Source of the DNA: Deuterostichococcus epilithicus
Taxonomy: Eukaryota > Chlorophyta > Trebouxiophyceae > Prasiolales > Stichococcaceae
Direction: 5' to 3'
DNA: 64,000 nt
NCBI GenBank assembly: GCA_033439295.1
Contig: JAVTLE010000017.1
Coordinates: forward strand, 1,302,001-1,366,000
The position numbers and the translations under genes were made by a program. Of this stretch, positions 1 to 64,000 are shown piece after piece (positions within the stretch are counted from its first letter, which is position 1; each line of letters begins with the position of its first letter). The notes under the pieces are model-generated. The model saw only the letters and a list, made by a program, of their open reading frames with translations, was not told the DNA's origin and searched no databases.

Positions 1-2226
1 CGAGATCATCATGGCCAGCATGACCTTGACAAAGGGCGGTCAAGCCAGCAAGAATCGTTCAGGCTGCAGTTGGCGCAGCAGTCAGCCGCAAGGTCAGCCG
101 GACCTGCTGGCCAGACGTCGGACCTGCGGCCAGCAGGACATCTTGCCGCACGGCGGCACTTGGCGACGCCTGCAGGAGGGCTTGGCGCAACATTCGCAGC
201 AGCACACCATGTCGCATGGAGGGCAAACACCAGTGGGACAGAGGCAGGCGGCGTGAGCGCAGGAGGCGCTGACAAGAGCGCTATTTGTAGGCATGCGCGA
301 CGGTCACAGCCGTACAGCAATGGAAAGCGGCGCGCACGCAGCCGAGCTTCGGCAACGTTTTCCAAACCATCCCATGGCCAATCGGCTGTGCACTGCAGCA
401 TTAACCCTTCGAGCTGATAACCGGAGCCGCCGCCGCGCTTGCAGCCATATGGCATCAGGGCAGGCGCAGGCGGCGACATGGCCCGCCTCGGGATCGTGAT
501 GCACTACCAGGATCGAGGTGCGCAGCGGCAGGCACGGCAGGCTGTTCTGGAGCAGCTGTGCCCGGTAGTAGTGCCCAACCCACACTAGACCCAACCCACA
601 CAGCGCCAACACCGCGAGCCGCCGCTGCGCGCTGCTGGGATGGCTGCTACCTGTGGGCTTGGTGCGAGCGGAGGCCTCTGTTGTGCACTGGCACTGTCAA
701 CCAGCAGGCACTGCAGAGACAGCTTCGCGTCACGGTGGCCCGATGAAACTACCTGCTGACACTGGGTTGCAACGGCGACTGTGGCCGGATACTTGGCTCT
801 ATCTGGCGTGACGTCACAGGCATGCATGGCGGGAGAGCCGCCCCACACCAGCAATGAGGAGTCGAGGATGAGTTCACCTAGCTGACTTTTCAGGCTTCAA
901 CTTTCCAGGCTGTTGGAGAAAGATGTCACGTGCATCTTGAAGAATGTCGATCGTGATTCCGGAACAGTGTCTCTGGGATACGCTGATGCGGCGACAAATC
1001 ACGGCCAGCCCCCACGCCCCTCCCCAGAGACTCTGCAGGCAGAGTCGATCTGCAATAGGCTCGGGCGCTTGGACACTCTTGTTCTTGCAGCATCTCGGAC
1101 AGCGTAACAAAGCGCTGCACCCCGGTGGACTCGTGCACGGGCGTCCAAGAGCGGCATTAACATTGTACGGCAAGAGGGCCACTACTCTTCATAGGGGCCG
1201 AGGTGCGCCCTGCAATCGATGAAGCCCTCCATCAACTCGCCGCGTGAATCTGCCTAGGTTCATGTTGACCCGAGGCGGCCAGTCCGACATACAGGCGCAG
1301 ATAGACAAATCATGTCGCGCTGCCGATCGAAGTCTCCATTCGGAAAGGCTCGGAAAGGCAAGGGCGATCCTTAAGTCCAGGGCAGATTGACCGCCCGCCT
1401 GCCGCAACGCCAGCTACACAGCGTCGCATTCACTTCCGCTGTGGTCACGAAGCAGCAACTCAATTTCGTCTCGCATGTTTGGTCATCTTCCGATGCCTGA
1501 TTAGAGCTGACTTTTGAGCAGACGCTTGTCGCTGTTGTCGTTCGGTTGCCTGCAGAAAATTCAAGCTTAGTATCCGCGATTTGCCCTGTCGAACGATGGG
1601 ACGCAAAGTAGGGGCTGGTACTTTGGATTGGTTGCACGCACTGCAGCCCAGATAGATGAGTAGGGAAACGATGCAGGCTCCGCCATATCTAGTTCCTGCT
1701 TCAGCTAGCTGAGAGGGCATTCCGCCTTCGGAATTTATTCTCACGCTCCAGATTGTGGAGGTCTGCATGCCAGCTGTGGAGTGACGGGGCACGTCTGTCA
1801 AGGCTGGCCAAAATCATTGCGTGTGCAAGCGTGTCTGCAGCCCTGTGATGAGCCCTCAACCGCGGTAAACCTCAGCTTGAGCCGGTCACAGTGCCTCTGC
1901 ACCTGTCCCTTCTCTCGGGGGTAGTGCAGGTACCTCATCCAGGACACTGCAGGTACGAGCTCGCATATTTGTGAAGTCGAAACCTCCTAGGTAGAGCAAT
2001 GCGACGTGTTTCTTTCCAGCTTGGTACCACCCGGCCACGTCTCGGTCCTCTGTCTCTCTCACTACTCTTTCTGTGAATTCGTGTGCTCAATCACGCACAG
2101 GCTGACATCGTTGCGCGGCCGGCGTCAACGAAAGATCCGCTGTGTCGCGTAATTTCCCACCTCCTTCCGACGCCTGCATGACACCGGCCAATATGGAATC
2201 TGACAAATTTGGGTCCTGCGTGCAGC
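1..2226. other. No supportable gene; left edge
   Basis: I find no exon series here that closes in phase and no recognisable domain. A frame open from the left edge to about 417 (+) is Ala/Arg/Ser rich without motif and could be the tail of a gene outside the window. The part around 1600-2200 is lower in GC than the genes and looks intergenic, probably including the promoter of the ankyrin gene that starts at 2227. Confidence 0.4.
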
Positions 2227-4383
2227 ATGAAGGAGTCCGACATCACTGACCCCGCAGCAGCTGATGCCCGCCTTCGCTGCGTGTTGGCATGCGGCCAAAC
2301 GGCAGCTCCCGCTACCGAGCTCGGCACAGCGGCCTCGGTGTGCAGACGCAGCAGCGACGGCGCCGTAGAAGCCGTTGCCGTCGCTGCCGCCGCTGCAGCA
2401 GACAGCACACATGACGCCGGCTGCCGCCGCCCCTTGCGGCGGCGGTCGCTGCCCTCGGCCTCGCCGCCGGTGCACCCGGCACTGGCGCCGGCGCCCACGC
2501 CAGCTCTCATGAGGGCCGCTCGCAGCGGCCCGGTAGACCTAGTGTGTCAGCCGCCGGAGGTGGCTCTGCGCAGCCTAAGTTGCGACGGCGTGGCAATGTC
2601 TTCCCTGTCTACAAGCCCGCAGGTGCACTCCGCGGTGCTGCCGCCAGAAGCAGGGCGCAGCCCCAGTGGGAACTTCCTGCGGCTGGCGGCCCCGCTGCCG
2701 GCGAAGGCGCCCGCAGCCAGCGAGCTCGCCCCTGATCTGGGGGCGGCGCCCTGCGCAGGCTGCGCCGATGTGGATGCTAGCGCCGCCCCTGGCGCTGATG
2801 CCCCCGCCAACGCACACAGTTGGCACCGCAGCATTTCGGCGGCCTGCTGCTCGAATGACGCCGAGCTGTGCAGCGTTGCACAGCAGCTGGAGGCGGAATT
2901 CGCCCATGAGTGCGCCCTCCCCCCACACTGCTACAAGGCAGCATGTGCCTCCATCCCCAAGCAGCTTCGCAGTTCCTGCCGTCGGAAACATATATGACGA
3001 ATCTGACAAACCTTTAGCCAGACTCAACTGACACAAGCTCAGCCAGACAAGATGCTCTGGCTGTTGTGGCGGTGAGGCCATGCCTGCCAGCTTGTCCTGG
3101 CAGCTCGTAGCATCATCAAGCAGTCCTTGTTCCCTTGAAGTACGACGAGGGCGGAGGCGCCGCAAGTCTGCCACATGCTCTCAATGGCCTCCTTTGCGCC
3201 CAACCCTGAGCCCCTCGGCTGCTGCTCGCCCTTGAGGCATAAGCTTGCCTGCAGGTTGGGCCGCCGCTTGCGCGCAGCCTGCGCCCGACTGGATGCGGCC
3301 AGCGTGGCGGCGCTGCTGAGCGCTGGCGTCGACGCGTGCGGCGCCGACATCGCCGGCCGCACTGCAATGCACGCGCTGGCCGCGGCCGCGGGGCCGGCGG
3401 CGGCGACGTCCGATGCGCTGCGCATCCTGCAGTTGCTGCTGCGCCATGATGCCAATGTGAGTAACGTAAAAGCATTGCCAATCATTCCCAGGGACCATCC
3501 TGAGTGCGTGCCATGATGTTGCTGCTGTGGAGGGTACTGCTGAAGCGAGGACGAGAAGAGGGCGGCGGGCGGGGTTGCACAGGGTATATCATACCCTGCT
3601 GCTGAATAAGATCACGGCAGCACCCAGGTCAGTGCATTGCCTGTCACACCTCCAACCTGCCACCGGACTGGCTGCACTTCCCTGATGAATGGCTACCTGC
3701 CATCCGGCAGTGAGCAGCTTCTCTGTCATGTGCCGCAGCTGTGGGCAATGGACACGAAAGGCGTGACGCCGCTGCATGTGGCGGCCGGCCGCCCCATGAT
3801 CGAGGCGCTGGCCGCCGCCGCGCGCCTCGGCAATGCCGCCGGTGGCCGCCGCTGCTACACCGAGTCCCTAGACGGGACACGCAGCGCGAGCCAGGGCTGG
3901 AGCCGCTCGCCGCTCATGGGTGGCGGAGCCGCCGGTGTTGGCAGACACGGCCCGGCAGTCTGGGGCTTGCACGGTTCCGCAGCGGAGTTGCGGCCTTTTC
4001 ACTACTACCGCAACAGGTGTGCTCGACGAACCAACCACCTGAGAGCGTTCCTCCAATATGTGAGGGTCTGTCTCTGCCAGCAAATTGCTGATGAGGGTGC
4101 AGCCAGCCAAACATCATGAAGGCTAGGCAGATTCGATATGAGGTGGTCGCAAACCTAAAGCATGAATGCCAGCGTTTCGGAGACTTTGCACTAAGACATT
4201 CATCAATCGGGGCGCAGACCAGAACCCATCCCGGAGGAGCCTAAAGACATTAGCCTTCCTGCCGGCGACGGCGGCAGCGTGTTCGAGGGCCTGCAGTCTG
4301 GAACCCTACCGGCGGCGCTGCAAGCATCGCAAGCTGCAGCTCCAGCGGCGCCTCCGCTCTCCGGCGACCCGGCAGCACCCTGA
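2227..4383 (+). CDS. Ankyrin-repeat protein, 4 exons, about 442 aa
   Basis: Exons 2227-2909, 3255-3456, 3739-4016 and 4218-4383 join in phase to 443 codons including the stop. Residues 1-228 (exon 1) are low-complexity Ala/Ser/Pro rich and probably disordered. Exons 2 and 3 carry ankyrin repeats: a helix-turn-helix ending LLSAGVDACGADIAGRTAMH, a second ending LLLRHDAN, and a third opening AMDTKGVTPLHVAA. The TPLH signature and N/D-hairpin pattern are diagnostic of ankyrin repeats, which bind proteins. The tail is acidic/Pro-rich (RPEPIPEEPKDISLP). The first donor is GTGCGC and the others GTGAGT and GTGTGC. The ATG at 2227 is the first in the open frame; the frame runs a little further upstream without another ATG. 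No enzymatic domain is visible, so partner and pathway are unknown. The ankyrin call is secure; the long N-terminal exon is less so. Confidence 0.68.
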
Positions 4384-5801
4384 ACGGCGGGCGGTGGCGC
4401 TTCCGGCGGCGATAGCCCGACTGGCTGGGGTCCCTGATTGATCTGCCCATGTTTACCAGAAAAACCAAAGCACTGGAGGAAATGAATTACGAGCAGTTGA
4501 CGGCGGTGCTGGATCAGCCAACTTATTGAGATCAGTCGCAGACTGGCGCTGCTGCTGTGTACCATATATCAATCATAGGTAAGTTAGTAATACGGAGGGT
4601 GGCGAAAAACCGCCAACAACCTTGCTTTCCAGAAGCCCCGTCCGTGACATACTGAAAGACCTGCCGCACCGTGCTTGGCGCCGCCGCAAGGGGGTGTTTA
4701 GGCCGGCGCATCTCCTGCATGCACTGGGTTTTCCGATTACAGTAGACACCGTTTGGTCGCCCTTTTTTTGCGTTTGAAGCAGCAGCGCATAGGGTTCCGG
4801 GAGAAATTGTGTTTGTGGATGTGGGTGTTTTGTGTTTCGCTTGTGAGCTGCGGCGGCATGCCGCCGTGGTCGCCGAATGCGACCAGCAAGCCAGCAGGGG
4901 CGGCTTCTGCGCTCCATGGCCAAAAGTGACGCCTGCACGTTTGGTGGCCTCGTACCTGGTTCAAACAGTGAATTAATCGGGATAAGTGTTGTGGGTTCGG
5001 ATAGTCGGGGGTTTTCTGCCAGCAATGCATGTTCATTTGCTCCGCTGTACTTTGTGCCATGGCCCTATCAGCATGAGGTTCACTTTTACGTCTGAGTTAT
5101 TTCGGGTATTCGAAGTTGCCCTAGAACTACTTATGTTTCTATTACAAGTAACTGGTCCATTTTAAGCCTCGTACTACAGTCCGTCGCCGCCGCCGCCAAC
5201 CTCAAACATGTTCCCGACGCTCAGCCTACTTAAACGTACAGAAACATCTCCACGTGTTGTTATAGAACCTGAGTATCACATCGACTCAAGCATCGACCGC
5301 ACTTTGGAACAGACAGCATTATCAGCTTTTAACTTTCATGCGCCGCCGAATCAGCATGACCTGAGTCTCTATGGGTTATTCCTTCCCGATTCTCCTGCGA
5401 CCTTGAGGATGTCATGCAAAATTACGTCCCCATGTCAAACGCTCGCCGGCCAAGCGCCGTCGCACAATGCCAAAGCCCAGATCATGAACCATAGTGACCA
5501 GCAGCATCACAGAGTGTGTATGCGACACGTCCGATACTGCATAGGTACCTATCTGCAACCACCGCCATATCAGCAGATGACCTAATTTTCGTCGAAAGCC
5601 TGTACTTGTTTCCTGTCCATGCCAAAATCCAACGCCTTGGGGATGGCCATCGTCTGACGGCTGAAAACCATCACGTTCCGGAAACGCGCCAGCTGAGCGG
5701 CCCTTGCCGCTGCCACAGCCGCTTCGCCATGCAATCCCGGCCTGCGTTTCAACCCACAGTCAAACATCCACTCCTGGCCGGCTGCCGCTGTCGTCCCTGC
5801 C
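4384..5801. other. Convergent intergenic interval
   Basis: This separates the 3' ends of the ankyrin gene (+) and the coiled-coil gene (-). Much of 4450-5600 is lower in GC than the flanking exons. Short ORFs here (for example 5208-5585) show no domain, no coherent splice pattern and no compositional bias of coding sequence. Confidence 0.5.
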
Positions 5802-8800
5802 TCACGCCCGCAGCGGCAGGGAGGGGAACGTGAAGCTGCCGCGGCTGCTGGTCCCGCTGCCGCTGCCGGCCGGCAGCTGCACGCCGCCGCCGGGCGACGC
5901 CGGCGGTGGGCCGTCGGCAGGCTGCCGGGCCGCCGCGCTGGCAGCCACCGGGGCGCCGACANCTGCCGAGGCCCCTCGGGCGGCCAGCGCCGCCGCCGTC
6001 GCCGCTGCCGAGCCTGCTGTCGGCCCCGCCGCCGGCGGCGGGTGTTCGCCCCACAGGGCCTCCTCCTCTATGCCGCCGAGCGTCGGCAGCCGCACCGCGG
6101 CCACCTGGTCCGAGATGTTTTTGGCGGCTGCGGGAAGGACAGGGCGGCTTCAGAGAGCTACGTGATGTCCGAGTTGACCGGTAGACGGCTCGATGCGAAA
6201 GTGCGGCGCCTCATTTGATGTTCAGCGTCCGCCCACTGCCGCACGCCGCACGCTGTGCTCTGGGTGCACTCAGTCCAGCCGAGCGACAGCTCGGTGTTGC
6301 GTTGCAAAGTCAGCAGCGTGCACTGCATACATGGCTGGCAAGCGCGGCTTGAAACACCCAGGACACCCAGTCCCTGGAGGACCATCGTGGGTAGGGGCGG
6401 CTCGCACATGTCAGCGATCAAGATGCCTGCAGCGTCGCAGGTGGCGCAGCTGTGGCAAGAGCACGCGGCATGAGAGGCTCGCTCCACCCCCAGCACCCGT
6501 GTGACAACCCCCCAAGCGACCAACCTGCGTATGCTGTGGCCACACGGATTTATACCCACACGTCACACTCTGGGAGGTGGACGGCGCGCACCCTCGGCGG
6601 CGGCCACGACGGCGGCGTCGCAGGTGGCGGCGACATCGGCCCGGACGCGCGCCGACTCCGACGCCAGCATGTCCTGCGTCGCGGCGATGCCCCCCCTGCA
6701 GCGCGCGACGCTCGTGTCCAACCGCGCGCGCCACACGTGCAGCTCCTGCGGCCGGGGAACGGAGGCGCAGGAATGTCAGGGTTTTGATCGGCTGATTCGT
6801 CAGTGAAAGCTCGGACGGAGGGCCCCATTCCCGTCGGGGCGACACCAGCGTTGCCGGGCCCCAGGGGCGGCGGCGTGGCTGTCGCAGCGTCATGCCTCCG
6901 AAAAATGACACCAGCACTGAGCCCACGGCCGCGCGCACAGCCACAAGATCTGTTCAGCTGCCCTGAGCTGGTCAGCCGAAGCTGGCGCGCGTGCGAATCT
7001 GCGCAGCGCCAGTGCAGGCCGATGCCGCGCAGCGCTGCCTGATGCGCAGCATGGTTGAACGGGTGCGCCCGGGAATCGGCAGGCAGACAGGCGAGCGACT
7101 GAAGCGCAGGGAGCAGCACCCCAGGTTCGAGCACGAGGCAAACTCAGAGCTGAAAACAAGTGTCAGCGCGCACCCGTATGAGAACATCCACCCGCTCCTC
7201 CATGATCTTGTTGTCCTCTGCCATTTCCTGCGGAAAAAAGGGTTTAGGGTTTGAGAAAGTTCAGACCCGTCTTGCGAACAAATCTGCCCGGCAAGCTGCC
7301 CTGGTGCATCGGTTGTAGAGGCTCTGTCGTGTCAGGGCGCCCGCAGAGCGTCGACCGCTGTGACGTCGCCAACGTATGCTTGACCTTAGTATTTGAGAGG
7401 CTTGGCGGCACGGCAGCGGCCGAGGGGGGCGTCCTCTTACAACCACCATTCTTGCACAGTCACTCACTGAGCAGCAGCAAGGTTTTCCGAACGTGCGCTG
7501 CCTTTCTTTAGGCGGCGCACCTGGAGGTCTTTCGAGTCCAGCACCCCAGCGTAGCCGCCAAACAGGCCGCTGGCGGGCGCCCGGCCGCCCGCCTCGCCTG
7601 CACGGGAGGGCGGCACTACGTCGGCAGCCACCAGCAAGACTGGGACATGGAGAATGGAAGACTCGAGCGGCACTCCAGTCTGGCTGCCACCAGACCTGAC
7701 ACACAATGCCCCCCCAGGAGATGGCATCTCGCCGAAACCTGGACGACGCGGCAGGAAAGCGAGGGATAGCCACTCATGTCCTGTGGACTGACGGTTCCCG
7801 GCTCACATCGCGGCGCTCACACCCCGTCATGCACCGGACCGAGGTGTGCAAGTGGCTGCATGCAGCAACGCAAGCGTCGTGGGCAGGCCCCTCACGGCCA
7901 GCAGCAGCAGCGGCAGCTACGGTGGTGGCAGCAGCAGCCGCGGAAGCGCCGCTGCCGCGCTGGAGGTGCCAAGGCATGCGGCGTCAGCAGGGTCCGGCGT
8001 CGCACCTTGAGGGTTTGACGACTGTTGAAAGACATTTCTCAGGAGCCTCCCTGGTGCGCTGAGCCGCTGGGGGCGCTGCTGCTGCTGCTGCCGTCGGCAT
8101 TGGCGCGGCTGGGCGACGGCGGAAAGCACCGGCACACCGTGTCGCATCACAACAAGCCCGGGGCTAGGTTGTGAACAGGTCTAGGGCTGGACTTGCCTTG
8201 GTGCGCAGAGCCGCTGGTGGTGCTGCTGCCGTCAGAGTCCGCGCGTCCCGGCGCCGCCGCCGCCGCCGCCGCCGAGGGACTGCCCAAGCCCCCGGGCGGC
8301 CGGATCCCGGAGCGCCTTGCCGCTCTCCGCTCCTGCCGCGCCAGGTGCCGCTCCCGCTGCTCCCGCTGGTACGAGTCGTGCTCCTGCGGTGCCCGATCGG
8401 AGGTCCATGGGACGGAGTCCTGAAGACTGAGGACTGTCATCGTGGGGTTTTCAGGTTGTCGACTGGCGCCGCGGGCGCCGCTCTCGCTGCTTCCGCTGCT
8501 GTGACTCACGCTCCTGCGACTCGAATATAAACCTCCGTGATGTGAGAGGGAAATGCAACAGGAGTGCTATTTGACTGATTTTGACTGATCAGGAATCCTA
8601 GATACTCACCTCGCACAGCGCCATGCTGCTCCACCAACGCCCGCGCTGTGGTGCGCCTCGCCCGGTGACGTTTTGGCATTCGCATCACACCATGTCACAT
8701 TTGAGTTTGGGGCGTTTTCCTGCTCACCTGGTACAGCGCCATGCGCTCCGCCAGCGCCCCATCCTGCACCCCGCGGTGGACCTCCCCTGGCGGCGGCGCC

Positions 8801-10193
8801 CGCTGCACATTGACAGCGCCGGGCTCCAGGCCAAGTTCCGCCGCCTGGCGCTGCCGGGCGACCTCCGCCGGCGGCGGCGCCCGCGTAGTGTTCAGCCCCG
8901 TCCCCGCGAGCATCTGTGACGCAACAAGGAGTCTAATTCAATACCCATCGGATGCAAGGCAGCCGCACTCTCGCCTCCCTCGCGCATGTGACCGGCCGGA
9001 GGGGTCTGCTGCAGCGGCGGCGGACGCCGCTGGCGGCGGCATGCGCTGCGGCGTCAGCAGCGTCCTGCCGTCGACTGCACTCGGCCAGGAGGCCACCGTG
9101 CGCCGTCGCCCCAGTTAAGTCAGCTCAAACAACAGCAGTGCAGGCGCTGTGGTGGAAGGGCAATCGGCAGCCGTTTGGGAGCATGGCAGCAGGAATGCAC
9201 CTTCTGGACGGTGTCCGACGACACGCTGTGGCCCGACGCCACGTCCTGCATTGTGCCTGCTGCCCCCGCAGTCTCTCCTACACCGCCGTGCGCCACAGAA
9301 CCTCCAGGGGGCAGGCCGCCGTCGGCTGGGTTTCCCGCCGCGTCACCCGAGGCGCCGGCGCGCGGCAAGGAGCTGCTGCGGGGTGGGGCGCCACCCGCGT
9401 CGCTGATCCCGCTGCCGCTGTCCAGGCGCTTGAGCAGCAAATCAGGCGGCTCGCCATCACTGCCTGCAACTCAAGGGTCGGAGCCGGTGAGACTCAGATC
9501 CACCTGTGTTTTGAGATGACTCCGGCAGGACGCCATGTGCAATGCCAGCTGCACGTCATGGCCGATGGCAGACCACAGCAGCGCACGCGCATCTTGCTCC
9601 AGTTCGCGCCTCTCTTCTCAAGACACCAGGCGTGCAGCGGTTGCCACAGCTATGCGGTGCTGGCACGCGCCTGGATTGGACGGCGCCCTGCCGAGTGACA
9701 GCAGCGGCGACAGACCGCCGCTGCTGCTGGGCATCACACCGTAGCTAGGCGCGTCGACGGCATCCGCCGTGCCGTGCGGCGTGTAGCTGCCGTTTGTAGC
9801 CTGCGCGAAGGTGTCACGCCGCTCAGTGGCAAGCGACAGCGGTCCTCATGCACATCCACGGCATGGCACATCTCCACCGTGCACGCACCATTTGTGGTTT
9901 GGTGCCCGGATCCCTATGCTAAGGGGGCCTGGCGGCCCCGGCGCGGTGGCCAACTCCCGGCGAACTCACGATTGTAAAATGGCTGTAGGTAGACAACCCT
10001 GCTGCTCGCAGAAAGGGCGACCACTGTGCGCGTCTCTGCCACGAGCTAGACAAATCAGCATGTGCAGTTGCACTCACAACAGTGTCAGCACTGGCGCCTG
10101 CGACAAATTGGATCGCTGGCTCATGAACTTCACTTGCGTCGCGGACTTCCACGGCCTCCGATTGGAGATGGCGCTCCCCAAGCCACGGGTAGA
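5802..10193 (-). CDS. Unknown coiled-coil / low-complexity protein, at least 9 exons, at least 496 aa
   Basis: Exons in transcription order: 10193-10078, 9800-9671, 9463-9201, 8913-8728, 8383-8197, 7597-7521, 7227-7174, 6745-6592 and 6127-5802. All phases close and the reading ends at a TGA (5802-5804). The first exon starts mid-codon, so the true 5' end lies upstream and was not found. The N-terminal half is Ser/Gly/Pro rich. The middle is charged and helical (DSYQREQRERHLARQERRAA; NKIMEERVDVLIRELHVW), consistent with coiled coil. The C-terminus is an Ala/Gly/Pro linker ending FTFPSLPLRA; one ambiguous base (5962) falls in it. Two introns, after 9671 and 8197, need GC donors (GCGCGT, GCAAGT) to keep frame. 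I recognise no family. Degenerate copies of its exon edges lie in its introns near 8610, 8480 and 8070. Confidence 0.6.
8065..8115 (-). repeat. Degenerate copy of coiled-coil exon end (8197)
   Basis: On the minus strand, GACGGCAGCAGCA then AGCGGCTCAGCGCACCA matches the exon end (GACGGCAGCAGCA, AGCGGCTCTGCGCACCA), about 135 bp downstream. Confidence 0.78.
8475..8515 (-). repeat. Degenerate copy of coiled-coil exon start (8383)
   Basis: On the minus strand, GCAGGAGC followed by CAGCAGCGGAAGCAGCGAGA repeats the acceptor and Gln/Arg/Glu-rich start of exon 8383-8197, about 120 bp upstream in the intron. Confidence 0.7.
8610..8650 (-). repeat. Degenerate copy of coiled-coil exon end (8728)
   Basis: On the minus strand, AGCATGGCGCTGTGCGAG|GTGAGT repeats the exon end CGCATGGCGCTGTACCAG|GTGAGC about 118 bp downstream, donor included. 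Confidence 0.75.
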
Positions 10194-10545
10194 CTGTCAG
10201 CTCAGCTGAGCTCTGAGCTTGCAAGCGCAAAACGAAGACTGCCCTCTGCGCTGACCTGGTCAAGTGGTCAGCACATTTCTGATCTCCAGTCAGCTGCCAG
10301 GAAAGTCATGCCAATCGCCTTGCAGGTGCGCGGCTCAGTCGCAAGTTTTGCTTCCAGGTGAACACGAGCCGTTGACGCTCGTTTGACCCGCCGTTGCATT
10401 GTGTCGCCCCGGTCTGCATCTCGCCGGTCCAATCTATACGTCAACACCGCCTTGCTGCATCCGCAGAACATCAAGCACAGCTGATAGGATCCGCCTGAAA
10501 CGTGCACATTACCATCATCATCATTCGCTGCTTCTGCATTGGGGC

Positions 10546-10773
10546 ATGTCGCAGACGCAGCTGGCAGCAAACATCGACACCATCGTGGACACTTTTGCTC
10601 GGCTGGTCGCCTCGGCGCGGGCGGGCGATACGCCGGAGACCGACCGTGCCGGCTTGGATACGCTTTCGCAGAAGCTGCTGCTGGCCTGCTCGTCGCTGCT
10701 GGACCTGACGGCCGAGCTGAAGCACGCCGCTGCGCTCGCCGGCAGCTTCCAGCTGCAGGGTGCGACGCCGTAA
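10546..10773 (+). CDS. MED22: Mediator subunit 22 (MED22/Surf5)-like; C-terminus uncertain
   Basis: The frame from the ATG at 10546 encodes a helical segment, starting MSQTQLAANIDTIVDTFARL and ending near LLDLTAELKHAAALAGSF. It matches the conserved core of MED22 (IVDNFSQIVNVAR followed by ADSLLKLVSELK in plants). MED22 sits in the Mediator head and bridges regulators to RNA polymerase II. Read straight through, the ORF ends at 10773 after 75 aa, shorter than the usual 120-140 aa. A donor at 10760 (G|GTGCGA) would leave phase 1, but no convincing following exon is visible before the next gene starts 210 bp away. Either the alga has a short MED22 or a C-terminal exon was missed. It lies head to head with the coiled-coil gene. 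Confidence 0.6.
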   Translation: MSQTQLAANIDTIVDTFARLVASARAGDTPETDRAGLDTLSQKLLLACSSLLDLTAELKHAAALAGSFQLQGATP

Positions 10774-10982
10774 AGGAAATACTGCTACTAGCTTGCAGCT
10801 TTTGTGCGCCACCCGAATATGTGCCACAAGCCTGGTGTGGGCCCTGCAGTGTTGAAGCATGTGTGCACTGTGCAGAGGCGCTCGAGTGAGCGCGGGCCAG
10901 TGATGTTGCGGCGCAACCCCAGTGCATTGAGGCGGCAGGCAGCAGGTTGCGACGAGGGCGACTGCCGGCCTGGTGAGCAGCC

Positions 10983-11605
10983 ATGCCTCAGGCGGGCGCG
11001 AAGCAGATGTCGTGCGAGCGGCTGCTGAAGTCTCTCGAGGACTGCCAGCGGAAGCATCCGCGACAGAAGGCGCGCACTTGCTCAGACTCCTTCAGGCCAT
11101 GCCTAGAGACTCTGCCCCGGGTTGTTGATGCAGGTCTCCCCATGCTGGATACCTAAGCTTGTGAAGCGTCTGTTTCTCGTACAGGAGGTTTGCAGGCACC
11201 TGGAAACCGGCGCGGCATGGTGCCTCCTGGCATCGGTCTGTCCAGCAGAAGGTGTGGCTGAGTGGACCATACTGGAAACACATGGCAGTGTTGCGTTCAC
11301 GTTACTCAGATGTCCTTCAGGTTGTGCTATGTAACAAGACGACGATGCAGGGTCCTGCTCAGAGCATGGCCTCAGCATGACCTGCAGCGCGCAGGGCGGG
11401 ACCACATGGCGGTCGTGCCTGACGCCCTGAGTGGTGTCGTGCAGTCGAAGACATGGAAGCGTGCATTGGCAAGCGCCGCAGCTCCGGGTTGGCGCCGGCG
11501 GCTGTGCCGCAGCAGTGCCGCGCTGCCGCGGCGCGCCTCGAGGACTGCCTGGAGAGACAACAGCGGCTGCAGGAGGTCGTGTCTGGCAGGGGCAATGCTG
11601 AGTGA
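10983..11605 (+). CDS. Quadruple CX9C (CHCH-type) protein, 3 exons, 104 aa
   Basis: Exons 10983-11069, 11185-11251 and 11445-11605 join to 105 codons. In the spliced protein the cysteines fall at 11/21, 32/42, 48/58 and 76/86, four exact CX9C spacings. Segments such as SCERLLKSLEDC and CRHLETGAAWC resemble plant twin-CX9C proteins. CX9C proteins are usually oxidised in the mitochondrial intermembrane space by the Mia40/Erv1 relay and act in respiratory-chain assembly. No N-terminal presequence is seen, as expected for Mia40 clients. Intron 1 must use a GC donor (AAG|GCGCGC at 11070); reading on instead adds an extra Cys and ends at a stop before exon 2. The regular spacing across two splice joints is strong internal support. 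The exact orthologue is not assigned. Confidence 0.82.
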
Positions 11606-12269
11606 TGGTGGCGGCTGCGGCGGCAGCAGCAGCAGCAGGCACAGTAGCTGCCGTGGCAGGTTGTGGTGCTGCAGTTGCAGTGCCGACCGATGCAGGCTCG
11701 ATCAACAGATTCGGAAGGATATCTGCGGCGCTGGGTCTGCATAGGTAGCTGAAACCTGTCGTCGTGCAGCTGCTGCAGCCGGTGCGGGACACGTGGACCA
11801 AACAACAGGGGGTCGGCCAGGACGTCCTGCTGGAGAGCACTTTGGGCAGGAGATTGTCTGCGGCTGGCTGGATACCGTACACTTTCGTTGCGCCTCCTAC
11901 CTTGAAGGCCAGTTGGACATCCTGTGAACTTGAAAGAGGCCATTGTGCGCATTGTGTGGTGAGCTTGCACTGCAACTCCAGAAGGCATTGCACGAGGTGC
12001 TGAAGGAATCTATTGTATTGAGATATTGTACAAGTTGCTTAGAGTGCCTTCAACGCATCCAGCATTCCCGGAGCATCATCTTACATTTACAAAAATAGAC
12101 GGCAGGGCTATACGTACGAAATGCAAACAGCGTTTTACTGTTTCGCGTCAATTTTGCTGCGGCTCAAACGTCACGCCAGTACACCACGCGAGGTCATGTT
12201 CGGGAGTGTACCAATCTGCCTTGGCACTGCATGCACCTCGTCACATCCTCAGCCAAGCGGAGGGTGCAA
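11606..12269. other. Convergent 3' interval (CX9C gene / histone H3)
   Basis: These 664 bp lie between two converging stop codons. No exon series was found. It presumably holds both 3' UTRs; no histone 3' stem-loop was recognised by eye. Confidence 0.5.
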
Positions 12270-15086
<2,817 letters not shown>

Positions 15087-15627
15087 GGCACGGAAGGCCG
15101 GTGCTCGGGCTAGCTGCAGTTTGCCATGGCAGCGGCAGCACAAAGTGCTACAGACTCGCCGAATGTGCTTTGCCAGCGCTGGCTTGGCCCTACAGCAAAC
15201 CGAACCAAATGCTTGCCAACTCATCGCAGCGCCTATCTCAGGGACAGTCTCAGGCGCCGTGTGCCAGCGAGTCGCTGCATCCGAGGGCTTTGTTGACTGC
15301 AGCGATGCTGTGCTCGCATGCAGTGCACACATTCAAATCTCCGGTCATGTTGTGGATTAGCACATGTGCCCCCTGTAGACTTTGTTGCTTCTGGTTTCGA
15401 CGTCCTTCCCTGTGACCCTGTAAAGTGTTGCCCTGACCAAGGTCGTGATGTGTCACGTGGTTTCGCACTTACTCCGTCAAGGCGCGCAACACAGCTGCTG
15501 AGAGCCGACCACGGTGATGGCACAACTGCCCAACACATACAGCCGCCGCTGAGGGCTGCAACACCTCAGTGCTCCTTGCGTTGATGTGCCCAAGACTCCA
15601 TGACGACCAGCTGCTGCCAGCCTCCTG
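15087..15627. other. Convergent 3' interval (H2B / EIPR1)
   Basis: 541 bp between the stop codons of H2B (+) and EIPR1 (-). TGTAA, the common green-algal polyadenylation signal, occurs on the + strand near 15419, a possible end for H2B. No gene is seen. Confidence 0.4.
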
Positions 15628-18600
15628 TCAAATCAGGATCTTGTACTTGATGTTGCTGGGCACCCGGTTGATGACGACCCGGCCATCATATGATAGTGAC
15701 GCAAAAACCCACGGGTCCACGCTGCTCCACTCCACGCCTGCGCACAGGTTTGCAGCCGACCAGCTCAGAGGGTGTGCATCGTATGTGATGCTGCCGCCGC
15801 CGGCGCTGCGCAGCAAACATCTCAATGCTAGTCGGCCTGGTACCACAAAATAAGTCAATTCAGAACGGCATGCAGCATAGAATCTCCTAAACAAGTCGCA
15901 GATGCTGAGCTCACAGCCAGCAACCAGGCACTTGATGCCCCCTGCACAGCAAAGTAACATCCCTACTTCGTCCTCTTGGTCACTACATCCGTAAGGCACC
16001 ATACACGATCACCCCTGCGGTCGCCGACGGTGTGCCCCTTGGCGTCCGGATGTTTGCAAGAACTAATCGTCACTGATCAGATTACATTGCACGTTCCATC
16101 CCAGCCGGTGCAGAGGGTTTGGAGTGACGCACCGTACACGCTCTCCTCGTGGTCGCCGATGGTGTGCACCTTTCCGTCCGGCGGCGGCCGCCCCGGCGGC
16201 GGTGGCGGCACCGGCGCCCCCGCCGCCGCCGCCGCTCGCACGCTCGGCAGGTAGTGCAGCCCCACGGAAGTGTCCGCCGCCGAGGTGAGCACCAGCGCGT
16301 CATGCGCCGGGTTGTGGCGCACCCGCCAGGCCCACCGCGTGTGGCCGCCCAGTGCCAGCAGCGGCCCCTGCTCGGCGCGCCTGCGGCCCAGGAGTGGGTT
16401 AGGGTTGATCATGTATCAAGCGACCCCTCTTACTAAACCCTCAGCCATTGGGTACCCTCAGCCATTGGGTACCTTGCAAAATTCCATGCACGGTCATTGT
16501 GCCTGCGGCGGGCCATTGCTGGCCGCTCAAAATTCACGATCCAGCATACTGGCAACGGGCCAGCGGGCTGCGGCCGCCTGCGCCGCCCGCAAGTGACATC
16601 TGTGGCGACCTCAGGCTGCCCAGGTTCCGACATGTTCATGCTGTATGCTGTTCACACTTGACCTGCAGGCTCATGGACGGCGACTCGCTCGAGGTCCCAA
16701 GAGCGCAGGCTCTAGCCGTCACCGAACACAGTCACCATGCATGGCGACCTTTGCAGGGTTCCCTGTATACTACGAGTACTGATGTCTGCTTAGGTATACA
16801 CAAGTATGGAGTACGGACTCTGTGACAAGGGACACGCCTGAGGTCCCACACGCGCAGCTTCTGGTCGTCGCCCACCGTGGACAGCACGTGCGGCGTCTGG
16901 GACGCCCAGTCGACGTCGCGCAGCGGCTGCGCCGAGGCAGCCCGCACGCCGCCGCACTGCTTCATCGCCCGCACATCCCACAGCTGCGACGCGAGTGAGC
17001 AAGCGAGGTGGACAAATATTACTGACTTTCCTTTTCAAACCTTTAATCCTCGTCAGCAGTGGAGCGGCTCCCGCGTGCGCGCGACAAGACGCACAGCTCA
17101 GCTGAGCAGGTGACGCAGCTCCCTTCCAGGCGTGCACCGCAGCAGCGCCTGAAGAGCGTTCAGTTGCTGAACTGTTCACTGTGCAGTTCGAGACTATAGT
17201 CTACATGCAGTTGGGTGCGGGGACGGGGCATGTCGAGGAAACCTGAAGGCTGCCGCCGCCGACGGTGGCCAGGCGGGTGCCATCGTTGGGGTCCCAGGCG
17301 CCGGCAAAGAAGGGTCCGCCTTCCTGTGCTTCCACCTTCCCCAGCTCCTGTGCTCGCGCCACAAATTGCAACGATCAGTGCCCACAAGGCACAGGAAGTC
17401 ACCATCGACGGATGACAACACACAGCCGGAGCCTCGCTCGATTGTGCCACCCCTGCTTCCAGCTTTTCCAGCGCCTATGCTCTCGGCAGTGCTATAGTTG
17501 TGCATCTGCAAAGGGCATCGGAGCATCTCCAGACCGATGGCTGCACCTCGACATCCGACGAACTTTCGCCCACCTCTCTTCCACCTTCCCTCGGGATTTC
17601 TGCGCCCGCGGCGGCGCTGGACGCGCGGGTTCCCTTCAGACAAAGCCGAAACGTTGCGCACTGCGCAATGACTATACAGTAGAAAACTCCTCCTACCTCG
17701 GCCCGTCCCTCGCCCAGCGCCCAGCTGCGCAGGTGCGCGTCATCGAGCGTCGCCGCGGCGCCGCCCTCGCGCCATAGCGCCGCCCGGATCGTGCCTGCGT
17801 GGCCTCCGAGCTCGGCTCGCGCCTCCAGCTTGCCTGCGTCCGGGTCGGTGCGCCACAGGGTGGCTCCGTACGTCCCCCCTGCAACGCATCGGGGCAGCTA
17901 GGTGAGCACTGGGCACCTGTCGGCCGATGTGTCCCCTGCAGTGTCGTACCCCCTCCGCACGCCAGGTCAGCAGCAGCAAATGTCGACAAGACTCTGGGAC
18001 GGCCGAGACAGTGTCTACCTCCTTGCTGCATTGTGCAGGACATGGTTGCCAACATGGCTAGCGTGTGCAAAGGGCAAGATCCGGCCGCGCCGCAGCATTT
18101 GGCGCATGGCGGGGAGGAAGCCCGAGAGGCGCCTCGCGGTTGTGCACGGAGATGGGACGGCAAGTGCCTTCTCACGGCGAAGCGTGACACGCAGCAGCGA
18201 GGCTCGGCCCTAGAAGATTATATAAAGGTTAAAATAACGATTGAATTTATTCAGACGAGGCCTAAAAGTCCAAAAAGCGGCAAGCCCACCGTCGTTGTGC
18301 ACGGTGATGAGCAGGCGCGCGTCCTCGGGGCTGGGCGCTATGCCCCACACCTCCGGCTTGTGCCAGTAGCTGGCCACGCGCCGCAGCGTGTCTGTGTCCG
18401 CGTCGAATTCCAGCACCTCGACCTGTTCAGGATGTAGGAGAGATGATGAAGTGCGAGGGAGGATGCCAGAAGCTAACCATGCATCGTGACGTGACCGTGT
18501 CCGCGTCAAATTAAAGAAGCACCACCCACAGCAGCATTAGACAAGGTGGGGCACGGATATATGAGAGCGCGTGACTACTCCGTGCCTGCAGCGCCATCCG

Positions 18601-18949
18601 TGGTGCCGCGCGGCCACATCCATTCTGAGGAACGGAAGAGGTGCGACTCTGCAGGGTGCGCATGAGCCTGCCGCAGGAAGCATCCGGGCATGAGCCTGCC
18701 GCAGGAAGCAGCTGGGCTGCTGCGCGGAACGGCGAGCCGGGCAGGCGGCAGCCAAGCCAGCGCGCTGGGTGGTGCGGCCGCCGCCGCGCCGGGCGGTCAG
18801 CGGAAGCATCGGAAGCACACCTCATTGTCCTCACGCAGGGCGGTGGTGCCCGCGATCCAGCAGGGCCGCTCGCTGTCGGCGGCCAGCGCCGTCAGAGCGC
18901 GCGCCTGGTAGCGCATGCCGTGCGTGATGCCGCGCTCAGCGACCGCCAT
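15628..18949 (-). CDS. EIPR1: EIPR1/TSSC1 WD40 protein, 7 exons, 342 aa
   Basis: Exons 18949-18821, 18422-18290, 17878-17697, 17323-17243, 16983-16838, 16380-16133 and 15737-15628 close in phase to 343 codons. Landmarks match the EIPR1/TSSC1 family: an early [11 protein letters not shown] segment, [55 protein letters not shown], and the terminal [19 protein letters not shown] ending [14 protein letters not shown]. Metazoan EIPR1 is about 387 aa. It is a beta-propeller that binds the GARP/EARP tethering complexes at trans-Golgi and endosomes and supports dense-core vesicle sorting. Intron 5 needs a GC donor (CTCAG|GCGTGT at 16837) to read WDLR-RAEQ. A fragment resembling the end of exon 5 lies in that intron near 16695. 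Confidence 0.9.
16436..16472. repeat. 18-bp tandem duplication in EIPR1 intron 5
   Basis: Two head-to-tail copies of an 18-bp unit (ACCCTCAGCCATTGGGT), adjacent, with no visible difference over the shared core. Confidence 0.8.
18660..18711. repeat. 23-bp direct repeat in EIPR1 intron 1
   Basis: A unit beginning GCATGAGCCTGCCGCAGG occurs twice, at about 18660 and 18689, separated by a few bases. Confidence 0.75.
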
Positions 18950-19692
18950 CCCGCTGCTGCTCCGCGCTTCTGCCGAGCCCCGCCGGTCGATGCCCTTCCG
19001 CGGTCCGCTGGACCAGACCAGGGTCTGGGGCAGCGGCTCGAAGCCTGGCCCTCGGTGTCGGCCTCAGAGGACGGTCATGCTGCTCAGAGGCGCACAGTGC
19101 CGCGACGCGGTAGGAGGCGCTGTTCTCTGTAGACGTCCTGTTGGCAGGTACAGCAGCCTGACAGGCAGGGTGATGCCGTTGAAGCGACACTGAGGGCACG
19201 GAAGCTGGAGGCTAACGCGCTGTGATCAGGCTGAGCTGGCTGTGATGTGAGGGGTCAGATCAAACGACGACTTTCAGCAGCAGATGATCTCCAGAGCCGT
19301 GGCAAGCCACAGAGACCGTCAATAGTTGTAGTTTCGGCAGACTTCTCGAGATTGCATGCACTGCAATCAACTTGTGAACTTTACAATTCAGCAATCACAG
19401 TGATATTCCCCCGTCATCGACATTTACACCTTCCCAGAAGAATCTAGAGCATTTCATCACCATGCTGTGTCGTGCTGTGGCCTCGAACACATCGGACAGA
19501 CTGCAGCGAAGGTACAGACTTGGGAATCGCGACTGCTTGGGTGCATGTCCATACGTGGACATGAATGCAGCGTTTGCACCAGGCAGAGCGTCACCGCTGC
19601 CTGGGTCGGAGGACTTGCGCAGCAGCAGGAGCTTGACTTGACAGCCTCGCCAGTCTCGTTTCGTGCCGAAAGCGCCGGACGGCAGTGTCGCC
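18950..19692. promoter_or_regulatory. Divergent promoter interval, EIPR1 / SNO
   Basis: 743 bp between opposing start codons. On the minus strand near 19140-19190 a frame reads CPQCRFNGITLPVRLLYLP, which looks coding (two Cys of a CxxC), but no partner exons with matching phase were found, so I do not call a gene. AT content rises toward 19400. Confidence 0.45.
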
Positions 19693-22600
19693 ATGTCCGG
19701 CTCAGCCAACCCATTTGCGGAGAGGATCAGGCAGCTGCGAGCTGCAGGCCAGGATGGTGCGGCCAACATCTTGGAGCGGAGTTTGGCGGCCCAGGCTGGC
19801 CATGGGGCTGCTCAGGGCGCAGGAGCCGGCGCAGCAGGCCCACATCGAGCAGCAGTAGACGCAGGAGGCGTCGACGGCGGTGCTGGTCCGTCGCTGGTGC
19901 GATGCATTTGATTCGAACTTGAAAAGGCAGAGTTGCGAGCTGTCAAGGACAGCCCTCTGCACCGTACATGTCATCACTGCAATGCCGCTGCAGTCTCCTC
20001 GCTGATCTCATCGTCTCGGTCCTGCTAGGCGGCCGGCAGCTTTGTCGCTGCCGATGCATTCTGGAAGGGTAGCTACTGCGCGCATACCGGCACCTGGACA
20101 TTATCAGTATTGGAAGCCTGCTTGCCTACTTGCTGCTTACTCAAGCAAGAGTCGACACCAGATTTTGACATGCTTTGTCCTCGCTCTGGCAGGGCTGGGC
20201 GGCGAGCCTTGCCAATGCAGCGGCAGGAGCGGTGTCGGCGGGAATCAATGCACTCTCCCAGTCGGGCAGTGCCGCCCGGCTGGCGCAGCGGCATGCAGCG
20301 GACCAAGCCCGCCGGCTGCAAAAGCAGCAGAAGAAGGATGTGAGCGGACTTTGTGCATCAACATGAATTCGTTTCTTGTGTACAGTCCAGGCCTCACAGG
20401 CTAGCGTCTTGTGTGTTGCCAACATGTTGTCCATTTCCAAGCCTAGTCTGCCGACCTGTACGACAGCGCTGTGAGGTTCGCATGCAGGCATGCAGACGTG
20501 CAGGCATTCACCACGGCATCATGCGACTTGTTGATGTCAATCGTTTTGTCCATGAGCTGGTTCTTTGCCAACCTTGCGGCCGGACGGAGATCGACGATGC
20601 ACTGCCCGACCTTGCAGGCAAAGAGGGCTCAGGCGGACGCGCGCTCGCAAGCTGCGCTGGCAGCGGCGCGCGCCGGCGGCAATGCCCGGGCGCAGGCTGC
20701 GGCTGCGGCGGCTGTGGCGGGCCGGGGTGCTGGCGCCGAGGAGGAGCCCGCCGAGCGGGACCGGCTACTGGACGACGCAGCGGCGCATGGCGAGGACGAC
20801 GACGAGGACATCTACTCCACCTACAAGTGCGTATTTTTCCTGAAATTACCAAGGAAGGGCGCGGAACGGTCGAGCACAGGGTCCTTGAAACCGTGATGAA
20901 TACCTGCTGCACGGCAGTACCATGGCCCACGGTGCAGTTGCCGGCGAACAGATTTGCCTCGCCAAGTGCGCCATCGAGAATGTGTTCCAGGGGTCACAGA
21001 AGATGGAGAAGGTGACGGAAAGGACGATGGCAAGGAATGTCTCGTAAAATATATGGGCTTCGTTTGTGGGAAATATGATTCATGTTGGGCTGGACCCAGC
21101 ACACGTACAGTTTGATCACAGGTGTATCAAACCTTCAAATGGACAAACGCCTGCCTGATGTGTGGCCAGCGGCGGCGCAGCAGATGCGGTGCAGGCCTTT
21201 TACCGCACCCTCAGTGGCTTCACACTGAAGCTGGCCGTGTGTGTTTACACATGTCCAACTGATATTTCAACCCGATACCTTCATTGCCATGCCGCCCAAT
21301 CATGGAGCTATTGGCCAACATGGCTCATATTCGTGCGACAGGCCAACTGCAGGACGACATGGCGCTCCCGGACCCGATCGCGGGGTTGCTCTGTCCGGAA
21401 TGCTCAGTCGTGTTTTCCTTGTATCGTCCAATCTCATTTCATCTTGTGCGCAGGCCGGCCAAGCTGCAGGAGGGCAAGGTGCACCCGGACCCGATCGTCG
21501 AGACGCTCAGCCTGGCGTCGGTCGTGCCTCCCGACCCCGACTACCAGCACAGCCTGCAGGTGAGACCTCGTGGGGTCTAGATGTTTGAGGCTGTCAATGC
21601 GTGCGCCATGAAACGTGTGGTTGTGAGGGAGGTCGTCGGAGTGGTGCAGGCCGATGATATTGCCACTCATCGAATCTGCATGCAGGGGCGCCTGCATACG
21701 GCCGGCCGCTGAACAGCCATGCTCCTGCCTCTGATCAGCGGTCGGGAAATTCACAAGTTGCACTCTCTTGCAGTCACGCTGCACATTCTTGTTTGCAAGC
21801 CGCCGCTGCAGGGCTGCGTGCCGCGTGGGGCGCTGTCGTCACTGCAGCTGGACATCTGCCTGCTTGCTGTTTAACAAGTTACGATACCATTGCACAGGGC
21901 TGCGTGCGGCGCGGGGAGCTGTCGTCACTGCAGCTGGAGACCGTCGTGTACGCCAACATGCGCTTCAATGGGCCGCTGCTGCCCAACGGTGTGTTCTTGA
22001 GTTGTTTCCAAGTCCTGGCGGCTGCCTGTGCTGGGTGCGGCGCGTGATGCGCATGCGAAAACTCTGTTTTGAGGTCCTGTTGTCATGTCTAGGTCTTCTG
22101 ACTCGTGCTGGAACAGCAGGATCTAAGTTTCACACTGCTGGTGTGTGTTGCAGGCACCCGGCCGGGCTTCTTCCTGGGTGAGCGTCATGCAGCGCCGTCT
22201 TGCCAGTGTCACTGTCCAATGTGCCGGTCATGTGCCTGCCTGAGGCCTGCCGGGGCATGCACACTGCAGTTACAGGACCTACATCCGCCAACACAGCTGG
22301 CCGATACATCTGCCTCTCCTTCGCCTGAGCAGTCACTGCTGAGCAGTCACGCTGCAGACGCAGAGGAAAGCAGCAACAATGCTTCGCCTCTGCATGCTCG
22401 CCCCTCTGCATGCTTGTGGTTCGATGCTTGCAAGCGTGGCTCCACATCATTCGCACAGGCGACGGCGCGGGCGTGGGCAAGGGCCGCCAGATTGCGGCGC
22501 TCATCCGTGACTTCTGGGAAAACGGCGGCCGCCGTGCCATCTGGGTGTCAGTATCCAACGACCTGCGCCTTGACGCAAAGCGCGACCTGGAAGACGTCAA

Positions 22601-25600
22601 GGCCACCCACATCGACATCTTCCCTAAGGTAAGCCATTCATAGGCTCCTTTCTGCCTTCGTGATCTCGCTCTTAAAAATTCAATGACGATGCACAGACGC
22701 CAAGCAAGAGAAAATTTGGTCTGCTGCAGTTTTAGTGGAAAACTTTGAAAATTTACTCTCGGACTCCCGACTCAGGACCCCTGCTGTAAACGGGTTTGCA
22801 GGGTGCCGAGCTCATGCATCCCGCCCCGCCAGCCAGCGCATGTGCTGCCGCATCCCACCCTGCCGACCAGCGCATGCGCTCAACCTGTGCATTCCGAACA
22901 TCTCGGATCTATTTTTCGATCCTGGGCATCCTTTTGTTACTGCAGGACAATAAGAACTCGCTGCCAAAGGGGGTGCTGTCGGATCACGGGTTCCAGGACG
23001 GCGTCCTCTTCTGCACCTGTGAGTCCTTCTCCGAACGGTTGAGTATGTGCAGAACTCCCACGTGATCCCTGATCTGCTGCGCCGCGTCGCATCTGCGCCG
23101 TCCGGCAGCAGCCAGGCAGCCCTTTGCCGTGCAGCGGCAGCAGCGGCAGCAGCAGCAGCGGCAGCAAGGCCCATACCGTTAGTTGGTGGGTGCGAGAGGT
23201 CCCTTTGCGACCGTTGGTCTGTGCGGCCGCAGATTCGCTGCTCATCGCCGGCTCGAAGAAGCCGCCAAAAAAGTCGGCCAGGGCGACGTACGATGCCGAG
23301 GTGCGCCCTGTTCTATACTTTATCCATGGCTCATGTCCATCCCATATCAGGCAGTGTGACGCCAAGGTGCGTCATGCACGACCTTGCTTGATGTTTCTGC
23401 AAACGACATGTGAGCTGGCGATCCCGGCATGCAGCTGGCAGTCTGCGCAGTCTGCTGCTGTCTGTGTGGCCAGTGGCTGCGGCTCCAGACCGATCACGCC
23501 AGCCTGAAAGTGCCTGCCACCCAATGAGCCTCCAGAGGGCTCAAGCAAAATCCCCTCACCGTTATTGCATCAACATGCACAGGCAAGCGGCAACAAGAGC
23601 TGGGCAGCGCGACGTTGCGCAGACGCAATGAGGAGCATTGTTTAGTGTTGGTGATGTTGACAATGAAAATCATCATGCAGGCAGCGCCAGTGGAGCGGCG
23701 CGATGTGTTTCGACCGCAATCAAGCGAAGCCCGAATGGACATGACGTCATTATCCTTCTGACTTCCCACGAATGGTTTCAACCTCCACGTAGGCGGCCGA
23801 GGTGGCGCCGGGCGGCGCGATGCCGCGCGGCCGCAACCAGGTGGAGCCCGAACTGGACGTGTCGCCCGGGTCCCGGCTGCACCAGTTCATCGAGTGGCTG
23901 AGCGAGGACGGCGGCGACTGCATGATCGTGCTTGACGGTGCGTGCCGCCGGATGGACTGCCTGCACAGCTAGGGGCCGGCTTGCCGGTGGCATTTGCCAG
24001 TGCGCAGTGCACGCATGCAGCGGGGCTGCTCTGGCTGGGCATGCCAATTGCGACTGGCATCTACTCACCAGGCTGGAGTTCTGCGTGACACCTCTGCACC
24101 ATCCCTCTTCCCACAGGCTTTCCAGGGAGGCCTGCATCGGACTCCCCGCTGCACGCCCCAGACTGGCACCACAAGGCCATGAGGCAGATCCTGTTCCTGC
24201 CCACCACGACTCAAATCATCAAATGATGTCCCCCTTGCCGCAGAGTGCCACAAGGCCAAGAACCTCATCGTGAAGGCCGGCGAGCCGACGGCGACGGGGC
24301 TGGCCGTCAAGACGCTGCAGGCGCGCCTGCCGCAGGCGCGCGTGCTGTACTCCTCCGCCACCGGCGCCTCCGAGCCCAACAACCTGGCCTACATGACGCG
24401 CCTCGGCACCTTCGGCTACGAGAACATGGTGCGATGGTCGTGCACAAGGTGTATGGGAGGAGAGTGTCGCAGATCTGGGATTCGAGCGGCAGGCCGGCCC
24501 CGCTGGGTGGGGCGGCTGGCAGTCGCTGGAGGCTGGCCCTCCGCTCAACTCCTGTTGTTGGGACGCTGGCAAGTGCAGCACCAGGTTGCTCTGGTAACAC
24601 AGAATCTTCCGCACACTGCACACCCCTTAACACGATGTATGACACAAAGGATTTCCCCTGCAGGGGAAGATGGTGGAGCACCTCAACAAGGCGGGCCTCG
24701 GCTCACTGGAGCTGTTCAGCATGGTGCGCTATTAATGCCTCCGGGGTGTAATGTTGTGATAACTTTGTTCGCAAAGCAATGTGCCATGAGCAACAGCCTT
24801 GCCAGCTTGATGGATGCATAGGAAGGCTCCAGGCCGGAGCGCTCCCATGTCTGCGTGTGCCAACGAAGTGTTCAAGTCAGGTGTGGCTCACAGACTCATG
24901 CGAGGCGCTTTGCACGTCGCCGGCATGCTTCGCCCCACTGTACCCTGTGGGTTACCCTGTGGGTAAGAATTCACTCGGACCATCACCTGGCACCTGGAAC
25001 ACGATCTCAGTTGCTTGTGTGCGCCCGGAGCAGGGTCTCAAGGCGACGGGCACGTACCTGAGCCGCGCGCTGAGCTACAATGGCGCCGAATTCAGCATCG
25101 CCAAGGTCCATATCGACCCGCAGTTCCAGGTGCGCCGCCCGTCCCGTGTGACGGCCGCGCCGTCCTCTGCACAAAGGCCCTCGCACCGTGTGTTTCGCAT
25201 CCCGGTGCACGGACCCTGGCCGAGAGTCAACCGCTGCAGGGCACGCATGTCCACTTGCAGCACACAGACTCAGTGGACTTTCTTGGCTGGGGTACGTGCC
25301 ACACCCAACCTCCATCTGTCAACATCGTCAAGGTTTCGTTCCTTTCGTACACATGTTCGTTCCCCCATCCAGGTGATGTACGACCGGGCCACAGAGGCAT
25401 GGGCGCTGGTGTTCTCCGTCGTGGCGCAGCTGCAGTCGCGCGGCGCATGCACAAAGGCCTTCTCGCGCCTCATGTGGGCCGCCTTCTGCCGCTTCTTCCG
25501 CCAGATGCTCATCGCCTCCAAGGTGGGGTGTTCCCGCTCGACCCACCCCGCAGGAACCTTCACTGCCGAAAATCTATGTGTGACCGCCACACAAGGTTGT

Positions 25601-28600
25601 CTCCTGAGACCCGGCACTGAGGCCCTGGTGCTGGCTCAGCTACGGTCATGAAAATATCTCAGAAGCGCTGCAGAGGTGGACTAGCGCGTGTGTGCGCTGC
25701 ACGGGAACAAGCATGACACCGTGGCGCCTCCGCTGCCATGGTCAGGTTGTAATCTATGAAATGCCGCACACGGTTGATGCCAGAAGTCGATGCCAAAAAC
25801 CTGCAGGTGGATGAGTGTGCGCGGCTGGCGCTTGACGCAATCGACGACGGCATGTGCGTCGTCATCGGGCTGCAGGTGCGCCTACTGCCTCTCCCGGTCG
25901 CACTTCCCGCCGCATGAACCGCCAAATATGCCACTACGGCAACTGCCCCCTCCCCCCTTTCCCCCTTCCCCCTGCTCAACCTGCACCTGCTGGGCATGCT
26001 GACATATAAAACCTAAACCTGAACCGTCTGCGCAGTCTACGGGCGAGGCCAACACGGAGGCAGTGCGCGCCCAGGGCGGCGACGACATGGACGACTTCAT
26101 CTCCGCGCCCAAGGTGCATCGTCACCCAGTAACTAATGAAAACGTCACCTAGTATCCAATGACACCAACTTGGTTTGCACCCCAAGGCGCGCATGTGCCA
26201 TATTTGAGCTGCCTGACGGAAATTTGCACAACCGCGCCAAGGGGTGTGCCCGCAGCGTCCCTAAACCTCCTGCCTCCGCGCCCCAGGCATGCTCCCAGTC
26301 AGCCAAGAAGGAAAACCCACATTCCTGTATTCCCTTCCACGCTTCTGCACCAGAGGTGCTTCGAGATCCATTTATCGCAAGGGGTTGACGGCTTGCTGGC
26401 ATTGCCTGGTGGCTCCGCGCGCCGCAGGCATGCCATGCCTGTTGGTGTACGCACGCCGGTTTCTGAGCGCTCTGGCACCCCCCACTGCCCCTGCATCTTT
26501 CACGGAATTTGCAGCGTGCACATGCCCAGTTCACGAATCATCCACCACGTTTGCCAGATACGCCCTGCTGGCATGCCACACAGGTGTGCCAATGGGCAGT
26601 TTCCGCAGAAGCACTCCCCGAAGGCATCCATGCCATCGTATCCTTTGCGTGTCCACCCCACATCCTGGGGGCAGCAGGGAAATGTTTTACTTTCGCTGCA
26701 ATGCAGGTGGTGCTGATGCAATTTCTGCAGAAGCACTTTCCGGAGGCGTGTCCCAACATGGACACTGCCAAGCGCCGCAAGCTGCTGTTTGGGGTGCGTG
26801 GCTTTTCTGTCGCCCACACTTTCTCCTCTGCTGTCTGACTTCGTTGTCGAGGCAGTGTCAGTGTCACGGCAGCAAATGCAAATCTGCTGTCTACAGCGCG
26901 TCCTGCCGCCTGCGACCCCACATCTGGGTTTACATGGCTGACATTTCACTTTTACATGTTGCCTCCCCCGGACAGCTGCCCGCCACCTGGGGCGGCTGCC
27001 ATTGTTGCGCGCGGGCAGCCTGCCAGCCAGCCTGCAATCTGCACCTTTGCTGTAGGCATGGTTTCATACCCACACTCTTGAAGCCTGCTGCACACCATGG
27101 GTGTCACGGTGACAAGCGCCCGCGCCCGCGCCTGTGCATCAGGTGTTCACGGCCGTCAAGAGGTGGCATGCGCAGCCGCCGGCGGAGGTCGCGGCCAAGG
27201 GCGTGCGGCTGCGGGCACAGCACCGCGCGGCCGCGGCTGCGGCTGCAGCGGAGCGNNCCNAGNCCCGCGCCGCCGATGCGGCTGAGGCCGCCGCCGCCGG
27301 TGTGCCCATCGGCTCCCCGGCCGCGCCGATGGCGCTCGACAACGAGTCGGACGAGGAGGACCTGGTCATCACCGGCGAGATGGACCTCGACCAAGTCTTG
27401 GCGGTGAGCCTGTGCCCCATTCGTTGCTTCCCGTGGTTTCCGTGCCTTGCTAGGATCGTCAGTGTCATAACGTGCCGGACGAGGAAGGTGTGGTTTTCAC
27501 TGGCAACAAAGGGCCTGAACCAAGCACCAGCAGTGATTCCGAACTCTATGTGGGACTGCTCATGTGTTTTCTCTGTGTAGTTCATGATGTGCGCATGCTC
27601 AGCAGCAGGCGGCAATCTGCAGCAGTCGCATCCTAGATGTAACGACTGCCCCTATGTTGATGTCGCGAGTCACATGAGTCTTACCAATCACGTGAGTCCA
27701 ACGAAGACATTGTGCTCTTCCTCGCCTTCCAGGCACAGCAGGAAGCAGCGGTGCGCAGCGGCAACTTCCTAGACTTGACTGCTGAGGGCCCCGTCTCCGA
27801 CGAGGCGCTGGAGGCCATTCGGCAGGAAGTGGAGGAAGGAGCGGAGGAGGCCGCAACGCAGCGGCGCGCCGCCAAGCGCGGCGAGCTCGCGGAAAAGCGC
27901 GCTGCCGAGCTGGTGCGGAGGCTCAAAACACAGCTGCTTTGCTCGTGCTGGCGTTGCATTTCGTTGCTTTACATTGTCCTTTGCTTCGCAGTCTTGTCAG
28001 GTGAAGGCTTGGGCCAGTCCACCGCCGGCCATAGGCTGTTAACCCTTACCAAGGCAGCGGCGCTCGTCGGCGCGCTGTCAGCGCCTGCGCTGGATACCCG
28101 GCGGAGGCGCTTCCTGCTCATTCATCTTTTTGGAATCCGATGTCTTCGCCGCAAGCTGCCATGGCAGCTGGTGGTGCCGAGCGCAGGCCAGGCGGTTGAG
28201 TGCTCATGACTCCACTTGAGGCAGCTTCATCAATCCCTGCGTGCCTCGCAGGCGGCGCTGGCAGCGGATGTCGAGGACGCCCGCAAAGCGGTCAACGATG
28301 CGGAGGCCAAGGCAGGGCTGCCCAGAACGGCTTTCCCATCGCTCAACAGCGGGTGCGCAGACGTTCGAGCATCGCTCGACCCAGCTGAGCTGATCGGCTG
28401 GCAGCTTGCAGTCAGTGGCCTACCCCTAAGCCTGCACTCAGAGAGCGCTGCATGCATGAATATAAGCAGGGTAATTGCGCTCCGGCCGTAGGCGTCGCTG
28501 CCCGAGTTCGTGTGATTTGAAACCCTTCAGGTTGTAGTTTCAAACAAACGCTGCGGATCCGTTGTCAACCAACATGACTCATCGACCCCGCAGAGCGGGC

Positions 28601-31600
28601 AGCAGCCGCCCGACATCCACCATACTGGCGCTTGAGTCGGACGATGACGCCGAGGCGGGCGCAGTGACAAGCCCGGCGCACCGCCGCACCCTCCCGCGTG
28701 TGAAGCAGGTTGGCATGCATGCATGCTGTTCCGCCACGGTCTACCTGGCCTGGCAGCACGGCCGCTGCATGTTGGGCGGCATAGCTTCCCTGGCGAGCAG
28801 GCTTCAGTGCTCACAGGCAGAACGAGCTGTGACTCCGACCTGGTGTCTCAGAGTATCTTTTGCTGCCATCCTTAATGGGTGCTGCCATGGCTCTATGAAC
28901 CTGCAATGTGAAGCCTTTCGAAAGCTGTCGCGCAGGAGAAGGCAGCGGCGGCACCGGCGGCGGCGCCCGCCGCCGAGCCGGAGGTCATCGACCTGCTGTC
29001 GGACAGCGACGACGAGGCCTCGCCGGCCGCAGCGCCGTCGCCGCGGCCAGGCTCCTCAAAAGCCGGTGTGTGACTGTCTAAGCCTTTCGACTGAGCCGTC
29101 GGCCATCCGACCCTTCGCAGAGGCGAGGACGGGGACCCGGGGAGCGCCTCACGGGATTCATATTGCACTGGCACAGCCACACCCTTGGCAGCATGTCGCT
29201 GGCCGCCGCTGCACGCAGATTGTTCTGCAGTTCTGCCTGCCAGCGCCCGCCCAAACCGGAGCGCATAGACACGTCCCAGCTGCAACCCTCCTTGGTGACA
29301 CCCGCCCTCCTACCCTCATTGACAGGCCTGATGAGCGGAGGCGGCAATCGCAGCCGCAGCATGGTCGCCTCCCCTTGCTGCCATACGCCCCCCTCTGAAC
29401 CAGCGCAGCCCCCCACGGACAGCAGGAGCGGCAAGCATGGCCAGTCCCTGGCGAGACTGGCCATTTCTTTTGCTTCTGCTTGTCCGTAGAGGTGGCGGCG
29501 GCGGCGGCGGCGGCGGCGCTCCAAACCTGTACAGCCTGTGTTCTTCATCTGCTACTCCTTAACCCCACATGTGCTCCGACGCCGCAGGCCCTTCGGGCGG
29601 CAGCAGCGGCAAGCGCGGCCGCAGCGCGGTCGTCGACTTGGAAGACTCAGACTGGGAGGCGGGCGGCGCGGCGGCCCCTGCAAAGCGCACCCGGTCGTCC
29701 CCCGAGGAGGCCACGCCCGACGCCCTGCGCCCGGCCACCCGGGTGCGTGCGCCTGTGCCTTGTCTTGAGTTGCAGGCCGGGAACTGCACCTTGAATCGCT
29801 TGCGCGTGCTCGGTCACCCTGGAAACCGCGCCTCTGCTTGCCCCTGGAACCCGCTTCAGACTGTGCAGCTGGTCCCTGGCTTCTCGTGGACAGATCGGCG
29901 TCGCATGCCTGGCCCCTCGAGCGTGCGCCCTGCATCACTGGCCAGTGTCCTCCCCAAAGATGCGCTTCTGCACTGTCATCGCTGCCTCAGCACCCCTCAG
30001 CCCTGCGCTTCGGGTCTCGACGACTGGCCCACGGAGCCCTGCAGACGCTGCAGCTGGTCTCGTGCGGTGCCTGCTTTGGGAGCGGCGGCAGCGAATCCCC
30101 AGCTGCTCCCACACTCGCAAGTCCTGGAGGCGGCAGGACACATCTGACACACAGCCGTCCAGATTCGACAGCATACTCTAATGCTCACTACCACCCTCTG
30201 ACACTGCAGGGCCGCTCGGTGTTTGACGACAGCGAGGACGAGGCCGCGCCGGCCAAGCCTGGCCGAAGGCGCCTGGTGCGTGCCGGCGGGCAGGCGGCTG
30301 GGCCGGCGGGTCGGCAGCAGGAGGCCGGCGACCAACTCGAGGACTCGGGGTCTGAAGACTCGTGGCCAGCGGCCGCCCCATCCTCACGGGTGCGCCGCTT
30401 AGCGTCTGTATATCATCTTTCTTACCTCATCGCAGATGCTGGTTTGCCGTTTCTATTTCACGATCACTCTGGGTGAAGTTGCGTGTTAGCACGCTCTCTC
30501 CCTGCAGCTGCAGCGTTGCGCCCGGCCCAGCGGCAGCAGCAGCAGAAGGCTGTTGCTCAGCCTCCAGTGCAGCATGTGCGGTCTCTGTGCACGTCGAGTC
30601 TCGTCTCAAAGTCGCGGTGCCCCGCTGAGTCAGGATGCCGCTCCTTGTTCGTCCAGCTGCTTTACCACTTGCTGCTGAGCAGCGCCTTTGTGACCCTGCC
30701 GGTGGACGCGCTTCGAATGGTCTGCAGTGGCGCAGGCGGCACCCAAGTTGTGGTCGCCAACTGCAATGATGTATTGACCTATCCTGCTGAACCCATCCCA
30801 TCAGCGTCATATAGAATGCATTGCTACAGGGCGCTGGCCCCAATGGCGGCGCGGGCGGTGCCAAGCTGCGGGTGCTGGCTGCCCAGCGGCGCCTCAGGGC
30901 GGCAGAGGCGGCGCTCGCCGCCAGCCGGCAAGACGGCGGCGGCGGCGCTGACGGCTCACCCGCCACCTCAGACGGAGACTCGCCTGCGCCATCGGTGAGG
31001 TTGCCTGCAGCAACGTCCGCCAGGAGTAAACCCCGCTTAAGCATGCCTGCCGCCGCTTTGTGTGGTTTTCTTCGTGGCATTGTACTCTATCAAGGCCTGC
31101 GCGCTGCGCGCAGTGGCGGCCAGCGCTTTGCCAGTGCTGCGCGGTTTACGTTGTGCAGCATGCCGCAGGGTTTGGCTGATCATGGCTGATGTTGCTGTTG
31201 TCCACAAGTTCAACGAGCAACTGCCAAAGTCGCCGGCTGATATGAAGAGCGCGGAAGGTCAGCTGTTGCCAGAGACACCAAAGGGCTCTCATGCATGGCT
31301 GCCCCGTTCGGGGAAAACACATGCTGCTGATCAGCCCCTGGCTGCCGTGATCAGCCCCTGGCTGCCGCGTTCCTGCCGCTGCAGAGTGGCGGCTCAGGCG
31401 GCCGCCGGCAGCGCGGCGGCGCCGCCGGCAAGACGCGGGCGGCGTACCGCTACGCAGTGAAGCCGGTGCCGCTGGACGGCGTGGCCGCAGACCTGCACAT
31501 CGACACCCGGGAGGCGCCCAACTATGACGAGGGCAGCGACTCTGGAGACGACTATGCAGGTAGTCGCTTCCTTCTTTCGACTCTTTTCCTCCCTTTTGCT

Positions 31601-34600
31601 TGCTGAGACGATGTTTGCGACACCGCCATGGCGGCAGTGACTTCAGCGTCAAGCGGGGCGCAGGTTCGTGTTCGTGACCCCTCCATGTCTCCTCAGTCAA
31701 GCTCCCTGCGCTTCCTGCATATTCCTCTTGTCTGCAGTATCAAGAAAGCATGCAGTAACCAATGGAGGTCGCTGCACAGGTGGACGGATCTGCATACACC
31801 TCACCCGGACCTTGCTCTGTCCTTGTGCTGTGTGCGCTGACATCTGATTCAGCAGCACCGACATCGTCTTGATAGTCAGCTGTCCGCTGCTGCACAGAGG
31901 AGGCGGAGGACGATGAGGAGGGTGGCCACAGCGACGCCATGCAGCAGCCCGAGATCATGAAGGCGCGCCAGCTGTGCTACACCGGTTGCAGCATCCCATT
32001 GCTGACTCCTGAATGCTGGCACATTTGCACGACTTCATGTTCAATTCCAGCGGCACCCTAGGCACGTGGCCGGTGCCGTCAAGGGTATTTGCATTATCAC
32101 AGCAGCTCTTGCCACCTGCGAGCTCTGACTGTTGTTGCACGAACGCATTCTGCATCCTCAGGTCAAGAAGCTGCTGCTGCGGCTGGTGGAGGCAATGGAG
32201 CTGCCGGCAAACCCGCTGGACCAGCTGACAGAGCTGCTGGGCGGCGAGAGCGCGGTGGCGGAGATGACTGGGCGCAAGGGCGGCTGCGAGCGCGGCGAGG
32301 ACGGCCGCGTCTCGTACCGCATCCGCAGCCAGGCGGTGCGTGTGTGCAAGTCGCTCGATCCTTGTGTCAGGTGCTGTCTCAATACGGGGTGCACAGCAGG
32401 CGGACAGCAGGCGGTGACGGCCTGCCGCACCGACCGCGGTGACCTGCCTGTACCGGTGGCGGCCTGGCCGGCTTCAGATCCCAACAGCATTCTTCGAATG
32501 TCAACTAGGAGGACTGGCCTGCATCACTGGCCACAGCGTGCACTGATGTGAATGTTGTGTTTCGGTCCACTGCCCACGGCCAGGCACCATTCTCCCGCCC
32601 CCGCTGCAGCAACACCTCGCACCATGCCGATCGTCACCGGGGTGCACTGCCACGTCGAGAGGTGCACGAAGCTATTCCACCTTCAAATCGTGCGAGAGGA
32701 TGGCCTCAAGGTGGTCCAGTCCTGTGGCAGCCCTCGACGATGCTGTCTTCAATCAGTGCAGCTCCGTGCCACCTTTGTGCGGAGCATCAGCACGCGCAAA
32801 ACAAATCCTCGGTTTCAGTTGCTCAAATGCCGCCGCCTTCCTCTGTCCAGGTTGCGCGCAAGGACGTCAACCTGAGCGAGAAGCGGGCCTTCATGGATGG
32901 CCGCAAGCTGGTGGCCATCATCTCGGAGGCGGCCTCCACAGGCATATCGCTGCAGGCGGACAAGCGGTGCGTCATCTCGTAATCAGCACTTTCACGCTCC
33001 AGGGCTGCTGCGTTTCAAGATTGGGTTTCCTGCTGCCCAAATGACCAAGTGGTGCGCTGGCCTGCTGCTTACGGCCAGGCTTCTGTGCTCTGCATCTCGC
33101 TGCTGGTGGGGCTTGCGCAGGTGGAAGTCGTGGGAAAGTGCATGGATTGTGGAGCCTTCAGCGTTTTCAGTCGTGTACTTCCACAACTCATTGTCAGTGA
33201 AACCACTTGCGCCAGCTTTGGGTGACGCATTTAAAGGTCGTGACACAAGGGCCACTTCGCTGCTGAACACTCTCTCCTGTTCTTCTGTGTCGTATCTCGG
33301 CGGCCCACTGCTGAAGTGCCGTGTCCTGCCGTGCGCCGCAGGGTGGAAAACCAGCGGCGGCGGTGCCACCTGACACTGGAGCTGCCCTGGTCGGCCGACA
33401 AGGTGCTGCTTGCTGCTGCTGCTGCTGCTGCATGGCTCGTGAGGAACGCTCGTGCACAGCTCACATCCACAGATGCACCTGGGCGGTCCCTGGCTGCGTG
33501 CTGCCAGCAGGTTTTTTAAAGAACGCTTGTGCACAGCTCACATCCACAGATGCACCTGGGCAGCCCTCTTTCTGCGTGCTGCCAGGAGGGTTTTGAGGAG
33601 TCAGCCGTCGAGTCTATGCTCATGCACACGTAACAACATGTAGGTATCATCACTGAATCCAATGTGATCGCAGGCCATTCAGCAGTTCGGCCGCTCGCAT
33701 CGCTCCAACCAGACATCAGCGCCCATCTACCGCATCTTGGTGCGGCGAAACAACACGCCATGTACTCCCACCCATGTTCACCAGCTTGAGATGTGACCCC
33801 TTTGGGGAGCCGCGACCAGATGGGGGCGCAGGCATGCACACTGGGCTGCAACACGCAGCAAGCAGTCTCAGGATCGCGCAGCTGAGGTTGCAGTGTTGCC
33901 AGCTGCGCGCCTGCTGTGCCCTGGTGGACAAGTCTGCATGGTTGCATGCACTCGTTCGTACGCAGTTGAGAGGACTGGTCCAAGGGCTCCCCTCACCCGT
34001 GTGTATGAGATTGTGCTGCAGGTGACCAACTGCGGTGGGGAGACGCGCTTCGCGGCATCTGCGGCCAAGCGGCTGCAGTCGCTGGGCGCGCTGCTCAAGG
34101 GCGACCGCCGCGCGCTGGGCGCTGGCGCCGACTTGAAGGTGTGTGCTTTGGGAGGACAGCAACGACGGCACACAGCAGCAAGCAAAACCAAAACGATGCA
34201 TATGCAGACGGCTGCAAACAGCTGCCGCTGCCTCTGCCGCTGCCGCGTGAAGGTGACCGCCGCGCGCTTGAAGCCGGCTTGCAGAGTTGCGGGAAAAGTG
34301 TCAGGAACTCTGCGGCGCCTGGCGCTGCTGCTGCTGCCCACTCGTGGACTGAAACCTCCATGGGGTCGTTTGTGACGGCAAGTGTCCCGCCCGATATGCT
34401 GGCTGTCTGCCATGGACACCGCGCGGCTGTGGCCTCGATACAGACTCTGCAGCAATCATAGCAGCCCTGCCGCGCACAGCACTGTGTGTTCTGACGGGCT
34501 GGCAGTTGGGCATCGATACATCACTCAAGGGTGTTTTCTGACTCGTGGGTCTTTTTCTGGCGCCACAGGAGTTCGATCTGGACAACAAGTACGGCATGGA

Positions 34601-37600
34601 CAGCCTCGTCAGGTAAGCTACGTGGTTTGACCGATCTGACTCCGCCTATACGTCACCAGGGACCCTCAATTGCACTGGCATTTGCGTCCTACGTGTAAGG
34701 GTGTATGCCTCAACAACACGAGCCGACTACTGAGGCACGTGGCCAGGGTTTCGCTCATCGCCGGGCTGGCTTTTCGCTGCAGGGTCTATGAGGACCTGTG
34801 CGGCGAGACGGACGGCGCCATGCCCGGCGTGGAGGTGTGTGGCAGAGCCTTTTCTCTCCCTTCAGCGACTTCCAGCGGATTTGTGCCGTGCTTGCGGCTG
34901 TCTCCGCCGTGCTCTTGCTGGGAGCCCGGGCTGCAGACTTCCTAACCGGTCTGGAGCAGCCGCCGCCGCCGCCGCTCGGCTGCTGCACGGCTCGCACGCC
35001 TGAACATCGGCATCCAGGCGATGACCCGGATTGAGCGGGCGCTCCTTTCCTGCTGTCGCTGTTGCAAAGATTCCGTCTCTTGTCGTACCCCGGCACTTGA
35101 TTCGCTCTTCTTTGGTGATGTAGGTGCCTGAGCTGCCGGAGCACCTGAAACCGGCGCCAGGGGCGGAGCCGGAGACGGTGCCCAAGCGGCGGTGGCAGGC
35201 GCTGCGGCCAAACGAGCACTTTTTCGCGGCCATGCGGAAGGAGTGCGGCAAAGTGGGGCTGCTGGTGAAGGATGCCCGGTGCACATTTTTATGTTCTTTT
35301 CTTGTCGTCTCCTTTCCTCACGCAGTCCAAATCCCTGCCGCAGTCGGAAACAACCTCTGCCACCTGACCACGCAGCAGCTTTCGTCTGCAGCTGCAAGCT
35401 GAGGGTGGCCAGGTCCCGCGCTCTGGCTCTCAGGCGCCTGCGCAGCGAGGTTGAGCCTGCAACAGCAGAGCGCAAGCCCATTGGACTGCGGCCTGCTGAC
35501 AGCTGGCGCAATGTAACCCTGCAGAAAATTCTGTGCAGTCTTCATCAGCACCTTGATGGTTACTACATGTATGTCGCAGGGGCGACTGGAAACCGCCGCA
35601 GAACCAGCACCGGAGCATCCCGCGCTTCCTCAACCGCATGCTGGGCCTGCCCATTGAGACTCAGGTGCGCAGTGAACAGTGCCCTCCAGCCGGCTCGGCC
35701 TGGGCGTTTCGCCTACTCGTAGGGATGCGTCACCCTGTCTGTGTTGTCGAATCGATCACGAGGAGCAAGAACCCTCGGCTGCTGGCTCAGATGACCTTCG
35801 TTCCGAGCTGCGGACGCCGCCGCCAGGCCTGCCAGCGCGCTGTGTCCGCATGCTCCCGTGCTCCCGCTGCTGGATCCCAGCCGTGCGGCAGTTCAGGGTG
35901 TCGCTGGTCGCCCGCAGGCGGCGCTGTTTGCCTACTTCTCGTCGACCATGGACGCCGTGATCGTGGCGGCAAAGGCGGCCGGCGCCTACGACTCCGGCAT
36001 CGTTTCGCTGAAGGGCATGACGGAGGTGGCGCTGCTGCACCAGGACGTGGTGCACACAGACAGGGCCTCGGGTGGGTTTCTCACATTCAGAGTCACTTTC
36101 AAACTTGCATTCAGATACCTTGAACTGTTTGTCATCGTCTCTGAAGCCCAACTGGCACAAGCGGAGGTGGCTCTGCTGCAGCAGGATGTGGTGCACACGG
36201 ACAGGGCAAAGAATGGCCAGCCGCCACTCTTAGGGGGTTTCCGATTCCATTTGATCCTTGACATGTTGTGTCCAGAGGCATTAACGGGCCACTGCCGCCA
36301 GACTCCTTCGACTGCAGTCGCAGGGGCTGCAGCTGCGCCGCCGGCGCCGCGCCTCCGCTTGCCCTGGCGCTCCTGCAACCAGCTCGAGCTTACAGCTGGA
36401 CGACAGGGCGGCCGTCGCCGCACATGTGGGGGACGCCAGCACGCCTCTGACGACTGGCATGTTCTCTGGGAAAACCCGGCACCCTGAACCGTTCACCTAT
36501 CACCCTGTGATGCACAGGCGCCAAGACGTACCGCCTGACGCTCAATGCGGACCGGGGGGTGTCGTGGGAAGCGGCGGTGGCGGCGCGCGAGGCGGCGGCG
36601 CAGGAGATGCGGGACGCCGGCCGGCCGCTGACGGGCCACGCGGGGTTCTGGATGGACACCCATGCCGGCCCCGGCCAGACAGGCGCGTTATCTTCTGCTC
36701 CGTCCCTGCTGTCGGCCTGGTGTCGGCCGGCCTCCTGCGGGCGTCCTGGGTGGCCGGCGGTGTTTCAGGCGGCCGGTGCCACCAAAACACTTCGGGCGGC
36801 CGGCGCCGTTCGTGCCCCATGTTCCGAGTGGCTGCGTGTTCCCTGGGCCCGCTGGCGAGTCCCTGCACACGGTCTGCAGCCCTGTAACACAGTAGCACCC
36901 CCCGCTGATCGCACATTATGAGCCCCGCAACTTTACCCGGTAGGCGTCACTCTGCAGCTGCCTCTTGATCAGTTCGTGCCGGGCAGCTCTGCATGCTGCC
37001 GGCGGCGGCGCGAGCTTGGTCAAAGGGCCGAAGCCTGACAATGGCGCAAACCCGACACAGGAAGATGAGCGCGAAACGCCTCGTCTTGAAATTGAAGCCT
37101 TCTGGTGCTTGTCTGTGCAGGGCACCCCTTCGTGCTGCTGGCAACGGACATGGCCAAGGCGGCGCAGAAGCAAAAGGTGGAGAAGTTCCGCATTCAGAGA
37201 CCCGGCAAGGTCGACAACGAGCCCCACTTCCTGGTGCGAGTTTGATGCCTTTCAAGGCCCGAAATGTCATCATGCGACTGGATCAGTGCTGCCCGCCCCC
37301 TTGCCCCTAGCCTCCGGGCCGCTTTCGTGGCAGGTGATGCAGGCTCAGTCGTGGGATTGCCCCTGGCCCAGTGCCGGCTGAGCCTGCATGCTGTTAAATC
37401 ACACATGCCACGCATGCCTGGATCCGTCACTGCGCTCCCTCTTACCCAGCAGTCCCTGCCAAGGACCACCGGTCTGCTGGCACTTTCATTGTGCCAGCAA
37501 CTCCCTTGAGCTGGTCGGATGCTGCCGCCCATGCCGCCGTCATGAGCCAACCTCCGGCGGTAGCAGCCGCGGCTGCTGAGCTGCTCTTCTGCCACTCATT

Positions 37601-39149
37601 CGCTGCCGATCCCCATCAGCCAGGGCTCGCAGTCACGTGCCTCCCAGCACGAGCTGCAGGATCGCTACACGCGTAACGCCGACCACGTGGCCAAGCGGCA
37701 TCCCCTGCTGTCCACAATGCTTACGACCCTCCTTTCGCTGTCGCTGCAGCACCAGCTGCGAGACCGCTACAAGCGTGCCACCGACGAGGTGGCGAAAAAG
37801 CACTGGGACTTTTGGTACGACTTCCTCAAGGACGGCTGCGTGCATGGCCACGTCTGCACCAGGTGCGCAGCTTCCTCGCCCTGCGCTCCTGCCACTCCCC
37901 CGCTGGACTGCCCGCCAGATTCCCAGCTCCTTGTACTGGCCCCTTGCCGAAACGCCTCTGGGCTCCCATCATTGGACCCCGGAGCGCCTCTTGAGCGGCT
38001 TGCAATGCCTGCTCTGCATGCTGGCGCCTGTGAATGCGCGCGGCATGTTGACTACGGCTTCAGCCCGCACTGCTGCTTTACTGTGCACCTGAGCGTGCCC
38101 TTCACCTGAGCACCAAGCCTGAGCAGCCAACGAAGAGCCGAGGCAACCTGTGCCCAAACCGCAGGCGGCGCAAGGGCCTGTCTTGCATAGACGGCGGCCG
38201 CATCCAGCAGGTCGATGTTATCTCGGGTCCGCTCCACTGCCCCGCACGGCGATCTTCTGCGACCCCATCGGCATTTTCGCATCGCAGCTCCTGCCATGCG
38301 GTCCACGTGCTGTCCATCCGCTCAAGCTGCAGCACCTGCGCGCTTCCAGGCTGCGGCTCGGAGTCACATCGCATGGGACTTGCTGACGTGATCCAAGATG
38401 TCCACTGTGCCCAGCACTGTGTCAGATGCTGCTCCTAGACTCGCCTGACCTGTCGTGCTGGGTGTACGTCTGAGACACGCTGCCTGCCCATCTGGTGATT
38501 CTGCAGGAGAATCGACCCCAGGTTGTTCCCAACCCAGTCTGTTGGTAGTTTTCGGTTTCAAAGCTACCTTGCCGCACAGGCGCGGTGCTGCCGGTCATGG
38601 CAACGCTGTTCCGGGTCGTGGCGAACAGCAGGGTCAAGGACAAGCACGCCCGTGTCATGCGCACCGTCGTCGACAAGGGCAACGGCCTCCGCCCCGACGG
38701 CGAGAAGGTGCGCTTCTAGCCTTCTTGACAGTTGACACACGAGGGGCGGCCCCCCGCCTCATGCCCTCCGCACCAGCAGCCGGCACCATTGCTGCCTCCT
38801 GCTCAAGCCAGTGGCATCCTTGCCCCCTGGACATCTCAACATCCAGATGCTCTTTGTGACAGATTCGTGTGGAGGTCCAGCCTGACCAGGCAGGACATGG
38901 TTTCACGTCTTTGTGAGACGTGTGCAGCTCGAGAGGCATGGACATGTACCCGGCTCAACCGGCCGCCTGTGTCACATCCCACCCGGCGCCGCCTTCAGCA
39001 CGTTTGCTGAACTCTGTATGTGACCTTCACAGATCGTGGGCGTGGAGATCCAGCCAGACCAGGCGGAAACATTCATGGAGGCACTTAAGGACATAGCGGC
39101 AGCGGAAGCGGCCGGCCACGGCGGCAGCGAGGTCGGTGGCTATCAGTGA
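19693..39149 (+). CDS. SNO/FGT1: Strawberry notch / FORGETTER1 helicase-like coregulator, 43 exons, about 1736 aa
   Basis: Forty-three exons close in phase to 1737 codons; exon 1 is 19693-19896 and exon 43 is 39033-39149. Helicase motifs: Walker A GAGVGKGR (exon 7, 22459-22628), Walker B DECH split over exons 10/11 (23937|24244), motif III SAT in [10 protein letters not shown] (exon 11), and motif [13 protein letters not shown] (exon 31, 33674-33739). Family-specific blocks: [56 protein letters not shown] and [13 protein letters not shown]. Sno proteins are nuclear; Drosophila Sno aids Notch and EGFR transcription, and Arabidopsis FGT1 keeps heat-memory genes nucleosome-poor with SWI/SNF remodelers. 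Exons 19-27 encode an acidic, low-complexity insert with SUMO-interaction-like motifs; no PHD finger is seen. Exon 6 is only 24 nt. Exons 27 (31898-31962) and 38 (36518-36682) need GC donors. Ambiguous bases lie in exon 18. Roughly 73% of the span is intron. Confidence 0.92.
21331..21380 (+). repeat. Degenerate copy of SNO exon 4 start
   Basis: Intronic segment aligning with the acceptor and first half of exon 4 (21444-21500): it shares CAGGCC, CTGCAGGA and the last 14 bases CCCGGACCCGATCG, with small gaps between. It lies about 113 bp upstream of the real exon. Confidence 0.75.
21809..21853 (+). repeat. Degenerate copy of SNO exon 5 start
   Basis: 41 of 45 bases match the acceptor CAG and start of exon 5 (21895-21939), without gaps, 86 bp upstream of the used acceptor. 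Confidence 0.88.
26581..26634 (+). repeat. Degenerate copy of SNO exon 17 start
   Basis: Copy of the exon 17 acceptor and start (26704 onward). In the best 31-base block 25 match, and all six differences are transitions. Offset about 122 bp. Confidence 0.75.
31328..31369 (+). repeat. 21-bp tandem repeat in SNO intron 25
   Basis: The unit TGATCAGCCCCTGGCTGCCG occurs twice head to tail just upstream of exon 26. Confidence 0.85.
33441..33595 (+). repeat. Tandem duplication of about 83 bp in SNO intron 30
   Basis: Two copies sharing GTGCACAGCTCACATCCACA, then ATGCACCTGGG, then GCGTGCTGCCAG, with a few differences. Unlike the exon copies elsewhere it is purely intronic. Confidence 0.9.
36164..36207 (+). 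repeat. Degenerate copy of the end of SNO exon 37
   Basis: 40 of 44 bases match 36023-36066 inside exon 37, 141 bp downstream. All four differences sit at third codon positions, and the copy ends just where the exon donor would be. Confidence 0.9.
37645..37704 (+). repeat. Degenerate copy of SNO exon 40 start
   Basis: 42 of 60 bases match 37747-37806 (acceptor plus exon 40 start), without gaps, 102 bp upstream. The frame stays open: [18 protein letters not shown] against [18 protein letters not shown]. Confidence 0.85.
38861..38900 (+). repeat. Degenerate copy of SNO exon 43 start
   Basis: Copy of the final-exon acceptor and start (39031 onward). In the block starting GTGGAG, 22 of 25 bases match; offset about 170 bp. 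Confidence 0.75.
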
Positions 39150-40413
39150 AAGAGCTGCTGATAGCCCCTCCTTCCCGCGATCCGGGGCGGGGCTTGTGCG
39201 GTTTTGGCGTACATCCGCGGGGCTGCTGACGCTGCGGACGCACCGCGAGGCAGCGCGAGGTGGCGACACACGAGTCGGCTCTGGCGCCATGCTGCTTTCA
39301 TATAGGGCCCTGCCGGGCTGCCACGTGCGGCCTCAGGCGCAATCGCCGCCGCTGCCAGAGCAAATCTGTATTGTGTGTCGTCCTCGTCATTTGTCAGCAG
39401 CTTGATGTCTCCATTCTCAAGAAACGTGGGGACTGGAGACTTCTAGAGGTCGGGTTCAGGTCGAACATGTGCAAATCAGCGAATCTGCAGCAATTCAATT
39501 CTAGGCAGGTGTACATAGAGTGCGTCTAGAGGAGTTTTGTGTCCGTCTCTTCTCCTAGAAGTTTAATACGAAGGGGAATGCGCAACAGTTGTGAACCCTG
39601 CCCCTGGCGTAGCCCGCCGGCAGCCCGGTGAAGCGGACGTTCTCCCGGATGTGCCGCTGCTGCACTGAGGGAGAGCGTCCCTAAAGGGCAAACTCACAGA
39701 GTTTGTTTAAGCAAGGTTGACCAAGCAGCGTACGCTCAACAAGAAACGGCACCTAAGTCGAGAGCTGGCGGGGGTGACAAGAAAGACTTTGGATGCATTG
39801 AAGGCGGCGGCTGCAAAGGCATTAACAGTCAGTCGGCCTGAGGGTCTCCCCTGTAGGCAACAGGGATCACCAAACCCTCTGGCAGCGACGGCGGCGGCGG
39901 CTTTCTAGCAGGCCACGGACCCTCATCCAGCCAGCAACAGGCCGTCGATCACCAAACACACAGCTGGTGGTTGAACGAAATTGGCCAAAGAAGGTCAGCA
40001 CATCTGAATTGAAGACAATTGTGATGGCAGGATTGCCTACACCATGTGCCAGTATCCATGTACACCAACGTCTTCTGCAGTTTCACGTTGTTCTGGCCAG
40101 GACAGCAAGATGCAGACGAGCCATGCCGATGCGAAGATACTGCTGCTTGAGCATGCAGTGCCAGCCGCAATATTCTGGGTTTCACATCTGCTTCAGGATG
40201 ACCTGATCAAAAATGACGCTATTGACACTCCTTCCTAGGTACACAGAGTGTAGCCACCAGAGTATCGTTTGTGCACACGCACCCGCTGACTGCAAAAGAG
40301 ACAGAAGTGCCGCCGCAAAAAGAAACGGTATGTCGGGGTGCCCTCCACATAGCACCTACGGTATGTGGTACTCAGCATGCTCCCCTAATGAATGCTTGTC
40401 TTGCCACACACCC
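39150..40413. other. Convergent interval, SNO / thioredoxin
   Basis: Both 3' UTRs must lie here. An ORF at 39717-39908 (+) begins MTKQRTLNKKRHL and is Lys/Arg/Ala rich, but it has no domain or neighbour exons. GC falls from about 39380 to 40300. No RNA gene was recognised. Confidence 0.45.
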
Positions 40414-41420
40414 CTACGAGTCCTGCGTCGGCGCCGGGCCGGCGTGCTTTTGGATGAGCTGCGTCAGCTTGTCGGGGGAAGCGCCCACCAGCTCCTCCAC
40501 CTTCTTTCCTTTCTGCAGCGCAGCAGGATTGACAGCATGAACGTGTTGCTGTGGTGGCCATTCAGTGTGGCTACATCGTCGCTACAGTTGCAGCGTCAGG
40601 GTCCAGCAACAAATAACACTTGCTTGAACATGCTGCGATGCTGTGGGCGCTGTCAGCCAGCAAGCGGTACAAGGCTCGAACTTGGTATCGAGGCCGACAA
40701 GCGCTCACCACATAGAACTGGAAGGTGGGCATCGCGCTGACGCCCGCATCTGCCGCCACCTTCTCGTTGACGTCCACGTCAACCTGCAGCATGCAGTCGC
40801 GCGCATCGTGCTCAAATGCCTCAGTATCAGCAGCAACATGGCCTTGCGTTGCCTGGCCGTAGTAGCCGCCCGTGCGGCCACTGCTCTGCTCCATTTGCCA
40901 ATGGCGGCCAGCGGCGCGCCAGGCAGCTCGTGCAAATCGAGTTGCAGTGATAATGATACTCAGAAACTGCCACTTACCTTGATGAAGAAGGCGTTGGTGT
41001 GCTGCGCCGCCAGCTTCTCAAAGATGGGGCTGATCATCTTGCAGGGGCCGCACCACGTTGCCGAGAAGTCGACGATGACCTGCGCACAGTTGCGCCACCC
41101 CCGTCATGGATGCGCCGCCGGCAGTGATGCCCAGACGGCCGCCACCGGCTTTAGCGAACTCAGATCAGAAACCCCACAGTGTTGTGGTGTGCAAGATCGG
41201 CCAGGCTGCTCGGCCTGCAGGGCGCCTGGATGTCAGATACTGGCACTAGGATGCTACCGAGGCATTGCGAGGCCTCGGCCTTCCCCAAATCGCTGCAAGC
41301 ACGCCTGCTGTGACGTCATTTGCGATGACTTACCACATCGTGTTCGAGAGCCGTCTTCCACTCGGCCTCAGTTGATATCTCTGCCACCTGACCCTCCTTG
41401 GCCTCTGCAAGGCTTGGCAT
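40414..41420 (-). CDS. TRX: Thioredoxin (h-type), 4 exons, 120 aa
   Basis: Exons 41420-41334, 41079-40978, 40783-40709 and 40512-40414 join to 121 codons. The active site WCGPC is at residues 38-42 ([14 protein letters not shown]), the buried Asp33 is present, and the cis-proline is Pro82 (SAMPTFQFY). The C-terminal helix begins [16 protein letters not shown]. No transit peptide or membrane segment is seen, so a cytosolic (h-type) thioredoxin is likely. Such enzymes reduce disulfides in targets using NADPH-thioredoxin reductase. All introns are GT-AG and each lies between codons, which is unusual in this window. It is divergent from the EI24-like gene and convergent with SNO. Confidence 0.95.
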
Positions 41421-42079
41421 GGCTGCTGTGTTCTGCGCACCCACATAGCATACTCAGTCCAGGGCTCTGTCAACAGACGTCACAGGCACAGCTAGCAGTC
41501 CTGGCGCTGCGTCGCACCTGGTGTTGAGCAGAAGGCGGGGGACGCTGGTGTGAGTTCGCTTGCTCGATGGGAGGCTGGTAAGGCGCTGTTCTTCAACGGC
41601 TGGACCGGGCGGACTTATCTGTCGGTCAATTACGAGTGCACGTGCCGAAGCGGGAGCGCCTTCCAAAAAGGGGGAGAGAGATCATCAAATCAAGCCACGG
41701 GGGCGAAATTGACAAAGCTTGAAACTGTGCAGTAGCTGCAATTTGAGTGCAAAAACTGTGAGAAACTTGGAAGAGGGGAAGCAAGGCTTCGAAATGTCTT
41801 GACCGACATTCCGAGAGCGGGTGCCGCGGCCTTGTTTGTGGACCTGCAGTTTATCTTCGGGAGCAACATACCAGGTTGATCGCTTGAACGAGCTCAGGAT
41901 CTAGCGGAGTCAAAGCTGCGATCAGACACAGCTGTACATGTGCATTAAGTAGTACGTCTAAAAGCTTCAACTCCGCTCTCGCTACGCAGCCGACACGAGG
42001 CACTGACCGTATCGGCGATTGCTGTGCAACTGAGCTAGCGGCGCTCGGCGGGCCTCCAGGACCGAGCCGCAGGGCTCAC
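41421..42079. promoter_or_regulatory. Divergent promoter interval, thioredoxin / EI24-like
   Basis: 659 bp between opposing start codons, GC-poorer around 41690-41960. No element is recognised; the role is inferred from placement. Confidence 0.5.
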
Positions 42080-45000
42080 ATGGGTGCGTCGCCATCCGGC
42101 AGGCCACCGGCCTCGCCCGTCTGGTGGCCGATCAAGGGGCTGGCCTTTGTCGCCGCCCGCCCTGCCGCGTTCCGGCGCTTCTGGCAGGTGGGCCTCCCCG
42201 CTAGTGCGGACGCTGCTGCGGATGCGCATCCGAGCATCGCGGTGCTGCAGCGAAGACGAGCCTTTCTTGTGCCAGCAGGCAGCCACGGACTGCATGCTGT
42301 GAAGCCTTGGCAGCACCGCTCAGACTTGGAGAAAGCTTTGGACAGACGAGTGACGACGAGCTCACTACAAGATGCACAGGCGGCGGCCCTGTACGCGGCA
42401 GTCTCGGCCGCGACCCTGGCGCTGGCGTTCTCGCTGCTTTTTGAGCCGCAGCACGAGCTGTTAGTCGGGTGCGCCGACGCGCACAGCCGTGGGCCTTTGC
42501 CATAAACTCCACGGCAACCCTTGTGCTGCCCACCTGCCTAACGATCGCTTGCCCGACCAGTAGCATGGCAACGTGCGACCTCGTTGCCGGTCTGACAGCA
42601 CGGCCAGCCTTTCTGGAGTCTTGTGCCAGCATTTTGTGTTTTCCGGTCTGACACCTGCTGTGCGGCCCCTGCACAACACGCACAGAGCCGCGTCCTCTGG
42701 CAGCACCTGTGCACACGCGTCCCTCCCATACCCCCGCAGCCTGCTGGCCCACACCTGGCTGGCGTGGCAGGTAGTGCGCCCCAGCAAAGTGAAGCAGCGG
42801 CGCTGACCTTCTGTCGGTCCTCTCCCCCGCAGCCTCCTGGGCCACACCTGGCTGGCATGGCAGATAGCGTCAGGCGCGGTGCTGGCGGAGGCGTCCTGGC
42901 CGTTGTTCCTGCTGCTGCAGTTTCGCCAGGGCGACCTGACAAATGGGTGGGCACTTTCTCCACGCTCCTGAACCTGTCCGCACTGCGACGCTGTCCAGGT
43001 TCACCCCTTGGCGAAGGCGCCCTGGCGCTATTCCTGCTGCTCCCATTCTGCTGTGGCAACCTCGCTAACAGTCAGGCGCCCTGTCCCTGAATGCCTTGTT
43101 GCTATCCCCGAAAATCTGCTGTCAAACAACTATCTGGTGCACAGTGCCGGTGCACAGTGCTGGCGCAGACGTCCTGGCTGCTGCTGGAGCTGCTCAAAGC
43201 CGCCAGGGTGGTTGTGTCCCAAAACACGGACTGCTCGATACCTCCTGAACCTGTGGCAAGCGGCATCTTGCCGGCGGCAGGAAGCTGGCCGTGTTCAACC
43301 CTGGCTGAGACAGTGTGAACGTTCTGGAGGTCCTCAAGCCGACGCGCGCCATCGGAGCCGGAGGCGCACCTCCCGCAACCTGGCGATGCGTGTTCAGCCT
43401 CTGGCGCACCCACACATAATGACACGGTTCCTGGAGAGTCAGCCCAAAGTAAGCCTTGCACGCAGGCTGTTCGTCGACGTGCTGAAGGAGGTGGGCGTGG
43501 CGGAGCCCTCGCCCCTGTCGGTGCCGGAGCGGGATGAGCTGCAGGCGGCCGCCGCCGCCCGCCGACGCGCGCGCGCCGCCAAGCTCACGGGCGCGGCCGC
43601 ACCCTGCACCGCGCCCCTGCAGCTGTTGGGGGTGCGGCGGTTTTGGTATCAAACACACGTCGATTCATGTGACCTCAACCCCGCACAGCTCTCGGACGGC
43701 GGCCGCTGTGCAGCGCCCCGCACAGCAGCCGCGCAGCTGCCGGGGGCGGGCTGACGCCTACCTGTCATGCGCCATGAGTTGGCTCCACCCTGCTCCCGCT
43801 GCCCTGCACCGCTCCGGCGCAGCCGCTGCGCTGGGGGTGCAGCCTGCCTGAGAGTCGGGACCCTCAGCATTGCAGCGGCTGGTCCGATCCAGCCTCCAGC
43901 GCAAAGTCGCGCCAAAAGGCAGCTGCCAGTGGAGCGGCGTGCAGCCAGCGGCGCCCTGTCGTTCCTCAGAGGCATCAGGTCCAGAGGCATGCACGACTGG
44001 GCCAGGGGTCGCAGCGAAACGTCCTTCCGTGCAAGATGCCCAGCTGTCTGCCACGCCGGGCTGCCAGACGAGCTGCACGGCGCCCATCGCAGCACTGGAC
44101 CACTCGCTCGCTGAACCCCCTGGCCGCCTGTGCACAGGACCTGGTGAACGGCCGGCCTGGCGAGTCGCCGGTGCGGGCTTGGACGCGGCTCACCTTCAGC
44201 GCCCCGCTGTTGCTCTTCTGGCCGTGCGCGCCTCCCTCTCTCGTCCCATACCGGCTGGAACGCCCTGCGGCAGCGCATGCCGCCCAGCTCAGGGACACCT
44301 GTGCGTCGGCGGCGTCTGCTGCCGACGCCCTGGCCGGGGTGCTCGTCACGCGTGTACTTCGACGCTGCATCTCTAGCAGGGGCCGACTCTGCAGGGCGCA
44401 AAGGCCGCAGCAGACACGGCCGCAGCACGCATTAGGAAGACCCTTGGGAACCTGCTGCCACCAAATTGTTGCTCGTCCGCTCTGTGCTGCAGGTATGGCC
44501 CGGCCGCCTATGCGCTGCTCAACGGCTATGCCACGGGCGTGTCCCACCATGTCGTCTACTACAAGGTGCCTGCTGCCGTTGGACCATTCCCGTTGATGTC
44601 AATACCGTCCCCCATCAAGCCTGATTCCCTCAGTCAGCTTTCAGTCCATTCCAGACGGCCGCGGTCTCCACGGGAGGGTTGCATGACGGGGCATTCCCGA
44701 CTTTGCGCATCGCCCTGCTGCGCCTGGGCCTGCCTGTTCCGCCTGGGCCCGAACGGGCGCCGCGCCTCCAGAGCGTCTGCAGGCGCTGCAGACCCGAGCC
44801 CGGCGGCCATTCCGTCGCGCTCAGGTCTGGCGGCGCCGCCACCGGCGGCCGATGATGCTCCGCCGCCAGCCCGGACCCGGCCGGCCCAGGGCACCTAAGG
44901 GCGCATCAACCTGTCATGAGTCTAGCTTCCAGCTTCCAACTTCCAGCCATCCCGCAGGCGAAGGGCATCAGCGACCGCGATGAGCAGGAGGCGGTGGCGG

Positions 45001-46087
45001 CGTCGCGCGCGCCGCAGTACCGGCGCTTTGGCACCGCCGCCATGCTGCTCAGCCTCGTGCCGGTGGGTGACGGCAGGCGTCTGGCTGAGTCTGCATGTCC
45101 TGAGACAGCTGGTTTCGTGAGACTCTTCGCCACTCAGGTCAGCTGCAGCGTCGACTTCTGCTCTGGATATCCACGGATGCGAGATGTCGAGCGAGCACAT
45201 CTGGCCCAAACTGCTGACAGCCGCCTGAACGATGGCAGCACGCAGGGTGCGCCACGAACGGTTTGCGGGTGGTGGCTTGGGGTCTGAGCGTCATTCTCGC
45301 CGCGGCTCAGGTCTGTTGGCGGCCTCGTTTCGTTCCCAGCTCGTCCACATCTCGCTTTACGTGCGTTGCAACCTGACGCAGGTGGTGGGGTGGGGCCTGA
45401 GCGTCATTTCGGCGGCAGGCGCAGCTCTCTGGGCGGCAGAACTGGAGGGCGCCGGCGGCCGCGGCCCGCCCGCCAAACTGTACCTGGGTGCGCCGTCTTT
45501 GCACCGCGCACCCACAGTGCCTTCCATTGCTTGCACGATGACATTCAGCCAGCCTGGAGGGCTTTGGCGCCGCGGCCCGCCCGCCCAGCAGGGTCTGGGT
45601 GCGTGACCTATGTGCCGCATGATGCGCGTTCCACATGCGCAATGCGGCTCGGTACAGGAGCCATTCCCAGTGCCGGACTGCTGGCTTTGCACGTGGCGTG
45701 CCGAAGCGGCCGCTGGCTGCGCGACATGCAGCCTGGGCCTGCTGGGCGCTTTCACAAATGGGACAGGCTGCGCCCGCCTTGAACCTTGGCCTGAGCGACG
45801 CGAGGTAGCAAAGGATCAGGGGGGGGGCAAGGAAGCCGCCGNCAGCAGACGACCAGACGAGGGCCGCAGAGGACAGCCGACTCAAGGGTGCCAGCACAGG
45901 CAGCAAAGGACCAGAAGGGGAACGCAGAGGCCCTCAGGCCCCCGCCTCGCAGAGAGCAGCTCGTGCGGGCACGCTTGGCGCAGGCCCCCGGTTTGGCCCA
46001 CATTACACAGCACAGGCGGCGGCGAACGCGCTATCAGTGGATGCACTCACTGGGACTCAATGTTCGTGCAGGGGGCACCAAGACTCA
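42080..46087 (+). CDS. EI24/LDS (CysZ-like) multi-pass membrane protein, about 9 exons
   Basis: Exons 42080-42187, 42380-42468, 42833-42946, 43466-43631, 44138-44223, 44493-44565, 44958-45062 and one starting at 45382 close in phase. A last exon from about 45898 is tentative. Hydrophobic stretches include YAAVSAATLALAFSLLF, SWPLFLLLQF, LTFSAPLLLFWP and LLSLVPVVGWGLSVISAAGA, separated by a charged insert near RDELQAAAAARRRARAAK. The pattern NGYATGVSHH, then GISDRDEQEAVAASR, QYRRFGTAAMLLSLVP and AALWAAELE matches fungal/plant proteins of the EI24 / outer-spore-wall LDS-RRT8 group, integral membrane proteins with ER or lipid-droplet roles. The C-terminus is uncertain; an ambiguous base lies at 45842. 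Introns hold copies of exon 3 (42731), exon 8 start (45269) and exon 8 end (about 45560). Confidence 0.72.
42731..42774 (+). repeat. Degenerate copy of EI24-like exon 3, with both splice signals
   Basis: 40 of 44 bases match 42824-42867 (polypyrimidine, acceptor, start of exon 3). One change turns CAGATAG into CAGGTAG, creating a donor, so the copy is itself a potential exon reading LLAHTWLAWQ. Confidence 0.88.
45269..45310 (+). repeat. Degenerate copy of EI24-like exon 8 start
   Basis: In the block GGTGGTGG through GAGCGTCATT, 3 of about 31 bases differ from exon 8 (45382 on); offset about 114 bp. The frame stays open (VVAWGLSVILAA against VVGWGLSVISAA). Confidence 0.82.
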
Positions 46088-48004
46088 TGACGGCGCTGAA
46101 TACAGCTCGGTGGCGATGGCGGATCTGGAGGAGGGGCGCCTGTCGTAAGGGCAGGGTGCAGGTCAAGTCGGTGCCGCTGGCGTCCCAAAAACCCTAAACC
46201 TGTATACGCCTGCCGGGCGGCGCCTGCTTCTCGTTGCGGCAGCAGCCGGCGCCCCGGCTCGGTGCCGCAGTTGGGAGGAGTGGCCGCGGCGGCAGCGCTC
46301 GGGCAGACCATGTGTGCGCCGTGGCTACATGGCACGCTGCCATGAGGTTCCGCCACGCAGGCGGCTGCGCAAGCGGTGTCGCGTCAAGATGCGGCATCGA
46401 CTCTGTGCAGCTCACCCAGCACACAGGCTCTACGGGACCTACAGATGCTTGGAGTGGTTGTAGAATTTGTCTTGGGAGCTCAGCAGGTCTGGCACAGAGC
46501 AGTGTTTGGTAAGAGGCAGAAATTCAGAAATTTCCAGCGCATGCAGGAGTTACCTGAAATCATATTTCACTCTGATCGAAGCAGTATACGCATGGTGTCA
46601 GAAATCTCGCAAGAAATCTCATTCGCTTCACATGAACGACATCACACACCAAGCTCAGCGAAGCATGAGCAACCAGTCAGCACTACAGCGGAACAAGCGA
46701 GGATGCAACAGCCAGAGGCGGAAGTGCTGGAGGAAAGTCAAGCCCGTAGGCTGAGGGTCCGACTTGGGCCGCTTGTGCGCAAGGGTTTGAACAATCTGAC
46801 CATGAGCGATAACCCAGGCTTTGGCGTCAAGGGCAGCAGTGCTCGGCAGGCGGCAGGACATCCATGACAGCAAGCGCCGCCGTTGCCAGTGGTCCCAGTG
46901 GTGCCGGGCCAGCAACGCGGCACAGGTTGTCTGCGCGGCCAGGGTGTCTGGCCCGTTGATCAATTTATGGGTTGGAGGCGCCGAATCCACGAAGGGTGGG
47001 CGGCATAAAAACTAGGTATATGACTTCGACAATGGAGTTGGGGAGATATTGAGACTACGGAATTGTTGTGGAAGTGCGGGAAGTGACAAAACATGGTGCG
47101 GTGGAGACAGCAGCAGCGGTACCATCATCATTTGCTTACACTTCGAAGATAATAGACATGCAGACAGGTTCAAGCTGGTACCCACAACGTGCTTGACGGG
47201 AGATATCACCGGTAGAAAGGTAGGTGGGCCTACAGCAACGCCGCGCTGCAGGCCTGCCGCTGTCCTTGGGGCTCAATGCCAGTCTTTCTCTAGCAGGGCA
47301 CGAGCAGGGCTCTCGTTGCCCGCTGCCGGGCTGAGCACTGGCGCTCAGCCCCTGAATATGTGAAGTGGGTGCAGATGGACACCCAAACAACCCGACGACT
47401 GTGCAGAAAGGAAAGCGCGCGGACGTCTCGAGACCCCCAGATGTCGCATACAATACGAAATACAGAGAGGTGCCAGAAGGGCGGCAGACTCGGCCCAAGC
47501 TCTGGCGCTTGCAGCACGCTGGCGGCTGGTAGCAGCTGCCAGCGGCGTTGCTGCACCGCGGCTGGGCCCGAGCTGCATATGAAATCATCGGACAACAGTA
47601 GCGCCAGCACAGGGCAAACCGGCGGGGCTGCATCCCCCCAAAGGGAAACATGACGAGCCACGCTGGTGCACTGGCGCAAGAATCGAAACAGAGCAGAACC
47701 GCGGGCGACGTGCCCGCGGCCGCAAGAATGGTGGTGCAGTGCTCGCAAAAGAGCAAAAGGGCTGTGCTGTCTCCTGCACCCCCCCGCAGCGTGCGGCGGG
47801 GGTGCTCACAGCTATTCAATCTATCCTTCCGGATGCGCAAAATCCCGTGCCGCAATCGCATGCCATTGCAGTGGCCACCGGGCGCAAAAACGGCAGCCCA
47901 GGGCGCTGTGCAGCTGCAGTCCAGGTCGCCGCCGCCGCCGCTGCTGTTGGCACGGCTGCCACCTCAGGCAGGCGGAGCGTCGGCGGCTGCTCGGGCACCA
48001 CCGG
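46088..48004. other. Convergent interval with unassigned ORFs
   Basis: A + frame (46376-46867) and a - frame (46655-46990) overlap here. The minus frame reads LLARHHWDHWQRRRLLSW and DAKAWVIAHGQIVQTLAHKR, which has a protein-like look but no recognised family or joining exon. The stretch 46500-47200 is less GC-rich than the genes. It could be 3' UTR, a relic of an inserted element, or an unrecognised gene. Confidence 0.35.
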
Positions 48005-50202
48005 TCATGTGGAGCGCTCACGGTTGTTGTAGGCGAAGCACGCCTCCAGCTGCTTGTGCGTCTCCTCGTTGGCCGCCAGCCCCGACTCCGACATGATCTC
48101 CACCAGCTGCATGCGGAAGCGCCCGAAGACATAAGACAGGGCGCCATACAACAACAGGGCTGGAACAGGGCGTCAGAGCGTTCGTGAGGTGGAGCCACGC
48201 AACACAAGTCATGGCCTATGACGGACAAGGCGATGAGAGAGGGGCTCCCGCTCTGTGATTCCGTCTGGACAGAAACGTGTCTCGGCAGCGCAGCAGGCGT
48301 CTCTTGCTTGTGCAGCGGCAGGACCACAGTCGCTAGTGTCAAACCCTGCAAATTTAGACCCTGCGGAGACAAATTGTGCACCTGGTGGACGGTGTCGGTG
48401 AGCTCCGGCTGCCTCGAGCACATCTCCAGCAGTTTGTTGAAGGCCGGCAGCGGCGGCGCCACATGCGTCTGCGGCACAGGGGCACACATATCAACACATG
48501 TTAATATAAGACAATCATCAGAGGGTAAGACACTAATCAGAGGGAGTTGATGTTTGCTGGTCCGTGCAGCGGCTCTGATGCACAGAGAGTGGCAGGCAGC
48601 AGCAGGAGGCCTCTGGACTGTACATCAGCTGGCTCGAGCTGAACTGAACGAACTAACAGTCGTGAACCCGCACACTGAAGCATGTTGTGGGCTCAGCATG
48701 CAGAGGAATCCGCACTCGGGTCTATTGACGAGAGAATACCACGCAACGCACGCCAACGCCAAGGCAAGAGCACCGTAGTGGGTGTCTGTGTGTCACGCTA
48801 GACCTGCCGGCCACTTTTAAACACAGGGGCGGTGCCTCAGTGTGGAAAAGGGTTGCGGCATGCATGCATGCAGACGCAGGCCGCATCCGCGATTACTGGC
48901 TTGCTTGGCAGAAGGCAATGAGGGCCTGCAGAGCTCCCTAGCAGCAACTTCAACCTCACACGCACAAATGTCACCTGCTTGTATGCGGCGTGCAGCATCG
49001 CAACCGTGCTCTGGAGCTGGGAGGGCTCCTCACGGCAGGCTGCCAGGATCTGCAGAGTAAGTGAGGAGAAACGTAGATAAGCAGGCGACTTGAGCCGCAT
49101 GCAGGAGAGATCCGCCTTGCAACCCTCAGCAGAGTGGCAGGTCAGCGTGCTGCCAGAGCAGGCCCACCAGGCCATTGCCAGAAAGGCTGACCAGCCAACT
49201 AAAGAACGAGGCAGCTGCCGGTTCTTGATTCGAGGACCCAGCGTACCTGGCCCCACACGGTGTTAGCCACAGGCTGCGACGCCGCTGCCTTGACGGTGCT
49301 GGCCCGGGACCAATCGCCAGCGTGCGTAGAACTGCCGATCCAGCGCGCCTCCATCTGCTCCACTGGCTTGCGGGCACGCTGCGAGGAGCGGCTGATGCGG
49401 GAGCCGCCGTACAGGATGTGGCCGCCCACCTGTCAGTGCAAAGTTGCGCACTGGTCAAAACCCCAAGTGGTCGGGAGATGTGTGTGCGATTCGCTGAAGC
49501 TGAAAGTCGGATGATGCTAGTGGATTGGTCCCGAAATAGTCCAGGTGCAGTGACCAAAGACAGCGGCTGCTTGGTCTTCGTTCGGCCAACATACCGACGA
49601 CCAAGGAAGATTTTGTTGCAATTCACAGCCCCTGCAGCCATCACGAGCAGCACCTGTGCGACGGCGACCTCGTCGTCCTCGGACTCGGACTCGCTGCCAT
49701 GGCTGGCCGCCTCCGCTCCGCTGGCCGCAAAGGAAGGGGCGTGCCCAAAGGGCGCCTCCTCAAAGTCGGAGTAGCCGCCTCCGGCCGCCAGGTTGCAGAG
49801 AGGCGACGGCGAGGTGCTCAGGCTGCGTCCAGGGCTCGCGGGCTGCGGCATCGCGGCCGCGGAGACGCACCGCAGGCCGGCCAGGCTGCCACTTGGCGAC
49901 TTGCCATCCGTCGACGCAGGCATCGAGGGGACAGCTGCCTGGGGCACCCGGCGAATGACGAAGCAGCCGCCTGCGAGACCGGAGCCAGCAGCAAAGCCGC
50001 GTGCGCCTCCCAGCGACGACGGCTGCTGCGGGGCATTGTACAGCGCGACGGCCTGTGGCTTGGGCAGTGAGCCCGTAGCCACTGCAGTGTTGAGCGTCGG
50101 CAGCGTTGAGCGGCTCACGAAGCCGCGCTGCGCGGCCAGCAGGCTGCCAAGTAGACTGAGTCGCCTGCGACCAGCGCGGCGGGCGAGGACGGCTGCGGAC
50201 AT
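48005..50202 (-). CDS. Predicted mitochondrial helical-repeat protein, 5 exons, 331 aa
   Basis: Exons 50202-49654, 49429-49247, 49049-48975, 48468-48382 and 48106-48005 close in phase to 332 codons. The N-terminus MSAAVLARRAGRRRLSLLGS is Arg rich, lacks acidic residues and is amphipathic, a typical mitochondrial presequence. A Ser/Gly/Ala linker and an acidic stretch (SESESEDDEVAVAQ) follow. The C-terminal half is helical: ILAACREEPSQLQSTVAM, LPAFNKLLEMCSRQPEL, LVEIMSESGLAANEETHKQL. The last blocks are reminiscent of pentatricopeptide helices, but I count fewer than two clear motifs, so PPR is only a suggestion. An in-frame ATG 42 nt upstream (50244) would add a less basic leader. Four GT-AG introns are all in phase 0. 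Confidence 0.68.
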
Positions 50203-51790
50203 GCGGGAAGGTCTGCAGCAGGAGACAGGGGCAAACTCAGTCAAAACTATCTTCGCTCATTAGCTTTGGCCCAGCCGCGGGCAGTGTCGATGTATGCAAG
50301 CGCATTTGGCCGTGACGGAAGGGCAGGCCAGCCGGGTCACACGCCAGGTGCGGCGTTGCAACCCCGGAAAGGTGACCAAGTTGTACCTCGAAGAGAGGGC
50401 TCGATGGGCGATCCGGCGGCCGGCGACCGGTGCAATGCTGCCTGGGATGAAGATGAGCGAGATGAGAGGCGGAGCACCGTCGCGGCAAGCTGTGTGCGCG
50501 TGTAAAGCAGTGTGGTAGGCTAATGAGTGCGTAAGGCCAAAAGGCTTTTTCGAGCCTTCACGTGAGCGGAATCTATTGACTGCGATTTTTCACAGCTTTC
50601 CCGAATCCGGAGTCTCCAAGACAGCGGCGACTGGCGCTCCTGAACAGGCCCTGCTCCTGCTCAATGCGAGCACCCAGCAGACGCAAACTCTTCGCAGTAT
50701 TATGCTGATATTTTTTATTAAAGCTCGTTTTAACAGTGTCTTCCGTGCGTGCTTGGCTGCCACCGCTGCCCCGTCACACATATTGTTTTCCAGACACTTG
50801 CCCGGCGTGAGGAGCAGTGAGGTGAGGGTTTAAACATCGCCGCTCTCGCCTGGCTTCTGGAAACGCATTACAATCAAGGACACATGCCAGCCAGAGATGC
50901 CAGTGTAGCCTTGCAAACCTTGCTGGCCGGTGCCGGCGCACCCTCCTTGGTTTAACGCATGCTATGAATGGCACCACGTCATATGTCTGCAATGTAATGC
51001 ACTGCAGCGCGACCTTAACCAGGAGCTGGTACCTGTTCTGAGGCCCTGCGGAGCACTTCCAGCGTCGGTGTGCGGGTGCGCGGCAGCAACGGCGGTGACC
51101 GGCTAATTCCTGACAGCAACGACAAAGGCCTCTTCCACAGCAGCTGCGGCAGGGCTTGCGGAGCCGCCCGCCGGCCTTGCCGCGCCTGGGAGCGGCGACC
51201 CGGCCTCGGCGCATTGCAGCCTGCTGTCACGTCCACACCTGCAAAGCGGTCTGGCACAGCAGCGACCGCCAGCTGCGGCACCTGCAGAAAGCAGCCGCCT
51301 GAGCGTGCGGCTGGCGCATTAGCCACGTGCGGCGGCGACGTCGCTCGCCGCTGGTCCGGCGAGCGGATCGAGCGGCGGCACGCTGCACTACCCAGGAGTC
51401 GCCCCGCTGGACAGAAAGTGCGTAACTGCAGCGGTCGGTCCAGAAGCTTCCGAACTATGTCCTGCGACACATGCGTGGGCAGGAAACGGTGACGCACAAC
51501 GCTGCTAGCAGTGCTGCACACAATACGCCGCAGTCCCCCGCTTGCATGCTCCTCTAAACAATGGGAGCTGCAGCAACGCCAACGACAGGCTGCATGGGGC
51601 TGCTTTCTCGGCGGACGCAGCGGCGCCAACCGGGAGCAACACTGTCGTCTTGACGAACGGTAGCGAAACCGTCACTGCTGGCGTGGCGATGTGGCATTGC
51701 TGGGCGCGGCGCTCAGCCGCGTTGGCGGCATGCTCGGCGTGGCTGGCGGCGCCGGCTGGTCCTCTGCATCCTCTCGAAGCCTCCTTCCTC
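50203..51790. other. Divergent interval upstream of the USP gene
   Basis: Contains the promoters of the mitochondrial-type gene (-) and the deubiquitinase (+). A 204-codon minus-strand ORF (51015-51629) is Arg/Ala/Pro rich with no domain and is probably chance. The copy of USP exon 1 at 51699 falls here; the deubiquitinase frame also stays open upstream to an ATG at 51542. Confidence 0.45.
51699..51752 (+). repeat. Degenerate copy of part of USP exon 1
   Basis: 49 of 54 bases match 51868-51921, without gaps, 169 bp upstream. It covers the segment encoding [12 protein letters not shown]. Confidence 0.9.
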
Positions 51791-54700
51791 ATGACTGAAA
51801 CTCGTCGTACTTCTGCTTCTGACACTGCTGCTTCCGATCTGCGGCGCAGGCGCGGCAAGGTGGAGGCGCTGGGCGCGGCGCTGAGCCGCGTTGGCGGCAT
51901 ACTCGGCATGGGCGGCGGCGCAAGCCGGGACCGCCTGCTGCAGGCGCCGCTGCCGGAGGGCGAGCGCTACTTCGGCCTGGAGAATTTCGGCAACACCTGC
52001 TACGCAAACTCCGTGCTGCAGGTGGGGCTGCCTCAGTGGTTCATGGCTTAGGATTTAGCACTTGCTAACCCTGTGCTGCAGGTTGGCAGCCCCGCTGTGG
52101 CTTCCTTGGGTCAGCTGTGCTGCAGGCTTTCTGGCCAGCCCCGCGCTCTGCAAGGCGGCAACTGAGGCGAGACACCAAGAAGCCCATGCCACTGCACCGT
52201 TGACCCTGCCTGAAGCCCTCATCACAACGCACTCACCACGGCACCGTCGCTTGGGTTTCAGCCCCGCACACATGCCGTAGTGCCCGCCTGCCTTGGAAGC
52301 CAGCTCTGGCTCGAATGCAAGCCCTGCGGAGGTTCTCAGCAGGTTTCAGCAGCTGTGACGCGCCTTTCGAAAGCCTGGATCCGCTGAGCGCATGCTCGGG
52401 CGCACGCACGTGCAGGGGCTGTACTCCTGCAGGCCTTTCAGGCAGCGGCTGCTGGAGTATGCGGCGGCCGGCGGCGGCGGCAGGGCGCCGGAGGACAACA
52501 TACTGACCTGCCTCGCAGAGCTCTTCCTGCAGGTCAGTGTTTAGGGCTCAGAGTGTCACAGACCCCAGAACAGCATTTGAGTCATTGTCGAGCTTCACCT
52601 GTCGTGTTGCGCAGTGCTCCTCTGCAGCTGTTGTGCTGCCCTGGCCTGGCCAGCCGCCGGCTCACGCTCGCCCAGGCTCGGTGGCCGCCGCTCTGCGTGG
52701 TGTGCTGTATGCCAGGCTGGTCTGGCGTGTTGCACAGAGCTTTTATGCACTCTCCAACGGCATGCCTCCAATTGTAGCTGCATATTCGTAGTCCAGAGAT
52801 CGCAGCCAGCAGAGATAGGAGTGGGCATGATGTTTGCAGCTGCCCCCACCGGGGCGCTGTCTCGTGCGCCGCAGGTCAGCAGCTTGCAGAAATGGACGGG
52901 GTTGTCGAGTGAGCCATGACGAAGAGGGTTTCCTGACGGGACTGCGATACCTTCCTGCAGATCAGCAGCCAGCGGAAGCGGACTGGGGTGGTGTCGCCAA
53001 AACGCTTCATCCAGCGCCTCAAACGCGACCGGGAGCAATTCCGCTCCTACGATGAGCACCAGGTGACTGGTTCGCACCCCCTGGAAACCCAGCGTCAGGC
53101 AGCAGAGAGGGTTGCTGTGGAGTTTGAGGCTTTTGGAGCTCCATGAGGTCGGCCTCCCCTGCCTGACCCTCCCTTGGTGTTTGGGGCCTGCTGGTTTGGG
53201 CACCCTGCCCAAGGCTGCACCGGCCACCAGTCCCTGGCGGACGTTCTAGCATGATGCGTTTCAAATAATGGCACCTGGACGGCACCTGGATGGCTCTCAA
53301 ACGGCCAACGGTCCCGTATTGTCATAGGCTATGTACAACGCACTCTTCGCTCTTGCAGCCTGACTGCGCGCGCCGCATTCGGTACACAATGATGTGTGGC
53401 ACAGATGCAGGCAGGGTGGACCTAGCCGATAGCCACCTTGCGAACTCCTGATGGTCAAACCTTGTTTATTCGTGCAGGATGCGCACGAGCTGCTGCTGGA
53501 CCTCATCAACAGCGTCAGCGACCTGCTGGAGGCGGAGGAGAAGGCGCGTGGCGGAAGCGGCGGCGCCAGGCTGCAGAAGGGCGTCACCGTTGCCAGGCCC
53601 GCCGCTTCCGCCGGCGACGCACCACTGCCGCCGATCCGCACCTGGGTGCACGACCTGTTCCAGGCGAGGATCTGGGCAGTGCACAGTGACAAGGGTCTGT
53701 TCCCGTGACATCTGGCTATGCCCATGTGCCAAGATGCCAGGCGGCACCGATGCCCACTGTACTGGGCTGCCAGCCCAACTGTGCATGGAGGTGCGGAATG
53801 CATTCCTTGTCACATCTGCTGCCCACAGACCGACTCATTGCACTCTGCTGGAACCACCGGCTTGTGAGGTTTGTGATTGCTGATTTGCAATGCAAAGCCT
53901 CTGAAAAGATCCCATCACCTCAAACCCTCATTGCTGCAGCAGGGGCGGGGGTCACCTGAGACACTGCGCTGGGCTGCCAGACACCTCTGCGTGACCATGC
54001 ACTCGTGGCAGAAGACTCCAAGCAGCAGCAATCTACTGCTCGGAATTCCTTTTGGTAGCAGGGGGCGGGAGGTGCACAAGTGATGCAGTGCCCGGGCTGC
54101 GAGCCGACGACAGGCAACCACAGACCCTGAAACACCACTAAACCCCAGCACTGAAAGCGTGCACGCCTGCCGCGGCAGGGACGGGAGGTGCATGAGACGC
54201 AGTGCCTGGGCTGCGAGACGGTGACGCGGAACGAGGTGGTCTTCTACCACCTCAGCCTGGCCATCGCGCAGCACAGCTCCCTCACCCAGTGCCTGCGCCA
54301 GTTCAGGTGGGTGCGCTGCATTGCACGGCGTCCGCCCCCGGCAGCTGGCAGTGGCTGCTGCTGCGGGGTGCCCACGCCCAAGCTGTGGCAGTCCCGCCGC
54401 ATCGGCGAGACTGCAGCAAACGCAGCGCGTATGCGGGGCAGAGGCCGTAGTCAGCACCCCACAGGAAGGCGGGAATGCTGCCGGCGCATGCCGGTAGCCC
54501 CATCGGTGGCAGCCCTCGCCCCGCTTGCCATCCCAGGGCACAGCTGCCCTTGGGGCAGCCACGTTCCCGCTGATGCTGTCTGATGACAGCCTGGGGGCAA
54601 CTGAGGTGGACGTGCTCACGGGTTGCAAAGGTTTCCTTCTCGACGATGCGTGCAGTGCCTCCAAACCTCAATCGCAATGGTGTAGTAGGGCTGAATTTAA

Positions 54701-56709
54701 GCATGTTGCAGAGGAAGTAATATCCTGCAGCGCGTGCGGCACCCTACCAGGGGGCGCAGAAATGGACGGAAACTGGTTTTTGCGGCCGCATTCAGCTGTT
54801 CCTTAGTCCATTCTGTTCCTCATCTGCAACTTCGTCGACACAGCTGGAGGGAAGGAGGAGTTTGTGCGCTGCGCAGAAGTGGCCACGCACTCATTGCCGA
54901 GTCATTTCCGACAACCATGTGTCGTCGCTGGCCTTTGCAGTGAGGTGGATACGCTGAAGGGGGACGAGAAGTTCTTCTGCAACGCCTGCGGCGCATACCA
55001 GGAGGCTCAGAAGCGGACCCGGCTGTCGGCGCTACCAGACGTGCTGCTGCTGCACCTCAACCGCTTCAAGTACACCACGCACATGGACCGGTGTGCCTTC
55101 TCTCCCCAGAATGAGAAGTGAAACTGCAACATGACATACACCACCCACTTACACCGGTGTGTGCCTTGACGTCTACCAAGAGGACCGGGAAGGCTCAGAC
55201 CAGTCTACCCTGAAACCCCCTGCTTCAGAGGCAGGCGCTGCCCGATGGCCTGCCGCTGCACCTCACGTCGTGCCAGTGCCCTTCGGCTCCCATCTCCCTG
55301 CGAGATCGCTACTCGTACGAACACAATCTCTCGCTCACCCACTGAAAAAGGAGGCGCATCGCTGCCGGACGCCGTTTTGCTGCACCTAGTCCGATTCTGG
55401 GTTTATTGTTCCCTTCAAGACCGCTTGGGGAAAACCTGAGTGTCACCTTGAAGTGGATCCATCGTCCCCCGGCCGCAGGGACGGCCATTTGCGGGCGGTG
55501 CGCACCAAGCTCGTGTGCTGCATGGCATCCGCCTTCGAGCCGGTGTTTGGGCCCGAACCTGTCGTCTTGTCTGAGACACCCTGCTGCCACCGCAGGGGCG
55601 GCAGCTCTGGGAGGCGCGCTGCATGCTCATCTACTGCAAGGTGTTCCACTGTCGAGCTGAAGCCGGGTCCCGCCTCTGCCTTGATGTGACCTCCTCTTTG
55701 TTCTCACCTGCAGGGACGGCTATGTGCGGGTGGTGCGCTCGAAGTTGATGTACCGCGTGGTGTTCCCTTTCGAGCTGAAGCTGGGAAGCACGTCTGCATC
55801 CGATGGCCCTGACGGCGCCGACGCGGCCTACTCACTGTTTGCCGTCATCGTGCACGTCGGCAGCGGCCTCGACCATGGTGCGCCATTCCCCCAGACCCAA
55901 CACAACCCCACAGACGACAGAACACCGAGAAATGGGTTCGCTGGACGGCGCCGACCCGGCGTGCCAGATCTGTTTTGTCATCGTGCGTGTTGGCAGCGGC
56001 CTGGACCGTAATGCACCTGGAAGGCATCAGCAAAATGCTCCACGAGGCACCTGAAGGCAGAGGCGGGCCAGGCATGCGGTCCTTTCCAGAGCTGCCAGAT
56101 CAGTGGCAACGGCAAAGCCGGCAGAGGTGTGGCTGCGCTACGGGGATGACAGCGTGGCGCCGAGCGGGTCATGTCTCCTCGTCCCTGCTTGTGCTTGGCT
56201 CGCAAAACCTGCCTGCCAATCCCTGCCATGCATGTGTGTGCAGGGCACTATGTGGCGCTTGTGAAGTCGGCGGACGTGTGGCTGCTGTATGAGGACGACT
56301 CCGTGGAACCCGTGGCCGAGTCCACCGTGCAGCAGACCTTTGGTGCCGCCTCCGACTTTTTGGTGAGATACTAGACTCAGTTGTCAACGGAGTTTGCACT
56401 GCATGTACGTGAATTGGGCAGAAACTCTTGGGCGGAACCTGGTCAGCTGGTCGTTTGAGCACATATCAAAGATGAAGTAGGAGCTGGCGTCTGGCGGCTC
56501 GGCCGATTCCCTCATGCATTCCTGTACATGTTCGAGACAGGCCGCTGAACGCCAGCATCAGGTTTGACCTGGCTCACTGCTGTCTGTCACCGCAGAACCA
56601 TTCGGGACACGGCTACATTTTGATGTACCAGCGGCAGCGGGACGGTGGCGACAGTGGCGCGACGACGGGCGAGGCGGCATCGGCGCCTGGCTCGCCGATG
56701 TCCACATGA
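51791..56709 (+). CDS. UBP3/4-like: Ubiquitin-specific protease, USP12/USP46/UBP3-4 type, 9 exons, 436 aa
   Basis: Exons 51791-52021, 52416-52532, 52961-53062, 53478-53663, 54179-54306, 54941-55090, 55714-55877, 56244-56362 and 56596-56709 close to 437 codons. Catalytic Cys70 lies in [17 protein letters not shown], His361 in GHYVALVK and Asp377 in LLYEDDSV, the expected triad. The zinc ribbon is C221/C224 (CLGC) with C268/C271 (CNAC). [20 protein letters not shown] and [11 protein letters not shown] identify the USP12/46 subgroup, cysteine proteases that remove ubiquitin and in animals are activated by the WD40 protein UAF1. In plants UBP3/UBP4 are nuclear and needed for pollen. Intron 4 has a GC donor (CAG|GCGAGG at 53664). 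The N-terminal Met is uncertain. Introns contain copies of exons 5 and 7. Confidence 0.92.
54061..54120 (+). repeat. Degenerate copy of USP exon 5 start
   Basis: Roughly 47 of 56 aligned bases match exon 5 (54179 on) with two small gaps; it includes GCGGGAGGTGCA and GGGCTGCGAG from the zinc-ribbon coding region. A fainter second copy is at about 53950. Confidence 0.82.
55479..55540 (+). repeat. Degenerate copy of USP exon 7 start
   Basis: 46 of 62 bases match 55714-55775, with an acceptor CAG in front as in the exon. The frame remains open ([13 protein letters not shown] against [13 protein letters not shown]). Confidence 0.82.
55596..55670 (+). repeat. Second, more decayed copy of USP exon 7 start
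   Basis: Begins after an acceptor-like CGCAG and retains AAGGTGTTCCACT and TCGAGCTGAAGC like the exon. Together with 55479 and the exon it makes three copies in 240 bp. Confidence 0.65.
55944..56007 (+). repeat. Degenerate copy of USP exon 7 end
   Basis: 48 of 64 bases match 55811-55874, 133 bp downstream. The frame is open ([20 protein letters not shown] against [20 protein letters not shown]). Confidence 0.85.
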
Positions 56710-57353
56710 TGGAATGAGCGTTTGGCGCTGCTGGGGCTTGCCACCGTGCCAGAACAGGGTCGTCCTGCTGGCGATGTCGAAGCTGCGGAACAACAGTAAA
56801 CCACACCGTGCTGCAGGATGCCTGCCTTGCTGACCAGTGTGAACTGCTTTCAGGGTGCCACATGCAGCAAGGCTGCAAGAGAACGAACAGGAGTCCCTGC
56901 CGAGTCTGTGCCTGAGATGTGTGAGAGATCGTTATGAGTTCATCAGGGCTGTGTTCATTAGGTATCGGGCGTATGTGGCACGACAGCTTGCGGTCACAGC
57001 GAGAAGTACAACCTCACACATTCTTCGGTGCTGTTCCCAAACGAACCCAACGCCTGTGCCACTTCATGTGCCAAGCTCGATATTAGGCTATTGCTGCACA
57101 GCAACCATGCCGACTCGTCGACAGCAAACTGTCACAGCGGGGCTCTGCAGCATGACATCACACATGGCATCTGTTCAAGTCTGTCTCAGCCGGCAAAGCT
57201 GCTCAGACCCAGCAGCGCGCCACTGCCGGCTGCATAATCAGCGGCCAATTGTTGCACCTTCGGCTGCTCCCTGCAACCGCACGTCCGCAAACCGGTCTTG
57301 TGAGTGCTGCGGCTCGGACGCGCGTCTCTGTGCAGGTTGTCACTCGCTGAGTG
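56710..57353. other. Convergent 3' interval (USP / DUF3598-like)
   Basis: 644 bp between stop codons; nothing beyond presumed 3' UTRs is seen. Confidence 0.5.
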
Positions 57354-60300
57354 TCAGGCAGCAGAAGCCTGGTGCAGCACTGCTGCTGGCGTGCTGGACG
57401 CGCAGTTCGTGCAGCTGCGTGGGCACCGAACCAGCAGGCGCAGTACCTGCTGTGGACTGGATCTCTTCAGCAATGCTGGACTGCATGCAAGCGCCTCGGA
57501 GGCTGTTCGTCGTGATGGCAAACAACCGCACCTCCGCATTGCGCCGCCCCAGGTGAAGGTGACGGCGCCGTCGCCGTCGCCAGCCCGCGGCAGCCGCTCC
57601 GGAATGTGCGCGAACATGCCGTCTGGGTACCGCAGCAGGCTGCGCGTAGGGTTCTGGGGCTCAGATGCACAAAGTGGTCGCGCAACGACATCTGGCGCTG
57701 TTGCTGCAGGCTGCAGCCGCTGCCGCCCCTGCAGACGCACGGGCGTCACTGCGCGCATCGTCAGAACTGCTGCTGCAGGGACCTGGACCGAAGCATTGCT
57801 TGGCGCCCAACCCCCGCAGCAATGCTGCCAGAGGCGTGTCGCCTGGTGGTCAACGGTCAAGAGGGAGCTGTCACCATGACCCCCGCCACAGTAGTGCAGC
57901 ACGAAAGCCTCACATGTGGCCTGGGACATCCGCAAGCGGCGGCGCAGCGGCGTCAGTTTCGTCCCGCGTCCGCCGCAGCAGCCCGTCAGCTCCATACTGC
58001 ACCGCAGCGATCCGGCCCCGCCGCCCAGCGGTCAGGTCCGCAGCGTCTGTGGCGTCGTTCAGGCTGCAGGGCGGCACGTGAAGCTGGTCTACAAGGCGCA
58101 AGATGCACGTTGGCAGCTCCGGCAGGCCGCACCGGCCAAGGCTGCAACCCAGCACGTGCTGCCGCTTCGAGCGTCGTGCACACACTGAGCAACGGCGGTT
58201 GGCCAGGAACTCAGGGTTTATCAGCCTGGCAGCCATGCCAAGCTGCCCTGGACCGGTTGGCAAGGCCAAGCAGCGACAACGTTTCCGTCTGAACTCCGAA
58301 TTTTGTATAAGCTGTTTCTGGCAGGGTGCCTGCTCACAAGGGCCGGGCTTCCGGGATCGGCAGGCTGCCGGGGTTGATGTGCGAGTCTGGGTCCACAGGG
58401 ATGGCATACTCCCGGATGAAGAAGCTCAGCTGCAGGCGGCCGGTCGCTCTGTCGTACCCGGCACCCATGCTCCAGCGGCAGGAGGCGTCCTGTGAGTGCG
58501 GGGATGCGTGGAACTCAGCCACAGACAGGAGTCCTGGGCGAGCCCGCGTGCTGTGCGTCAGAATGGCAGGTGCTGCACCATCTCTGCCCGCAGATGCAGC
58601 GGCCGATCGACGGCGTCCGGGCAGGCACTGGGGGCTGCTGCGGGGGCAGAACCAACCGTCTGACCTCAAAGAAGGCCTCGTAGAACCAGCCGCCGCTGGG
58701 GCCGCCACCGGGCGGCGCCGCCTCGCCGCCCGCATCCGGCGGCGGCAGCGCCGCGGGACACACCACGTATGCCTGCAGGGATTTAGGGGTTTCACACGTC
58801 GTCGAGTGTCGAGCAGGCGCAGGCTGCGTTCGTCGGATCCCGACACGCTTCGAGGAAATCAGCGCGTGAAGCCAGTGCACGGCAACCCCACCACAGCAAG
58901 GGCGCGCAGCCGGCATGCCGAGTGAGAAAGCAAGCTGGCTGTGGGGGCGCACGTCTGCCGTGGCGGTGGTGAGCCGCCGAAACTGGTGCGGCAGCAGTCC
59001 CTTGCCCGCTTCCTCTGCCGCATGCGGGCGCGTGCTGCACTGCAGAGGTCACACCGGCAAGGGCAATCAGCAAAGTTTGGGTTTTGTAGAGTGCTCTCCT
59101 GCGTGTGCTCCTTTGCTGCTCGAGCAGCCCCCCGGCCTTCCAAAAGTCAGGCAGGAGGGTGACTGCGGCGCTCGAAGATTGCGCAGAGCAACGGAGATGC
59201 CGCTCAGAAGGGTTGGCTGTAGTGTGCAAGGAGATGCAGCGATCTGAACGGAGTCGGCATCAGTTCGGATAAAAAATATGCAGCGACCTGCAGCGGCGAG
59301 TCGGGTCAGTACAGGCAGATTGTTGTGCTGGCTTGCTTACATCACCAGCATGAAAGGATGCCATACCTTCATTTGCATCCACGGGTACAATGTCAACTGT
59401 CTGCATGTGCAGTTGCTAAGATTCGTCGAACTCACGCTGTAGGTTGCGTCATCGACGGAGTAGGACATGTTGCTTTCATAAAACCCGTCCGGTCGCTGCA
59501 CGGGAGCCCCAAAGCCCAGGTTGTGCGCGATGAGGTTCTTGTGCAGCAGCTGCCACCCGCCTTCGCCTGCGATCAGATGGCAGGCACAATGAGGACAGAA
59601 GAGGAAGGTGCAGTTGCCAGGCGAGGACGTGCGTCTGTGTTTCGCGTCGCGTGCGCGTCCTGCAGGTTCGAAGCAGCCGCCGGTGAAGTTGCTGCAAAAC
59701 GCAAGCGTCAGAGGCACAGGAGCACGGCCAGCAGGGCCGCGGTGCGGCGGCGCAGGGGGCGCAACTGGCCAAAACCAGTGAGTTCCAGTGCAAACCCTAC
59801 CCGCCCGTCGGAAGCAGCGCACTGCTGGGTACTCCCGCAGCATGTTGTCGGTGCCCGGCCCGTTGTACATTGTCCACCACCCCTGATACGTCGTCCACTC
59901 CCTGCGCATTGCACCTCTGACCCTCAACATCTGAACCAGCTGCATGGGGCTGTGGCTGGATCAGAGGATGTCGTCAATGACGAGGGTTGGCGGCATGGCA
60001 TCCAAGCCCTCCTGGCGCAGCTGCCGCTGTGATGTCTAACCCAGACGACTCCATCTGGTTGCCTACCTGTCGCTGTGCCGGTCCAGACGCTGCCGCCAGG
60101 CGTCTCGGGGCGTGATGACGCGGCTTCCGCCAGCGTCTGCCGCAGCGTCTGCCGCCGCCGCCGGCTGCTGCGCCATTGACGCCATGGATGCCGTACCCGC
60201 GCGGCTGCCGCACCGCTCCTTGATGCACAGAGTCCCGGCCCACCGTCGTGCAGCCTGGGCCCTGCTGCTGCCACCCGTGTATGGCGATGCCCGCAGCGTG

Positions 60301-60386
60301 CAGCGGAGAGGCGCCGGCCGCACCGCCGTCGCGTGCAAGGTAGTGAGTCGGCCAGTCTGCGAGGTGGTGCAGCTGCGAGCAGCCAT
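57354..60386 (-). CDS. Probable plastid DUF3598-like (lipocalin-type) protein, 7 exons, about 444 aa
   Basis: Exons 60386-60067, 59901-59801, 59566-59436, 58772-58653, 58489-58338, 58063-57928 and 57728-57354 close in phase to 445 codons. Residues 1-75 are Ser/Thr/Arg/Ala rich without acidic residues early on (MAARSCTTSQTGRLTTLHAT), like a chloroplast transit peptide. REWTTYQGWWTMYNGPGTD, then GGWQLLHKNL, FYEAFFEVRRL, YDRATGRLQLSFFIREYAIP and YPDGMFAHIPERL follow the motif order of cyanobacterial/plastid DUF3598 proteins (opening Trp-rich strand, FFEV, Y-D-x-x-G-x-L, IREY, PDG). Their function is not established. The part after TFTWG (about 57549) is Arg/Cys rich and may be a misread last intron. 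Family assignment is by motif memory only. Confidence 0.55.
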
Positions 60387-60877
60387 GCGTTGCTCACGGA
60401 GGCAAGGATGCTATGCTGCTGGCGCCACCCGCTCCGGCTCGAACTCACCCGTCCTGCATTTCAATGCGACATATCTGCGTCATGAAATCTTTCCTGTACC
60501 ACTGCAATTCATGGAGTTCCTTTTGCACACGCAAGCGGTTGATTAAGGCTCCGGAACAATGCATGGCCTTGGATGGATACGGAAGCCTACAAGGCTGCAA
60601 CCCATGCATTGGAGGCTGAGACTCACGTAAACTTGACTGACGCACGGAAGCGACAGAAAAGAGGCTGGTTGGGTGGCTGCAGCTCTTCAGCCGAACGCAA
60701 CTTTTTGTGCTTGTACAACAAGGGGCCGGATGCATGCGCCCCCGTGTGTGCGCTGGCAATTCCAGTCAGCTTCTTGAACCAGTTGCTCCAGTGACCTGCT
60801 TTTGAAAACGAGGAGGTTAAAGTACTCGCTCGGAGCTCCTGTCTCTGTTGTCAAGCATTTGCGCCGCGGACTGCACC
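60387..60877. promoter_or_regulatory. Divergent promoter interval, DUF3598-like / CBS gene
   Basis: 491 bp between opposing start codons. No element is recognised; the role is inferred from placement. Confidence 0.5.
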
Positions 60878-63800
60878 ATGACGCAGTCGCCAGCGAGGTC
60901 GCTGCTGCTTGGATCGAGGTTGGAGGAGCTGCTGCAGAAGCCTGAGTCCCGCGGCGTGATCGTCGTGCCGCAGGATAGTACCGTCGACTCCGCCCTGCAG
61001 GTAGGGAGAGCAAGCGCCCAGTGTCGTTAGGGCTCTACCAACCAGATCACCTCGATGCAAGTTGCTTGTGGTGGAAACTTGATACTGCACAAGCATCTCA
61101 TGGACTTTCGCAGGTTCTGGCGGAGCACCGCATCCTGTCCGCGCCCGTGACGGCGGACGGCGAGGTCCTGGGCTTTGTAGATATCCGCGACATCCTGGCG
61201 GCGTTCCTGAAAGGTCAGTCTCAGCGGCACTGCATGCAGCGTGTCTTTGCAGCGCTGCCAAGGTTCAACCAGACAATTTTTAAGTGCTCTTCAGCACATT
61301 TGCACCCGGGAATGAGGTCAGCAGTGGGCGCTCCGCAGCTGGCGTGTGCGCATCTGCGTGTGCACAGTCAGCGCCCCTGGCGTCAGTGGATGCAGCAAGG
61401 ATGCTGGCAGGGGATCTAAAGACGGAACAACACTTTGCCCGGCGGCTGCTGCGCGACTTCTTCGCGAGCTCGGGCGAACTCACCTGCCCCGCTCGGTGCA
61501 GCCTCCAGTCAGCGTGCAGCTTGCGCCAGGAGCGTCTCAGATCTCGTTGCCTCCCACCCTTCTGTCATCCCCCTGCGTGCAGACGCGGACGTGGAGCAGC
61601 TGAAGGCCAGCAAGATGCTGGCGAAGATGCGGATGCTGGAGGAGGGTGGCGCGGCTTTTGCGCGCAAGTCGCTGCGGGACCTGGGCGACCACGGCAGCGA
61701 CGGTGAGCGGTGGTCGGAGTGCTTTGCGTGCCATTCCTCGAGGAGCGCGTTGGTGGGGCAAGTAGTATCTTCTGGGCTGGACGGCAAAGAAACTTTCGCA
61801 TGCGTTCACCTCAACAGGGGACAGCAGCTCCCGCAGATGTAGCATCCCGCCGGTCGTGTACCGCACCTGCCGTGCTGGCCGCATCGCGCACGGCCCTTGA
61901 GCGAGACGGCACATGGCAACGCGTCTGTCGTATAAAGCCGGGCAGGAGCCTGAGCAGAGAGCTCAGCAGGCGGAACGGGAGGCCAGATCAGTCCGTCGGC
62001 TGTGATGCGCAGGCGGCTTCCTGCACGCGAACCGCACCAAGTCGCTCAGCCTGCTGGAGCTCATCTACGATGGCTTCCTCGCGCCGCGAGAGTCCCGCAA
62101 GTGAGTAATCCTTCAATCTCGCCGAGAGGACAATCACTCTGTCATCTATACCGGCCCGCTGACCGGTCGTGTCGAGCGATGCACGGCGCCATCCAGTGCT
62201 TGTGTGCCTCAGCCTGCGGACCGGCCGCCCTGCGCGCCCTGCCGCAGCCGCCCAGCCGGCTTGTGGACCAGCGNCCAGCGCCAGCCCCGCCGTGATGCAG
62301 CATGGCGCGCGAGCGCCGCTCCCCGCGTGTCCGCACCATGCCGTGCTCCCCGCGCACCGACGGGAGCCCAGAGGTGGAGGAGGCGGGTCCGTGCCTGCGC
62401 AGGGGCATGCACGGCGGCGGCAGGTCGTCAAAGATCGTGCACCGGCTGGCGGTGTTCAACAAAGCAGGGGACGTAGAGGCCGTCGTGTCGCAGTCGGACG
62501 TCATCAGGTGGGTGCGGGTGCGCCGTGAGGGGCCCCGCGTGCGTCCATACATGCTTGGCGGCGTGCGAGAGGGGGGGTGGGGCACGTGCAGGNTGGGGAG
62601 TGCTGCCGGCGCGGCACCCCCCCAGCACACTGCGCGTGTCTGGGGCGCGGCGCGCGCCAACGGCGGCGTCCCCTCCGTGCCGACGAGGGGGTGAGCGTGC
62701 GGTGCGTGACGCACGGCATGGGCCCGCTGCTGCAGGTACCTGGCAGCGCGCACAGGCGAGCTGGGGCCGCTGGCAGAGAAGACCACCAAGGAGCTGGGGT
62801 GGGCACAGCGGGAGGTGCGCATCCAGGTTGCTCCAAACCAGGAAGTTCTCAAAGTTCACAGCTCAAAATTTGTGAAGGGTTCTCAAGGTGCGCTTGGGAT
62901 GGGGATACAAGATTCTCCAGGGCCCAGGATGCATGCGGGCTCACGCCTGCCTGCCAGGATGCGCGCCCAGGCAGAGTGTGTCGGCAGGGGCTGCCGTCAT
63001 GCCCCTGTGGCAGGCCGCCGCAGCAGCTGCCGTCCAACCGGGTGGCACGGCCTGCGGCCAGCCCGTGTATCACGCAGCCCCGGTCGCTGCCGCTCCGGCG
63101 CCGGCGCCACGATGTATACTCAGCCTGATGATGAAGGCAGTCATCTGTGTGACAGACCGCTTTGGGTGCTGAGCACAGCGCCACACGTGCCGGCCTTCGA
63201 GGGTATGCTCAGTATGTTAACAGCGGGCATTCTGTCCATTGTCGTCCGTTCCGACCTACTTCCCCTGCTCCACTTGTTGCAGGTGCTGTGCACGGCTCCG
63301 GATGTGTCGGCCTTCGAGGCCATGCTCAGCATGTCGGAAAAGGGCATCTCGGCGCTGGCGGTCGTGGCTGACAGCGGCAAGTTGATAGGCAACTTCTCGC
63401 TGTCCGAGCTGCGGACCATCATGGCCGACCACTTCGGGTCGCTGGCGCTGCCGGTGAGCATATTCAACTTTTGGCCAGATGGAGATGAGAGCGCACCCAG
63501 TGCTCCCTGCCTTCTTGTGTTGTATCCTTCTTTTTCTCGGAGCCGCGCGCTGCCATGGCGGAGAATCCTCGCCAGCTGGCGCGGACGGTGAGCGCAAAGG
63601 GGTTTCGATGGGTCATCCACACAGCATGAATCATCCATACTGTCACCAGCCGCACTTCGTGCTGTGCAGCTGCAACCATCTTGGCGTCCAGTCGCACACT
63701 CCTGCATGGTCGGCTTGGTTGGGCACTATGTCGAAGCCTTCCTGGCTGATGTGAGCCTGCGAGTCGCCACATATGCTGCTGCCCGCGCATGGCTGTGGGT

Positions 63801-63898
63801 CTGTGGAATTCTGGTCCCTGAACCCAGAACCCTCAACCCTGGTGTGCGGCTGCAGGTCGGAGAGTTCCTGGCACTGGAGCACGGCACCGAGTACCATG
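60878..63898 (+). CDS. CBS-domain protein (SNF4/PV42-like), incomplete at right edge
   Basis: Exons 60878-61000, 61114-61213, 61583-61702, 62013-62100, 62424-62507, 62736-62798, one ending at 63453 (starting at 63283 or 63156) and 63856-63898 are seen; the last ends in an open donor, so the gene runs past the window. CBS motifs: RGVIVVPQDSTVDSALQ-VLAEHRILSAPV then GFVDIRDILAAFL; VHRLAVFNKAGDVEAVVSQS-DVIRYLA; and DVSAFEAMLSMSEKGISALA then GNFSLSELRTIM. The order of several CBS motifs with an inserted helical region resembles plant PV42/SNF4-type proteins, which bind adenosine ligands and may regulate SnRK1-like kinases. If the seventh exon begins at 63283, phase does not close from exon 6; an acceptor at 63155|63156 closes it but includes a copy of exon sequence. 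Ambiguous bases occur at 62274 and 62593, in introns. Confidence 0.75.
63168..63230 (+). repeat. Frame-preserving copy of a CBS exon start
   Basis: 47 of 63 bases match 63283-63345. The copy is open in the same frame as the exon (TAPHVPAFEGMLSM against TAPDVSAFEAMLSM) and could be included in the mRNA. Confidence 0.85.
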
Positions 63899-64000
63899 GT
63901 GTGCCCTAGTCGTATGATCAGTGTAGTATGTCGACGTAACATTCACTCGTCGATGCTTGTCGGGATGCTGCTTGGTGAGTTGCTGTGCATTCACTGATGC

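Follow-up and report, generated by a model that had tools for sequence, protein, structure and literature searches.

The window analysed here is a stretch of 64,000 nucleotides from Deuterostichococcus epilithicus (GCA_033439295.1, contig JAVTLE010000017.1, positions 1,302,001-1,366,000), in which strawberry notch, ubiquitin hydrolase, WD-repeat-like and CBS-domain-like genes are found. Introns in the window contain copies of neighbouring exon edges, referred to below as echoes. An echo repeats either the beginning of the exon that follows, in which case it lies upstream of that exon, or the end of the exon that precedes, in which case it lies downstream; the splice signal is usually included. 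The echoes catalogued in the window are the following (position and strand, part copied, identity or score, offset):

8049..8082, minus strand: echo of exon end 8196-8229 in a minus-strand gene; 88%, offset 147
8463..8518, minus strand: echo of exon start 8333-8388; 77%, offset 130
8605..8642, minus strand: echo of exon end 8723-8759; 87%, offset 118
15996..16049, minus strand: echo of exon end 16129-16181, WD-repeat-like gene; 81%, offset 133
21341..21380, plus strand: echo of exon start 21457-21497, strawberry notch gene; 85%, offset 116; exon backed by homologues
21809..21852, plus strand: echo of exon start 21895-21938, strawberry notch gene; 93% (41/44), offset 86; flanks unrelated; exon backed by homologues
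23695..23746, plus strand: weaker echo of exon start region 23812-23864; score 37, offset 117; weak homologue match of the exon (E 0.11)
36162..36207, plus strand: echo of exon end 36021-36066, strawberry notch gene; 91% (42/46), offset 141; exon backed by homologues; spacer 36067-36161 has no other match in the genome
37645..37694, plus strand: echo of exon start 37747-37796; 78% (39/50), offset 102; homologues match the downstream copy only
42731..42774, plus strand: echo of exon start 42824-42867; 91% (40/44), offset 93
43157..43208, plus strand: weaker echo of exon end part 42879-42931; score 37, offset 278
45265..45323, plus strand: echo of exon start 45378-45437; 78%, offset 113
45554..45603, plus strand: echo of exon end 45442-45492; 80%, offset 112; the copied part starts 4 nt past the end of the part copied by the same exon's upstream echo
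51677..51752, plus strand: echo of exon start 51846-51921, ubiquitin hydrolase gene; 83% (63/76), offset 169; no homologue match found for the exon; spacer 51753-51845 matches only itself
54062..54106, plus strand: echo of exon start 54178-54220, ubiquitin hydrolase gene; 82%, offset 116; exon backed by homologues
55475..55540, plus strand: first upstream echo of exon start 55710-55775, ubiquitin hydrolase gene; 76% (50/66), offset 235; exon backed by homologues
55588..55667, plus strand: second upstream echo of that exon start, 55705-55785; 74%, offset 117
55944..56007, plus strand: echo of exon end 55811-55874, ubiquitin hydrolase gene; 79% (53/67 columns, gapped), offset 133; exon backed by homologues
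56115..56157, plus strand: weaker echo of exon start part 56264-56306, in the same intron as 55944..56007; score 36, offset 149; exon backed by homologues
63165..63217, plus strand: echo of exon start 63282-63334, CBS-domain-like gene; 81% (43/53), offset 117

The copies cited in an earlier, sequence-only reading of this DNA were all found again, at 21809, 36162, 37645, 42731, 51677-51752 (which contains 51699), 55475, 55944/55811 and 63165. The gene models come from our own HMM and contain errors; exons were checked against homologues in two genes, those with a clear protein match, and in both the homologous proteins back the exon copy. Our models also set false exons on several echoes, a warning for gene finders, which can call echoes as exons.

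Self-blastn of the window yielded 19 direct pairs with a score of at least 40 at offsets of 30-499, against one at 500-1000, one at 1000-2000 and three at all larger distances. Inverted pairs with a score of at least 36 and arm centres within 1 kb were absent from the window, and no inverted copies below 300 bp were found in the window and the sampled loci. Direct repeats at 60-240 bp far exceed the controls, and nearly all of them are exon edges. Exon-edge matches were checked against controls in 485 predicted introns: at a score of at least 30, the intron's own previous exon end was matched in 3.1% and its own next exon start in 4.7%, whereas edges of other genes matched in about 0.09% (9,457 comparisons), non-adjacent edges of the same gene in 0.06-0.09% (4,702 comparisons) and the reverse complement in 0.4%/0%. 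The central claim, that introns hold degenerate copies of adjacent exon edges, is therefore confirmed, with firmer backing than the earlier reading could give it. Two entries among the 19 pairs stand apart: 33444 is a plain tandem duplication and not an echo, and 8779/8860 is doubtful.

Besides the window, 23 random 10-kb stretches and eight kinase loci of 3 kb were sampled. The local pairs numbered 69, and fell to 49 when gaps below 20 and two loci regarded as repeat clusters (L017 and L014, with 14 of the 46 hits of one hit list) were dropped, and to 46 when three simple or coding repeats were taken out by hand; window 8779, L016 9295 and L012 7180 are doubtful pairs still among the 46. At the strict threshold, 3-5% of sampled exon edges bear an echo. 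The window holds 23 oriented entries (score at least 32) per 132 introns of at least 100 nt in our own gene models, or, by another criterion, 18 pairs with a score of at least 40 and a gap of at least 20; its contig holds 34 entries per 152 introns. Several contigs show echoes, and a rough extrapolation suggests a few thousand exon-to-intron events in the genome. To describe the copies as systematic, as had been done, is nevertheless too strong: 14 of the 23 random stretches have no catalogued entry (one of these, L020, has an exon-edge pair missed by the catalogue), and no pair with a score of at least 38 was found in the eight kinase loci. Echoes occur in clusters and are less systematic than first claimed. 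Start- and end-echoes share one intron six times against 0.9 expected (score at least 28), an excess that may come from clustering and intron length. The GC content of a locus and its echo number gave a correlation with no firm standing (rho -0.35 and -0.39, p 0.10 and 0.06).

Regarding their anatomy, the echoes follow a half-exon rule. Among 419 internal exons of 60-300 nt, all 26 echoes with a score of at least 36 obey it and none spans a whole exon: the upstream ones (n=14) contain the first part only, ending at 24-58% of the exon, and the downstream ones (n=12) the last part only, starting at 43-82%. The rule is broken in some rows at lower thresholds; rule-breakers are found at L015 8140-8538 (a 399-nt exon with a downstream match at 27-48%, score 38) and at window 8728-8913 (upstream match at 58-81%, score 32). 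The copied blocks measure 25-82 bp. Of the 22 rows on exon ends, 17 have the splice-side block edge within 20 nt of the junction, as have 23 of the 28 rows on exon starts (the two sets share some pairs). Several copies hold 9-14 nt of intron, and none runs beyond about 17 nt into it. Splice signals are enriched at the junction edge, and the earlier statement that copies usually bring a splice site is supported; start-echoes often open with GCAG-like sequence. At the free edge, on the contrary, no second splice site was found, and mini-exons are ruled out in this way. Pairs made of exon and intron number 51, against 2-3 intron-only pairs left after reading the 10 that lack a predicted exon copy; 28 more pairs, with predicted exons at both copies or at one copy while the other is outside any gene, were kept apart from this pair-by-pair reading. 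In locus L012, two echoes are 93% alike while one of them is 79% like the exon; therefore, an echo seems to have been recopied.

The exonic origin of the copies (22 of 25 hits of introns against their own CDS lie within 75 nt of that intron's own junction) would also be expected if fragments of spliced mRNA or cDNA had been inserted into introns. However, none of the 25 hits extends more than 6 nt past an exon-exon junction, and the 9-14 nt of intron in several copies contradict such a source, which is highly improbable. The same lack of junction crossing beyond 6 nt rules out a copied spliced junction, which locus 21809 had suggested.

Between echo and exon lies a spacer. Similarity between spacer and outer flanks was found in none of the 46 pairs, 13 of which have at least 88% identity, and the two are unrelated even for pairs at 93-95%. 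Three spacers from these pairs were searched in the genome and each matches itself alone, ruling out repeated elements for these three; no spacer source was found within 900 bp on either side. These observations bear on the idea that exon edge and intron were duplicated in tandem as a whole unit, the duplicated intron part then being lost through selection against a competing splice site. Direct orientation and the half-exon rule would come naturally from such a duplication, and near-contiguous duplications of about 70-120 bp exist in the genome (e.g., window 33444-33594); yet the spacer keeps no residual similarity to either flank, and every event would require deletion of all the copied intron, so that this origin seems decidedly unlikely. 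The earlier suggestions of local tandem duplication and replication slippage lose their support because the spacer is unrelated to the flanking sequence, even in the youngest copies.

Across pairs, identity declines continuously from about 95 to 72%. Within blocks the mismatches are evenly spread, which rules out gene conversion refreshing old duplicates. In 33 of the 46 pairs, mismatches are nearly even over codon positions, 241 substitutions stand against 28 indels at a divergence of 5-28%, and 24 of the 28 indels are not multiples of three. Echoes thus decay like noncoding sequence, in a neutral-like manner and without coding constraint, and the identity range forms a series, as the earlier idea of an age gradient implied. 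A reservoir of alternative exons, also proposed, is not supported because the free edge has no splice site and coding constraint is absent. That the echoes are functional, as decoy splice sites or regulatory copies whose similarity to the exon is kept by selection, might be argued from the sharp block edges, the splice signals enriched at the junction edge and the two L012 echoes that resemble each other more than one resembles its exon; it becomes very improbable in view of the continuous fall in identity, the even mismatches, the free edge devoid of a second splice site and the many introns, indeed most, with no detected echo. An assembly artefact is barely conceivable: the window has a few single N bases, but the divergence, the predominance of substitutions over indels and the presence of echoes on several contigs speak against it.

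Introns with echoes are about 135 nt longer than those without (355 vs 219 and 348.5 vs 213 nt), in agreement with the intron-lengthening role once suggested for the copies. Upstream of 24 start-echoes the AG-free zone has a median of 24 nt; the corresponding medians are 26 nt for real acceptors, 14 for random sites (p 0.04) and 10 for cryptic GCAG sites (p 0.0008). The zone at the echoes looks like a former intron end, although the signal is moderate. A second acceptor score places start-echoes between random sites (p 0.08) and real ones (p 0.02, echoes lower), and the frequency of a branch-point-like motif is 0.21 at echoes, 0.22 at random sites, 0.20 at cryptic sites and 0.34 at real ones.

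The explanation that we tentatively prefer, at somewhat less than an even chance, sees every echo as a scar left when a single break at an exon edge was repaired. The two strands would be cut at different places, one within the exon and the other at or a few nucleotides beyond the splice junction, leaving overhangs of 30-80 nt; the stretch would be doubled because both ends are filled in, and the ends would then be joined with about 25-170 nt of unrelated filler between the copies. Survivors would be the events that leave a usable splice site beside a complete exon. The copy joined to the rest of the exon would stay coding, while the other, still on the old intron, would turn intronic and decay neutrally, the intron gaining about 120 nt per event. 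The orientation and anatomy of the echoes, the half-exon rule, the unrelated spacers, the neutral-like decay and the greater intron length are observed; we infer the staggered cut, the fill-in, the join with filler, and the spacer, rather than the echo, as the inserted part. This model leaves unexplained the near-absence of harmless intron-only duplications and the short intron reach of the copies (about 17 nt at most), and it must be given the added assumption that breaks are confined to exons.

A possible, though rather doubtful, alternative is that a half-exon was copied and inserted 25-170 nt away into an otherwise unchanged intron, for instance through a template switch or because an excised exon strand was ligated back in. 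Filler would then be unnecessary, as the unrelated spacers and flanks and the three single-copy spacers allow; the GCAG-like start of start-echoes could be microhomology, and echoes have branch-like motifs about as often as random sites. Nevertheless, free insertion should also place second halves upstream and first halves downstream, leaving the 26/26 rule unexplained, template switching is expected to yield inverted copies, none of which occurs below 300 bp, and the AG-free zone resembles a former acceptor. A single nested event that placed a whole exon within its own copy was also considered. The two halves lie almost end to end in 8 of 9 exons chosen by hand (median gap p 0.17; p 0.007 with a cut-off picked after seeing the data) and do not overlap (p 0.05), but the idea was rejected since the start-echo at 21809 (93%) has no visible partner half in the downstream intron and co-occurrence within genes is weak (p 0.05-0.10).

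It must also be asked why such events stay within exon boundaries, and pairing between spliced RNA and exon DNA is the boldest candidate answer. Spliced RNA might re-pair with its gene over exons only, the hybrid ending at splice junctions, nucleases would cut at these ends or just past them, and long-overhang repair would double the nearest half-exon; we consider this unlikely. The evidence from R-loop-prone skew is mixed, because G skew is raised at start-echo exons (p 0.013) only, and not at end-echo exons (p 0.78). If true, the pairing idea would amount to RNA-marked breakage, in which mature RNA steadily writes exon-edge copies into introns and lengthens them in particular genes. Intron growth and the origin of intron sequence are poorly understood; here there are events of known source, direction and relative age, and the staggered-break idea of intron growth becomes directly testable in this genome.

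Several known systems invite comparison. The AGGT route creates an intron that did not exist before, and its copies abut the opposite splice sites; in the present case introns already there become longer and the copies lie near their own splice site, as intron lengths, echo positions (not against the opposite site, with intron length differing from offset) and the half-exon rule indicate, so that the earlier exclusion of this route is upheld. In tandem exon duplication with mutually exclusive exons, exon copies lie beside the exon, whereas the echoes are half exons with one splice site instead of two and no coding constraint. No report of such half-exon echoes was seen in listings of open-licence literature, and passages of the Coccomyxa genome paper do not show them (PMC3446292). 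Intron gain by tandem genomic duplication, as outlined in the accessible part of its report, likewise involves local doubling of exon sequence, the extra copy being hidden by splicing (PMC4974935). Introners, according to the portion available, are repeated elements, some with target duplications of 3-9 bp, and are similarly tolerated because they are spliced out (PMC9860276); each of the three spacers searched in this genome occurs once, and the duplicated stretches greatly exceed those target duplications in length. The R-loop protection proposal of Niu in 2007 holds, in its available part, that intron removal from RNA lowers the pairing of RNA with its gene, an advantage of introns; by inference, only exons would still pair with the RNA, which may be why damage is confined to them, and that part describes no duplications, unlike those found here (PMC1863416). 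A further parallel is found in Daphnia, where, in the accessible part of the report, newly gained introns contain internal direct repeats ascribed to repeated staggered double-strand breaks, with a proposed lengthening of introns and inserted sequence mostly of unknown source (PMC4202315). In this sense, the direct repeats of both systems flank unrelated sequence (46 pairs here, three spacers searched). The exon-shared repeats described there for Daphnia measure 4-12 bp and are found at the other end of a new intron, opposite the exon concerned (PMC4202315), while the blocks seen here are of 25-82 bp (shorter ones fall below our detection thresholds), are next to the same splice site in introns that already existed and show neutral-like decay. 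Judged by their sequence, the echoes may represent a variant related to the proposed growth of introns by staggered breaks, differing from it in the length and position of the repeats.

The genome containing the window comprises 46.8 Mb in 21 contigs, and the window itself (G000:C15:1302001-1366000) has a GC content of about 62%. Genes were predicted with a gene finder that had the window plus 20 further stretches as its training set; in its last round, the predicted introns have a median length of 196 nt, [C/T]GCAG acceptors and GTGCG or GTGAG donors. The window gene models comprise strawberry notch, a ubiquitin hydrolase, histones H3 and H2B, thioredoxin, and WD-repeat-like and CBS-domain-like proteins, names assigned from translations and backed by homologue searches for the first two only. 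For the ubiquitin hydrolase, the best homologue is an mmetsp transcript (57%), ahead of a land plant and one more protein; Myrmecia, Trebouxia and Coccomyxa come next. The strawberry notch matches are headed by a land plant, with volvocine and other chlorophyte algae below it, including Myrmecia and Symbiochloris. The source is read as a chlorophyte green alga, and tentatively as a trebouxiophyte. The H3-like and H2B-like models (11406-12819 and 13660-15086) adjoin on opposite strands, and the latter has several introns. Lone single Ns occur in the otherwise finished sequence at 5962, 27256-27263, 45842, 62274 and 62593.

The sequence-only reading that introns carry degenerate copies (echoes) of adjacent exon edges is borne out: own exon edges are matched in 3.1% and 4.7% of 485 predicted introns; the controls give about 0.1% for exon edges taken from other genes or from non-adjacent positions in the same gene, and 0-0.4% for own edges reversed. 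When 40-nt windows were slid across 490 introns, matches peaked over the 40 exon nucleotides bordering the intron (9/490 for the exon end and 16/490 for the exon start; controls, 1/2,857 and 1/2,850), falling to 1-4/490 for windows starting inside the intron and to 0/490 for those lying more than 60 nt deep in the exon. Ten pairs lacking a predicted exon copy, read singly, were mostly echo-echo pairs or exons missed by the gene model, leaving two or three. Homologues clearly support the exon copy at 7 of 10 exons examined; matches are weak at 23812 and 39042 and absent at 51846.

Local direct repeats are enriched as a whole. At scores of at least 40, the window contains 19 at 30-499 bp, with a strong excess at 60-240 bp, versus 5 at all greater distances combined, and the same search gave no inverted repeats within 1 kb. 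Twenty 10-kb stretches elsewhere (score at least 42) show the same peak, with 46 matches at 50-300 bp, 14 of them in two repeat clusters, then 3 (300-500), 15 (500-1000), 11 (1000-2000) and 7 (2000-5000 bp), and no inverted matches below 300 bp. Other repeats are a degenerate internal series in a predicted coding region (L017:6462-7748, one such stretch), an array without a predicted gene (L014:8294-8865, another) and, in a predicted intron of the window, a 77-bp tandem duplication of the ordinary kind (33444-33594; 89%, gap 4), which contrasts with the echoes.

Blocks measure 25-82 bp, spacers between copies 26-173 bp, and offsets 59-235 bp (middle half about 100-133). The splice-side edge is no more than 20 nt from the junction in 17/22 exon-end and 23/28 exon-start rows. 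Of 41 rows whose edge is at most 21 nt away, 12 end before the junction, and 29 reach it or run past it by up to 17 nt, in most cases with the GCAG or GT signal included. Among 419 internal exons of 60-300 nt (score at least 36), all 14 upstream echoes copy only the first part of the exon, ending at 24-58%, and the 12 downstream echoes all copy just the end portion, from 43-82% onwards; a looser cut-off gives a few exceptions. None of these 26 is a whole-exon echo, maybe because a full copy would be spliced in. Echoes can be multiple: the ubiquitin-hydrolase exon at 55714 has two upstream and one downstream, and at L012:4953-4999, 5006-5049 and 5114-5160, an exon edge with two echoes in another stretch, the echoes are 93% alike and the second is only 79% like the exon, which suggests that one of the echoes was itself copied within the intron.

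Echoes are clustered in the genome. The catalogue of oriented exon-edge echoes (score at least 32) holds 23 entries per 132 introns in the window and 11 per 20 in L026 (C15:800001-810000). These two places on contig C15, with 34 entries per 152 introns, are far denser than the 22 other stretches analysed, which hold 13 entries; 14 of the 22 have none, including L020, where one exon-edge pair was overlooked by the catalogue. Eight 3-kb kinase loci yielded no pair of score at least 38. A rough extrapolation from the small sample of 24 entries in 230 kb gives about 5,000 entries genome-wide, falling to about 2,800 when L026 is left out.

Plain local tandem duplication and replication slippage, the origins first suggested, are excluded in that form, since spacers are unrelated to their surroundings: they resemble the sequence before or after the pair no more than shuffled pairings do, no source was found within 900 bp, and three spacers searched in the genome each match only themselves. 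A cDNA source is also disfavoured, as 25 intron matches to the own CDS all end no further than 6 nt beyond any exon junction. The free edges of echoes are without complementary splice sites. Differences are evenly spread along the blocks and, in 33 of 46 pairs, nearly evenly over codon positions (66/498, 74/499, 101/499), with 24/28 indels not multiples of three; echoes thus decay like noncoding sequence. Silent changes in the exon may be the source of the higher third-position count.

In the proposed mechanism, a staggered break with long overhangs would occur at an exon edge, the overhangs would be filled in and the ends rejoined with filler, and only events leaving a usable splice site would survive. 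Direct orientation, unrelated spacers, half-exon copies, the kept splice signal and a longer intron (by about 135 nt) are consistent with this staggered-break model. The sequence preceding start-echoes (copies of the next exon start; 24 events) has an AG-poor zone resembling that of a former intron's end (p 0.0008 versus cryptic GCAG, 0.04 versus random sites); a second score for a former acceptor is intermediate, and a branch-like motif occurs at the random level only. This modestly favours the piece still attached to the old intron being the echo rather than the exon copy.

The model leaves the confinement to exons unexplained. Intron-only duplications, expected to be harmless, are nearly absent and copies extend little into introns, so an exon-specific source of breaks is needed. 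One candidate, rather unlikely, is an intron-free RNA pairing with exon DNA only, close to the idea of Niu 2007 (PMC1863416); G skew, one consequence of such pairing, gave a mixed outcome.

No earlier report of exon-edge echoes appeared among the matches listed by full-text searches, which were confined to an open-licence library. The closest published process found is in Daphnia, where repeats in newly gained introns are attributed to staggered breaks (PMC4202315); those repeats are much shorter than the echoes and mark new introns.
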